Shown: piece by piece, positions 1 through 64,000 of the stretch
How the letters are laid out: every line of letters begins with the position of its first letter
Position numbering within the stretch: the first letter of the stretch is position 1
Source: Pegea sp. RAD2-039
Taxonomy: Eukaryota > Chordata > Thaliacea > Salpida > Salpidae
Assembly: GCA_034620365.1 (NCBI GenBank)
Contig: JAQGEQ010000330.1
Location: 434,001-498,000, forward strand
Reading direction: 5' to 3'
Length of the DNA stretch: 64,000 nt
Program-made: the position numbers and the translations under genes
Notes under the pieces: generated by a model
Seen by the model: the letters and a program-made list of their open reading frames with translations, nothing else
Database searches by the model: none
What the model was told of the DNA's origin: nothing

Positions 1-560
1 ACATTTTGTAACGTTGTTTTTTGAATTTTTTTTTATGTGAAGATTTATCAATTCTTAATTATTACTTTAAAATCATTCATAAAACCATCAATGTAACAAA
101 TCAACATTTATCAGTACGTTTGATGTATTGGAATTAGATTAAGAAAACTAGAATATAAGAAAGAATATAAAAAAGGAAAATCATTCTATCTCATTTAGCA
201 ACTTATTCCGTTGTTCGAGATTTAAAGATGAAAAACCATCAAAAGTCACAAAGGCTCAAAAGGATCTACAGAAATAAATAAAATATCTGACATTAAAATG
301 TACAAATCCTGTATTATTTTGTGAAAAAAATATGTGTGAAGAAATAAGAACTAAAAATACAAACAAATCTGACGTTTGAGTAATGAAACAAAACAGTTCA
401 AAAATATTCTAGCAATTTAAAGCAATTTCATCGATTAGATTAAAATAGACTGGTAACAAATTAGCATTTATTAGTTCTCCTGTTTCACGTATAAAGTTAC
501 AAAATAAGGAAAGCAATTCAAACTGTTCTAGCAACTCAATATGTTAATTCTAAAGATGTC
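1..560. repeat. Dispersed repeat copy, also at 37.6-38.14 kb
   Basis: This A+T-rich stretch has no credible ORF. It recurs in the same orientation at about 37,600-38,140 with scattered substitutions and small indels. Shared landmarks include the run around TCAACATTTATCAGTACG (positions 101-119 here). It abuts the 3' flank of gene A. In the second copy the matching DNA is separated from the gene F 3' flank by about 1.5 kb of other unit fragments, so the locus was rearranged after duplication. Confidence 0.7.
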
Positions 561-2931
561 AATTTCAAAAGACCAATCGGGTAAGTTATGAACTAGTACT
601 TTTGGAGATGATGTATTTCATATAGCATATTATATATAAAAATTTAGAATAACAACCAATTTTTTTATATGGTTTGTTATATAAATCTACATTAAATAAA
701 ACCGGAAATCTACAACCAATTTCTAAAATGAAAAAAGTAATGTCAATAAAAAAAGTCCAGATTACTAAGAAACAAAAGTTGTAAAATCTAAGTGTGACTA
801 AAAGAAGTTTCGGAAAAACTGCATAAGTGGTAAGGTTACACAAACCAGCACAAAATGATTAGGCAAAGATCATATTATCTTAATTGATTTTTAGATAAAT
901 TTGTATATAAGCTTCCTTCAAGTTGGAAAGAATTACCTCAAGGCTCTCTTTATCACGTGCATATAGTCGTTTTCAGTTATTTTGTTTTTAAATAAACTAC
1001 AGAGTACAATAATTTGCTCTTATGACAATTCTAGGCTACAGAATTATGTTAACATATATTTTGATGTTCTTAAAAAGAAATATATAATTTTGTCAATTTT
1101 TTGTTTGTTTTATCTAATAACTTAAAGTGTATACATCAGTTTTAGTTTCACTAATAGGTAAAGTTAAAGCAGAGCAACTTTTTATATAAATTTTTGCTGC
1201 TTGATACACGTAGCTAATAGACTTCATTTTTGAGCTATATTTCATTTAAGTAAAATTACTTTTGCTATTTGATAGAAAAACAAGTTCTACTATATTTGTA
1301 TTTGTACAAATAAAACGTGTTAAAAATACAACAAAATAATATACATTTCAAAAAGAAGTTAGAAGAGTCGCCTTTATCTCGTCGCTTGAAGTTTCTGACA
1401 AAAGTTAAATCAGAAACTGTTATACGTTTCTCTACATAACACTTTTTGTATCATTGTATAAATGTGAAAATTTATTCTGGAAAATTTTTAGTAATTGACT
1501 CCTCTTAGTAGCGAGACAAAGTTATTGGGAGTTAAAATTTGTTATAACAACTTGCTATTACATTTAGAATAATATACATGATTATTCTTTGCAGTTAAAA
1601 TTTTTATTTTTATAAACATAATTTATAATGTTTATTATAGACATTATGATTTTTGGCTAAGACATCGTATAGATAGATGTGTTAAATCATCTTTTCGTTT
1701 ATCTAATGAAATATCCAGTTTTCTAATATTGTAAACAATAAACTGAAGTATTTTTGAAACATTTTTTTATGAACTAAATTCTACATAATGGTTTTTACGT
1801 CATCCACAAACTTATGCTGATTATTAAAAAAAATATTTTAAAGATAAACTAAAAGATTTTCTCAAAAAATTCGGTGAATTTGTAGATTGTATAATTTAAA
1901 GACATCGGCAAACTAAAGTTTCTAGATGTTTTGGTTTTATCTTGTTTGCTGAAAGTAATTCAGTTGAACAATTAATTGTGTTTAGATAAACTGAAAGTAA
2001 TTTAAGAAATGAAGAATATTATTAAATCTAATTTGACAATTTAAAATAATACTATTATAAAATAGTTTAAACTGAACTTACTGGCAAACATTAAGCAAGT
2101 ATTTCTTTTTCTGACGTAATAACTGGCTTGCTAACAAAGTTTAAGAAAATTAGATAATTATTTCAATTTTTCATCAACTCAGTCTTTCAAGTTAGTTTTA
2201 ACCATTCGGGTAATAAACGTCTAAGTGCTATAGCAGAAGGGATTAACTATGATGCAATATGATTTATTAAAAAGTATTTATTTCTAAAATGAAATGATAA
2301 ACAAAGTAGCATTAGGTTTGAAAAAAGAGATTTTTTGAATTAAAACTTTATTTTCTTGAAATTATTTTGAGTATCTACTAAAAACTGAAGTTTCAATTAA
2401 AAAATAAAAACAAATTGCAAAGAGTAATAAGTTGCAGAAATTTAAAAAGTTTTAAACGGATTTCTTAACAAAAACTAAAATCGATCAGCAGTTTGCACAG
2501 CATTGATTAACTAAGAACTTAAAATTTAAATACAGAAGCTTTTTGGTAAAAAATAAAGGAAAATAAAAAACTTGTGGGTTCAACTAAACTTGGACTAATA
2601 ACGAAATAAGATCGTTCGTTTAAAAAAAAAATACAAACCGCCAATCACAAACAATAACAAAGAAATGACTTTTCAAATCATTATTATTCACTGTAACATA
2701 CACCATTTGATCAATAAAACAAATATTAATAAAATAAAAACAAACCAAACTGAAAAAACAATTTTAAAAATTATATTTTTAAACCCTCTGATCTTCACAA
2801 ATTCATAATTATAAATTGCGAGTAAACTTTGACTAGCAAGATGATCTCACTTTTTCTGAGAAACATTCATCATTTCATGGCGTAATCAACTTGAAATTCA
2901 ACTAATTGTTTTTTCACAAAAAAACATATTC
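530..2931 (-). repeat. Zinc-finger unit 3' flank, downstream of gene A
   Basis: About 2.4 kb lying 3' of gene A. It is near-identical by eye to 39,625-42,037 downstream of gene F, and clearly related to the flanks of B (8,718-11,040, inverted), C (14,770-17,031) and D (26,462-28,800, inverted). Just after the stop codon it contains the decayed terminal finger shared by type-1 genes. No ORF in it looks real: the 85-codon frame at 586-843 recurs only because the block is duplicated (39,750-39,941). Confidence 0.8.
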
Positions 2932-3726
2932 CTATGATTTCTCGCCGGTATGAGTCCTTTCATGAGTTACAAGAGTAGAATTTCGAGCAAATCGTCTTCC
3001 ACAAACAGCACAATCATATGGCTTCTCACCAGTATGAGTTCTTTCATGAGTTAAAAGATTGGAATTATGAGTAAATTTTCTTCCACAAGCAATACATTCA
3101 TATGGCTTCTCGCCAGTATGGGTTCTTTCATGACATAACAAACGGGTTTTTTGACTAAACTTTCTTTCACAAACTATACATTCATATGGTTTTTCGCCAG
3201 TATGAGTTCTTTCATGACATAGAAGACTAGATCTATGACTAAATTTTCTTCCACAAACAATGCATTCATATGGCTTCTCACCAGTATGAGTTCTTTCATG
3301 ACATAACAAATGGTTTTTTTGACTAAATTTTCTTTCACAAACTATACATTCATATGGTTTCTCACCAGTATGAGTTCTTTTGTGAATGACAAGCTTAGAT
3401 TTGAATGCAAAATGTTTGTTACAAACCAAGCATCTATTTTCGTTTTCCAAAGAAGATTTATCGTTACTTACAAGTTTGGTTTCTTTTTCTTGGTCTGCTT
3501 TTGCAGCCTTATTAACTTCTTCATATGAGTAACTTGTACTTGGTGTATCTCCTTTTAAACTATTTAAACTAGTTTGATCAACGTGATTCTTATGCTTGCT
3601 ATAAGCTCTACTAGAAGGGTTTCGCAAATTAGTCTCTTCTGGATTTTTCTTTGTAAAACTGTTCTTACTATCATCCAATGAAAGTTTTCTTTTTCGATTT
3701 AGTTTTTTGTCGTTCAGCAAATTCAT
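2932..3726 (-). CDS. C2H2 zinc-finger protein, gene A (type-2 N-terminus, six fingers)
   Basis: A 264-residue protein in one exon. Residues 1-98 are a low-complexity N-terminal region with the basic patch NRKRKLS followed by LDDS, probably a nuclear localisation signal beside a phosphorylatable acidic stretch (inference). Six C2H2 fingers run from Cys99 to the C-terminus, each CX2CX12HX3H with TGEKPY linkers. The helix -1/2/3/6 residues read FSKI, QNHC, HSSC, QTRC, HSNT, RSTT. The ATG at 3726 follows a splice-acceptor-like tract. The N-terminus matches gene G (type 2), but the last two fingers and the whole 3' flank match type-1 genes B and F, so the gene looks chimeric. Expected role: nuclear sequence-specific DNA binding; no effector domain is visible. 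Confidence 0.9.
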
Positions 3727-3741
3727 TGTTTACTTAATAAT

Positions 3742-3757
3742 CTGAATTTAAAAATTA
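3742..3757 (-). promoter_or_regulatory. Splice-acceptor-like tract upstream of gene A ATG
   Basis: On the minus strand a T-rich tract ends in AAATTCAG, 15 bases before the ATG. Gene G has the equivalent AAATTTAG followed by the same ATTATTAAGTAAA. This fits a 5'-UTR intron end or a trans-splicing acceptor; the sequence alone cannot tell which. Confidence 0.5.
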
Positions 3758-4620
3758 AATTTTCATTCATTTAAAAACGTCTATTGTTGTTATTAAAACG
3801 TTTATTACAAATTTAGAAAAATACTAATGAAACAATACATAGTTAATTTAAAGATTTTCATACAGAGTTATATTCCTTATTAATTTATTTCATGTGATAA
3901 AGTTTGTATACAAATTTTAGCAGTAAACCATTCACGTTTAAACAAAAGTTTTCTAGAAGGCTAAACCATAAGTTTATCATGTTTCACATACATAATAGTA
4001 TTTAGAATGAACTTTGTAAAAACAAAATGTTCTTAGCCTTTCAAACTTTTAAAACTTTAAAATAGTAAAGAAAAGCAATTTTTCATAAAATTAAGCAAGC
4101 TAGAAAATATTACATGAAATCGAAAACAATTCAGGATCATGTAACACCAATTGTAATATTTTATCCACATTAAGCCTACAATCAACTAGAAGATGCAAAA
4201 GATAATAAAGCACTCCCTTTGAGAAATTTATGCAACACAGTTGACGTTACCAAGCATATTCTGTTTAAGTATATTTAACAAGATATATATATATGATTAA
4301 ATCATAAAAGTGATTTATTGATCTTCAAAAAAGTTTGTAGAAATCATAATTTTGAAAGCAATGTTAGAAACATAAAAATATTTGCACGTAAATTATGATG
4401 ACAGAATCAAAGTTCTAGAAGTTTCTGCAGTTTGGATTTTGTAGCTTGTCGATTATTGTTTTGATGATTTTACTGCTTTGCTATTAATATTTGTTGTGCA
4501 TTAAAATTTTTCAGCAATATTGAATAACTGCAAATCTAAACTTCTTAAGAGGCTATGTTAGTGCAGCTTGCATTCTTTTTACATATTTTAACTTTTTTTA
4601 TAATATATGAGTTTTCCAAA
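3758..4620 (-). repeat. Type-2 5' flank of gene A
   Basis: Upstream region of gene A, homologous to the DNA upstream of gene G (57.72-59.28 kb). The best match is 4,080-4,560 against 58,780-59,270. It carries the GGTAACGTCA promoter-like module and a (TA)n run. In A the module lies only about 520 bases from the ATG, against about 1.2 kb in G, so this flank seems to have lost about 700 bases. Confidence 0.7.
4242..4251 (-). promoter_or_regulatory. CRE-like/TATA promoter module, gene A
   Basis: Minus-strand GGTAACGTCA is followed by AACTGTGTTGCATAAAT. The CRE-like half site ACGTCA with an A/T-rich TATA-like element about 10 bases further is shared with eight other copies upstream of family members. 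A (TA)n tract lies just 5' of it. Confidence 0.5.
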
Positions 4621-5400
4621 AGAACTTACATTTACAGATCATCAGATCTTTTCTTTACATTTGCAAATTCTTTCATGGCAACGATTTGAATTTCGACTAA
4701 ACTTTCTTTCACAAACAATATTTTCATATGGGTTTTCATTAAACATTTAAATAAAATGTTAATAAAACAATAGATAGTTTATTAAATTTTGATGGATGAT
4801 TTTTTTCATTTTCTTAAGGTGATATATTTAAAGGTTTTTATGATAATTGTAACTATAAATCAATCACGTTAAAAGAAAACTTTTCTAGAACGCTGAAACA
4901 GAAACTTATCATGCTTTATAAACAGATTGTATTTAAAGTGAATTTTTAAAACACAAAATCTTGATAATTTTTTGCAATAAACAAAAAACAATTGTTACTT
5001 ATATTTCAAAAATGAAATAGCAAAATATTGAGGTTTATATTGTAACAAAAAAGCCTCTTCTATTAGAAAGACATTGTTGTTGTTTTACATGTAACACTTA
5101 TGAGAACAAAACATCATTTGCTTGTGGAAATATTAAAAGGAGCTGCAAATAAATATTATAATGTATGCAAGAAAGAAAAAGGTTGAAACGTTTCAAACAA
5201 AGTAGACCCTACTCTTAAAGATTTCAAGAAAATAATTTTAAATGGTTTTATCCAATATCTAAGTGTTAATTTTTCAATAAAATTTAAATTTATGATGTAA
5301 CATACATTGAGAGCAACAATTAATTCAAAAAACGTATTAAAAGTGTTTTTTTATGTTTTAATGATAAATGTAATAAACTCAATATTTTCAACATACTCAA
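4621..5400 (-). pseudogene. Type-2 zinc-finger pseudogene remnant 1
   Basis: At 4,640-4,740 the minus strand reads as one decayed terminal finger ([18 protein letters not shown], then CHERICKCK), matching the last finger of gene G and of the 49.2-kb remnant. Its first Cys is replaced by Asn. Directly behind it, with almost the whole coding region missing, 4,760-5,400 matches type-2 upstream DNA. The gene has thus been collapsed by a large internal deletion. It lies upstream of gene B and points away from it. Confidence 0.7.
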
Positions 5401-5560
5401 TAAATTCAAATTTAAGTGTTGATTTTGATTTACTGATAATGCAGAAAACAAATGGAAAAGAATATTGAAACTTTAAAAACAAAATAAAATACAGAAAAAA
5501 GTTAAACATTAAAAGCTCAATTAAAGAAAATCAATAAATTAACACCATTGTAATTTATAA
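5050..5560. repeat. Shared distal upstream segment
   Basis: Recurs at 22.8-23.2, 32.1-32.7 and (more divergent) 58.1-58.6 kb, in each case between a type-2 5' flank and, where one exists, a type-1 gene. One copy has an 82-codon open frame (32,163-32,411) that is interrupted or shifted in the others, so it is not treated as a gene. Confidence 0.6.
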
Positions 5561-6506
5561 GAATTGTATAACCAGAAAAGGCAATATAAACTAATAAAAT
5601 TTAAATCAATTCTAATAATTTGACAGTCAAGAACATTTATCTAAAAATTTTATTTTGAATAGTATTGAAAATCTGATACTAAAATTCTATATCTGAAAAC
5701 TTTCATCTTTAACTTTATTCAATTTGTAAAAGGAAACTAATAACGAAAAAAACTAACAAAACATTACTAACAAACCAGTGTTGACTACAGAATGAACTAG
5801 GTATATAAAGTAATAGGAGATGAAGCATTTACGTAAATGGTAAAATATTCTACTATCACTACTAACAATAACAACACTACTTTTCCACTTATTGTTTGTA
5901 GCTTTGTGAATTAAAATATACTTCTTACTGCTCTTTTGAAATTCTATCTTAACACTTCACTTAATCATTTCTTTGTAGTTGGTACATAGTTGTTATATCA
6001 CTTTAATATTCTTTTTTGTGAAATCAAGTTTTTCCAGCGATTAATTACTGTATTCAGTCAAACACACCCACAAACTGATCCAAAAATAAATATAACTTTT
6101 AGAATAGTTTTTCAGAGGATTTATAAAAATAAAAATAAATGATTAATATCTGTAAGTACTTCTTGAAATTTATTTTTTGTTTGCAACTTTTAAAAATATA
6201 AATTACTCAAAATAATAAAAGTGAATGAACAAATACTCTTACAAAGTTTGGATTTTGCAGTTACTTTATAATAATAAAACAGCAAAAGCATCCAAATAAT
6301 AATCAACAACAACAAAATCAAAATAGTAAAAGCTTCTTTAACATTGATATCATCATCAGAATCTGCGTGCAAAGATTGTTTTGTTTCTAACATTACTTTC
6401 AAAATTATAATTTCTCCAAACTGTTTTGGAGTTTAATAAATCTTTTTTATGTATCAAATATATATATATATTCTTAAGAAGACTTTGACCAAAAGTTTAT
6501 ATGTTT

Positions 6507-6531
6507 GGTAACGTCATTTGTGTTATATATA
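6507..6531 (+). promoter_or_regulatory. CRE-like/TATA promoter module, gene B
   Basis: GGTAACGTCA (6,507-6,516) is followed six bases later by TTATATATA (6,523-6,531), about 1.16 kb before the ATG. Both the sequence and the spacing are repeated upstream of D, E, F and the orphan flank. This is the best candidate core promoter; a start site near 6,555-6,600 would fit (inference). Confidence 0.55.
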
Positions 6532-7640
6532 TTTTTAGAATTTATTTTAAATTATAAGGTTTTGTTGGTCTCTTTTGTCACTTTTAGTTACATGCAAACT
6601 TAATGCAAATATAGAAAAATGATTGTTGTTAGATGATCATGAATGATTTTTGATGTTTTGTAAACCTATGTAGCTTGCTTAATTTTATAAGAAAATTGCT
6701 AGTATTGTTTTTGTGAAGTTTCTGCAGGTATTGCGTTTAAACAAAAAATTTTCAAAACTTTTTGAAATAAAAATTTGTAGTAAATGTTTATAACTGTCAA
6801 AATATTAGACTTTAAGTCAATTTTTCTTCGTTTAATATGGCTTGTAATTTAATATGGCGATAAATTCTTTATACATTTCCATGATAGTTAAATATGTATT
6901 TTTTTTAATTTAAGCTTATCATTTTTAAATTAATTATAATTGAATGTAATTCAATGAGTCAAAATCAACTCATAATTTTCATTAAAATATTCTTTAACTA
7001 TAACTGAAATATATATATAAATATATAAATTAAACTAAGTATATTTGTAATTAAAATAACTAGAAAAAGTTTATATTTTTTTATCAATCGTTGCTCACTA
7101 TTTATGTAACATCATACAATTTAATTCTATTGAGGACTTTACACTTGAATATGAAAAAAATAACTGCAGATTAAAATCTGTAAAATAAAGGTCTAACTTC
7201 TTGTTGATCTGTTTTTAACTCTTTTAAATCTTACTTTTATTAGATACTTTTTAATTTTTATTTTCTGAACTACTGTTATTATTTTCACAAACAAACGTGT
7301 TTTGCCCTCGTAACTGCTACATGTAAAGCAATATTATCTTTTCTATAGAAGATTTTTTTTTTCTATTTATATATTATAGAATTGGATATTAGGTTGTCTA
7401 AATACTGAACTATAACCAACAATTTGTGAAAATACTTGCTTAAGTTTACAAAAAATTGTTCTTCAAATTCGTTTTAATGAAAATATGTATATAGAACATC
7501 ATAAGTTTCTTGTTAAAACTTTTACAAAACTTGATCTAAACTTGATTGTTATCATTAGTAAACAAACTTTATATAGCATATAAAAATTATATATCACTTA
7601 AAACTAAAATTATTTTATATACACATTTTAAAATTAACAA

Positions 7641-7655
7641 ATTTTTTTTCTTCAG
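7641..7655 (+). promoter_or_regulatory. Splice acceptor before gene B ATG
   Basis: The polypyrimidine tract TTTTTTTTCTTCAG ends 15 bases before the ATG and is conserved before C, D and E. A candidate donor CAG|GTATTG lies about 0.93 kb upstream. A leader intron or an SL trans-splicing acceptor would both explain it. Confidence 0.6.
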
Positions 7656-7670
7656 CCTATTAACTTGAAA

Positions 7671-8717
7671 ATGAACTTGATACAAGGCAGCAACTTTGCA
7701 CGGAAAAGAAAACTGTCATCAGATGATGATGAGAAAAGTTTTAATAATAAAATTGCAGAAAATAAAATTTTGGTAAACACTTCTTGTGGAATATATAACT
7801 TGTATAAAAGTCATGCTGATCAAAATAGTTTAAATAATACTAAAGAAATTCCAACAACTACAAGTTTCCCTTATAAAGAGACTAACAGCGATAAAAAAGC
7901 ATTCAAAGGGAAAGAATATAATGAAGAAAACAAACAATCATCTAATTTCAAAATCAAATTTGAATGCTTAGACTGTAACAAGAAATTTAAATTCAAATCT
8001 CAGCTTGTTTATCATGAAAGAACTCATACTGGTGAGAAGCCATATGAATGCATTGTTTGTGAAAGACAATTTAGTCATAGATCTAGTCTTCTAAGTCATG
8101 AAAGAACTCATACTGGTGAAAAGCCATATGAATGTACAGTTTGTGAAAGAAAATTTGCACAAAAATCTAATCTTTCAATTCATGAAAGAACTCATACTGG
8201 CGAGAAGCCGTATGAATGTATAGTTTGTGAAAAGAAGTTTAGTCAAAACACCAATTTGTTAAGTCATGAAAGAACTCATACTGGTGAGAAACCATATGAA
8301 TGTCTTGTTTGTGAAAGAAAATTTGCACAAAAATATAGTCTTTCAAGTCATGAAAGAATTCATACTGGCGAGAAACCATATGAATGTATTCTTTGTGAAA
8401 AGAAGTTTAGTCAAAAGTCTAGTCTTCATTGTCATGAAAGAACCCATACAGGTGAGAAGCCATATGAATGCATTGTTTGTGAAAGAAAATTTGGTCATAA
8501 ATTTAGTTTTCTATGTCATGAAAGAACCCATACTGGTGAGAAGCCATATGAATGTATTGTTTGCGGAAGAAAATTTACTCATATTTCCAATCTTTTAACT
8601 CATGAAAGAACTCATACTGGTGAGAAGCCATATGAATGTGCTGTTTGTGGAAGACGTTTTGCTCGAAATTCCACTCTTGTAACTCATGAAAGGACTCATA
8701 CCGGCGAGAAACCTTAG
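7671..8717 (+). CDS. C2H2 zinc-finger protein, gene B (type 1, nine fingers)
   Basis: A 348-residue intronless coding exon starting at the ATG of [17 protein letters not shown]; the upstream in-frame TTG is not a plausible eukaryotic start. Residues 1-98 are the type-1 N-terminal region ([11 protein letters not shown], likely nuclear localisation signal plus a CK2-like acidic serine site). Nine CX2CX12HX3H fingers start at Cys99. Helix -1/2/3/6 residues read FSQY, HSSS, QSNI, QTNS, QYSS, QSSC, HFSC, HSNT, RSTT. Finger 7 has Phe instead of the usual core Leu. The stop TAG falls exactly where the next finger's Tyr codon should be, and a decayed tenth finger follows. An AATAAA lies at about 8,847. 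Role inferred from the family: nuclear DNA binding. Confidence 0.93.
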   Translation: MNLIQGSNFARKRKLSSDDDEKSFNNKIAENKILVNTSCGIYNLYKSHADQNSLNNTKEIPTTTSFPYKETNSDKKAFKGKEYNEENKQSSNFKIKFECLDCNKKFKFKSQLVYHERTHTGEKPYECIVCERQFSHRSSLLSHERTHTGEKPYECTVCERKFAQKSNLSIHERTHTGEKPYECIVCEKKFSQNTNLLSHERTHTGEKPYECLVCERKFAQKYSLSSHERIHTGEKPYECILCEKKFSQKSSLHCHERTHTGEKPYECIVCERKFGHKFSFLCHERTHTGEKPYECIVCGRKFTHISNLLTHERTHTGEKPYECAVCGRRFARNSTLVTHERTHTGEKP

Positions 8718-8800
8718 GAATATGTTTTTTGTGAAAAAAAAATTTAGTTGAAATTCAAGTCAATTACGCCATGAAATGATGCATGTTTCTTAGAAAAAGT
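8718..8800 (+). pseudogene. Decayed tenth finger after gene B stop
   Basis: After the TAG the sequence still reads as a finger: EYVFCEKK, then after a one-base shift a near-complete helix ending in LRHEMMH. The first zinc-binding Cys is already Tyr. The same remnant follows the stops of A, C, D and F, so the truncating stop predates the duplications. Confidence 0.75.
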
Positions 8801-11040
8801 GAGATGATTTTGCTGGTAAATGTTTACTCACAATTTATAAGAATGAATAAATAGCTTTGTGTAGATCAGAGGGTTTAAAAATATAATTTTTAAAATTGTT
8901 TTTCAGTTTGAGTTGTTTTTTTTTCATCAATATTTTTTTTATTGATCAAATGGTCTATGTTACTATGTATGTTACAGTAAATGATAATTATTTGAAACGT
9001 TTTCTATTTTTATTATTTGTGATCGGCGGTTTGTATTTTTATTTGTAAACGAACTATATCTTATTTCGTTCTTTGTCCAAGTTTAGTTGTTTAGTTTTCA
9101 AACCCTCAAGTTTTTTTTTGTCTCTTATTTATTACCAAAAAGCTTCTGTATTTAAATTTTAAGTTCTTAGTTAATCAATGCTGTGCAAACTGCTGATAGA
9201 TTTTAGTTTTAACAAATCCGTTTAAAACTTTTTAAATTTCTGCAACTTAATACTCTTCACAATTTTTTTTTTATTTATTTAATTGAAACTTCAGTTTTTA
9301 GTAGATACTCAAAATAATTTCAAGAAAATAAAGTTTCATTCTTAAAATCTTTTTTTTCAAACCTAATGCTATTTTGTTTATCATTTCATTTTAGAAATAA
9401 ATAGTTTTAATAAATCATATTGCATCATAATTAATCCCTTCTGCTATAGCACTAAGCAGTTTATTACCCGAATGGTTAAAACTAACTTGAAAGATTGAGT
9501 TGATGAAAAATTGAAATAATTATCTAATTTTCTTAAACTTTGTCAGCATGTCTTTTATTACGTCAGAAGAAGAAATTATTGCTTAACGTTTGCCAGTAAG
9601 TTCAGTTTAAACTATTTTATAATAGTATTATTTTAAGTTGTCAATTTAGATTTAATAATATTCTTTTTTTCTTAAATTACTTTCAGTATATCTAAACACA
9701 ATTACTTTTTCAACTGAATTACTTTCAGCAAACAAGATAAAACCAAAACATCTAGAAACTTTACTTTGCCGTTGTCTTTTAATTATGCAATCTACAAATT
9801 CACCGAATTTCTTGAGAAAATCGTTTAGTTTATCTTTAAAATATGTTTTTTAATAATCAGCACAAGTTTGTGGATGACGTAAAAAACCATTCTGTAGAAT
9901 TTAATTCATAAAAAAATGTTTCAAAAATACTTCAGTTTATTGTTTACAATATTAGAAAACTGGAAATTTTATTAGATGAACGAAAAGTTGATTTAACACA
10001 TCTATCCACACGATATCTTAGCCAAAAATCATAATGTTTATAAAAATAAACATTTTAACTGTAAACAATAATCATATATATTATTACAAATGTAATAGCA
10101 ATTTATTACACCAAATTTTGACTCACAATAACTTTCTTTAGCTACTGAGAGAAGTCAATTACTAGAAATTTTCTAGACTAAATTTTCACATTAATACAAT
10201 TATACAATAAAGTTAAATTAATATAAACATATAAGATGGTTTGAAATATTGTAGACAAAAAACTATTAGACTGATAGATTTTTTGTAATTAAGAACACTT
10301 TAACACTTTAATCAGTTTTCTCAAACAAACATTTTACTTAAAAAGATTAAGTAATATAAAACAACAAATTTAGGATTTCATTTTGTGTTATAAATCAAAC
10401 CATAAAATTCGAAAGAAAATCATAGCATAGAATTTACATATAATTATGTTCTAGACAAAATCTATCGATTAAATTTATTAAAAGATTTTTTGGCATTTTA
10501 TAGCTTATATGACGGTTTATCATTTTCCGCAGTCAAATTGTTAAATAATAAAACTATAAATATTTAATTGTAGTCATTAACAGATTACATAAATGTAGTT
10601 CAATGATAATCTACATTTTTAAAAGCTTTGAATAGGAAATTATATTAGTGGACTTGAAATCGAGGTGTCTTAGGAGAAAATTTAAAGTAAATTTTTTAAC
10701 AGTCAAGATGTTTTTTCTAATAAAATAGACCTTTACTAATGAATTAGAAAAGTATTATTAGAAAAATAATCACTGAAACCAGTTAAAGATTTAGTGGATA
10801 TCATTTAACTTTTTTTTTTTTATTTAACTTTATTATTTTCAAATAGTTTTAAATATTTATAATAGTCGTTCAATAACCCTGCATTTTTACAATCATTCAA
10901 CATTTAAACAACTCTAAACTAACTGAATTATGTCATCAGTATTTTATGAAAAAATCTCATTTAATAATGGTTGAAAAAATACTGATGTTTTGTTAATTAA
11001 ATATCCCCTGTATAGCAACTTTGCTATAAAATTTATAATG
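8801..11040 (+). repeat. Type-1 3' flank of gene B (left inverted-repeat arm)
   Basis: Non-coding block shared with D (26,540-28,800, direct) and with C (14,770-16,960), F (39,625-41,960) and A (inverted). With gene B and its 5' flank it forms the left arm of a large inverted repeat whose right arm is 14.65-19.75 kb. No ORF is conserved among the copies. Confidence 0.85.
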
Positions 11041-11200
11041 TGGGTTAGCCAGAAAAAAAGCAGACAACAAAATCTGTAACACAGACTTGCTTCGTTGTCA
11101 AATGATTGCTGGTCATCTGGTTGCTAGAGAAACAAACAGCCAGCAGATGCAATGCTTGCAATTAAATATTATGAATATTTGACCCGCTATAATCGCTATA
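11040..11200 (+). repeat. Junction piece Y, copy 1 (possible coding remnant)
   Basis: Related to 14,480-14,770 (-), 28,800-29,060 (+) and 54,360-54,530 (-). On the plus strand one frame reads DLLRCQMIAGHLVARET without a stop, similar to LLRCHMIAGHLAVREP in two other copies. This looks like a fragment of an unidentified coding sequence. No family could be assigned. Confidence 0.5.
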
Positions 11201-14100
11201 ATATAAGGTGATTTTGAGACAAACTTTATTTCTTTGACATTAGTCTTATAGAAAATTATAACTTACTGATAGTTGCATAAAACTTTTGTTGTAAGTTCAA
11301 AGTCTGTAAGCTAGATTATTTATCTAAAAGATCTAAGAATACAAAAATTATAATTTTACAAAATATGAAATAAAAATATTATAGGGTCAGATTTTTTAAT
11401 TTTTTTTAAACCTTACACTTAGTTAAAAAACTTATCTGATATTAATTCATAGGTTTTTTTAGGTTTTTTTAATTCAGTGAAACACTCTTAGCTAATTTTG
11501 ATAAACTTAAATTGTGTATCAGAATTAAAATAACTAAGCAGTGCAAATATCAAAGATACTGATGAATATCTAATAGAGAACTTTTACTTCTGCAAAAATC
11601 TTAGATACAGAACTCAACTTAATACTTTCTTTTTTAACTTAGTGAATTACTGAGTTGGAAAAACTATACAAGAACATAGCCTGAAGCAATGCAAAGTTTT
11701 TAAAATTATTTATCATCAGCGACGTCTAGCGTCAACTTTTACGACTAAAACAATTAAAAATAAAAAATTGTTAAATAAATTGTTCTAATTATATAGAAAA
11801 GTGGTTTTAGTTACACAAAATAAATGATTTTAGATTTGAATTAGTTTTTAGAAATTAAACTAAGTTCTTATAACATATATAATAATGATAGAACATACAA
11901 GAAGAAAGAATAAATACAAGAAGAATACTAATAAGAATAATATTTAGAAGAAAAATAAGGATAGAAACAAGAAGAACATTTACTTATGATAAGATATACA
12001 AACAATATTAAAAATTTAAATTATGATAAGATTGGTAGGAAAATAAAATCAAATACTGATTAATATTAAAGACTAAAAAATATAAATCAAAATTATCCTT
12101 CTCTTTTTATACAAAATGTTTTCCTTTGACAACAATTTTAAATTACTTTTTTTACTTAATTAGATTAATTTTCTACAAAAAGTTCATCGAAGACTAGAAA
12201 GAAAAAAACTTTTATAAAACAACTAAGTGAAATAATAAATTTATTACAAATATACTAATAGTAGTCTACCAATATTACGATTATTATATTCAAATTTAAA
12301 GGTTTTATTAACAACAAAAGTTGAAAATAATATATTTTCAGAAATTTAATTTTTTATAAAGTTTATCGACAGATTGTCGATTTCAAAATAATGCTAGTGT
12401 GGAGGCAAATTAGCTGAGCAATTTGTTGAACTAAAAAATAGTTCTTTCTTTTATTAATTTCTTTCGATCTAGTATTTGTCAGGAGGAAAGTACTTTTTCA
12501 AACTTTTCTTTTTCTCTATAAGTTTGATTTATTAAAAACTGTTAGACAAACTTTATTTCTCTGACATCAATCTTATAGAAGACTGTATCTTATTTCTAGG
12601 TGCAAAACACTTTTGAGTTTAAATTTTTCAGGTAATTCGTTAAAACTAAACATATTTTTTATATAAAGATATTTGTATTAGTTTGAATAAAATTTTTACA
12701 AATATTAAAAAATAAAGTCTTTCAAGTTCAAAGTCTTAGACTATTTATCAAACAGATCTAAGGAGAAATTTACAATTTTACAAAATATGAAAATAAAATT
12801 TTTACAGCGACATGTTGTGGCTGAAAAATAAATATTAAAATCTAATATTATTTGACAATATTTTTTGATTTACAGTCTAATAAAAGAAATTCCAATAAAA
12901 GTGAGACAAACTGCAAATAAATTGTTAAGGTCAGTTTTTCTCTGACTCTTAATTAATTGACATGGTAGAATTTGTTAGATAATATTTTTCTTTAATCTTA
13001 CTAATGTTATTCTAAACTTATTTAAGTATTTTAGGAAAACAGTTGATTAAATTTAGTTTTATAGTTATTATATAATATTATATACTTAGATAATATTTAT
13101 ATAATTATATACTAGTAGTGAATTATACTTCGCATTATTTCAATAATTTGGAAAATAATATTTTTTTGATTACGTCACATATAAAGTTTTAAAAACACAA
13201 TTTTTTGTGATGATTTTATGAAACTAGTTCAAGCTTCAAATTTTAGTAATGGAGAATTGTCTTTAAGTATAAATAAAGCAATCAAAATATTTTTATTTTA
13301 TAAGCTATAAGTTGAAATGAAAGAATTCAGTTTAAAATCACTTTAATGTATTCATTATGAGAACATGCAGAAAATATTTTGGAATGTAAAATTTTTCTAA
13401 TTTATTTTTGCAATATTTTCATATTGATAAGAATTTTTCCAACCAATCGAGCTGCAATTTATGAGTAAAATATACAATACAAGTTTTTTTCAATATTACT
13501 TGAATGCAATTAAATGAATGTAATTACTTTAAAGAAACATTCTTTATTAGACAAAGTAATTTCAATTTTTAAGAAATTAGGCAAATTTTTCAACAATGAG
13601 AAGAATTTATTTAAACTTTTGAAAATTAATTTAGCAGCTTTTGGATTGTTAATTATATAAATTCTTATCATTAATATGCTATCTGTCAAAAATCATTATA
13701 TTGAAATTATTCCATCCAAAACCATTTGGAAAACTTATTTCTGTTTCAAATAACTTTTCTATTAATGTTACAGCTTTTTTAAATTCGTTTGTATGATTAA
13801 TAAAATTAGGAACTATCAACGTAAGCCACAAAATTTTTTTTTTCAATAAAATGATTAAATTTCATTTTTCTGCTTCCATGAATGCTGTTGAGTAAAATAT
13901 GAATACATTTTCTTTAAATCTAATAATTCTTTTTATTGTTTAGCAATAAAAATTTCTTCTAATCTATAGCGACCGTTTTGTAAGACATAAGTAATTAGAT
14001 CAAAAAAGTTTTCTTTTTATTTCATCTTGAATTCAGTTTAATATTTGTGGTTATCTGGCTGTTAGAGAATCTATGGATTCCATAAAAATGAATTTAAAGA
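11200..14100 (+). repeat. Element X, copy X1
   Basis: Dispersed repeat with relatives at 29.6-31.45 kb (inverted), 49.62-52.45 kb and 61.74-64.0 kb. It contains two diverged tandem sub-repeats: the run around GACAAACTTTATTTC occurs at 11,218 and again at 12,543. A perfect palindrome sits at 12,365-12,381. Relative to X3 and X4 it lacks 538 bases at about 12,113. No intact ORF was found, and termini and target-site duplications could not be defined, so its class is unknown. Confidence 0.75.
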
Positions 14101-14770
14101 TAATTAAAAAAATTCAAATCAAAACTCAAAATATAAAACTTTACAGTTTCGATTATTTATCACCTTTTGTAAAAGAAATAAGATTGTCAATAAATTTTAA
14201 ATAAATTTTTGTTGATCCTAAATCTGGGACTAAAGAATAAATAGTTAAATTGTTTCATTGATCATACTAAGTAGTACTGATTGTAAAGATTAAATAATAA
14301 CAAGAAATATGTGTAGTTACTAATACCAATAAAAAAAAAAGACTCCATGATGACACCATTCGGAAAAGTAATCTTTAAACAGTCTTTCATCGTAGTATCA
14401 AGTTTTCAATTTGAATTTGTATATTTAGATTTAACTAATTTAAACAAAAATGATTATTTCAAATTTGAATTACTAATTTAAGTTTTTAAATTTCAAAGTT
14501 TTTTTTTTCGAAATGCACATCCAAAATTTCCTATCATTTTTATTAAATTTATTTTTTGTCATTTCTGTAAAATTATTTAAAAAATGCATTGAAAAACATT
14601 GAAAAAAATTGCGCTTATCAAATCTCTTGTATGAGTGGCCAAATATTCTTAACATTCAATTACAAGCATTGCATCTGCTGTCGGTTCTTTAACAGCCAAA
14701 TGACCAGCAATCATATGACAACGAAGCAAGTATGTGATACCATCAGCTATTTGTGTGGCTAACTCATATT
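14100..14770 (-). repeat. Junction piece Y, copy 2, and X/Y spacer
   Basis: The inverted match of 28,800-29,560. On the minus strand a frame through about 14,760-14,590 reads LLRCHMIAGHLAVKEP with one later stop. The 60-codon frame at 14,473-14,655 lies across this remnant and is not conserved. The right edge continues directly into the gene C 3' flank, as copy 1 does from the gene B flank. Confidence 0.55.
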
Positions 14771-17031
14771 ATGAATTTCATGGCAAAGTTGTTGTAAAGG
14801 GGATGTTTAATTAACAAAACATCAGTATTCTATTTCAACCATTATCAAATGAGATTGTTTCAACAAATACTGATGACATAATTCATTTAGTTAGGAACTG
14901 TTTAAATGTTGACTGATTGTAAAAATGCAGGGTTAATGAAGGACTTTTATAAATATTTAAAACTACTTAAAAATAATAAAATAAATTAAAATAAATAAAA
15001 AGTTAAATGATATCCACTAAATTGTTAACTGGTTTCAGTGATTATTTTTTTTCAAATAAAACTTTTCTAATTCATTAGTAAAGGTCTTTGTAATTAGAAA
15101 AAACATCTTGACTGTTCAAAAATTTAATTTAAAATTTCTTCTAATATACCTCGATTTCAAGTCCACTAATATAATTTCATTTTCAAAGCTTTCAAAAATG
15201 TAGATTATCATTGAATTACATTTATGTAATATGTTATTGACTACAAACTAAAAATTTATAGTTTTTTTATTAAACAATTTGACTACGGAAAACGATAAAC
15301 CGTCATAAAAGCTAAAAAATGCCAAAAAAATCTTAATAAATTTAATCGATAGATTTTGTCTAGAACATAATTATATGTAAATTCTATGCTATACTTTTTT
15401 TAGAATTTTAAGGTTTGATCTATTACTCAAAATGAAATCCTAAATTTGTTGTTTTATATTTTTTATACTTCTTAAGTAAAATATTTGTTTGAGAAAACTA
15501 ATTAAAGTAAGTGTTATGTGGTTCTTATTTACAATAAATCTATCAGTCTAATAGTTTTTTGTCTACAATATTTCAAACCATCTTATATGTTTATATTGAT
15601 TTAACTTTATTGCATAATTATAATTGTATAAATGTGAAAATTTAGTCTAGAAAACTTCTAGTAATTGACTTCTCTTAAAAGCTAAAGAAAGTTATTGTGA
15701 GTCAAAATTTGGTTTAATAAGTTGCTATTACATTTGTAATAATATATGATTATTGTTTGCAGTTGAACTGTTTATTTTTATAAACATAATTTAAAATGAT
15801 TATTACATAAACTGAATTAATAAACTGAAGTATTTTTGTAAATTTTTTTTTATAAATTAAATTCTACATAATGATTTTTTTTAATTATCCACAAACTTGT
15901 GCTGATTATTAAAGAACATATTTTAAAGATAAACTAAAAGATTAGTTCAAGAAATTCGGTGAATTTGTAGATTGCATAATTTAGATACATCGGCAAACTA
16001 AAGTTTCTAGATGTTTTGGTCTTATCTTGTTTGCTGAAAGTAATTCAGTTGAAAAAGTAATTGTGTTTAGATATACTGAAAGTAATTTAAGAAAAATAAA
16101 ATATTATTAAATCTAAATTGACAACTTAAAATAATACTATTATAAAATAGTTTAAACTGAATTTACTGGCAAACATTAAGCAAGTATTTCTTCTTCTGAC
16201 GTAATAACTGGCTTGCTAACAAAGTTTAAAAAAATTAGATAATTATTTCAATTTTTCATCAATTCAATCTTTCAAGTTAGTTTTAACCATTCGGGTAATA
16301 AACTGCTTAGTGCTATAGCAGAAGGGATTAATTATGATGTAATATGTTTTATTAAAAAGCATTTATTTCTAAAATGAAATGATAAACAAAATAGCATTAG
16401 GTTTGAACAAAGAGATTTTATGAATTAAAACTTTATTTTCATGAAATTATTTTGAGTATCTACTAAAAACTGAAGTTTCAATTAAAAAAATAAAAACAAA
16501 TTGTGAAGAGTATTAAGTTGCATAAATTTAAAAAGTTTTAAACGGATTTCTAAACAAAAACTAAAATTTATCAGCAGTTTGCACAACATTGATTAACTAA
16601 GAGATTAAAATCTAAATACAGAAGCTTTTTGGTAATAAATAAAGGACATTAAAAAACTTGTGGGTTTAAGAAAACTTGGAATAAGAATGAAACAAGTTAT
16701 AGTTCGTTTACAAAAAAAAAATACGAACCGCCGATCACAAACAATAACAGAAAAATAACTTTTAAAATCATTATTATTTACTGTAACATACAACATTTGA
16801 TCAATAAAACAAATATTAATTAAATAAAAACAACTCAAACTAAAAAAACAATTTTAAAAATTATATTTTTAAACCATCTGATCTACACAAAGCTATTTAT
16901 TTCTTCTTATAAATTGCAAGTAAACTTTGACCAGCAAAATGATCTCACTTTTTCTGAGAAACATGAATCATTTCATGGCGTAATCGACATGAATTTCAAC
17001 TAAATTTTTTTTTCACAATCAAAACATATTC
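14770..17031 (-). repeat. Type-1 3' flank of gene C (right inverted-repeat arm)
   Basis: Reverse-complement counterpart of 8,718-11,040. It includes the decayed terminal finger at about 16,955-17,031, which here also carries an extra small indel. No gene is seen in it; the 77-codon frame at 16,605-16,838 is not kept in the other copies. Confidence 0.85.
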
Positions 17032-17742
17032 CTATGGTTTCTCGCCGGTATGAGTCCTTTCATGAGTTACAAGATTGGAATTATGACTAAATTTTCTTTT
17101 ACAAACTATACATTCATATGGCTTCTCACCAGTATGAGTTCTTTCATGACATATAAGACTAGACCTATGACTAAATTTCTTTTCACAAACAATACATTCA
17201 TATGGCTTCTCACCAGTATGAGTTCTTTCATGAATTAAAAGACTGGAATTACGTGCAAATTTTCTTTCACAAACAATACATTCATAAGGCTTCTCACCAG
17301 TATGAGTTCTTTCATGAATTAAAAGACTGGAATTACGTGCAAATTTTCTTTCACAAACAATACATTCATATGGCTTCTCGCCAGTATGAGTTCTTTCATG
17401 ATAAATAAGCTGAGATTTGCATTTATATTTCCTGTTACAGTCTAAGCATTCATATTTGATTTTGAAATTAGATGATAGTTTATTTTCTTCATTATTTTCT
17501 TTCCCTTTGAATGCTTTCCTATCACTGTTAGTGTCTTTAAAGGGGAAACTTGTAGTTGTTGGAATTTCTTTAGTATTATTTAAAGTAGTTTGATCAGCAT
17601 GACTTTTATACAAGCTATATACTCCACCAGAAGTATTTAGCAAAATTTTCTTTTCTGCAGTTTTATTATTAAAACTTTTCTCATCATCATCTGATGAGAG
17701 TTTTCTTTTTGGTGCAAATTTGCTGCCGTGTATCAAGTTCAT
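17032..17742 (-). CDS. C2H2 zinc-finger protein, gene C (type 1, five fingers)
   Basis: A 236-residue protein starting [17 protein letters not shown] at the ATG at 17742. It has the type-1 N-terminal region to residue 98 and then five fingers from Cys99. Helix -1/2/3/6 residues read CSQY, RSSI, RSSI, HSSC, HSNT. Fingers 2 and 3 are identical in protein and differ by very few bases over an 84-base unit, so one arose by a recent single-finger duplication. It is the shortest family member that looks intact. Its promoter module has lost the CpG (GGTAAAGTCA), so its regulation may differ. The expected function is nuclear DNA binding. Confidence 0.9.
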
Positions 17743-17757
17743 TTTCAAGTTAATAGG

Positions 17758-17774
17758 CTGAAGAAAAAAAAAAC
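17758..17774 (-). promoter_or_regulatory. Splice acceptor before gene C ATG
   Basis: The minus strand reads a long T tract then CTTCAG, 15 bases before the ATG, the same as gene B. Confidence 0.6.
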
Positions 17775-19740
17775 TTTTTTAATTTTAAAATTTGCATATA
17801 AAAAAATCTTAGTTTTAAGTGATTTATTATTTTTATATGAACAAAGTTAGTTTCCTAATGATAACAATCAGGTTTAGATCAAGTTTTGTAAAAGTTTTAT
17901 TCAGAAAATTGTGATATTCTATATACATATTTTTATTTAAAACGAATTTGAAGAACAAATTTTTGTAAACTTTTGCAAGTATTTTCACAAATTATTGGTT
18001 ATAGTTCAATATTTAGACAACAAAATTTATAATTCTATAAAAATAAATAGAAAAAAGTTCTTCTATAGAAAAAGCATTATTGTTTTACATATAGCAGTTA
18101 CGAGGGCAAAACACGTTTGCTTGTGAAAATGATAACATGAGTTCAGAAACTATAAATTAAAAATTATGTAAGAAATGTAATATTTAACAGTGTTTAAAAT
18201 AGATCAACAAGATGTTAAACCTTAATTGTACAGATTTTAATCTGCAGTTATTTATCTCATATTCAAGTGTAAAGTCCTCAATAAAATTAACTTGTATGAT
18301 GTTACATTAATAGTGAGCAACAATTAATCAAAAAATATATCAAACTATTTCTAGTTATTTTTAATTACAAATATACTTAATTATATTTATATATATATAT
18401 TATATTATAGTTATAGTTAGAGAATATTTTAATGAAAATTCAAGAGTTGATTTTGACTTATTGAATTAATTTAAAAATGATAACTCAACTTTAAAAAATA
18501 CATATTTAAGTATCATGGAAATGTAAACCAAATTTATAGCTTACAAGCCAACATAAACGAACAAAATTTCACTTAAAGTCTAATATTTTGACAGTTATAA
18601 ACAATTACTACAAATTTTTATTTTAAAAATTTAATGTCTAAACGCAATACCTGCAAAAACTTCAAAAAAATCAATACTAGCAATTGTCTTCTAAAATTAA
18701 GCAAGCTACATAAGTTTACAAAACATCAAAAATCATTCATGATCATCTAACAACAATCGTTTTTCTATATTGACATTAAGCTTGCAAGTAACTAAAGAGG
18801 CAAAAGCGACTAACAAAACCTTATAATTTAAGCTAAATTATAACAATATATATAACATAAATGACTTTACCAAATATATAAAATTTTCGTCAAAGTTTTC
18901 TTAAGAATATATATATATATATGTTTGATTTAGAAAAGTGATTTATTAATCTTCAAAACAGTTTGGAGAAATTATAATTTTGAAAGTAGTTTTAGAAACA
19001 AAACAATCTTTGCAGGCAAATTCTGATGATAATATCAAAGTTATAGAAGCTTTTACTATTTTGATTTTGTTGGTTGTTGATTATTATTTAAATGGTTTTG
19101 CTGCTTTTTTCTCAGTATTTTGGTACATTATGTTTTTTATTATTATAAAGTAACTGCAAAATCCAAACTTCGTAAGATTATTTGTTCATTCGCTTTTTAT
19201 TATTTTTGTATTTTATATTTTTAAAAGTTGCAAATAAACATTAAATTTCAAGAAATACCTATAGATATTATTCATTTCAATTTTTTTGTACAACCTCTGA
19301 AAAACTATTCTATAAGGTATTCTTGTTTTTGGATGAGTGCGTAGGTTCGTTTGGCTGAATACATTAATTAATCGCTAGAAAAACATTTTTTCAAAAAAAC
19401 GAGTACTAAAGTGATATAACAACTATGTACCACCAACAAATCAATGAATAAGTGAAGTTTTAAGAAAGAATTTCAAGAAGAGCAGTAAGAGGTACATTTT
19501 GGTTCACAAAGCTACCAACAATAAGTGGAAAAGTAGTGTTGTTATTGTTAGTAGTGATAGTAGAATATTTTACCATTTACTTAAATATTTCATCCCCTAT
19601 TACTCTATATATGTAGTTCATTATGTAGTTGACAGTGGTTTGTTAGTAGTGTTTTGTTAGTTATCTTCGTTATTAGTTTCTCTTTGCAAATTGAATAAAG
19701 CTTCTTTAAAGAGTTTTTATCATTAGAGTTGGGAAAATGT
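17775..19740 (-). repeat. Type-1 5' flank of gene C
   Basis: Inverted counterpart of the gene B upstream region. It keeps the candidate donor CAG|GTATTG (minus strand, about 18,650), the (TA)n tract at about 18,910 and the conserved TTTAC...AAAATATTCTACTATC block (about 19,540-19,640). Confidence 0.8.
18862..18871 (-). promoter_or_regulatory. Altered promoter module, gene C
   Basis: The minus strand reads GGTAAAGTCA where the other copies have GGTAACGTCA; the TATA-like run follows. The C-to-A change removes the CpG core of the CRE-like site. Confidence 0.45.
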
Positions 19741-21420
19741 GATTTATTCCAATTAAGAAACCGAAAATTAACTTTCTATAAATAAATTTTACATAACAAC
19801 ATGCACACACTCGTTTAATTTATCATTTAATTTTCTGATGGATCTGTAGATTGTTTTTTGATGGTTGAATACTGTTTTTAAGGTTTCGAATATAAGAGTG
19901 AATAAAGTCACGTTACACATATAGAGGATACACAATCTTAAACTTTCTAAGCAATACAGTCATATACTTCTCAGTGTTACGATTTCAAAAACTAAAAGTC
20001 GTAAGAAAAAGATACCTAACTAAAATTCAGAAAGTTGTTTTTGTGAAAAATTATATATGAAACAGATTAGGTTTTTATCAATACAATGTATATTTATATT
20101 AAACAATTAAGGAAGCAGAGAATTATTAAAAACTTTTCTCAAAATAACTACTACATTTACAAAATAAGTTTAACCATTTAATTTACAACGGAGATATAAT
20201 AACTTTTTGAACTTTTTTTAAAATAAAAACTAATGAATACATATTTGTAAAACCATTAAGACTTTAACCATTTAACAAGCTAAAAACCTCATGAAGACCA
20301 CACATTGACCAGAAAAATTGACCAAATATTTTTCTTTAATTGGCGGTTTTTTCAATAGTTTTTAAATTAAGAATATTTATCAATATTGTCTTCAATGAAT
20401 TATCACTTAAGTGAAATTTGTAAATTTTTGTAGAATAAGTTTTTTTCTCTACAACTCTAAAAGAAAGTTATTACAAGTACAGAATAAATTCAATATTTGT
20501 AAATACTGATTTATTTATTTGTTTTTTAAATTTTATAAGCATTTATTTATCTTAATTTATTTTATTTTATTTTATTTATTGCAATAAACGCGAAGGAGAG
20601 TGCCTAATGTTACCTGTCGCTAACACAAATTCTCACAAATAATAACTATTATAAATATTTGAGTTGGAAATGTAAAAAGAAAATGTTGTAAGACTTGGTA
20701 TTTCATTTACCTCAAAGTTATTGTTATGATAACAATTTCCTTTTTTTCTTGTTTGTTTAAGTTAATTATTTGTTTGCATTCTTACTTATTAAAAAAATAA
20801 ATACTAAGGATTCTTCAGATTTAAGCAAATGACAACTTTTAATTGCAATCAAATCATTTTATTTTTTTAGGATTAGTTTATGTGAATTTGTAAATAGGTT
20901 TGTGTTGACATTAGCTATTTGTAAGGTTTTTGCTTCATAACAAAATTATCAAATAATTGCTTTTAGAGTTTGTTTTTAATATGAATAATCTCATAGTTGT
21001 AGACTAATATTCATTTTTTCATTGAAATCATTTTATCTTTAGGTTTTAGTTAAGCTTTTAGTTAAAATTTAATAAATAAATTGCTCTCAAGGAGTCCAAA
21101 AAAAAGAAAATTTTTAACTAAATCAAACCAATATAATCGAAAATTAACGTCTTAACTCAAAGTTAAACATTTTTTCAAAACCTTAGTAAGAGTTCTCTGT
21201 TAACAATAATCGAACTCATACAAAAACTGAACTGTGCAAGTAACATTTTTCGATAGTAGTTTTTTTTTTGTTTAAAGCATAATTAAGATAGACATTTCAT
21301 ATTACTTTTAAGGAATTCTTCATATGTTTTTATAGAATATTTCTAAATGAATAATCTGTACTTTCTTTCATATTATTGCTTTTTATTAGCCTTTTAAAAT
21401 ACAAAATACTGAAAAAAATA
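19741..21420. other. Unassigned A+T-rich DNA
   Basis: No credible ORF or RNA gene was seen. The only recognisable item is the LINE 3' end listed separately at about 20,551-20,642. Confidence 0.5.
20551..20642 (-). mobile_element. LINE 3' end, degenerate
   Basis: The minus strand reads TGTGAGAAT...TTAGCGACAGGT...CACTCTCCTTCGCG, then TTTATTGCAATAAATAAAAT repeats. The same order occurs at 45,483-45,561 and after the RT fragment at 48,810-48,893. It is a 5'-truncated copy ending in an (AAAAT)n-like tail. Confidence 0.7.
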
Positions 21421-21700
21421 AAAACTAGCTTCTTAAGAAGTTTAGTTTTCTCGATTACAAAATATTAATAAAGAATATATTGGTAGCTAAGCAGTAGCAT
21501 TCAAATGATAATCGACAAGCTACAAAAACCAAACAGCAGAAACTTCTAGAACTTTGATCCTGTCATCATAATTTACGTGCAAGTGAGTTTTTTTGTTTCC
21601 ACAATGTTTCAAATATATAATTTTTCCAAAAGTTTTTGAAGATTACTTTCCTATTGAGCTTTGACTGCTTTAATCTAAAGCAAAATGTAAATTTGCCTTA
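21420..21700 (+). repeat. Fragment of type-2 distal upstream DNA
   Basis: Resembles, in reverse, the region upstream of A (about 4,340-4,560), of G (59,040-59,270) and 44,480-44,690. Landmarks are AGAACTTTGATCCTGTCATC and ATAATTTACGTGCAAG. No gene is attached to it. Confidence 0.55.
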
Positions 21701-22500
21701 AAATCAAATTACCAAAAATCTGATCAAAACGTATAGCTATTTTAAAATTTCAATTAAACAATTTGTTTAGAAATTAAGAACCTTAGGATGAAAAATCTAG
21801 AAATAAATTGATATCAAATGATGTAAAGAAAACAATCAATAAAACATTTCTCACAAAATTTAATTAATTTATTTCTATACAACCTTTTTGTAAACCACAA
21901 ACTCATAACTTAGAATTACCCCCAAATAACCTGAAGGAGCTATGCAAAGCGGTTACTGCAGCCATTGAGAAGATGACAGTGGCACCATTTGCAGCATCAA
22001 ATTAAAGAATTTAGGACAACTTTTGTCTGTTAGCCTTGCTCAACGCTTAGAAAGAATTAAATGAAGTCTTTCTCTGACTGAATCAATCCACTGACATTAA
22101 TTGTATCAGAAACTGTAATCAGTGTTTAGATAATTTACCAAATGTATTTTTAAGTAGATATTGTTGAAGCAAAAGTGATTATAAATCTGTTTATTAAGAT
22201 CTTGTATTCCAGTTACTTTAGCTGTTATATTCTCACTATTTATTACCTATTAACGATTATGTAATCATTTATCTTGTAATTATTTTTATTATAATTTTTG
22301 ATCAAATTTATCAATTTGAGAATAAAAACTAAATTGTTTTTAAAAGCAAATAAATAATTCTTTATATTTCAAAACTTTAGATCTAAATAGTAAAAACTAA
22401 ATAGTTTTTAAAAAGTAAATCAAATATTTATTTAATTTTCCAAACTTTAGATTTTAACCTAGTCACTTCTTCATAATTTTAAATACAATAGCAACATAAT
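21700..22500. repeat. Repeat R3, copy 1 (possible decayed coding sequence)
   Basis: Shares landmarks with 45,840-46,610 and 54,960-55,450, notably GCAAAGCGGTTACTGCAGCC. The plus-strand frame from about 21,923 reads NNLKELCKAVTAA and, after stops, KELNEVFL then LNQSTDINCIRN. This resembles a broken reading frame but matches no family I can name. Confidence 0.55.
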
Positions 22501-22539
22501 ATACGGGTTTTCCAAAATATCATACATTTACAGATCAAC

Positions 22540-23100
22540 ATATTCTTTTTTATTCTTGAAAATTCTTTCATGGTGTAAACGATTTGAATTTCGACTAAAA
22601 GTCTGGTATATTTTTCTTTGACTGCTTTTGTAGTCTTACTAATATCTTAATCAGAGCAAGATGTACTTATTTTATCTCTGTTTGTATTTTTTAAACTTTT
22701 TTGTTTAAAAAAATATATTTTTGAACTACGTGATACCCTTAAAAAAAGAGTTGTAAACTAAATTTTAAAATTTAGTTTATAAAATTTATGGAAGCAAGAA
22801 AAAGGCTTAAACTGTTCAAACCAATGAAAACAATGTAGACCCTACTTCTAAAGATTTAAAATAGAAATACTTAATAGTTTTATCCAATATCTAGTTGTTA
22901 ATTTTTCAATAAAATTTAAATTTATGATGTAACATAGATTGAGAGCAACAATTATGTCAAAAAACGTATTAAAAGTGTTTTTTATGTTTTAATGATAAAT
23001 ATAATAAACTCAATATTTTCAATATACTCAATAAATTCAAATTTAAGTGTTGATTTTGATTTACTTATAATGCAGAAAATAAATTGAAATGAAAATTGAA
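22540..23100 (-). pseudogene. Type-2 zinc-finger pseudogene remnant 2
   Basis: On the minus strand, 22,540-22,600 is the end of the terminal finger (FSRNSNRLHHERI). It is fused directly to about 22,600-22,700, which corresponds to the N-terminal linker region of type-2 genes (compare gene G, around EEITKAAKADKEKGTRL). All the fingers between are deleted. DNA 5' of it matches other type-2 flanks. It lies divergent to and upstream of gene D. Confidence 0.65.
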
Positions 23101-24186
23101 ACTTTAAAAACAAAATAAAATACAGAAGAAGTTAAAAAAAACTCAACTAAAGAAAATTAACAATTTAATTACCATTAATATGTAAACAAATTGTAGATAC
23201 ATACAGATAGGGCAATATAAACTAACAAAAATTAATTCAAATCTAATATTTTGACAGCTAAGAGCATTAAGCTAAAACTATTATTTTGAACAGTCTTGAA
23301 AATCTGATATTAAAACTCCATATCTGAAAACTTTCATTTTTAGCTTTATTCAATTTGTAAAAGGAAACTAATAACGAAGATAACCAACAACACACTATTA
23401 ACAAACCACTGTCGACTACAGATTGATCTACATATATAGAGTAATAGGGGATGAAACATTTACGTAAATGGTAAAATATTCTACTATCACTACTAACAAT
23501 AACAACACTACTTTTCAACCTTATTGTTTGTAGCTTTATGAACCAAAATGTACTTCTTACTGCTCTTTTGAAATTTTATCTTAACACTTCATCTAATCAT
23601 TGCTTTATAGGTGGTACATAATTGTTATATCGTTTTAATATTCTTTTTTCTGAAATCAAGTTTTTCTAGTAATTAATTACTGTATTCAGCTAAACATACC
23701 CACAAACTCATTCAAAAATAATAATACCTTTTAGAATAGTTTTTCAAAGGTTTTATATAAAAAAAACTTTAAATGATTAATTTCTGTAAGTATTTCTTGA
23801 AATTTATTCTTTGTTTGTAACTTTCAAAAAATATTTATACGAATTAAAAGTAAATGAACAAATACTTTTACAAAGTATGGATTTTGCAGTTACTTTATTT
23901 TACGTAGCTACTTTATAATAATAAAAAAATGTAATGTGCTATGATATTGAGCACAAAGCAGTAAAAGCAATCAAATAACAATCAACAAGCAACAAAATCA
24001 TAATGGTAAAAGCTTCTATAACTTTAATATCATCATCAGAATTTGCATGCAAAGATTATTTTGTTTCTAACATTACTTTCAAAATTACATTTTCTCCAAA
24101 CTGTTTTGGAGTTTAATAAATCTTTTTTATGTATCAAATATATATATATATTCTTAAGAAGACTTTGACCAAAAGTTTATATGTTT

Positions 24187-24211
24187 GGTAACGTCATTTG
24201 TGTTATATATA
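24187..24211 (+). promoter_or_regulatory. CRE-like/TATA promoter module, gene D
   Basis: GGTAACGTCATTTGTG then TTATATATA, about 1.14 kb before the ATG, identical to gene B. Confidence 0.55.
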
Positions 24212-25300
24212 TTTTTAGAATTTATTTTAAATTATAAAGTTTTGTTGGTCTCTTTTGTCTCTTTTAGTTACATGCAAACTTAATGCAAATATAGAAAAAT
24301 GATTGGTGTTAGATGATCATGAATGATTTTTGATGATTTTTAAACTTATGTAGCTTGCTTAATTTTATAAGAAAATTGCTAGTATTGTTTTTGTGAAGTT
24401 TTTGCAGGTATTGCGTTTAAACATTAAATTTTCAAACCTTTTTAAAATAAAAATTTGTAGTAAATGTTTATATCTGTCAAAATATTAGACTTTAAGTCAA
24501 ATTTTCTTCGTTTAATATGGCTTGTAAGCGATAAATTCTTTATACATTTCCATGATAGTTAAATATGTATTTTTTTTAAAGTTGATTTATCATTTTTAAA
24601 TTAATTCAATAAGTCAATATCAACTCTTGAACTTCATTAAAATATTCTTTAACTATAACTGAAATATATGTATAAATATATAAATTAAACTAAGTATATT
24701 TGTAATTAAAAATAACTAGAAATAGTTTGATATATTTTTTTATTAATCGTTGCTCACTATTAATGTAACATCATACAAGTGAATTGTATTGAGGAATTTA
24801 CACTTGAATATGAGATAAATAACTGCAGATTAAAATCTGTAAAATTAAGTTTAACTTCTTGTTGATCTATTTTTAACTCTTTTAAATCATACATATATTA
24901 CATACTTTTTAATTTTTATTTTCTGAACTGCTGTTATTATTTTCACAAACAAACGTGTTTTGCCCTCGTAACTGCTACATGTAAAGCAATATTATCTTTT
25001 CTATAGAAGAATTTTCTTTTCTATTTATATATTATAGAATTGGATATTTTGTTGTCTAAATATTGAACTATAACCAGCAATTTGTGAAAATACTTGCTAA
25101 AGTTTACAAAAAATTGTTCTTAAAAATCGTTTTAATGAAAATATGTATATAGAACATCATAAGTTTCTGAATAAGACTTTTACAAAACTTGATCTAAACT
25201 TGATTGTTATCATTAGTAAACAAACTTTGTTCATCACATAAAAATAATATATCACTTAAAACTAAAATTATTTTATATGCACATTTTAAAATTAAAAAAG

Positions 25301-25315
25301 TTTTATTTTCTTCAG
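25301..25315 (+). promoter_or_regulatory. Splice acceptor before gene D ATG
   Basis: TTTTATTTTCTTCAG ends 15 bases before the chosen ATG. It lies inside the longer open frame from 25,277, which argues for starting translation at 25,331. Confidence 0.6.
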
Positions 25316-25330
25316 CCTTTTAATTTGAAA

Positions 25331-26461
25331 ATGAACTTGATACAAGGCAGCAACTTTGCACGAAAAAGAAAATTTTCATTAGATGATGATAAAAAAAGTT
25401 TTAATTATAAAACAGCCGAAAAGAAAATTTTGGTAAACACTTCTGGTGGAGTACATAGCTTGTATAAACGTCATGCTGATGAAAATAGTTTAAATAATAC
25501 TAAAGAAATTCCAACAACTACAAGTTTCCCTTATAAAGAGAATAACAGCAATAAAAAAGCATTCAAAGGGAAAGAAAATGATGAAGAAAACAAACAATCA
25601 TCTAATTTCAAAATCAAATATGAATGCTTAGACTGTAACAAGAAATTTGAATTCAAATCTCAGCTTGTTTATCATGAAAGAACTCATACTGGTGAGAAGC
25701 CATATGAATGTATTGTTTGTGAAAGACAATTTAGTCATAGATCTAGTCTTCTAAGTCATGAAAGAACTCATACTGGTGAAAAGCCATATGAATGTATAGT
25801 TTGTGAAAGAAAGTTTAGTCGAAAACACCATTTGTTAGGTCATGAGAGAACTCATAATGGCGAGAAGCCATATGAATGTGTTGTTTGTGAAAGAAAATTT
25901 GCACAAAGATCTAGTCTTTTACGCCATGAAAGAACTCATACTGGTAAGAAACCATATGAATGTATTGTTTGTGAAAGAAAATTTGCACTTAACTCCAGTC
26001 TTTTAAGTCATGAAAGAACTCATACTGGTGAGAAGCCATATGAATGTATAGTTTGTGAAAGAAAATTTAGTCAAAAATCTAGTCTTTTAAGTCATGAAAG
26101 AACTCATACTGGTGAAAAGCCATATGAATGTACAGTTTGTGAAAGAAAATTTTGTCATCGATCTAGTCTTTTAAGTCATGAAAGAACTCATACTGGTGAG
26201 AAGCCATATGAATGTATTGTTTGTGAAAGAAAATTTGCACAAAAATCTAATCTTTCAATTCATGAAAGAACTCATACTGGCGAGAAGCCGTATGAATGTA
26301 TAGTTTGTGAAAAGAAGTTTAGTCAAAACACCAATTTGTTAAGTCATGAAAGAACTCATACTGGTGAGAAACCATATGAATGTCTTGTTTGTGAAAGAAA
26401 ATTTGCACAAAAATCTAGTCTTTCAAGTCATGAAAGAATTCATACTGGCGAGAAACCATAG
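25331..26461 (+). CDS. C2H2 zinc-finger protein, gene D (type 1, ten fingers)
   Basis: A 376-residue protein starting [17 protein letters not shown]. An in-frame ATG at 25,277 exists, but it lies upstream of the conserved splice acceptor and is absent from the paralogues, so 25,331 is preferred. After the 98-residue N-terminus come ten fingers. Helix -1/2/3/6 residues read FSQY, HSSS, RHHG, QSSR, LSSS, QSSS, HSSS, QSNI, QTNS, QSSS. The linker after finger 3 is HNGEKP and after finger 4 HTGKKP. Fingers 8-10 match B fingers 3-5 almost exactly. The TAG then falls at the following Tyr codon, so fingers equivalent to B 6-9 are missing. Role inferred: nuclear DNA binding. Confidence 0.92.
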   Translation: MNLIQGSNFARKRKFSLDDDKKSFNYKTAEKKILVNTSGGVHSLYKRHADENSLNNTKEIPTTTSFPYKENNSNKKAFKGKENDEENKQSSNFKIKYECLDCNKKFEFKSQLVYHERTHTGEKPYECIVCERQFSHRSSLLSHERTHTGEKPYECIVCERKFSRKHHLLGHERTHNGEKPYECVVCERKFAQRSSLLRHERTHTGKKPYECIVCERKFALNSSLLSHERTHTGEKPYECIVCERKFSQKSSLLSHERTHTGEKPYECTVCERKFCHRSSLLSHERTHTGEKPYECIVCERKFAQKSNLSIHERTHTGEKPYECIVCEKKFSQNTNLLSHERTHTGEKPYECLVCERKFAQKSSLSSHERIHTGEKP

Positions 26462-28800
26462 GAATATGTTTTTTGTGAAAAAAAAATTTAGTTGAAATTC
26501 AAGTCGATTACGCCATGAAATGATGCATGTTTCTTAGAAAAAGTGATATGATTTTGCTGGTAAATGTTTACTCACAATTTATAAGAATGAATAAATAGCT
26601 TTGTGAAGATCAGAGGGTTTAAAAATATAATTTTTAAAATTGTTTTTTCAGTTTTAGTTGTTTTTTTTTCTTCAATATTTTTTTTATTGATCAAATGGTG
26701 TATGTTACAGTAAATGATAATTATTTGAAACGTTTTCTATTTTTATTATTTGTGATCGGCGGTTTGTATTTTTATTTGTAAACGAATTATATCTTATTTC
26801 GTTCTTTGTCCAAGTTTAGTTGTTTAGTTTTCAAACCCTCAAGTTTTTTTTTGTCTCTTATTTATTACCAAAAAGCTTCTGTATTTAAATTTTAAGTTCT
26901 TAGTTAATCAATGCTGCGCAAACTGCTGATAGATTTTAGTTTTAACAAATCCGTTTAAAACTTTTTAAATTTCTGCAACTTAATACTCTTCACAATTTTT
27001 TTTTTATTTATTTAATTGAAACTTCAGTTTTTAGTAGATACTCAAAATAATTTCAAGAAAATAAAGTTTCATTCTTAAAATCTTTTTTTTCAAACCTAAT
27101 GCTATTTTGTTTATCATTTCATTCTAGAAATAAATACTTTTTGATAAATCATATTGCATCATAAATTATCCCTTCTGCTATAGCACTAAGCAGTTCATTA
27201 CCCGAATGGTCAAAACTAACTTGAAAGATTGAGTTGATGAAAAATTGAAATAATTATATAATTTTCTTAAACTTTGTTAGCAAGCCAGTTATTACGTCAG
27301 AAGAAGAAATACTTGCTTAATGTTTGCCAGTAAGTTCAGTTTAAAATATTTTATAATAGTATTATTTTAATTTGTCAATTTAGGTTTAATAATATTCTTT
27401 TATTCTTAAATTACCTTCAGTATATCTAAACACAATTACTTTTTCAACTGAATTACTTTCAGCAAAAAAGATAAGACCAAAACATTTAACTTTAGTTTGC
27501 CGATGTCTTTAAATAATGCAATCTACAAATTCACCGAATTTTTTGAAAAAATCTTTTAGTTTATATTTAAAATACGTTTTTTAATAATCAGCACAAGTTT
27601 CTGGATGACGTAAAAAAAACTCTTATGTAGAATTTATTTCATAAAAAAAAAATTGCAAAAATACTTCAGTTTATTGTTTACAATATTATAAAACTGGATA
27701 TTTTATTAGATAAACGAAAAGTTGATTTAACACATCTATCCACACGATATCTTAGCCAAAAATCATAATGTCTATAATAAACATTATAAATTATGTTTAT
27801 AAAAATAAAAATTTTAACTGCAAAGAATAATCATGTATATTATTCTAAATGTAATAGCAATTTATTACACCAAATTTTGACTCACAATAACTTTGTTTAG
27901 TTACTAAGAGAAGTCAATTACTAGAAACTTTCTAGACTAAATTTTCACATTTATAAAATTATACAATAAAGTTAAATTAATATAAACCTATAAGATGGTT
28001 TGAAATATTGTAGACAAAAAAATATTAGACTGATAGATTTTTTGTAATTAAGAACACTTTAACACTTTAATCAGTTTTCTCAAACAAACATTTTACTTAA
28101 AAAGATTAAGTAATATAAAACAACAAATTTAGGATTTCATTTTGAGTAATAAATCAAACCTTAATATTTGAAAAAAAGTATAGCATAGAATTTACATATA
28201 ATTATGTTCTAGACAAAATCTATTGATTAAATTTATTAAAGATTTTTTTGGCATTTTTTAGCTTTTATGAAGGTTTATCGTTTTCTGTAGTCAAATTGTT
28301 TAATAAACAAACTGTAAATTTTTAATTTGTAGTCATTAACAGATTACATAAATGTAATTCAATGATAATCTACATTTTTAAAAGCTTTGAATATGAAATT
28401 ATATTAGTGGACTTGAAATCGAGATGTCTTAGGAGAAATATTAAAGTAAATTTTTAAATAGTCAAGATGTTTTTCTCAAAAAATAGACCTTTACTAATGA
28501 ATTAGAAAAGAATTTTTAGAAAAAATAATCACTGAAACCAGTTAACAATTTAGTGGATATCATTTAACTTTTTTTTTATTTAAATTTAGTTTAATATTTC
28601 TAAATAGTTTTAAATATTTATAAAAGTCCTTCATTAATCCTGCATTTTTACAATCATTCAACATTTAAACAACTCCTAACTAACTGAATTATGTCATCAG
28701 TATTTTTTGAAAAAATCTAATTTGATAATGGTTAAAATAGAATACTAATATTTTGTTAATTAAAAATCCCCTTTATAACAACTTTGCCATGAAATTCATA
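26462..28800 (+). repeat. Type-1 3' flank of gene D
   Basis: Near-identical to the gene B 3' flank, starting with the decayed terminal finger (26,462-26,540) and an AATAAA at about 26,590. It is non-coding as far as can be seen. Confidence 0.85.
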
Positions 28801-29600
28801 ATATGAGTTAGCCACACAGAAAGCTAATGGTATCACATACTTGCTTCGTTGTCATATGATTGCTGGTCATTTGGCTGTTAGAGAACCGACAGCAGATGCA
28901 ATGCTTGTAACTGAATGTTATGAATATTTGGCCATTAATACAAGAGATTTGATAAGCGCAATTTTTTTCAATGTTTTTCAATGCATTTTTCAAATAATTT
29001 TTAAAAAATGACAAAAAAAACTAAAAATAAAAAATATAGGGAATTCTGGATGTGCATTTCGAAAAAAAACTTTGAAATTTAAAAACTTAAATTAGTAATT
29101 CAAATTTGAAGTAATGATTTTTATTTAGATTATTTAAATCTAAATATACAAATTAAAATTGAAAACTTGATACTACGATGAAAGACTGTTTAAAAATTAT
29201 TTTTTCGAATGGTGTCATCATGGAGTCATTTTGGTTTTTTTTATTGGTATTAGTAACTTCAAATATTCGTTTTTTTTATATATTCTTTATAATCAGTACT
29301 ACTTAGTATGATAAATGAAACAATTTAACTATTTAATCATTGGTTCGAGAATTAGGATCAACAAAAATTTATTTAAAATATTTTGACAATCTTATTTATT
29401 ATACAAAAGGTGATAAATAAACGAAACTGTAAAGTTTTATGTTTTGAGTTTTGATTTGATTATTTTTAATTATCTTTAAATTCATTTTTATAGAATCCAT
29501 CGATTCTCTAGCAGCCAGATAACCACAAATATTAAACTGAATTCATGATGAAAAAAAAGAAAGCTTTATTGATATAATTACTTATGTCTTACAAAACGGT
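28800..29600 (+). repeat. Junction piece Y, copy 3, and X/Y spacer
   Basis: The plus strand has an open frame from about 28,801 reading ELATQKANGITYLLRCHMIA and on through GHLAVREPTADAMLVTECYE to about 29,009, starting after a stop and without an ATG at its head. The related frame is seen in copies 1, 2 and 4. Protein family unknown. Confidence 0.5.
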
Positions 29601-31450
29601 CACTATAGATTAGAAGAAGGTTTTATTGCTAAACAATAAAAAAAATTATTAGATTTAAAGAAAATGTATTCATATTATTTTCAACAGCATTCATGGAAGC
29701 AGAAAAATGAAATTTAATTATTTTATTGAAACAAATAATTTTGTGGCTTACGTTGATAATTCCTAAATTATTAATCGTACAAACGAATTTAAAAAAGCTG
29801 TAACATCAATTGAAAAGTTTTTTGAAACAGAAATAAGTTTTCCAAATGGCTTTGGATGGAATAATTTCAATATATTGATTTTTGACAGATAGCATATTAA
29901 TAATAAGAATTTTTATAGCTAACAATCTAAAAGCTGCTAAATTAATTTTCAAAGTGTAAATAAATTCTTCTCATTGTTGAAAAATTTGCCTAATGTCTTA
30001 AAAATTGAAATTACTTTGTCTAATAAAGAATGTTTCTTTAAAGTAATTACATTCATTTAATTGCATTCAAGTAATATTGAAAAAAACTTGTATTGTATAT
30101 TTTACTCATAAATTGCAGCTCGATTGGTTGGAAAAATTCTTATCAATATGAAAATATTGCAAAAATAAATAAGAAAAATTTTACATTCCAAAATATTTTC
30201 TGCATGTTCTCATAATGAATACATTAAATTGATTTTAAACTGAATTCTTTTATTTCAACTTGTAGCTTATCAAACAAAAATATTTTGATTGCTTTATTTA
30301 TACTTAAAGACAATTCTCTGTTACTAAAATTTGAAGCTTGAGCTAGTTTCATAAAATCATTACAAAAAATTGTGTTTGAAAACTTTATATGTGACGTAAT
30401 CAAAAAAACATTATTTTCCAAAATATTCAAATAATGCAAAGTATAATTCACTACTAGTATATAATTATATAAATAATAAGTAAATATATAATATTATATA
30501 ATAACTATAAAACTAAATTTATTCAACTGTTTTCATAAAATACTTAAATAAGTTTAAAATAACATTAGTAAGATTAAAGAAAAATATTACCTAACAAATT
30601 CTACCATGTCAATTAATTAAGAGTCAGAGAAAAACTGACCTTAACAATTTATTTGCAGTTTGTCTCACTTTTATTGGAATTTCTTTTATTAGACTGTAAA
30701 TCAAAAAATATTGTCAAATAAAATTAGATTTTAATATTTATTTTTCAGCCACAACATGTCGCTGTAATAATTTTATTTTCATATTTTGTAAAATTGTAAA
30801 TTTCTCCTTAGATCTGTTTGATAAATAGTCTAAGACTTTGAACTTGAAAGACTTTATTTTTTAATATTTGTAAAAATTTTATTCAAACTAATACAAATAT
30901 CTTTATATAAAAAATATGTTTAGTTTTAACGAATTACTTGAAAAATTTAAACTCAAAAGTATTTTGCACCTAGAAATAAGATACAGTCTTCTATAAGATT
31001 GATGTCAGAGAAATAAAGTTTGTCTAACATTCTTTAATAAATCAAACTTATAGAGAAAAAGAAAAGTTTGAAAAAGTACTTTCCTCCTGACAAATACTAG
31101 ATCGAAAAAAATTAATAAAAGAAAGAACTATTTTTTCATTCAACAAATTGCTCAGCTAATTTGCCTCCACACTAGCATTATTTTGAAATCGACAATCTGT
31201 CGATAAACTTTATAAAGAATTGAATTTCTGAAAATATATTATTTTCAACTCTTGTTGTTAATAAAACCTTTAAATTTGAATATAATAATCGTAATATTGG
31301 TAGACTACCATTAGTACATTTGTAATAAATTTATTATTTCACTTAGTTGTTTTATAAAAGTTTTTTTCTTTCTAGTCTTCGATAAACTTTTTGTAGAAAA
31401 TTAATTTAATTAAGTAAAAAAAGTAATTTAAAATTGTTAAATTTAAAATT
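29600..31450 (-). repeat. Element X, copy X2 (inverted)
   Basis: Reverse complement of 12.1-14.1 kb in X1, including the palindrome at 31,188-31,204. Small open frames (for example 30,224-30,451 minus) lie in a region shared by X1 and X3 but are interrupted there. Confidence 0.75.
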
Positions 31451-31499
31451 CAAAGGAAAACATTTTGTAAGAGTTCTAATTAATTCATTCTTGCTACTG

Positions 31500-32450
31500 A
31501 AAGAAGATTTATTTTAATTACATATCTGATATATTTTTCTTTGTTTGCTTTTGTAGTCTTGCTAATATCTTCACAAGAGCAAGATGCACTTATTTTATCT
31601 CTGTTTGTATTTTTTAAACAAGTATGATCTACGTGATATCCTTATAAATCGTGATACTTGTGCTATATGCTCCGCTAGAAAAGTTTTGCAAATTTGTCTA
31701 TTTTGCGGTATTTTTTTTGTAAAACTGTTCTTACTATCATCCAATGAAAAGTTTTTTTTCATTCTGATTTTTTGTCGTTCATAAAATTGTTCGTTTACTT
31801 AATAATCTAATTTGATAGATAAACTTTTTATTATTAAAACGAAAAATTTAAAGAAAATGTTAATGAAATTATGGTAATTTATTAATTTTTGATGGATGAG
31901 TTTTTTCATTTTCTTAAGTTGATATATTTAAAGGTTTGTATGCTAATTGTAACTATAAATCAATCACGTTTAAAGAAAACTTTTCTAGAACGCAGAAACA
32001 GAAACTTGTCATGTTTTATAAACAGATTGTATTTAAAGTGAATTTTTAAAACACAAAATCTTGATAATATTTTGCAATAAACAAAAAATAATTGTTACTT
32101 AAATTTCAAAAATGAAATAGCAAAATATTGAGGTTTATATTGTAACAAAAAAGCCTCTTCTATTGGAAAGACATTGTTGTTGTTTCACATGTAGCACTTA
32201 TGAGAACAAAACATCATTTGCTTGTGTAAATATTAAAAGAAGTTGTAAATTAAATATAATAATGTATGCAAAAAAGAAAAAGGTTCAAACGGTTCAAACA
32301 GATGGAAACAAAGTAGAACCTACTCTTAAAGATTTCAAGAAAACAATTTTAAATAGTTTTATCCAATATCTAAGTGTTAATTTTTCAATAAAATTCAAAT
32401 TTATGTTGTAACATACATTGAGAGCAACAATTAATTCAAAAAACTTATTA
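31500..32450 (-). pseudogene. Type-2 zinc-finger pseudogene remnant 3
   Basis: On the minus strand 31,790-31,520 is homologous to the N-terminal coding region of gene A: the [15 protein letters not shown] region is recognisable with frameshifts and a changed start, followed by the EDISKTTKA-like linker. No fingers remain. From 31,800 upward the DNA matches type-2 5' flanks. The remnant is divergent to gene E. Confidence 0.7.
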
Positions 32451-33615
32451 AAAGTGTTTTTTTATGTTTTAATGATAAATATAATAAACTCAATATTTTC
32501 AATATACTCAATAAATTCAAATTTAAGTGTTGATTTTGATTTACTTATAATGCAGAAAATAAATGGAAAAGAAAATTGAAACTTAAAAAACAAAATATAA
32601 TACTAAAAAAGTTAAACATTAAAAGCTCAATTAAAAAAATCAATAAATTAACACCATTGTAATTTATAAGAATTGTATAACAGAAAAGGCAATATAAACT
32701 AATAAAATTTAAATCAATTCTAATAATTTGACAGTCAAGAGCATTTATCTAAAAATTTTATTTTGAATAGTTTTGAAAATCTGATACTAAAATTCCATAT
32801 CTGATAACTTTCATCTTTAACTTTATTCAATTTGTAAAAGGAAACTAATAACGAAAAAAACTAACAAAACATTACTAACAAACCAGTGTTGACTACAGAA
32901 TGAACTAGGTATATAGAGTAATAGGGGATGAAACAATTACGTAGATGGTAAAATATTCTACTATCACTACTAACAATAACAACACTACTTTTCCACTTAT
33001 TGTTTGTAGCTTTGTGAATTAAAATATACTTCTTACTGATCTTTTGAAATTCTATCTTAACACTTCACTTAATCATTGCTTTGAAGGTGGTACATAGTTG
33101 TTATATCACTTTAATATTCTTTTTTGTGAAATCAAGTTTTTCTAGCAATTAATTACTGTATTCAGTCAAACACACCCACAAACTGATCCAAAAATAAGAA
33201 TAACTTTTAGAATAGTTTTTCAGAGGATTTATAAAAAAAAAAATAAATGATTAATATCTGTAAGTACTTCTTGAAATTTATTGTTTGTTTGCAACTTTTA
33301 AAAATATAAATTACTCAAAATAATAAAAGTGAATGAACAAATACTCTTAAAAAGTTTGGATTTTGCAGTTACTTAATAATAATAAAACAGCAAAAGCATC
33401 CAAACGTTAATCAACAACCAACAAAATCAAAATAGTAAAAGCTTCTTTAACATTGATATTATCATCAGAATTTGAGTGTAAAGAATGTTTTGTTTCTAAC
33501 ATTACTTTCAAAATTAGAATTTCTCCAAACTGTTTTGGAGTTTAATAAATCTTTTTTATGTATCAAATAGATATATATATTTTTAAGAAGACTTTGACCA
33601 AAAGTTTATATGTTT

Positions 33616-33640
33616 GGTAACGTCATTTGTGTTATATATA
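33616..33640 (+). promoter_or_regulatory. CRE-like/TATA promoter module, gene E
   Basis: GGTAACGTCA at 33,616-33,625, then TTATATATA, about 1.17 kb before the ATG, as in B and D. Confidence 0.55.
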
Positions 33641-34760
33641 TTTTTAGAATTTATTTTAAATTATAAGGTTTTGTTGGTCTCTTTTGTCTCTTTTAGTTAC
33701 TCGCAGACTTAATGCAAATATAGAAATACGATTGTTGTTAGATGATCATGAATGATTTTTGATGTTTTGTAAAACTATGTAGCTTGCTTAATTTTATAAG
33801 AAAATTGCTAGTATTGTTTTTGTGAAGTTTCTGCAGGTATTGCGTTTAAACATTAAATTTTCAAACCTTTTCAAAATAAAAATTTGTAGTAAATGTTTAT
33901 AACTGTCAAAATATTAGACTTTAAGTCAATTTTTCTTCGTTTAATATGGCTTGTTATTTAATATGGCGATAAATTCTTTATACATTTCCATGATAGTTAA
34001 ATATGTATTTTTCTTAAATTTAAGCTTATCATTTTTAATTTAATTATAAATTAATTAATAGTAAATTCAATGAGTCAAAATCAACTCTTAATTTTCATTA
34101 AAATATTCTTTAACTATAACTGAAATATATGTATAAATAAATAAATTAAACTAAGTATATTTGTAATTAAAAATAACTAGAAATAGTTTATATTTTTTTA
34201 TCAATCGTTGCTCACTATTTATGTAACATCATACAATTTAATTCTATTGAGGACTTTACACTTGAATATGAGATAAATAACTGCAGATTAAAATCTGTAA
34301 AATAAAGGTCTAACTTCTTGTTGATCTATTTTTAACTCTTTTAAATCTTACATTTATTAGATACTTTTTAATTTTTATTTTCTGAACTCCTGTTATTATT
34401 TTCACAAACAAACGTGTTTTGCCCTCGTAACTGCTACATGTAAAGCAATATTATCTTTTCTATAGAAGAATTTTTTTTTCTATTTATATATTATAGAATT
34501 GGATATTAGGTTGTCTAAATATTGAACTATAACCAACAATTTGTGAAAATACTTGCTTAAGTTTACAAAAAATTGTTCTTCAAATTCGTTTTAATGAAAA
34601 TATGTATATAGAACATCATAAGCTTCTGGTGAACACTTTTACAAAACTTGATCTAAGTTTGATTGTTATCATTAGTAAACAAACTTTGTATATCATATAA
34701 AAATAATATATCACTTAAAACTAAAATTATTTCATATGCATATTTTAATATTAAAAGATA

Positions 34761-34773
34761 TTTTTTTCTTCAG
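34761..34773 (+). promoter_or_regulatory. Splice acceptor before gene E ATG
   Basis: TTTTTTTCTTCAG ends 15 bases before the ATG at 34,789. Confidence 0.6.
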
Positions 34774-34788
34774 CCTATTTACTTGAAA

Positions 34789-36255
34789 ATGAACTTGATA
34801 CAAGGCAGCAACTTTGCACGAAAAAGAAAACTGTCATCAGATGATGATGAAAAAAGTTTTAATAATGAAACTGCAGAAAAGAAAATTTTGGTAAACACTT
34901 CTTGTGGAATATATAACTTGTATAAAAGTCATGCTGATCAAACTAGTTTAAATAATACTAAGGAAATTCCAACAACTACAAGTTTCCCTTATAAAGATAC
35001 TAACGGCGATAAAAAATCATTCAAAGGGAAAGAATATAATGAAGAAAACAAACAATCATCTAATTTCAAAATCAAATATGAATGCTTAAACTGTAACAAG
35101 AAATTTAAATTCAAATCTCAGCTTGTTTATCATGAAAGAACTCATACTGGTGAGAAGCCATATGAATGTATAGCTTGTGGAAGAAAATTTAGTCAAAAAT
35201 CTAGTCTTTTAAGTCATGAAAGAACTCATACTGGTGAGAAGCCATATGAATGCATTGTTTGTGAAAGAAAATTTGCACTTAATTCCAGTCTTTTAATTCA
35301 TGAAAGAACTCATACTGGTGAGAAGCTATATGAATGCATTGTTTGTGAAAGAAAATTTAGTCAATAATCTAGTCTTTTAATTCATGAAAGAACTCATACT
35401 GGTGAGAAGCCATATGAATGTATAGTTTGTGGAAGAAAATTTAGTCAAAAATCTAGTCTTTTAAGTCATGAAAGAACTCATACTGGTGAGAAGCCATATG
35501 AATGCATTGTTTGTGAAAGAAAATTTGCACTTAATTCCAGTCTTTTAATTCATGAAAGAACTCATACTGGTGAGAAGCCATATGAATGTATAGTTTGTGG
35601 AAGAAAATTTAGTCAAAAATCAACTCTTTTAAGTCATGAAAGAACTCATACTGGTGAGAAACCATATGAATGTATTGTTTGTGAAAGAAAATTTAGTCGA
35701 AAACACTATTTGTTAAGTCATGAAAGAACTCATACTAGTGAGAAGCCATATGAATGCATTGTTTGTGAAAAAAAATTTAGTCAAAAATCTAGTCTTTTAA
35801 TTCATGAAAGAACTCATACTGGTGAGAAACCATATAAATGTATTGTTTGTGAAAGAAAATTTAGTCAAAGATATAGTCTTTTAATTCATGAAAGGACTCA
35901 TACTGGTGAGAAACCATATGAATGTATTGCTTGTGGAAGAAAATTTGCACATAATTCCAGTCTTTTAAGTCATGAAAGAACTCATACTGGTGAGAAGCCA
36001 TATGAATGCATTGTTTGTGGAAAAAAATTTGCACGTAATTTCAGTCTTTTAAATCATGAAAGAACTCATACTGGTGAGAAACCATATGAATGTATTGTTT
36101 GTGAAAAGAAGTTTAGTCAAAAAACCCATTTGTTATGCCATGAAAGAACTCATACTGGTGAGAAACCATATGAATGTCTTGTTTGTGAAAAAAAATTTAG
36201 TCAAAAATCTGGCCTTGTATGTCATGAAAAAACTCATAATAATCATGAAAATTAA
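34789..36255 (+). pseudogene. C2H2 zinc-finger gene E (type 1, fourteen fingers, one in-frame stop)
   Basis: One frame runs from ATG 34,789 to TAA at 36,253-36,255 (488 codons) except for a TAA at 35,365-35,367 inside finger 4, where related fingers have an AAA Lys codon. As read, the product stops after three full fingers (192 residues). The remaining ten fingers are intact, so the stop is recent, polymorphic, or a sequence error. Helix -1/2/3/6 for fingers 1-14: FSQY, QSSS, LSSI, QSSI, QSSS, LSSI, QSTS, RHYS, QSSI, QYSI, HSSS, RFSN, QTHC, QSGC. A three-finger, 252-base in-frame tandem duplication (35,158-35,409 and 35,410-35,661) is visible. The C-terminus THNNHEN and the 3' flank differ from the other type-1 genes. 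Confidence 0.88.
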
Positions 36256-37170
36256 AATCATTTTGCTGATTAACGTTTACTCAATTGGTTGTTGCAATTT
36301 ATGCTTTAATTAACTATTTTAATGATTACTCTATTATTGAAATAGTGTGTAAGTTTGCAATAAATAATAAAAGTTTTACATTCAATTTTTTACTTTAAAC
36401 TAAAGTTGGTATTCTTATGTTGTTATTCTCGTACAGCTCTTTTGTAAACTATTAAAAAAACTTTTGTATTCCTTAATTTTAGAACTTTGGGTATTAAGTA
36501 TTTGTTAACATCTTTTATTATTTTTCAAAAAGTTTTTGAAAGTAATTATATTATGTTAGTTGATAAGCACATACGAAATTGTGGTTACTTTTTAGTTACC
36601 ATCTAAAGATTCGTTAAATCCTTATATGTTTGTAAAACTGATTATTTTTGTGTTTTGTTTTTATTATGAAAGTAAAATGACAGTTTTTAGTTATTATTGC
36701 AATTTTAATGAGAAAACTAATTCTTGAAATCTTAAAATCTATTTCCTTTCTTAAAATGCTTGTTGGAGATAAAACCAATAAACGTTGTTATCCTCTTCAT
36801 ACTATAAGTTTAGAAAAAGAAGTTTTTTAACATTTTATATTATCGACAATTACATCATCATAAATAAATCATCTTCTATAGCACTTGACTATTTCTTACA
36901 CAAATAGTTAGATCAAAATTAACAAATTGAGTTTTTTAAATAGTTTAAAATACTTTATAATTTTGTAACTTCAGAAGTACGGCAGAAAAACTAATATTTT
37001 CTCATTGGTTACTACTCCATCATTTTTAAACTTTACGATTAATATTCTTGTAAGCAAGTTGCTAGAATGTTTTGAATTATTCGGTTTACTACTTCTACGT
37101 TAGATATATAACTGTAAATCCATTTCAGCTCTTGGTAATTCTAATTATCGAACCAACCATTAAGTTGTTA
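36256..37170 (+). repeat. Diverged type-1 3' flank of gene E
   Basis: Only patchily similar to the B/D 3' flanks. One patch is the TTTACTCA and AATTTATG-like stretch after the stop; another is the GCACTTGACTATTTCTTACA region at about 36,880, against GCACTAAGCAGTTTATTACC in B. E therefore has an older or independently acquired 3' end. No gene is seen. Confidence 0.5.
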
Positions 37171-37199
37171 ATTTAAATGGAACTCTAATTATCAAAACA

Positions 37200-37470
37200 A
37201 ACCACAACAAACCAAAACACCTAACCAAACCATCGATACAGTAACTGATTATAACTATAAAGAGAGTATTCCTTAGTCGAAATTATCTCCTGAAAAAGTC
37301 TTATCAAATAAAATTTGTTTGGAATGAAGAATTTACTACTAAATGTAAACTTTAAATAATAAAAATAAGTATTTAAAGTTGCTAATACCAACAAAACAGC
37401 CAAAATGTCTTAAGGATGATACCTTCCTAAAAGTGAATTTTAAACAATTTTTAATCTTGGTATAAAGTCT
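37200..37470. repeat. Short repeat shared with 53.05-53.33 kb
   Basis: GTAACTGATTATAACTATAA and the following 200 bases recur at about 53,070-53,330 with substitutions and indels. The small frames here are not conserved. Confidence 0.55.
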
Positions 37471-37599
37471 TACAATATGAGTTAGTATTTTTAAGTTAAA
37501 AAAATTAAATAAAAATATTTGCCTCAAATTTGAAATACTCTTATAAGTTATAATATTTTATAGTTTTTTGAGATACACATCGCACTTTTTGTACCGTTG

Positions 37600-38140
37600 A
37601 TTTTTGTAATTCTTTTTCTGAAGATTTATCAATTATTAATTATTACTTTAAAATTATTCCTACAACCATCAATGTAACAAATCAACATTTATCAGTACGT
37701 CTGATGTATTGCAATAAGATTAAAAAAACTAGATTATAAGAAAGAATATAAAAAAAGAAAATCATTCTATCTCATTTAGCAACTTATTCCGTTATTCGAG
37801 TTTTAAAGATGAAAAACCATTAAAAGTCACAAGCGCTCAAAAGGATCTACAGAAAAATAAAAATAGTATGACATTAAAATGTACAAATCCTCTATTATTT
37901 TGTGAAAAAATATATGTGTGAAGAAATAAGAACTAAAAACACAAACAAACCTGACGTTTAAGTAATGAAACAAAACGGTTTAAAAATATTCTAGCAATTT
38001 AAAGCAGTTTCATTGATTAGATTAAAATGGACTGGTAACAAATTAGCATTTATTAGTTCTCCTGTTTTACGTATAAAGTTATAAAATAAGGAAAGCAATT
38101 CAAACTGTTTTAGCAAATCAATATGTTAATTCTGAAATTT
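37600..38140. repeat. Second copy of the 1-560 repeat
   Basis: Same orientation as 1-560, with a few substitutions and short indels. It ends at the TATGTTAATTCT landmark, after which the two loci diverge. Confidence 0.7.
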
Positions 38141-38715
38141 TCATTCACTTTTTATTCTTTTTAATATATATTTTTCAAAGTTACCAACAAAGAGTTAATT
38201 TCAAGAAATACTTATAGATATTAATCATTTAAAGTTTTTTTTAAACCTCTGAAACACTATTCTATAAGGTATTATTATTTTTGGAAGACCTTGTGGGTGT
38301 GTTTGACTGAATACCGTAATTAAGTACTAAAAAACTTTTATTCACAAAACAGAATATTAAAGCGATATAACAACTATGTACCACCAAGAAATTAATGATT
38401 AAGTTAAGTTTTAAGAAAGAATTTCAAGAAGAGCAGTAAGAGGTACATTTTAATTCACAAAGCTATAAACAATAAGGTTGAAAAATATTGTTGGTATTGT
38501 TAGTAGTGATAGTAGAATATTTTACCATTTACTTAAATGTTTCATCCCCTATTACTCTATATACGTAGTTCATTCTGTAGTCGACTGTGGTTTGTTAGTA
38601 GTGTTTTGTTATTTATCTTTGTTATTAGCTTCTTTTTACAAAATGAATAAAGTTCTTCTAAAGAGCTTTTATCATTAGAGTTGTAGAGTGGAAAAAGTAA
38701 TTTATTCGAATTATG
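38140..38715 (-). repeat. Orphan distal type-1 5' flank
   Basis: Matches 19,180-19,750 upstream of gene C, including the TTTACTTAAATGTTTCATCC block. The 66-codon frame at 38,478-38,678 begins with TTG, and the equivalent copies have no ATG. It joins directly to an orphan 3' flank, marking an old head-to-tail unit boundary. Confidence 0.65.
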
Positions 38716-39600
38716 AAACTGAAGATAAGTTAGATTAGATTTTGTCTAGAACATAATTAATAATAATAATATTAATAATATTAATTATTATTAATAATAA
38801 TGTAAATTCTAAGCTATAATTTTTTGGGAATTTTAAGGTTTGATCTATTACTCAAAGTAAAATCTTAAATTTTTTATTTTATATTACTTATACTTCTTAA
38901 GTAAAATGTTTGTTTGAGAAAACTGATTAAAGTAAGTGTTATATGGTTCTTATTTACAAGAAATCTATCAGTCTAATAGTTTTTTGTCTACAATATTTCA
39001 AACCAACTTATATGTTTATTATAATTTAACTTTATTGTATAATTGTATAAATGTGAAAATTTAGTCTAGAAATTTTCTAGTAATTGACTTCTCTTAGTAG
39101 CTAAAGAAAGTTATTGTGAGCCAAAATTTGGTGTAATAAATTGCTATTACCTTTGTAATAATATATATGATTATTTTTTGTAGTTAAAATGTTTATTTTA
39201 TAAACATAATTTATAATGATTATTACAAACATTATGATTTTTGGCTAAGATATCGTATTGATAGATGTGTTAAATCAACTTTTCGTTTATCTAATAAAAT
39301 TTCCAGTTTTCTAATATTGTAAACAATAAACTGAATATTTGTACAAAAAATTTTTTATGAATTAAATTCTACATAATAGTTTTTTTACGTTATCCACAAA
39401 CTTGTGCTGATTATTAAAAAACATATTTTAAAGATAAACTAAAAGATTTTTTCAAGAAATTCGGTGAATCTGTAGATTGCATAATTAAAAGACATCGGCA
39501 AACTAAAGTTTCTAGATATTTTGGTCTTATCTTGTTTGCTGAAAGTAATTCAGTTGAAAAAGTAATTGTGTTTAGATATACTGAAATTCTAAATTCTTCT
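38716..39600 (-). repeat. Orphan type-1 3' flank fragment
   Basis: Matches 15,352-16,085 (gene C 3' flank), but no gene follows. At about 39,590 it is spliced onto the gene F copy of the A-type flank. A 40-odd-base AT palindrome is inserted at about 38,757-38,799. Confidence 0.65.
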
Positions 39601-39624
39601 TTAATTCGAATAAATTCAAACTGT

Positions 39625-42037
39625 CTTAGCAACTCAATATGTTAATTCTAAAGATGTCAATTTCAAAAGACCAATCGGGTAAGTTATGAACTAGTACTTT
39701 TGGAGATGATGTATTTCATATAGCATATTATATATACAAATTTAGAATATCAACCAATTTTTTTATAAGGTTTGTTATATAAATCTACATTAAATAAAAC
39801 CGGAAATCTACAACCAATTTCTAAAATGAAAAAAGTAATGTCAATAAAAAAAGTCCAGATTACTAAGAAACAAAAGTTGTAAAATCTAACTGTGACTAAA
39901 AGAAGTTTCGGAAAAACTGCATAAGGGGTAAGGTTACACAAACCAGCACAAAATGATTAGGCAAAGATCATATTATCTTAATTGATTTTTAGATAAATTT
40001 GTATATAAGCTTCCTTCAAGTTGGAAAGAATTACCTCAAGGCTCTCTTTATCACGTGCATATAGTCGTTTTCAGTTATTTTGTTTTTAAATAAACTACAG
40101 AGTACAATAATTTGCTCTTATGACAATTCTAGGCTACAGAATTATGTTAACATATATTTTGATGTTCTTAAAACGAAATATATAATTTTGTCAATTTTTT
40201 GTTTGTTTTATCTAATAACTTAAACTGTATACATCAGTTATAGTTTCATTAATAGGTAAAGTTAAAGCAGAGCAACTTTTTATATAAATGTGTTTGATAC
40301 ACGTAGCTAATAGCCTTCATTTTTGAGCTATATTTCATTTAAGAAAAATTATTTTTGCTATTTGATAGAAAAACAAGTTCTACTTTATTTGTCTTTGTAC
40401 AAATAAAACGTGTTAAAAATACAACAAAATAATATACATTTCAAAAAGAAGTTAGAAGAGTCGCCTTTATCTCGTCGCTTGAAGTTTCTGACAAAAGTTA
40501 AATCAGAAACTGTTATACGTTTCTCTACATAACACTTTTTGTATCATTGTATAAATGTGAAAATTTATTCTGGAAAATTTTTAGTAATTGACTTCTCTTA
40601 GTAGCGAGACAAAGTTATTGGGAGTTAAAATTTGTTGTAACAACTTGCTATTACATTTGTAATAATATACATGATTATTCTTTGCAGTTAAAATTTTTAT
40701 TTTTATAAACATAAATCATAATGTTTATTATAAACATTATGATTTTTGGCTAAGACATCGTGTAGATAGATGTGTTAAATCAACTTTTCGTTTATCTAAT
40801 AAAATTTCCAGTTTTCTAATATAGTAAACAATAAACTGAATTATTTTTGTAAAATTTTTGATGAACTAAATTCTACATAATGGTTTTTTTACGTCATCCA
40901 CAAACTTATCCTGATTATTAAAAAAAATATTTTAAAGATAAACTAAAAGATTTTTTCAAGAAATTCGGTGAATTTGTAGATTGTATAATTTAAAGACATC
41001 GGCAAACTAAAGTTTCTAGATGTTTTGGTTTTATCTCGTTTGCTGAAAGTAATTCAGTTGAACAATTAATTGTGTTTAGATAAACTGAAAGTAATTTAAG
41101 AAATGAAGAATATTATTAAATCTAAATTGACAATTTAAAATAATACTATTTTAAAATAGTTTAAACTGAACTTACTGGCAAACATTAAGCAAGTATTTCT
41201 TTTTCTGACGTAATAACTGGCTTGCTAACAAAGTTTAAGAAAGAGAGATAATTATTTCAATTTTTCATCAACTCAATCTTTTAAGTTAGTTTTAAACATT
41301 TGGGTAATAAACGTCTAAGTGCTATAGCAGAAGGGATTAATTATGATGCAATATGATTTATTAAAAAGTATTTATTTCTAAAATGAAATGATAAACAAAG
41401 TAGCATTAGGTTTGAAAAAAGAGATTTTTTGAATTAAAACTTTATTTTCTTGAAATTATTTTGAGTATCTACTAAAAACTGAAGTTTCAATTAAAAAAAT
41501 AAAAACAAATTGCAAAGAGTAATAATTTGCATAAATTTAAAATGTTTTAAACGGATTTCTAAACAAAAACTAAAATCTAACAGCAGTTTGCACAGCATTA
41601 ATTAACTAAGAGATTAAAATCTAAATACAAAAGCTTTATGATAATAAATAAGGGACAATAAATAACTTGTGGGTTTGAAAAACATGGAATAAGAACGAAA
41701 TAAGGTATAGTTCGTTTACAAAAAAATTACAAGCCGCCGATCACAAACAATAAAAAAGAAATAACTTTTCAAATCATTATCATTTACTGTAACATACACC
41801 ATTTGATCAATAAAATAAATATTGATTAAATAAAAACAACTCAAAACGAAAAAAAAATTTTTGAAAATTTTATTTTTAAACCCTCTGATCTTCACAAAGC
41901 TATTTCTTCATTCTTATAAATTGTGAGTAAACTTTGACCAGCAAAATGATCTCACTTTTTCAGAGAAACATGCATCATTTCATGGCGTAGTCGACTTGAA
42001 TTTTAACTAAAATTTTTTTCACGAACAAAACATATTC
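39625..42037 (-). repeat. Type-1 3' flank of gene F
   Basis: Near-identical to 536-2,931 downstream of gene A, including the decayed terminal finger just after the stop. The two therefore share a recent common ancestor even though the genes have different N-termini. Confidence 0.85.
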
Positions 42038-43252
42038 CTATGGTTTCTCGCCGGTATGAGTCCTTTCATGAGTTACAAGAGTGGAATTTTGAGCAAATCG
42101 TCTTCCACAAACAGCACATTCAAATGGCTTCTCGCCAGTATGAGTTCTTTCATGAGTTAAAAGATTGGAATTATGACTAAATGTTTTTCTGCATACAATG
42201 CATTCATATGGTTTCTCACCAGTATGGATTCTTTCATGACATAGAAGACTATACCTATGACTAAATTTTCTTTCACAAACAATGCATTTAAATGGCTTCT
42301 CACCAGTATGGGTTCTTTCATGACATAAAAGAGTAGACCTATGACTAAACTTCTTTTCACAAACAGCACATTCATATGGCTTCTCACCAGTATGAGTTCT
42401 TTCATGACTTAAAAGACTAGATTTTCGATCAAACTTTCTTTCACAAACAAGACATTCATATGGTTTCTCACCAGTATGAGTTCTTTCATGGCATAACAAA
42501 TGGGTTTTTTGACTAAACTTTCTTTCACAAACAATGCATTCATATGGCTTCTCACCAGTATGAGTTCTTTCATGACGTAATAAATGATGTTTTTGACTAA
42601 ATTTTCTTCCACAAACAAGACATTCATATGGTTTCTCACCAGTATGAGTTCTTTCATGAGTTAAAAGATTGGAATTATGACTAAACTTCTTTTCACAAAC
42701 AACACATTCATATGGTTTCTCACCAGTATGAGTTCTTTCATGACCTAACAAATGATGTTTTTGACTAAATTTTCTTTCACAAACAATACATTCATATGGT
42801 TTCTCACCAGTATGAGTTCTTTCATGAGTTAAAAGATTGAAATTATGACTAAACTTCTTTTCACAAACAACACATTCATATGGCTTCTCACCAGTATGAG
42901 TTCTTTCATGATAAACAAGCTGAGATTTGCATTTAAATTTCTTGTTACAATCTAAGCATTCATATTTTATTTTGAAATTAGATGATAGTTTGTTTTCTTC
43001 ATTATTTTCTTTCCCTTTGAATGCTTTCTTATCGCTGTTAGTGTCTTTAAAAGGAAAACTTGTAGTTGTTGGAATTTCCTTAGTATTATTTAAAGTAGTT
43101 TGATCAGCATGACTTTTATACAAGCTATAAACTTCACAAGAAGTGTTTACCAAAATTTTCTTTTCTGCAGTTTCATTATTAAAACTTTTCTCATCATCAT
43201 CTGATGACAGTTTCCTTTTTCGGTCAAATTTGCTCTTTTCTATTAATTTCAT
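42038..43252 (-). CDS. C2H2 zinc-finger protein, gene F (type 1, eleven fingers)
   Basis: A 404-residue protein starting MKLIEKSKFDRKRKLSS; the rest of the N-terminal region is type 1. Eleven fingers start at Cys99. Helix -1/2/3/6 residues read CSQY, HFNT, QHHG, HSNT, QHHR, QTHC, RSSS, HSTC, HYSC, HSNT, QSTT. Fingers 2-3 and 4-5 are a near-repeat of a two-finger module. The last two fingers match those of gene A. The stop is the shared TAG at the next Tyr codon. This is the longest fully open member of the family in the window. Function inferred: nuclear DNA binding; no effector domain seen. Confidence 0.93.
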   Translation of the reverse strand: MKLIEKSKFDRKRKLSSDDDEKSFNNETAEKKILVNTSCEVYSLYKSHADQTTLNNTKEIPTTTSFPFKDTNSDKKAFKGKENNEENKLSSNFKIKYECLDCNKKFKCKSQLVYHERTHTGEKPYECVVCEKKFSHNFNLLTHERTHTGEKPYECIVCERKFSQKHHLLGHERTHTGEKPYECVVCEKKFSHNSNLLTHERTHTGEKPYECLVCGRKFSQKHHLLRHERTHTGEKPYECIVCERKFSQKTHLLCHERTHTGEKPYECLVCERKFDRKSSLLSHERTHTGEKPYECAVCEKKFSHRSTLLCHERTHTGEKPFKCIVCERKFSHRYSLLCHERIHTGEKPYECIVCRKTFSHNSNLLTHERTHTGEKPFECAVCGRRFAQNSTLVTHERTHTGEKP

Positions 43253-43267
43253 TTTCTAGTTACTAGG

Positions 43268-43285
43268 CTAGATTTAAAGAAAAAT
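43268..43285 (-). promoter_or_regulatory. Splice acceptor before gene F ATG
   Basis: The minus strand reads TTTTTCTTTAAATCTAG, 15 bases before the ATG. It is altered from the CTTCAG form of B-E but keeps the AG and its position. Confidence 0.5.
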
Positions 43286-44470
43286 AATTCAAATTTTTAA
43301 TGTCTCTACGAAAGCATAAATGAAAAAATTTGTTTTTACACAATATATAATATTTTAGCTACAAACTTTGATTTTTAAGTGATATAATATTTTCATATGT
43401 TCATATACAAAGTTTGTTTACCAATGCTAACAAACAAGCTTAATTAAAGTTTTTTAAAAGTCTAAACCAGAAACTTATCATGTTCCATGCACATATTGTT
43501 AAATAAAAAGAACTTTCGATTAACAAATTTTTGTAAACTTTTGCAAGTATTTTCACAAATTGTTGGTTATAGTTCAATATTTAGACACCAAAATATCCAA
43601 TTCTATAATAAATAGATAGAAAAACATTTTTCCATAGAAAAGGCATTATTGTGTTACATGTAGCAGTTACGAGGGCAATAAACGTTTGTTTGTGAAAATG
43701 ATAACATGAGTTCAGAAACTAAAAATTAAAAAGTATGTAAGAAATTTAAGACTTAATAGTGTTCAAAATAGAACAAAAAGTTACTCCTTAAGTTTAATAC
43801 AATACAATACACTTAACTTTTATGATAATAATTAATAGAGAGCAACGAGTAATTAAAAATCATATCCAACTATTTCTAATTATTTTTATTTACAGAAGTA
43901 CATAAGTTAGAGACTCTTTTAATCAAAAGTCAAGACTTGATATAGACTTATTAGGATTACACGATATTTAATTTAGACACGATAAGCTCAACTTTAAAAA
44001 CTTACATATTTAAACATCATGAAAATGTATAAAGAATTTATAACTGACAATCCTACATAATCTAACCAAAATTAATTTAAAGTTCTTAGCATTGACTTAA
44101 GATTTTTATTTTAAAAAAGTTTGAAAATTTATGTCAAAACGGAATACCTGCAAAAACTACACAAAAGTAAATACTAGCAATTGTCTTATAAAATTAAGTA
44201 AGCTACGTAAGTTTACAAAGCATCAAAAATCATTCAGGATCTTCTAACACCAATCATTTTTCTATATTGACATTAAGTTTACAAGTAACTAAAAGAGACT
44301 AAAGAGAGCAACAAAACCTTATAATTTTAAAAAAATTATAATAATATATATAACACAATTGACGTTACCAAACATATAAGCTTTTGGTCAAAGTCTTCGT
44401 AAGAATATATATATATGTTTGATTTATAAAAGTGATTTATTAATCTTCAAAACAGTTGAGAGAAATTATA
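43286..44470 (-). repeat. Type-1 5' flank of gene F
   Basis: Diverged copy of the type-1 upstream block. It keeps the promoter module and a candidate donor-like site (minus strand CAG|GTATTC at about 44,150). Confidence 0.7.
44360..44369 (-). promoter_or_regulatory. CRE-like promoter module, gene F
   Basis: Minus strand GGTAACGTCA followed by ATTGTGTTATATATA, about 1.11 kb from the ATG. Confidence 0.5.
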
Positions 44471-45480
44471 GTTTTGAAAGCAATGTTGGAAATAAAAAAT
44501 TGTTTGTAGGTAAATTATGATGACAGAATAAAAGTTCTAGAAGCTTCTGCTGTTTGGGTTTTGTAGCTTGTTGATTATTATTTTGATGCTTTTACTGCTT
44601 TGCTATTAATATTTGTTGTGCCATAAAATTTTTCAGCAATATTGAGTAACTACAAATATAAACTTCTTAAGAGGCTATGTTAGTGCAGCTTGCATTCTTT
44701 TTTTGTTTATTATAAAGCTACATAAAAGTATTAATTTTCTAGAAGTATCTTTTAAACATTAATCATTTAAACTGTTTTTGTATAAACTAAAGGAAAACAT
44801 AAAATCAAGCTGAAATTTTTTATCCTACAAAAACTTAATCCAGATTAAGTTCCAAAAGAAATAAAAACTTTCTTAAAATTGATACTTTTACAGTTCGATT
44901 TTTGTTTGAGGTCGATAATTGTTATTAGAAAGCTCTTAAAAATGTTTTACAAAATCATTTAACATTGTAATAAAAAAATTATTTTCTTGTATTTCCTAAT
45001 GACTTATTTATATTTCTTTTATTTTTCAGATTTTATTTGATTCATTTATTTATTAAACTTTAACTAAAAAATAACCTATAAATAAACCAAAAGCTAAAAT
45101 GATTTGAATTAAAAAATAAATATTAATCGATAACTTTGAGATTACTCATAGTGATTCAATATTAAAAATAATTATCTATTAATTTTGGTATAAAGCAGAA
45201 AATTTACGTGTACTTGTTGTCAACACACGGCTATATATTATTTCACATTAATCAATCCTAAAAACCTAGAATTTTTAGTTTACTATTATAAGTTGTCATA
45301 TGCTTAAGTGTGATTAATATATTGTATTTACGATTTGGTTAAGCTAGAATGCAAAAAAACAGATAAAATAAGCAAACAAGAATAGATGAAATTGGAATTA
45401 TAAGAATCATTTTTAAGTCTACTGATATGTCAAATGTTACATCTTTTTTTTCTTAATTTCCAACTTAATTAAGTATAAAA
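44470..45480 (-). repeat. Segment shared with the distal gene G upstream region
   Basis: 44,480-44,980 matches 59,040-59,580 upstream of gene G. Gene F thus has a type-1 proximal promoter joined to a type-2-like distal region. From 45,000 to 45,480 nothing is recognised. Confidence 0.55.
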
Positions 45481-45482
45481 TG

Positions 45483-45561
45483 TGTTGTTTGTGAGAATGT
45501 GGTTTAGCAAGAGGTGCTCTTTTCAGACACCCTCCTTTTCGTTTATTGCAATAAATAAAGA
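45483..45561 (+). mobile_element. LINE 3' end fragment
   Basis: TGTGAGAATGTGGTTTAGC, then a GAGGTGC...CACCCTC hairpin-like pair and TTTATTGCAATAAATAAAG, the same order as after the RT fragment at 48.8 kb. It is a severely 5'-truncated insertion. Confidence 0.75.
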
Positions 45562-45839
45562 AAACTTATGATTAAAGCATCTTTTATTTAGTATCGTTAG
45601 ATAATAAAAAACATTTCATTACTTGAGTCCAAGTCAAAATTGTTATGGAGTTTTGTTCTTTTTGCTGTTACGAGCTGTCGAATATTCTGGTAAACTAAAA
45701 AAAATAAATGATTACAAGCTGTTAGTTGTTAAACGATTATATTTGAAATGTTTTAGTTTTTCATTTTATTCAATTTATTAATTCATGCTGTTACTAATTG
45801 TTTGGTTATTTTGAAATACTTACCATGTCATTTATTAGA
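45562..45839. other. Unassigned A+T-rich DNA
   Basis: No ORF or repeat relationship was recognised. Confidence 0.4.
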
Positions 45840-46610
45840 CTTTCATAAAAATCAAATTACCAAAAAACGTATCAAAACGTAAAGTTATTTTAAAATTTCA
45901 AATAAAGATTTTGTTTATAAATTAAGAACCTTAAAAAGCAATATCTACAAATAAATTGATGTGAAATGAGGTAAAGAAAACAATCAATAAAACTTATCTC
46001 ACCAAAATTAATTAATTTATTTTCATACAACCTTTCTGTAAACCACAAACTCAAAACTTAGAATAACCCATTTTAACCCCCAAATAACGTGAAGATACTG
46101 TGCAAAGCGGTTACTGCAGCCAGTGAGAAGTCACAGTATCTTCATGTGGCCCCATTTGCAACATCAATTTAAACATTTAAAAAAGATCTTTGTCTGCTAG
46201 CCTTGCTCAACGCTTAGAAAGAGTTAAATGAAGTCTTTCTCTGATTGAATCAATCCACTGAAATGAATTGTATCAGAAACTCTAATCTGTGTTTAGAAAA
46301 TTGACTAAAGTTATTTTTTAGACACTAGACATTGATAAAGCAAAATTAATTTATATATCTGTTTATTGAGATGTTGTATTCCAGTTACTATGGCTGCTAT
46401 ATTCTCACTATTTATTACTTATTAACGATTATGTAATTATTTATCTTGTAAATATATTTATTATAATTTTTGATCAAATTTATCAATTTAAGAATAAAAA
46501 CTAAATAGTTTTAAAAAAGCAAACAAATAATTCATCTAATTTTTAAAACTTTAGATCTTAACCCAGTCACTTCTTCATGTTTTTAAATACAATAGCAACC
46601 TAATATAAAG
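45840..46610. repeat. Repeat R3, copy 2
   Basis: Matches 21,700-22,500. The plus-strand remnant frame again reads KAVTAASEK and KELNEVFL then LNQSTEMNCIRN. This copy has a private 13-bp inverted repeat at 46,090-46,144. Confidence 0.6.
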
Positions 46611-46639
46611 TTAAATATGAATAGCGCAATTAAAGAAGA

Positions 46640-48188
46640 TCAATAATTTAATACCCTTGTAGTTTATAAGAATTGTATAACAGATAAGTCAATAAAAACT
46701 AACAAAATTTAATTCAAATCTAATAATTTGCCAAGAGTTTTTAGCTAAAAATTTTATTTTGAACAGTTTTGAAAATCTGATATTAAAACTCCATATCTGA
46801 AAACTTTCATATTTAGCTTTATTCAATTGGTAAAAGGAAACTAATTACGAAGATAACTAACAAAACACTACTAACAAACCAGTGCCGACTACAGAATGAA
46901 CTACATATATAGAGTAATAGGGGATGAAACATTTACGTAAATGGTAAAATATTCTACTATCACTACTAACAATAACAACACTACTTTTCCACTTATTGTT
47001 TGTAGCTTTGTGAATTAAAATGTACTTCTTACTGCTATTCTAGAAATTCTTTCTTAACACTTCACTTAATCATTGCTTTGAAGGTGGTACATAGTTGTTA
47101 TATCACTTTAATATTCTTTTTTGTGAAATCAAGTTATTCTAGCGATTAATTACTGTATTCAGTCAAACACACCCTCGAAATCATCCGTAAATAATAATAC
47201 CTTTTAGAATAGTTTTTTAGAGGTTTTATAAAAAAAAACTTTAAATGATTAATATCTATAAGTACTTCTTGAAATTTATTCTTTGTTTGTAACTTTGAAA
47301 AATATAAAATACACAAAATAATGTAAACTGAATGAACAAATACTCTTACAAAGTTTGGATTTTGCAGTTACTTGATAATAATCAAAAGATTTATTGTACT
47401 AAAATTTTGAGAACAAAGCAGTAAAGGCATCAAAATGTTAATCAGCAAACAACAAAATCATAATAGCAAAAGATTCTATAACTTTAATAACCTCATCAGA
47501 ATTTGCGTGCAAAGATGGTTTTGTTTCTAACATTACTTTCAAAATTATTATTTCTCCAAACTGTTTTGAACATTAGAAGATCACTTTTATAAATCAAACA
47601 TATATATATATATTCTTAAGAAGACTTTGACCAAAAGTTATTATGTTTGGTAACGTCATTGTGTTATATATATTATAATAATTTTTTTTAAATTATAAGG
47701 TTTTGTTGCTCTCTTTTGTCTCTTTTAGTTACTTGTAAACTTAATGTCAATAGAGAAAAATGATTGTTGTTAGATGATCATGAATGATTTTCGATGTTTT
47801 GTAAACTTATGTAGCTTGCTTAATTTTATAGGACAATTGTTAGTATTGATTTTTGGGAAGTATTTGCAGGTATAGCGTTTAGACATGAACTTTTTTAAAA
47901 TAAAAATTTGTAGTAAATGTTTATAACAGTCAAAATATTAGACTTTAAATCAATCTTTGTTCGTTTATATTGGCTTGTAAGTTATAAATTCAGTATACAT
48001 TTCCATGATATTTAAATATCTATTTTTTGAGGTTGAGCTTATCGTTTCTAAATTAAATCTAATGTATATTCAATAAGTCAATATTAAGTCTTGACTTTTG
48101 ATTAGAATATTCTCTAACTATAACTAAAATATAATATATATATAAACATAACTAAGTATATATGTAATTAAAAATAAATAGAAATAGT
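46640..48188 (+). repeat. Orphan type-1 5' flank
   Basis: Follows the gene B upstream block from the conserved TTTACGTAAA element (46,931) through the promoter module (47,649) to about 48,188. There a truncated LINE replaces the rest, including the acceptor and gene. It is a promoter copy without a zinc-finger gene. Confidence 0.75.
47649..47672 (+). promoter_or_regulatory. CRE-like/TATA module, orphan flank
   Basis: GGTAACGTCATTGTG then TTATATATATTA. If still active, it would transcribe into the LINE fragment about 0.5 kb downstream. Confidence 0.45.
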
Positions 48189-48893
48189 ATATAAAGACTT
48201 TTAATTCTAAAGATCCATGGTTTTACGTGAACCTTTTCAAACTGTACATACGCCCTATTCTTGAATACAATGTCAGTGCATGGATGCCATATCAAGTTGG
48301 TGATATCAGTAAAATCGAATCTGTTCAGTCAAAATTTACGAGATTGGTTTGCAGGAAACTTAATATCAAATACGAGAGTTATAAGCATCGTCTCAGCTTC
48401 TTCAATCTAGATACTTTGGAAATCCGAAGAATTAAATACGACCTTATTCTGATTTTTAAAATTATTCACAACCTAATTGATCTTCAGTTTGATGACTTTT
48501 TCTCCATTAGTCCCTCCCTCAAGTTATATCAACTTAGAAGACATAAATTACATCTTAATAAGCCCACTCCACCAGCTACGTTAACCAGATTAAGTTTTTT
48601 CTCATACCGCACAATCAGTACATGGAACAATCTGCCATCAGAGATTGTCATGTCAAAATCACTTATGCTGTTCAAGAAAAAGCTGAATTGTTATAACATC
48701 GCCAACTTTGCCATTTCTAAACTGTAAATTTTTCTCTTTTACAATACTATGATTCTGTGCAATTCTTCATTGTCATATACTTTTTCGTTTACACGTCAAA
48801 TAGATCTAATTTGTGAGAATGTGTGCTAGCGAGAGGTGCTCTCTTTAGGCACCCTCCTTCACATTTATTGTAATAAATAAATAAATAAATAAA
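48189..48893 (+). mobile_element. 5'-truncated CR1/L2/Jockey-like LINE with 3' tail
   Basis: Begins abruptly inside the reverse-transcriptase ORF, next to the orphan type-1 flank. It ends in a short 3' UTR with a GGTGC...GCACC hairpin (48,838-48,857) and an (AAAT)n tail (about 48,868-48,893). This is the standard outcome of incomplete target-primed reverse transcription. No target-site duplication could be identified with confidence. Confidence 0.85.
48191..48727 (+). pseudogene. LINE reverse-transcriptase C-terminal fragment
   Basis: An open frame without a proper ATG start encodes about 178 residues of the region after the RT catalytic core. It includes SKDPWFYVNLFKLYIRPILE (thumb-like region typical of CR1/Jockey RTs), ESVQSKFTRLVCRKL, the TLEIRRIKYDLILIFKIIHN segment, and the C-terminal TISTWNNLPSEIV motif. 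The catalytic FADD motif and the endonuclease domain are absent, so it is not functional. The absence of stops suggests a young insertion. Confidence 0.9.
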
Positions 48894-49397
48894 ATCACTT
48901 TTATAATTTAAACATATATATATCTTGTTAAATATACTTAAACCGAATATGCTTGTTACGTCAACTGTGTTGTATAAATTGCTCCAAGGGAGTGTTTCAT
49001 TCTCTTTTGCATCTTCTATTTGCTTGTAGGCTTAATGCCGATAAAATATTACAATTAGTATTAGATGACCGTAAAGTGCTTTTGTAAATATATGTATATT
49101 GCTTAGCTTTATAAAATAATTGATATTATTGATTTGTTTTGCAGCGTGCAGTTATAGAGCATTGACATCAAAATTTCTCATGAAACAACTCATTCTGGTG
49201 CGAAACCATATGAATGTATTGTTTGTGAAAGAAAATTTAATGAAATATCTTACTTTTTAACGCATGCAGAAAGTCATGTTGATGAGTAGACTTATAAATG
49301 TAATTTTTGTGAAAGATTTTTTAGTCAAAATTCCAATCGCTTACGCCATGAAAGATTGGGCAAATCTAAAAAAGAATCTGTTAATCTGCAAATGTAA
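48894..49397 (+). pseudogene. Type-2 zinc-finger pseudogene remnant 4
   Basis: 48,894-49,165 is type-2 5' flank (promoter module GTTACGTCA at 48,955, then a TTTTGCAG acceptor-like tract at about 49,137). It is followed at 49,176-49,397 by only the last two fingers: [17 protein letters not shown] and on through THAESHVDE, an in-frame TAG, then TYKCNFCERFFSQNSNRLRH and a tail KKESVNLQM. This matches the C-terminus of gene G. The N-terminal region and most fingers are deleted. Confidence 0.8.
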
Positions 49398-49620
49398 GAT
49401 TTTCTGGAAAACACGTATTTACTATATTTCTATTGTATCTAAATAGTTGTTTGTCTCAACCCAAATATCAACGAGTTTAAAGAAAATGTTCACGTGTTAC
49501 AGTTTGCTGAGACTGCTTCACAAGTGCAAATCGTTAGTTCTGATGGTTACCATCTAAATCGATAGCATTTGCAACTTAAATACATCAGGATTAAATCTTT
49601 CAAAGCTCAACAAGAAAGTA
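49398..49620. other. Unassigned spacer
   Basis: Nothing recognised between the pseudogene end and element X3. Confidence 0.4.
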
Positions 49621-52450
49621 ATCTTAATACTTTCTTTTTTAACTTAGTGAATTACTGAGTTGGAAAAACTATACAAGAACATAGCCTGAAGCAATGCAAA
49701 GTTTTTTAAGTTATTTATCATCAGCGACGTCTAGCGTCAACTTTTACGACTAAAGCAATTAAAAATAAAATATCGTTAAATAAATTGTTCTAATTATATA
49801 GAAAAGTGGTTTTAGTTACACAAAATAAACAATTTTAGATTTGAATTAGTTTTTAAAAATTAAACTAAGTTCTTATAACATATATAATAATGATAGAACA
49901 TACAAGAAGAAAGAATAAATACAAGAAGAATACTAATAAGAATAATATTTAGAAGAAAAATAAGGATAGAAACAAAAAGATCATTTACTAATGATAAGAT
50001 ATACAAACAATTTAAAAGATATAAATTATGATAAGATTTGTAGAAAAATAAAATCAAATACTGATTAATATAAAAGACTAAAAAATAAAAATCAAAATTA
50101 TCCTTCTCTTTTTATACATTGTAGGTATTTGTAAGTTTTTATCAAACCTAGCATTAAAACTAATAAGCTTAATAAAACATTTAAAATAATTTTAGCAAAA
50201 TCATAACATCGAATATATTGACTAAATTCTCAAATAATTTTATAAATAGAAATCAGTGAACCAGAACCTTTGCAGTCTGTGGCGACGATTTGTTTGATAA
50301 AGTAAAAATACTGAAAAGAAAGATTAATATTTTGATATAACAGCTAAATAAAGAGATAAGATAATTCAAATAAAATTATCATTAATAACCAAAATATTAA
50401 CAAACTAAAATGATACTTTCTTTAAGGGTATTAATCGAAATTAAAAGAATATGAAATTTATTGGCTGGTTAATAAATTTATACATGTCTACAAGCTGCCT
50501 ATTTCAAAATCTTGCGCGTTTTCAAGACCTAATACGTCTAATGTTCCATAATAATTCTTTGACTATCATCTCTTTCAATCTAATAATTGTCAAAACAAAA
50601 GTTAATTTTAATAATTACTTTCTCTTTTATAACTTTGGTTATTTAGAACTCTTACAAAATGTTTACCTTTGAGAACAATTTTAAATTACTTTTTTTACTT
50701 AATTAAATTAATTTTCTACAAAAAGTTTATCGAAGACTAGAAAGAAAAAAACTTTTATAAAACAACTAAGTGAAATAATAAATTTATTACAAATATACTA
50801 ATGGTAGTCTACCAATATTACGATTATTATATTCAAATTTAAAGGTTTTATTAACAACAAGAGTTGAAAATAATATATTTTCAGAAATTCAATTTTTTTT
50901 AAAGTTTATCGACAGATTGTCGATTTCAAAATATTGCTAGTGTGGAGGCAAATTAGCTGAGCAATTTGTTGAACTAAAAAATAGTTCTTTGTTTTATTAA
51001 TTTCTTTCGATCTAGTATTTGTCAGGAGGAAAGTACTTTTTCAAACTTTTCTTTTTCTCTATAAGTTTGATTTATTAAAAACTGTTAGACAAACTTTATT
51101 TCTCTGACATCAATCTTATAGAAGACTGTATCTTATTTCTAGGTGCAAAATACTTTTGAGTTTAAATTTTTCAAGTAATTCGTTAAAACTAAACATATTT
51201 TTTATATAAAGATATTTGTATTAGTTAGAATAAAATTTTTACAAATATTAAAAAATAAAGTCTTTCAAGTTCAAAGTCTTAGACTATTTATCAAACAGAT
51301 CTAAGGAGAAATTTACAATTTCACAAAATATGAAAATAGAATTATTACAGCGACATGTTGTAGCTGAAAAATAAATATTAAAATCTAATTTTATTTGACA
51401 ATATTTTTTGATTTACAGTCTAATAAAAAAAATTTCAATAAAAGTGAGACAAACTGCAAATAAATTGTTAAGGTTAGTTTTTCTCTGACTCTTAATTAAT
51501 TGACATGGTAGAATTTGTTAGGTAATATTTTTCTTTGATCTTACTAATGTTATTCTAAACTTATTTAAGTATTTTAGGAAAACAGTTGATTAAATTTAGT
51601 TTTATAGTTATTATATAATATTATATACTTAGATAATATTTATATAATTATATACTAGTAGTGAATTATACTTCGCATTATTTGAATATATTGGAAAATA
51701 ATGTTTTTTTGATTACGTCACACATAACGTTTTCAAACACAATTTTTTTATGATGATTTTATGAAACTAGTTCAAGCTTCAAATTTTAGTAATGAAGAAT
51801 TGTCTTTAAGTATAAATAAAGCAATCAAAATATTTTTATTTTATAAGCTATAAGTTGAAATAAAAGAATTCAGTTTAAAATCACTTTAATGTATTCATTA
51901 TGAGAACATGCAGAAAATATTTTGGAATGTAAAATTTTTCTAATTTATTTTTGAAATATTTTCATATTGAGAAGAATTTTTTCAACCAATCAAGCTGCAA
52001 TTTATGAGTAAAATATACAATACAAGTTTTTTTCAATATTACTTGAATGCAATTAAATGAATGTAATTACTTTAAAGAAACATTCTTTATTAGACAAAGT
52101 AATTTCAATTTTTAAGAAATTAGGCAGATTTTTCAACAATGAGAAGAATTTATTTAAACTCTCGAATATTAATTTAGCAGCTTTTAGATTGTTAATTATA
52201 AAAATTCTTATCATTGATATGCTATCTGTCAAAAATCATTATATTGAAATTATTCCATCCAAAACCATTTGGAAAACTCATTGCTGTTTCAAAAGACTTT
52301 TCAATTAATGTTACAGCTTTTTTAGGTTTGTTTGTATGATTAATAAAATTAGGAAATATCAACATAAGCCACAAAATTATTTGTTTCAATAAAATGATTA
52401 AATTTCATTTTTCTGCTTCCATGAATGCTGTTGAAAATAATATGAATACA
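49620..52450 (+). repeat. Element X, copy X3
   Basis: Direct relative of X1 and X4, with the palindrome at 50,908-50,924. It retains the 538 bases lost in X1. Open frames 50,451-50,672 and 52,057-52,308 are partly shared with X4 and X1 but carry indels or stops there, so coding status is doubtful. Confidence 0.75.
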
Positions 52451-54160
52451 TTTTCTTTAAATATAATAATTTTAAATACTAATAAAATGTATAAGATGTA
52501 TTAAAATTACTAATAAAATACTAACAAACTAATAAATGTAAACTTGTTAAAACTAATTTAAAAAAATGAAATGATTTATATAACACAAATAGCAAATTAA
52601 GGATAATATTTTTATCAGTAAAATATATCTTGGTGCCAGCTTTTATTGACTATAAATGAGGTGAAATTGAATTGAGTTTTTTCAAATGACAATAAATAAA
52701 AGATATCAATTATATTAAGTAAAAAAATAAATTTAAATTATCATTATAATAATTTTATCAATTGTTGAAATCTTTTTTCTTTTACTATAAAATCAATCTT
52801 TCATATTTGTTGATTGTTGCTACTTGCATAAAAACTACTTCTAATAACTACATTTTTAATACTGCTATTTAGTTTTAAATGTTCTGGGTTTCAAAAATCA
52901 TGAAAATTACTTGCTGCCAGGCATCTGTAGACGACTACTCTAATTCATGAGGCATATCACTATTAGTAAGCTAGTTGACTTGTGCCAGCTAATATAGGCT
53001 ATAAATAAGGTGAAGCCGAATTGGTTTATTTCAAATGATAAGAAATAAAATTGTCTAAACAAACCACTGATGTAGTAACTGATTATAACTATAAAAAGAT
53101 TGTTCCTGAGTTGAAATAATCTTATGGAATAACATTTGTTTTAGAATAAAGAATTTGGAACTAATTGTAAACTATAAATATTAAAAAAAATGTGTGTAAA
53201 TTTGAAAATACTAACAAAACAAGAATAATTAGAGTTGCTAATACCAGAAAAAAAAAAATCAAAACGACCTTCCGATAAAATTATTATTAAACAATTTTTA
53301 ATCTTAGTATAAATAATCTTAGTGATTCATATTTGTTTATTATTTCCACTTTAAATCATAATCACTACTTTATTCTCTAAAAATAGCAACAACTTTTATT
53401 GTTCTAACAGTTTTGTTAATATAGAAGTAATAAAACTCCTAAGAAAGTTATTTAACTAATATTTAATTGTGTGAAAGTCTAAATTTAGAAAGTTGACATA
53501 TTTTTTTGATATTGTTTGAGTCATGGTAAAGTTAATAAAATTTGAAATAAAAAGTAGAAATAAAAACTAAACAAAACTTTATTTATTTATATTAGAAAGT
53601 ATTTAAATATATAAAACAGATTTACTTTAAGTATTTATTTATATTTGAAAACTGTGAAGATAAAATCTTCTAAGAAAGTGAAACTCATACGAGATAGCAG
53701 AATCATTTTCAAAATAATTGAAGATAATTGATTTGAAAACACCTTAAAAAACAGTGTGAAAAAATTGCGCTTATCCAATCACTTGGTTCTACCTAAATGT
53801 AATCGACCAATCTATTTTTGTAAAGTTTTCTTACTTAATATTCAAACTTTAAGCTATTTCCTATAATTTTCATTCTAGAATGTCCTCATCATTTAGTTTT
53901 CAAACAAAATAAGAATAACTTTTAATTAGTTTTATTTTTAGTTTAAGATTTATTGACAATCTTATTTCTTTTACAAAAGGTGATGAGAATAAGAAATTAT
54001 GAATTTATTTTTGTTTCTATATGTCCTTTTTATTTATTTAATTTTTAAATTATCCTAATTAGTTAGTTGTTGGTAACCTGAAAACAATTTAACGATTAGT
54101 AATTTATTTTCTTATTAGTTAAGATAAAACAAGAATTCGGTTTTGTTTATAAAACGTAGG
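52451..54160. other. Unassigned A+T-rich DNA
   Basis: No gene seen. 53,050-53,330 is a diverged copy of 37,200-37,470. GTGCCAGCTTTTATTGACTATAAATGAGGTGAA at 52,633-52,665 has a diverged direct repeat at 52,981-53,014. Confidence 0.45.
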
Positions 54161-54750
54161 CAACATGTAGAAATTAAATTCATTTTTATTGAATCCATCG
54201 ATTCTCTCACAGCCAGATAACCACAAACTTTAAACTGAATACACTGAATATAACATCCAAATTTTCTTTCAGTACAATTGTCACAATTCGCCCCGATGTA
54301 ATCTGCACTTTATTGTGTTTCTTGCTATAAAGTGCAGATTATAGCGGGCCAAACATTCATAACATTCAATTACAAGCTTTGCATCTGCTGTCGGTTTGAT
54401 TCTCTAACAGCCTGATGACCAGCAATCATGTGACAACGAAGCGAGTCGGTGATACCGATTGTTTTGTCAGCTTTTTATGTGGCTAACTCATATTATGTAT
54501 TTCATGGCAAAGTTATTATAAAGGGGATGTTTAATTAACAAAACATCAGTATTCTATTTCAACCATTATCAAATAAGATTGCTTCAACAAATACTGATGA
54601 CAATAATTCAGTTAGTTAGGAGTTGGTTAAATGTTGACTAATTGTAATGATTGTTGAAGGACTCAATTAATATATATTTAAATATAATAAACTGAATTAA
54701 AATTTCCAAAAACGTTATCTGATATCCACTAAATTGTTAATTGATTTCTG
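54160..54750 (-). repeat. Junction piece Y, copy 4, with a 3' flank stub
   Basis: The minus strand reads DSLRCHMIAGHQAVRES and, about 230 bases on, VCGYLAVRESMDSIKMN, two related peptides in the same orientation. From about 54,480 to 54,750 the DNA is the distal end of a type-1 3' flank (compare 14,770-15,040). A hairpin lies at 54,299-54,341. Confidence 0.55.
54299..54341. repeat. Perfect 15-bp inverted repeat with 13-base loop
   Basis: TAATCTGCACTTTAT at 54,299-54,313 and its exact complement at 54,327-54,341. The other Y copies have no such pair, so it arose in this copy. Confidence 0.8.
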
Positions 54751-54959
54751 CAATTAATTTTCTTTAATAAAATCGGTTTCTTTATCTTTAATCTTCTAAT
54801 AGAAAAATGAATAAAACTAAATTTTGAGTTAAAATTCGATTGTGATAAAACCTGACTCAATGCCCCGAGGCTGTTTTTGTTTTGATAGGAAGGGATGACG
54901 TCATCTTTAAATATAAATGCTTTTAAATATTTCATTTTATCAACTACTAATAATAACAA

Positions 54960-55450
54960 CTACTAAGAAAGCGAAATCTAGAAATAGATTGATAACAAAT
55001 AATGTTAAGAAAACAATGAACAAAACTCATATTACCAAAATCAATTTATTTTTAAACAATTTTTTGAGTAAACCACAAACTCAAAACTTAAACAAGCCTA
55101 TATAACCCTCCAAATAACTTAGGGAAACTGTGCAAAGCGGCTACTGCAGCCAGTGGTAAGGTCACATTAGCTCCATTTGTACCATCAAAATAAACAACTA
55201 AAAAACATGCTCAGTGTTTCTGATCCGATCCAGCATCTTGAATTGTATCAGAAACTATTATCTTTATTTAAGGAATTATTTAAAGTCGTTTAAAGAACTA
55301 AGAAGGTGATGAAGCAAAAGTGATTTATAAATCTGTTTATTGAGATGTTGTATTCCAGTTATATGACTATTAAATTATCACTATCTAGTAGCTATTAATG
55401 TTTATGTAATTATCTATTTTGTAATTATATTTATTCACATCATTATATTT
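54960..55450. repeat. Repeat R3, copy 3
   Basis: Diverged and shortened relative to the other two copies, lacking the central KELNEVFL-like part. It is recognised by GCAAAGCGGCTACTGCAGCC (55,133-55,152) and the flanking AACCACAAACTCAAAACTTA. Confidence 0.6.
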
Positions 55451-56640
55451 ATTCTAAGTAATTCAATTAAAAAGCAATATAATGTTTTTGCTTAAAATCA
55501 TCCATTATTAAAAATGATCTATTTATGCAAAAGTCCATTTTTTAGTATGAACCTCCTTATAAAGTCTATTAATTAATATAATCAGTTACGTCATCAGTAG
55601 TCAAACATTTTCATTTCAAATTAATTGAAATTTGATTTTCTTTCTATTTGGTCAACCACCTAAGATTAGCTTGTATTAAATAAATAAAACAAATTTAAAA
55701 TTCTGTAATAAATTGCTTATTATATATATTAATTAATGAGAAAACTAATTTTAATTAGTAAACTTAAAGAGTTTTAATTTTTTACTAATTAAAACTACTT
55801 TTAATTAAGTTTTTTCACACTTTTTTGAATGTGTTTTCAGATCATATATCTTCTATTATTCTAAAAAGGACTCGGCTATCAGGTAGGAGCTTCACTTTCT
55901 TATAAGATTTTATTTTATTTTTCTCAGGAATGAAAACATTATATTGTTACGGATTTTTGGAATTTCTTTAACAATATGGAAGTCTATTGAAATACATCTT
56001 TATCTTTTTAAACTTTATTATAAATTAGTATTATTAAAATAGAACTTAATTATACATAATAGGTATTATTTATGACAATTTTTGTTGCCAAAAGGTGTTT
56101 CTTTAGGCACGTTCCCTTGCTTTCAACGAAAGAAATAGATGAAAAAGAATTTTAAAAATCCTAATGTAAAAAGGTAGAGATTTGTTTGTAAGATTACAGC
56201 TTTTATATATTTAAACTTTGTGACGATAGCATAATGAAGTATTTGTCATGGCAGTGAAAGAAACCAACATTTGCTCAGACCGAGCAAATTGTAAATCTAA
56301 GATTGTAAAATCATTTCTAATCAAACATGTATGCTTGGACACATCATCACATTTTTGTAGTAGAAGATTATGGACTACAATTGGTTTATTTAAATATTAA
56401 ATTAAAATCTAATCATTAAAACTTTTTCAACGAATTTCTAAAAAAAAATTAAAAATCATCATCAGTTTGCAAAGCATTTATTAAGTAAGAATTTAAGTTT
56501 TACACACAATAACTTATTTACGAGTTTAACAAAATACCTTGTTTGAAACTTTAAAATTTGAGAATGGAAACCAAATAGTTTTTAAAAAGTAAATAAAATA
56601 TTTATCTAATTTTTAAAAATTTAGATCTTAACATAGGATC
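55451..56640. other. Unassigned A+T-rich DNA
   Basis: No gene seen. GGTGTTTCTTTAGGCAC at 56,095-56,111 resembles the LINE 3' hairpin, but the rest of the LINE tail is not recognisable. Confidence 0.4.
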
Positions 56641-56661
56641 TTACAGTATAACCAAAGGATC

Positions 56662-57715
56662 TTATATTTCCAGATTAACAGATTCTTTCTTACATTTGCA
56701 GAATCTTTCATGGTGTAAGCGATGTGAATTTTGAGTAAAAAATCTTCCACAATAACTACATACATATGACTTCTCATCCACATGGCGTTTTGCATGAGTT
56801 AAAAAGTAAGATTTTTCTCTAAATTTTCTTCCACAAGCAATACATTGATATGGCTTATCACCAGTATGGGTTCTTTCATGACATAGGAGACCAGACCTAT
56901 GACTAAATTTTTTTTCACAAGCAACACATTCATGTGGTTTCTCACCAGTATGAGTTCTTTCATGACATAACAAATAGTGTTTTCGACTAAATTTTCTTTC
57001 ACAAGCAACACATTCATATGGCTTCTCGCCAGTATGAGTTCTTTCATGACATAACAAATAGTGTTTTCGACTAAATTTTCTTTCACAAGCAATACATTCA
57101 TATGGCTTATCACCAGTATGGGTTCTTTCATGACATAGGAGACCAGACCTATGACTAAATTTTTTTTCACAAGCAACACATTCATATGGCTTCTCGCCAG
57201 TATGAGTTCTTTCATGACATAACAAATAGTGTTTTCGACTAAATTTTCTTTCACAAACAATACATTCATAAGGTGTCTTACCAGTATGAGTTTTTTCGTG
57301 ATATAACAAGTGATGTTTTTGATTAAATTTGTTTCCACAAACAGTACATTCATAAGGCTTCTCACCAGTATGAGTTATATGTGAATGATAAGCTTAGATT
57401 TGCTTTTAAAATATTTTTACAAACTATGCATTCATTTTTGTTTTTGAAAGAAGATTTATTTTTATTTTCAAGTCTGGTACCTTTTTCTTTGTCTGCTTTT
57501 GCAGCCTTGGTAATTTCTTCATAAGAGTAACTAGCACTTGGTGTATATCCTTTAATACTGCTTAAATTAGCTTCACCGACGTGTTTTTCATACTTGCTAT
57601 TAGTTCCACTAACAGAGTTTTGCAAATTTGTCTCTTCTGTATTTTTCTTTGTAAAACTATTCTTACTATCATCCAATGAAAGTTTTCTTTTTTGGTCAAT
57701 TTTCTTTTTGTTCAT
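56662..57715 (-). pseudogene. C2H2 zinc-finger gene G (type 2, frameshifted in finger 1)
   Basis: The ATG at 57715 opens a type-2 N-terminal region ([17 protein letters not shown]) that runs to Cys96, then leaves frame in finger 1 and stops at 57,362. Aligned with gene A, finger 1 lacks one base before the AAATCTAAGCTT stretch and another after its first His. From about 57,380 to 56,662 the correct frame is open: eight more fingers and the tail CKKESVNLEI. Helix -1/2/3/6 for fingers 2-9: QHHY, RHYC, HSGC, RHYC, RHYC, HSGC, ESYT, QSHH. Fingers 3-7 are shuffled copies of two finger types. The last finger is C2HC (HHERFC). This preserves the full type-2 C-terminus that gene A has lost. Either a recent pseudogene or an assembly error. 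Confidence 0.85.
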
Positions 57716-59590
57716 TTAATTCGTTATTTACTTAATAATCTAAATTTAAACATACGATTATTATTATTAAAAGGTCTATTCAAATTTAAAAAATGCTAAT
57801 TAAATAATACATAGTTAACCAAAATGATTTTTTTCAATATTTTAAAGTGATATATTCAAAAAGTTTGTATTTAAATTTAACAGTAAACCAAAAAAAATTC
57901 TTCTCTCTGCTTTTATAAAGTAAAGATAATTCTTGCAGTTAATTAAAAAATCGTTATATATGTTTCAATATTGAAATAAAAAAATATTGACGTCTATTGG
58001 AAAGACATTATTGTTTTACACGTAGAATTTATCAGAGCAAAAGTTCTTTTGCTTTTAAAGCAAGTCTTAAACTATATTAGAAAATAATATAATACGAAAT
58101 ATTAAAATGAATTTTGAAACTAAATATTATAATTTTGAAACTAAATACTATAATGTATTGGATAAAGAAAACGATTAAAACAGTTCAAACAAAGAAAAAC
58201 ACATTAAACTTTAATTCTAAAGATTTTAAAAACAAAATTTTAAACACTTTTATCCAACGTTTAGATGTTAACATTTCAATAAAATTTTATTTTATGATAC
58301 ATAGATAGAGAGCAACAATTAATTCAGAAAATGCATTTAAAAATTTCTACATAATTTTTAAATCTAAAATGAATTTTATATCAATGTAATGATAATAGAT
58401 ATATTATAAAACTCGTTGAACATTTTGCTTTAAATTCAAGAGTGGATTTAGACTTACTTAATATACAGAAAATAAATGAAAATGTTGAACAGCAAAAAGT
58501 TTAACATGAAAAGCTCAACTAAAGAAAATTAACAATTTATTTAAATACCATTAAAATGTATAAACATTTTATAACCGATAAGCCAATATAAACTAACAAA
58601 ATTTCATTTAAAATCTATTAGTTTTACATAATAATAATTGTTTAACAGCCAAGAGCATTTAGCAAAATATTTTATTTTGAATAGTTTTCAAAATCTGTTA
58701 TCAAAACTCCATATATGAAAAACTTTAAAAAAATCGTTTCGAACAATTGTTTTAAAACTTTGAAATATTAAATAAAAGCAAATTTTCATAAAATTAAGCA
58801 AGCTAGAAAATATTTACACGACATCGTTAATACTTCAGGATTATGTAGCACCAATTGTAACCTTTCATTGGCATTAAGCCTACAACCAAGTAGAAGAAGC
58901 AAAAGATAATAAAGCACTCCTTTTGAGCAAATTGTACAACACAGTTGACGTTACCAAGCATATTTACTTAAGTATTTTTAACAAGATATATATATATGCT
59001 TAATTTATAAAATTGATTTATTGATCTCCAAAAAAGTTTGTAGATATTATAACTTTGAAAGCAATGTTAGAAACATAAAAATATTTGCACGTAAATTATG
59101 ATGACAGAATCAAAGTTCTAGAAGTTTCTGCAGTTTGGATTTTGTAGCTTGTCGATTATTATTTTGATGCTTTTACTGTTTTGCTATTAAAATTTGTTGT
59201 GCATTAAAATTTTTCAGCAATATTGAATAACTACAAATCTAGACTTATTAAGAGAATTTGTTAAAGCAGCTTGCATTCCTTTTTTGTTTCTTTTAAAGCA
59301 ACATAAAAGTATTAATTTTCTAAAAGTTTCTTTTAAATATTAATAATTTTAATATTAATAATGTAAAACACATATAATATTAAGCTGAAAACTCTATCTT
59401 AAAAAGTTTAATTCAGATTTAGTTTGAAAAGAAAAAAAACTTTCAAAAAAACGATATTATTACAGTTCTATTTTTTGAATGAGGTCTATAATTTTTACTA
59501 GAAAGCTCTTAATAAGGTTTTTTGAAACCATTTAACTTTGTGATAAAAGAAATATTTTATATAATTTCTTTATGATTTGTTTACATTTCT
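57716..59590 (-). repeat. Type-2 5' flank of gene G
   Basis: Contains an acceptor-like AAATTTAG at 57,740-57,750, a segment shared with 5.05-5.56 kb (58.1-58.6 kb), the promoter module at 58,946, and a (TA)n tract at about 58,985. The 64-codon frame at 58,114-58,308 is not kept in the other copies. Confidence 0.7.
58946..58955 (-). promoter_or_regulatory. CRE-like promoter module, gene G
   Basis: Minus strand GGTAACGTCAACTGTGTTG, about 1.23 kb from the ATG, the same as gene A. Confidence 0.5.
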
Positions 59591-61730
59591 TTTATATGTT
59601 TAAATACAAACTATTTTAAAAGAGAATGTCTTAGGTATTCATCACTTAATTAACTATATTAGTAATTTATAACGAGGCTTATAATTTAAAAGAAACTAAT
59701 GTATAAATAGATGTTTCTTACTAATGGATCACAATTTAAAGATTAGTAATTATAGTATTACTAATTATAATATTAATATATAATTATTAATTATATTATA
59801 GTATTTTTATTATGATATCTAAGATTTTTTGTTGTTAATAGTATCTCTTAGTAGGATTTCATTAGCAGATTAATATAGAGATTAGTAACTACTTGTGAGT
59901 GTAGTTGCAAGAAACTAAAGTTTCGATGTTAAACTATCTATTTTTCAATTTAATGAATTCTTTTTATCATTTCATATTAAAAATAAATGCATCTTAATAA
60001 TACATTTTATCAACAATTCAATCATCATAATTACTCTCATATGCTACAGTACTGAGTCATTTATTACCGAAATGTTTACATCAAACTTACAATTATAGGT
60101 TGATAAAAAATTAAGTGACTTTTTAATCTTTTTTAAATTTGGAAAAAAATCAGATGAACCATATTTTGCTGGTTGTTTAGCAGTTAGTTTATTTTAAACT
60201 TTTTTATTAGATAAGATCTTTACAAACTATTTGGTTTTATTATTTTTACGTCAGATTTGTTGCTAATCAACAAAACACAATCGTCTAACAATTTGTTTCG
60301 CTGTAGTTAATCTTCCCCCCATTGTCTTACTTCTATAATATTTAAAAGAATTCATCTTTAAATGCCTTTTATGGCTATATGGATTCTCCTAATATAAACG
60401 AAGCCAACTCTGAAAATAATAGAAGTATATAATTCTCTTATCCTCGTCCAACTGCATAAATATACGTAGTTAACAGTTATCTTTTTAGTTTTTCAATGAA
60501 AATTGCTTCCGAAGTCTTACTAATTCAATAGTTTTGTTGATTTTAGAGTTAAAACAGAGTTTCAGTAATCAGCAGTTTCAAGATCGATAAAAAACGAATA
60601 TACTCTAGAAGATATTCTTCTTGATATCGTTATATGAATATCTAGATATTCTAAATATATTCTAGAAGAAAAAAGTTTTTCAGCAGAACTTTTGTGTAAT
60701 AATTTAAATTTGATGAAATCATAAATCAACTAAAGATTAATTAAGAAAAACAAAGTCAGTGAAATGTAACATTTGCAACTTAATTTGAATCCAAATTGCT
60801 GATAAATTATTACTATATAACTTGATTTAATGAATTAATAATAAATAAATATAAGAAAATCTCTTTGATTGGAAAAACTCAGTATAGTGAAACAAAAATA
60901 ATAAACTGGGTTAATGAATTAAAATTTTCTGATTTTTTGTCACTGCATCGTGTTGCTATATGAAAGCAAAAGAACTTTTTCGTCATCTGCTTGCTTCCAT
61001 CAACTGATACAACCTTTAAGACTTTCTCAACAAAATAAGCTTTTTTAATTGGTGATCAGAATTTTAATAGTTTTTGCAATATTACTTTAAATAAATTGTT
61101 AAACTTTGTTGTGCTCACATAATATACAATCATTATCAGTTCAATAGATGTTGACTTCGTAGTTTGTACAAAATTATTTTAATTTAACGATTATTCTTTG
61201 GATTTGAATAAAATCAATTTTTTCATTGAACAATTTTCCGATTGAACTCAGTATGAGTAATTTTAAATATTTTTATTAAATAATTAATTAGCCTTCATCG
61301 TTTTAAACAACGATTTTTTTTTATTAATAACTTCTTATAAAATTTTTCATTAAATCTGTTTTGATGGATGAAACTCATGAAACAAATTTAAAAAAACCTT
61401 TAAGAGATTGAACAGTTAAGATTCGTTGAAAATAATTCAACTTCAAAATATAAAACAATTTTCAGATTTAAGAAAAAATATTTTTCAGAAACATTGTTTA
61501 ATAACTTGTATGGTTTTCATAAACTTGTTTCAATTTAGTGTTTGTTGGTTCAATTTTAAAATAAAAAATTTTTCTTACGAAGAATATTATTATACTTAAC
61601 TCAAATTCATTTTTTCCCAATTAAAGAAAAGAAACCACCGTTTAGAACAAGAAAATATGATTTATCTTATCTATTAAATACGTTGTGTTATTGAATGTAT
61701 TTTCAAATGTTGGTATTAATAACATAAGTT
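59590..61730. other. Unassigned A+T-rich DNA
   Basis: About 2.1 kb with no ORF of note, no recognisable repeat partner in the window and no RNA gene seen. A small perfect AT-rich run of TATTAATAT-like palindromes lies near 59,770-59,800. Confidence 0.45.
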
Positions 61731-64000
61731 GAAAATAATATTTTGCAGAAAGTCAAATCCATTTAAAGTTCATCGACAGATTGTCGATTCCAAAATGTTG
61801 AAGGAAAAAAGCTTTCATAGCTGTGCAATAACTTGATAACTATTTCTCTGCTTTACGAATTTCATTCAATCTAGTATTTGTCTGGAGGAAAGTATTTTTG
61901 TAAACTTTTATTTTTCTCTAAAAGTTTCATTTATTAAAAATTTTGAGACAAACTTTATTTCCTTGACATTAGTCTTATAGAAGATTATAACTTACTGATA
62001 GTTGCATAATACTTTTGTTGTAAGTTCAAAGTCTGTGAGCTAGATTATTTATCTAACAGATCTAAGAATACAAAAATTATAATTTTACAAAATATGAAAT
62101 AAAACTATTATGGAGTCACCTTTTTTATTTCTTTAAACCTTACACTTAGTTAAAAAACTAATCTGAAACTAATTTCTAGGTTTTTTTAGGTTTTTTAATT
62201 CAGTGAAAAACTCTATTGGCTAATTTTGATCAACTTAAATTGTTTATCAGAATTAAAATAACTAAGCAGTGCAATTATCAAAGATACTGATGTTGTAATA
62301 TCTAATATAGAACTTTTACTTCTGCAAAAATCTTAGATACAGAACTTAACTCAATACTTTCTTTTTTAACTTAGTGAATTACTGAGTTGGAAAAACTATA
62401 CAAGAACATAGCCTGAAGCAATGCAAAGTTTTCAAAATTATTTATCTTCAGCGACGTCTAGCGTCAACTTTTACGACTAAAACAATTAAAACTAAAAAAT
62501 CGTTAAATAAATTGTTCTAATTATATAAAAAAGTGGTTTTAGTTACACAAAATAAACAATTTTAGATTCGAATTAGTTTTTAAAAATTAAACTAAGTTCT
62601 TATAACATATATAATAATGATAGAACATACAAGAAGAAAGAATAAATACAAGAAGAATACTAATAAGAATAATATTTAGAAGAAAAATAAGGATAGAAAC
62701 AAGAAGAACATTTACTTATGATAAGATATACAAACAATTTAAAAGATTTAAATTATGATAAGATTTGTAGGAAAATAAAATCAAATACTGATTAATATTA
62801 AAGACTAAAAAATATAAATCAAAATTATCCTTCTCTTTTTATACATTGTAGGTATTTGTAAGTTTTTATCAAACCTAGCAATAAAATTACTAAGCTTAAT
62901 AAAACATTTAAAATAATTTTATCAAAATCATAACATCGAATATATTGACTAAATTCTCAAATAATTTTATAAATAGAAATTAGTGAACCAGAACCTTTGC
63001 AGTCTGTGGCGACGATTTGTTTGATAAAGTAAAAATACTGAAAAGAAAGATTAATATTTTGATATAACAGCTAAATAAAGAGATAAGATAATTCAAATAA
63101 AATTATCATTAATAACCAAAATATTAACAAACTAAAATGATACTTTCTTCAAGAGTATTAATCGAAATTAAAAGAATATGAAATTTATTGGCTGGTTAAT
63201 AAATTTATACATGTCTACAAGTTGTCTATTTCAAAATCCTGCTCGTTTTCAAGACCTAATACGTCTAATGTTCCATAATAATTCTTTGACTATCATCTCT
63301 TTCAATCTAATAATTGTCAAAACAAAAGTTAATTTTAATAATTACTTTCTCTCTTATAACCTTGATTTATTTAGAACTCTTACAAAATGTTTTCCTTTGA
63401 GAACAATTTTAAATTACTTTTTTTACTTAATTAAATTAATTTTCTACAAAAAGTTTATCGAAGACAAGAAAGAAAAAAACTTTTATAAAACAACTAGGTG
63501 AAATCATAAATTCATCACAAATGTACTAATGGTAGTCTGCCAATATTACGATTATTATATTCAAATTTAAAGGTTTTATTAACAACAAGAGTTGAAAATA
63601 ATATATTTTTAAGAAATTTAATTTTTTATAAAGTTTATCGACAGATTGTCGATTTCAAAATATTGCTAGTGTGGTGGACAACTAGCTGAGCAATTTGTTG
63701 AACTAAAAAATAGTTTTTTCTTTTATTAATTTCTTTCGATCTAGTATTTGTCAGGAGGAAAGTACTTTTTCAAACTTTTCTTTTTCTCTATAGGTTTGAT
63801 TTATTAAAAACTGTTAGACAAACTTTATTTCTCTGACATCAATCTTATAGAAGACTGTATCTTATTTCTAGGTGCAAAATACTTTCGAGTTTAAATTTTT
63901 CAAGTAATTCGTTAAAACTAAACATATTTTTTATATAAAGATATTTGTATTAGTTTGAATAAAATTTTTACAAATATTAAAAAATAAAGTCTTTCAAGTT
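61730..64000 (+). repeat. Element X, copy X4 (runs off the window)
   Basis: Contains both sub-repeats in full: palindromes at 61,772-61,788 and 63,637-63,653, about 1.87 kb apart. The frame 63,178-63,501 (107 codons, ATG start) is the longest in any X copy; X3 has a one-base indel that ends it after 73 codons. No family recognised. Confidence 0.75.

Follow-up and report, generated by a model that had tools for sequence, protein, structure and literature searches.

A megabase-scale array of C2H2 zinc-finger genes with two sister subfamilies and apparently exchanged gene ends in Pegea sp. RAD2-039

We analysed a stretch of 64,000 nucleotides (the window) and identified seven C2H2 zinc-finger genes, five of type 1 and two of type 2, together with four type-2 relics, in agreement with the initial annotation, which had counted seven genes and four remnants in two subfamilies. 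Three of the relics each have a divergent type-1 gene at a distance of about 3 kb (4.6/7.7, 22.6/25.3 and 31.5/34.8 kb), just where that annotation had placed them. The first finger cysteine was found at residue 99 in all five type-1 genes and in g1, counted from the homologous ATG, which fits the earlier estimate of about residue 96-99; in g4 (25331-26461) an upstream in-frame ATG would put it at residue 117. A search of the window for RNA families (gathering threshold) and tRNAs found none. The features are as follows.

2932..3726, minus strand: g1 (locus L029), open, with a type-2 N-terminus, 6 fingers and a type-1 (E1) 3' end
4627..4740, minus strand: relic p4, lacking its N-terminus, with a type-2 5' flank that runs straight into the last finger and tail
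4741..7670, no strand: divergent intergenic stretch from p4 to g2, with a second copy at 31842-34788
7671..8717, plus strand: g2, type 1, 5' class T1A, 3' class E1
17032..17742, minus strand: g3 (L011), type 1, T1A 5' end, E1 3' end
22531..22703, minus strand: relic p22, type 2, residues 51-86 with a stop, C-terminal tail directly after
25331..26461, plus strand: g4, type 1, T1A 5' end, E1 3' end
31519..31780, minus strand: relic p31, type-2 N-terminus split over more than one frame, fingers lost
34789..36255, plus strand: g5 (L026), type 1, T1A 5' end, E3 3' end, in-frame stop at 35365-35367
42038..43252, minus strand: g6, type 1, T1B 5' end, E1 3' end
46607..48193, plus strand: copy of a type-1 upstream region with no type-1 gene behind it
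49173..49394, plus strand: 49.2 kb relic, type 2, the final two fingers plus tail, with the shared stop ahead of the last finger
56662..57715, minus strand: g7, type 2 with a native type-2 tail, frameshift between N-terminus and fingers

The window covers only a small part of a cluster of about 1.07 Mb that holds well over 100 related zinc-finger (ZNF) genes and their remains. We catalogued at least 109 type-1 and at least 32 type-2 N-termini, and these were restricted to five of the 387 contigs. In this 141-locus catalogue, part-matches of one locus were merged, five distant matches were left out and two window relics were entered manually; the relics at 4.6 and 49.2 kb are absent from it. 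The five distant N-terminal matches, at 36-40%, lie on contigs C286, C261, C273 and C267. Neighbouring loci stood on opposite strands in 98 of 136 pairs, against a permutation mean of 69.7 (sd 5.8), and none of 20,000 permutations reached 98. The loci form a clustered multigene family with tandem C2H2 fingers and TGEKP linkers, as is characteristic of ZNF expansions.

Over 135 columns including the first finger, nine type-2 rows shared 43-47% identity with a type-1 gene, and the two types are sister subfamilies. The two kinds of N-terminus distinguished earlier are therefore related to each other. The N-terminus, some 98 residues long and with a basic RKRKL stretch among them, lies in a single open frame with the fingers. 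An AG stands 15 nt ahead of the ATG, where an upstream exon may join. Pfam gave no match at E up to 1 in either N-terminus when g6, g1 and two N-termini were searched, in keeping with the suggestion that the region contains no named domain, and neither KRAB nor zf-AD was among the matches in these searches. We rejected a folded N-terminal domain, because the structure model was of low confidence (mean pLDDT 48.8); residues 1-94 were below 50, and the N-terminus is predicted to be disordered. A viral relative was likewise rejected, as a scan of viral contigs gave two pattern matches of which none was confirmed. The type-1 N-terminal pN/pS was 0.45 (22 genes). By eye, the C2H2 genes on contigs C3 and C8 (L001-L008) carry other N-termini.

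Self-comparison of the window, as the initial annotation had proposed, revealed long collinear duplications far above chance, for example 4741-8779 with 31842-35896 at 93% over 4060 columns. In bins of 300 columns, the units at 4.6 and 31.5 kb kept an identity of 94-97% from the type-2 5' flank (from 4967/32067 onwards) across the type-1 N-terminus; that at 22.6 kb was collinear with both (83-97%), the type-2 end excepted. Two window units were duplicated together with the type-2 5' flank. The gene-less copy at 46607..48193 was 84-87% identical to 5498-7075, 32608-34192 and 23129-24726 and, with its part 46815-48188 in inverted orientation, to 18344-19702.

We distinguished three 5' module classes (T1A, T1B and T2) and four 3' classes (E1-E4) and found type-1 3' ends on 9 of the 21 type-2 genes examined. 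One of these is g1, the open type-2 gene of the window: 515-3380 matched 39613-42486, where g6 has its 3' half and the flank beyond it, at 93.5% identity, and g1 is a chimeric gene (T2 x E1) whose 3' half is of type 1. We then compared trees of the two gene ends, also proposed earlier, using 27 of 43 genes; left out were L016, L021 and L022, whose 3' flank was too short, and 13 rows classed E4, including L014 (cut by the locus end, E1 by its tail) and L038 (no class). The E2 and E3 scores of L027 were almost equal. In the 5' tree the type-2 rows formed one clade with support of 100/100, whereas in the 3' tree such a clade was rejected (p-AU 5e-74). Monophyly of the T1A rows was rejected among E1 3' ends (p 1e-7), as was that of the E1 rows in the 5' tree (p 7e-39); all groups tested were named only after the first trees had been inspected. 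With the comparison confined to E1 genes, a single type-2 clade in the 3' tree was not rejected (p 0.16), so that two type-2 swaps, one E1 and one E2, suffice. In the 3' tree, g3 clustered with three T1B genes despite its T1A 5' end. These topologies show that the 5' and 3' ends of array genes have separate histories. Finger number also varied behind identical N-termini: L013 and L014, identical there, have 12 and 18 fingers, and L020, L021 and L022, again identical, have 10, 15 and 16, the count for L021 running up to a stop; open genes examined had 5 to 18.

The type-2 subfamily is largely decayed. A stop-free matched stretch together with an open frame of 240 aa or more was found at 90 of 109 type-1 loci, but at only 9 of 32 type-2 loci. 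The 49.2 kb relic was still 66% identical to the tail of g7 over 62 residues (E 1e-26). Type 2 died repeatedly, as had been claimed, and the lesions differ from copy to copy, but 10 of 11 native type-2 loci share a stop before the last finger, indicating that this step happened early.

To describe finger variation, we used 379 fingers from the 43 genes, which comprise the window's seven and 36 of the 40 fetched loci with the best scores, those nearest to g6 and g1 (the other four, L009, L011, L026 and L029, duplicate window genes) and are therefore a non-random sample of the 141. Diversity at DNA-contact residues peaked at positions -1, 3 and 6, with entropies of 2.56, 2.53 and 2.69 bits against at most 1.67 elsewhere; contact position 2, at 1.67 bits, barely exceeded the non-contact positions. 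The pN/pS was 1.02 at contact positions and 0.77 at other variable positions, a pattern that suggests relaxed or mildly diversifying change, not clear positive selection.

Based on these results, we consider it probable that a C2H2 family with two sister subfamilies was amplified into an array of about a megabase with alternating strands, that its gene ends were exchanged through the fingers, and that its products are DNA-binding regulators or repressors. Segmental duplications took place, some of them carrying the divergent type-2/type-1 arrangement, and the 84-bp finger repeats may have been the site of non-allelic exchange, which would have altered finger number and swapped 3' ends. The products would be nuclear, sequence-specific DNA-binding proteins with a disordered N-terminus and a basic RKRKL stretch followed by the fingers.

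The initial annotation had proposed a divergent type-2/type-1 pair as the amplified unit, with type 2 dying repeatedly. Besides the varied lesions, this is supported by the three such units in the window, by the 93% duplication, which takes in the type-2 5' flank, and by the weak or relic type-2 loci beyond the window, of which 9 of 18 face a type-1 gene head-to-head no more than 3.3 kb away (random sets gave 3.0 on average, and 9 was reached in 7 of 5000 trials), the 3.3 kb limit having been set post hoc once the distances were known. Weak relics like p4 escape the search, and pairs would be undercounted. However, 32 of 147 neighbouring catalogue entries are type-1/type-1 head-to-heads with no listed type 2 between, where relics too weak for the search, like that at 4.6 kb, may hide; only 1 of 22 better-kept type-2 loci has type 1 head-to-head within 3.3 kb (6 of 22 at any distance); and the chimeras show that 5' and 3' ends moved separately. 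The pair accounts for two co-duplicated units and an excess of paired weak loci but lacks support as a general rule, and we regard it as a tentative model. An equally tentative model is that the basic unit was instead an inverted head-to-head type-1 pair with type-2 relics as older passengers in between. The inverted homology of 43905-44786 with 48119-47225 (80%), upstream of g6 and of a lost type-1 gene, respectively, fits this, as do the 32 direct head-to-heads, whose spacings bunch near 4.6 and 5.6 kb. Yet the 93% duplication holds just one type-1 gene. A literature search for papers that treat C2H2 zinc finger gene clusters, head-to-head layout and inverted duplication together found none.

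Many similar copies in both orientations could also be cargo of a large mobile element, and a LINE-like reverse transcriptase fragment was recognised by eye at 48188-48727. Pfam (E up to 1) did not match this fragment, visual inspection of the open frames of 75 aa or more revealed no further element frame, and the copies occupy just five of 387 contigs; we rejected this explanation as very improbable. Unmerged haplotypes or assembly error might have inflated the copy number, since some loci on different contigs agree in score and frame length (e.g. C60:406377 and C255:326998) and the array runs to contig ends, but copies within the one window differ by at least 3% and in finger count and 3' end, which makes such inflation an unlikely explanation. 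The favoured reading of an amplified, end-exchanging family might be extended to a specificity generator, in which T1A, T1B and T2 5' modules and E1-E4 3' ends are re-joined through the 84-bp repeats, dead type-2 copies serve as donors or are revived by type-1 fingers, and new DNA-binding proteins keep arising; we hold this extension to be unlikely.

KRAB-, ZAD- and FiNZ-ZNFs are thought to follow changing sequences such as transposable elements, and the ZAD-ZNF genes of insects are an invertebrate lineage-specific ZNF expansion. By analogy, the products described here are most likely regulators or repressors that track a changing set of sequences of this kind. The array resembles the ZAD-ZNFs as a presumably lineage-specific expansion, but Pfam showed no zf-AD in the sequences searched; unlike KRAB-ZNFs, the same sequences gave no KRAB, and the N-terminus is encoded in a single open frame with the fingers. 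An apparently undescribed family with its own N-terminus would join the lineage-specific ZNF expansions thought to follow transposons, and its distinguishable 5' and 3' classes make finger-array exchange directly countable over more than 100 copies in one genome. Mouse KRAB zinc-finger clusters (PMC5363842) grew via segmental duplication and recombination and include many coding-compromised members, features that the present array seems to share. The FiNZ-ZNFs of cyprinid fish, as described by Wells et al. 2023 (PMC10547256), have their own N-terminus unlike known domains, tandem C2H2 fingers and hundreds of copies packed into one chromosomal region, and the array is similar in its family-specific N-terminus without a known domain, its tandem C2H2 arrays and its many clustered copies. 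By the same description, FiNZ is a glutamate-rich domain of 28 residues on a separate exon, in contrast to the roughly 98 residues found here, with basic RKRKL and in the same open frame as the fingers. Our best reading is a new lineage-specific ZNF family, comparable to the KRAB-, ZAD- and FiNZ-ZNFs.

The genome surveyed comprises 105.7 Mb in 387 contigs, with the window at positions 434001-498000 of contig C254. The window contains seven C2H2 genes along with four relics of type 2, and the places given in the initial annotation were confirmed. Types 1 and 2, told apart by their N-termini, carry a common motif around RKRKLS and are 43-47% identical over 135 columns, first finger included, and we therefore regard them, on sequence comparison, as sister subfamilies. 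Two protein searches identified, after merging, at least 109 type-1 and at least 32 type-2 N-terminal loci, some of them partial; both counts are lower bounds, as the searches score best candidates only. Type 1 was found on contigs C254, C255, C60 and C89, and type 2 on the same four plus C93. The array spans on the former four sum to 1,072 kb, and on C254, C255 and C60 the array reaches to less than 10 kb from contig ends, indicating that the assembly probably breaks it. Strands alternated between neighbours in 98 of 136 comparisons, whereas permutation gave a mean of 69.7 (sd 5.8) and 0 of 20,000 permutations reached 98. Inverted duplication, found within the window (e.g. 5713-8419 with 19700-16991, 86%), would give such alternation. 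Among the window's most similar duplications are stretches free of zinc-finger genes (11211-15805, 27775-31469, 49613-52473 and 61940-64000), repeated at 93-97%. Other C2H2 genes with other N-termini are grouped on contigs C3 and C8 (loci L001-L008), thus expansion seems to have affected more than a single ZNF family in the Pegea sp. RAD2-039 genome.

We then classed the ends of 43 genes, the window's seven and 36 of the 40 loci fetched for their top scores, and distinguished three 5′ classes (T1A, T1B and T2) and four 3′ classes (E1-E4). The 21 type-2 5′ ends were joined to E1 in 6 genes, E2 in 3 and E4 in 12, the last including L038, placed by finger similarity only (leaving 11 native type-2 genes). 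T1A was seen with E1, E2 and E3, and T1B with E1; the T1B gene L014 was put in E4 because its locus ends early, but its tail is E1. Trees of 27 genes revealed separate histories for the two ends: type-2 rows as one clade were rejected in the 3′ tree (p-AU 5e-74), as were E1 rows in the 5′ tree (7e-39) and T1A rows among E1 ends (1e-7), but inside E1 alone a single type-2 clade was not rejected (0.16). Finger number also varied despite identical N-termini (12 vs 18; 10 vs 15 vs 16). Non-allelic exchange inside the 84-bp repeats would be the simplest cause of both the end swaps and the changes in finger number. E1 genes carry, past a stop that follows TGEKP, the partly out-of-frame remains of an extra finger (e.g. 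directly after 8717 and directly before 17032), thus loss of the final finger from this class seems to trace to a common stop.

The proposal that type 2 died repeatedly was partly upheld. Its decayed loci in the window are:

4627-4740, minus strand: relic p4, N-terminus and most fingers lost
22531-22703, minus strand: relic p22, residues 51-86 and tail kept
31519-31780, minus strand: relic p31, N-terminus kept, frame-broken
49173-49394, plus strand: relic at 49.2 kb, tail kept
56662-57715, minus strand: gene g7, frameshifted

Lesions differ among copies, but one stop before the last finger occupies the same position in 10 of 11 loci with the native type-2 tail (g7 and 10 fetched loci) and in the 49.2 kb relic, being absent from g7. 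Further lesions, mostly different, were found in 8 of the 11, one of them common to L034, L035 and L036; in L039, L041 and L047 the tail stop is the sole lesion, but L041 also lacks an ATG. The common stop with mostly different further lesions indicates an early truncation of type 2, followed by separate deaths. None of 11 native type-2 genes was fully open, whereas 6 of 9 chimeras (g1, L032, L037, L040, L043 and L045) were open to the expected 3′ end, which is only suggestive of better survival of the chimeras. A stop-free matched stretch with an open frame ≥240 aa long was found at 90 of 109 type-1 versus 9 of 32 type-2 loci (Fisher p 1.7e-8, ignoring relatedness of loci).

The initial annotation suggested a divergent type-2/type-1 pair as the amplified unit. 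This holds for the units at 4.6 and 31.5 kb, which were duplicated together with the type-2 5′ flank: identity holds at 94-97% in each 300-column bin from 4967/32067 in that flank to the type-1 N-terminus, and 4741-8779 and 31842-35896 are 93% identical. The 22.6 kb unit is collinear with each of these apart from its type-2 end, p22 having lost its 5′ part there. Moreover, weak or relic type-2 loci lie head-to-head with type 1 at ≤3.3 kb, a limit set after the distances had been seen, in 11 of 21 catalogued cases and 9 of 18 outside the window, above random placement of the 18 (mean 3.0; 9 reached in 7 of 5000 sets). Better-kept type-2 loci show this layout in 1 of 22 cases, and 6 of 22 have a type-1 head-to-head upstream neighbour at any distance. 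However, the pair is not supported as a general rule, as 32 of 147 neighbouring catalogue entries place two type-1 loci head-to-head without a listed type 2 in between, some of which may conceal further pairs because relics decayed like p4 are missed by the search. The pair was one among several things copied. The stretch 45848-48193 retains type-2 3′ flank and type-1 upstream sequence, with the respective genes absent. At the expected type-1 gene site behind this upstream copy is an open frame (48188-48727, plus strand) that by eye resembles the C-terminal portion of a LINE-type reverse transcriptase; it matched nothing in Pfam at E up to 1. This fragment and the TGEKP-linked finger arrays point to an animal genome.

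A stretch of ~0.5 kb lies upstream of type-1 and type-2 genes alike, its copies 71-90% identical to that at 4.05-4.6 kb:

4047-4580, 6269-6700, 18656-19222, 23954-24380, 33374-33809, 44153-44702, 47298-47839, 58750-59283: copies of the upstream stretch

Between g1 and g7 identity is 90% in this stretch and 78% around the starts. It may be either a common promoter or a dispersed repeat. In most inspected T1A, T1B and T2 genes a T-rich run closes with AG 15 nt ahead of the ATG and resembles a splice acceptor in sequence.

Across 379 fingers, entropy was highest at helix positions 6 (2.69 bits), -1 (2.56) and 3 (2.53), followed by position 2 (1.67); residues at these four positions formed 77 combinations. 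Their pN/pS was 1.02, against 0.77 at other variable positions, consistent with either relaxed constraint or mild diversification. N-terminal pN/pS was 0.45 in type 1 (22 genes), a sign of some constraint, 0.68 in type-2 chimeras (9) and 0.78 in native type 2 (10). In line with the initial annotation, which recognised no named domain there, the type-1 N-terminus matched nothing in Pfam at E up to 1, and it is predicted to be disordered. Given the finger family, the products are probably nuclear, sequence-specific DNA-binding proteins. By analogy with KRAB-, ZAD- and FiNZ-ZNFs, they may act against transposable elements; the literature consulted was Wells et al. 2023 (PMC10547256), PMC5363842 and PMC12513265.
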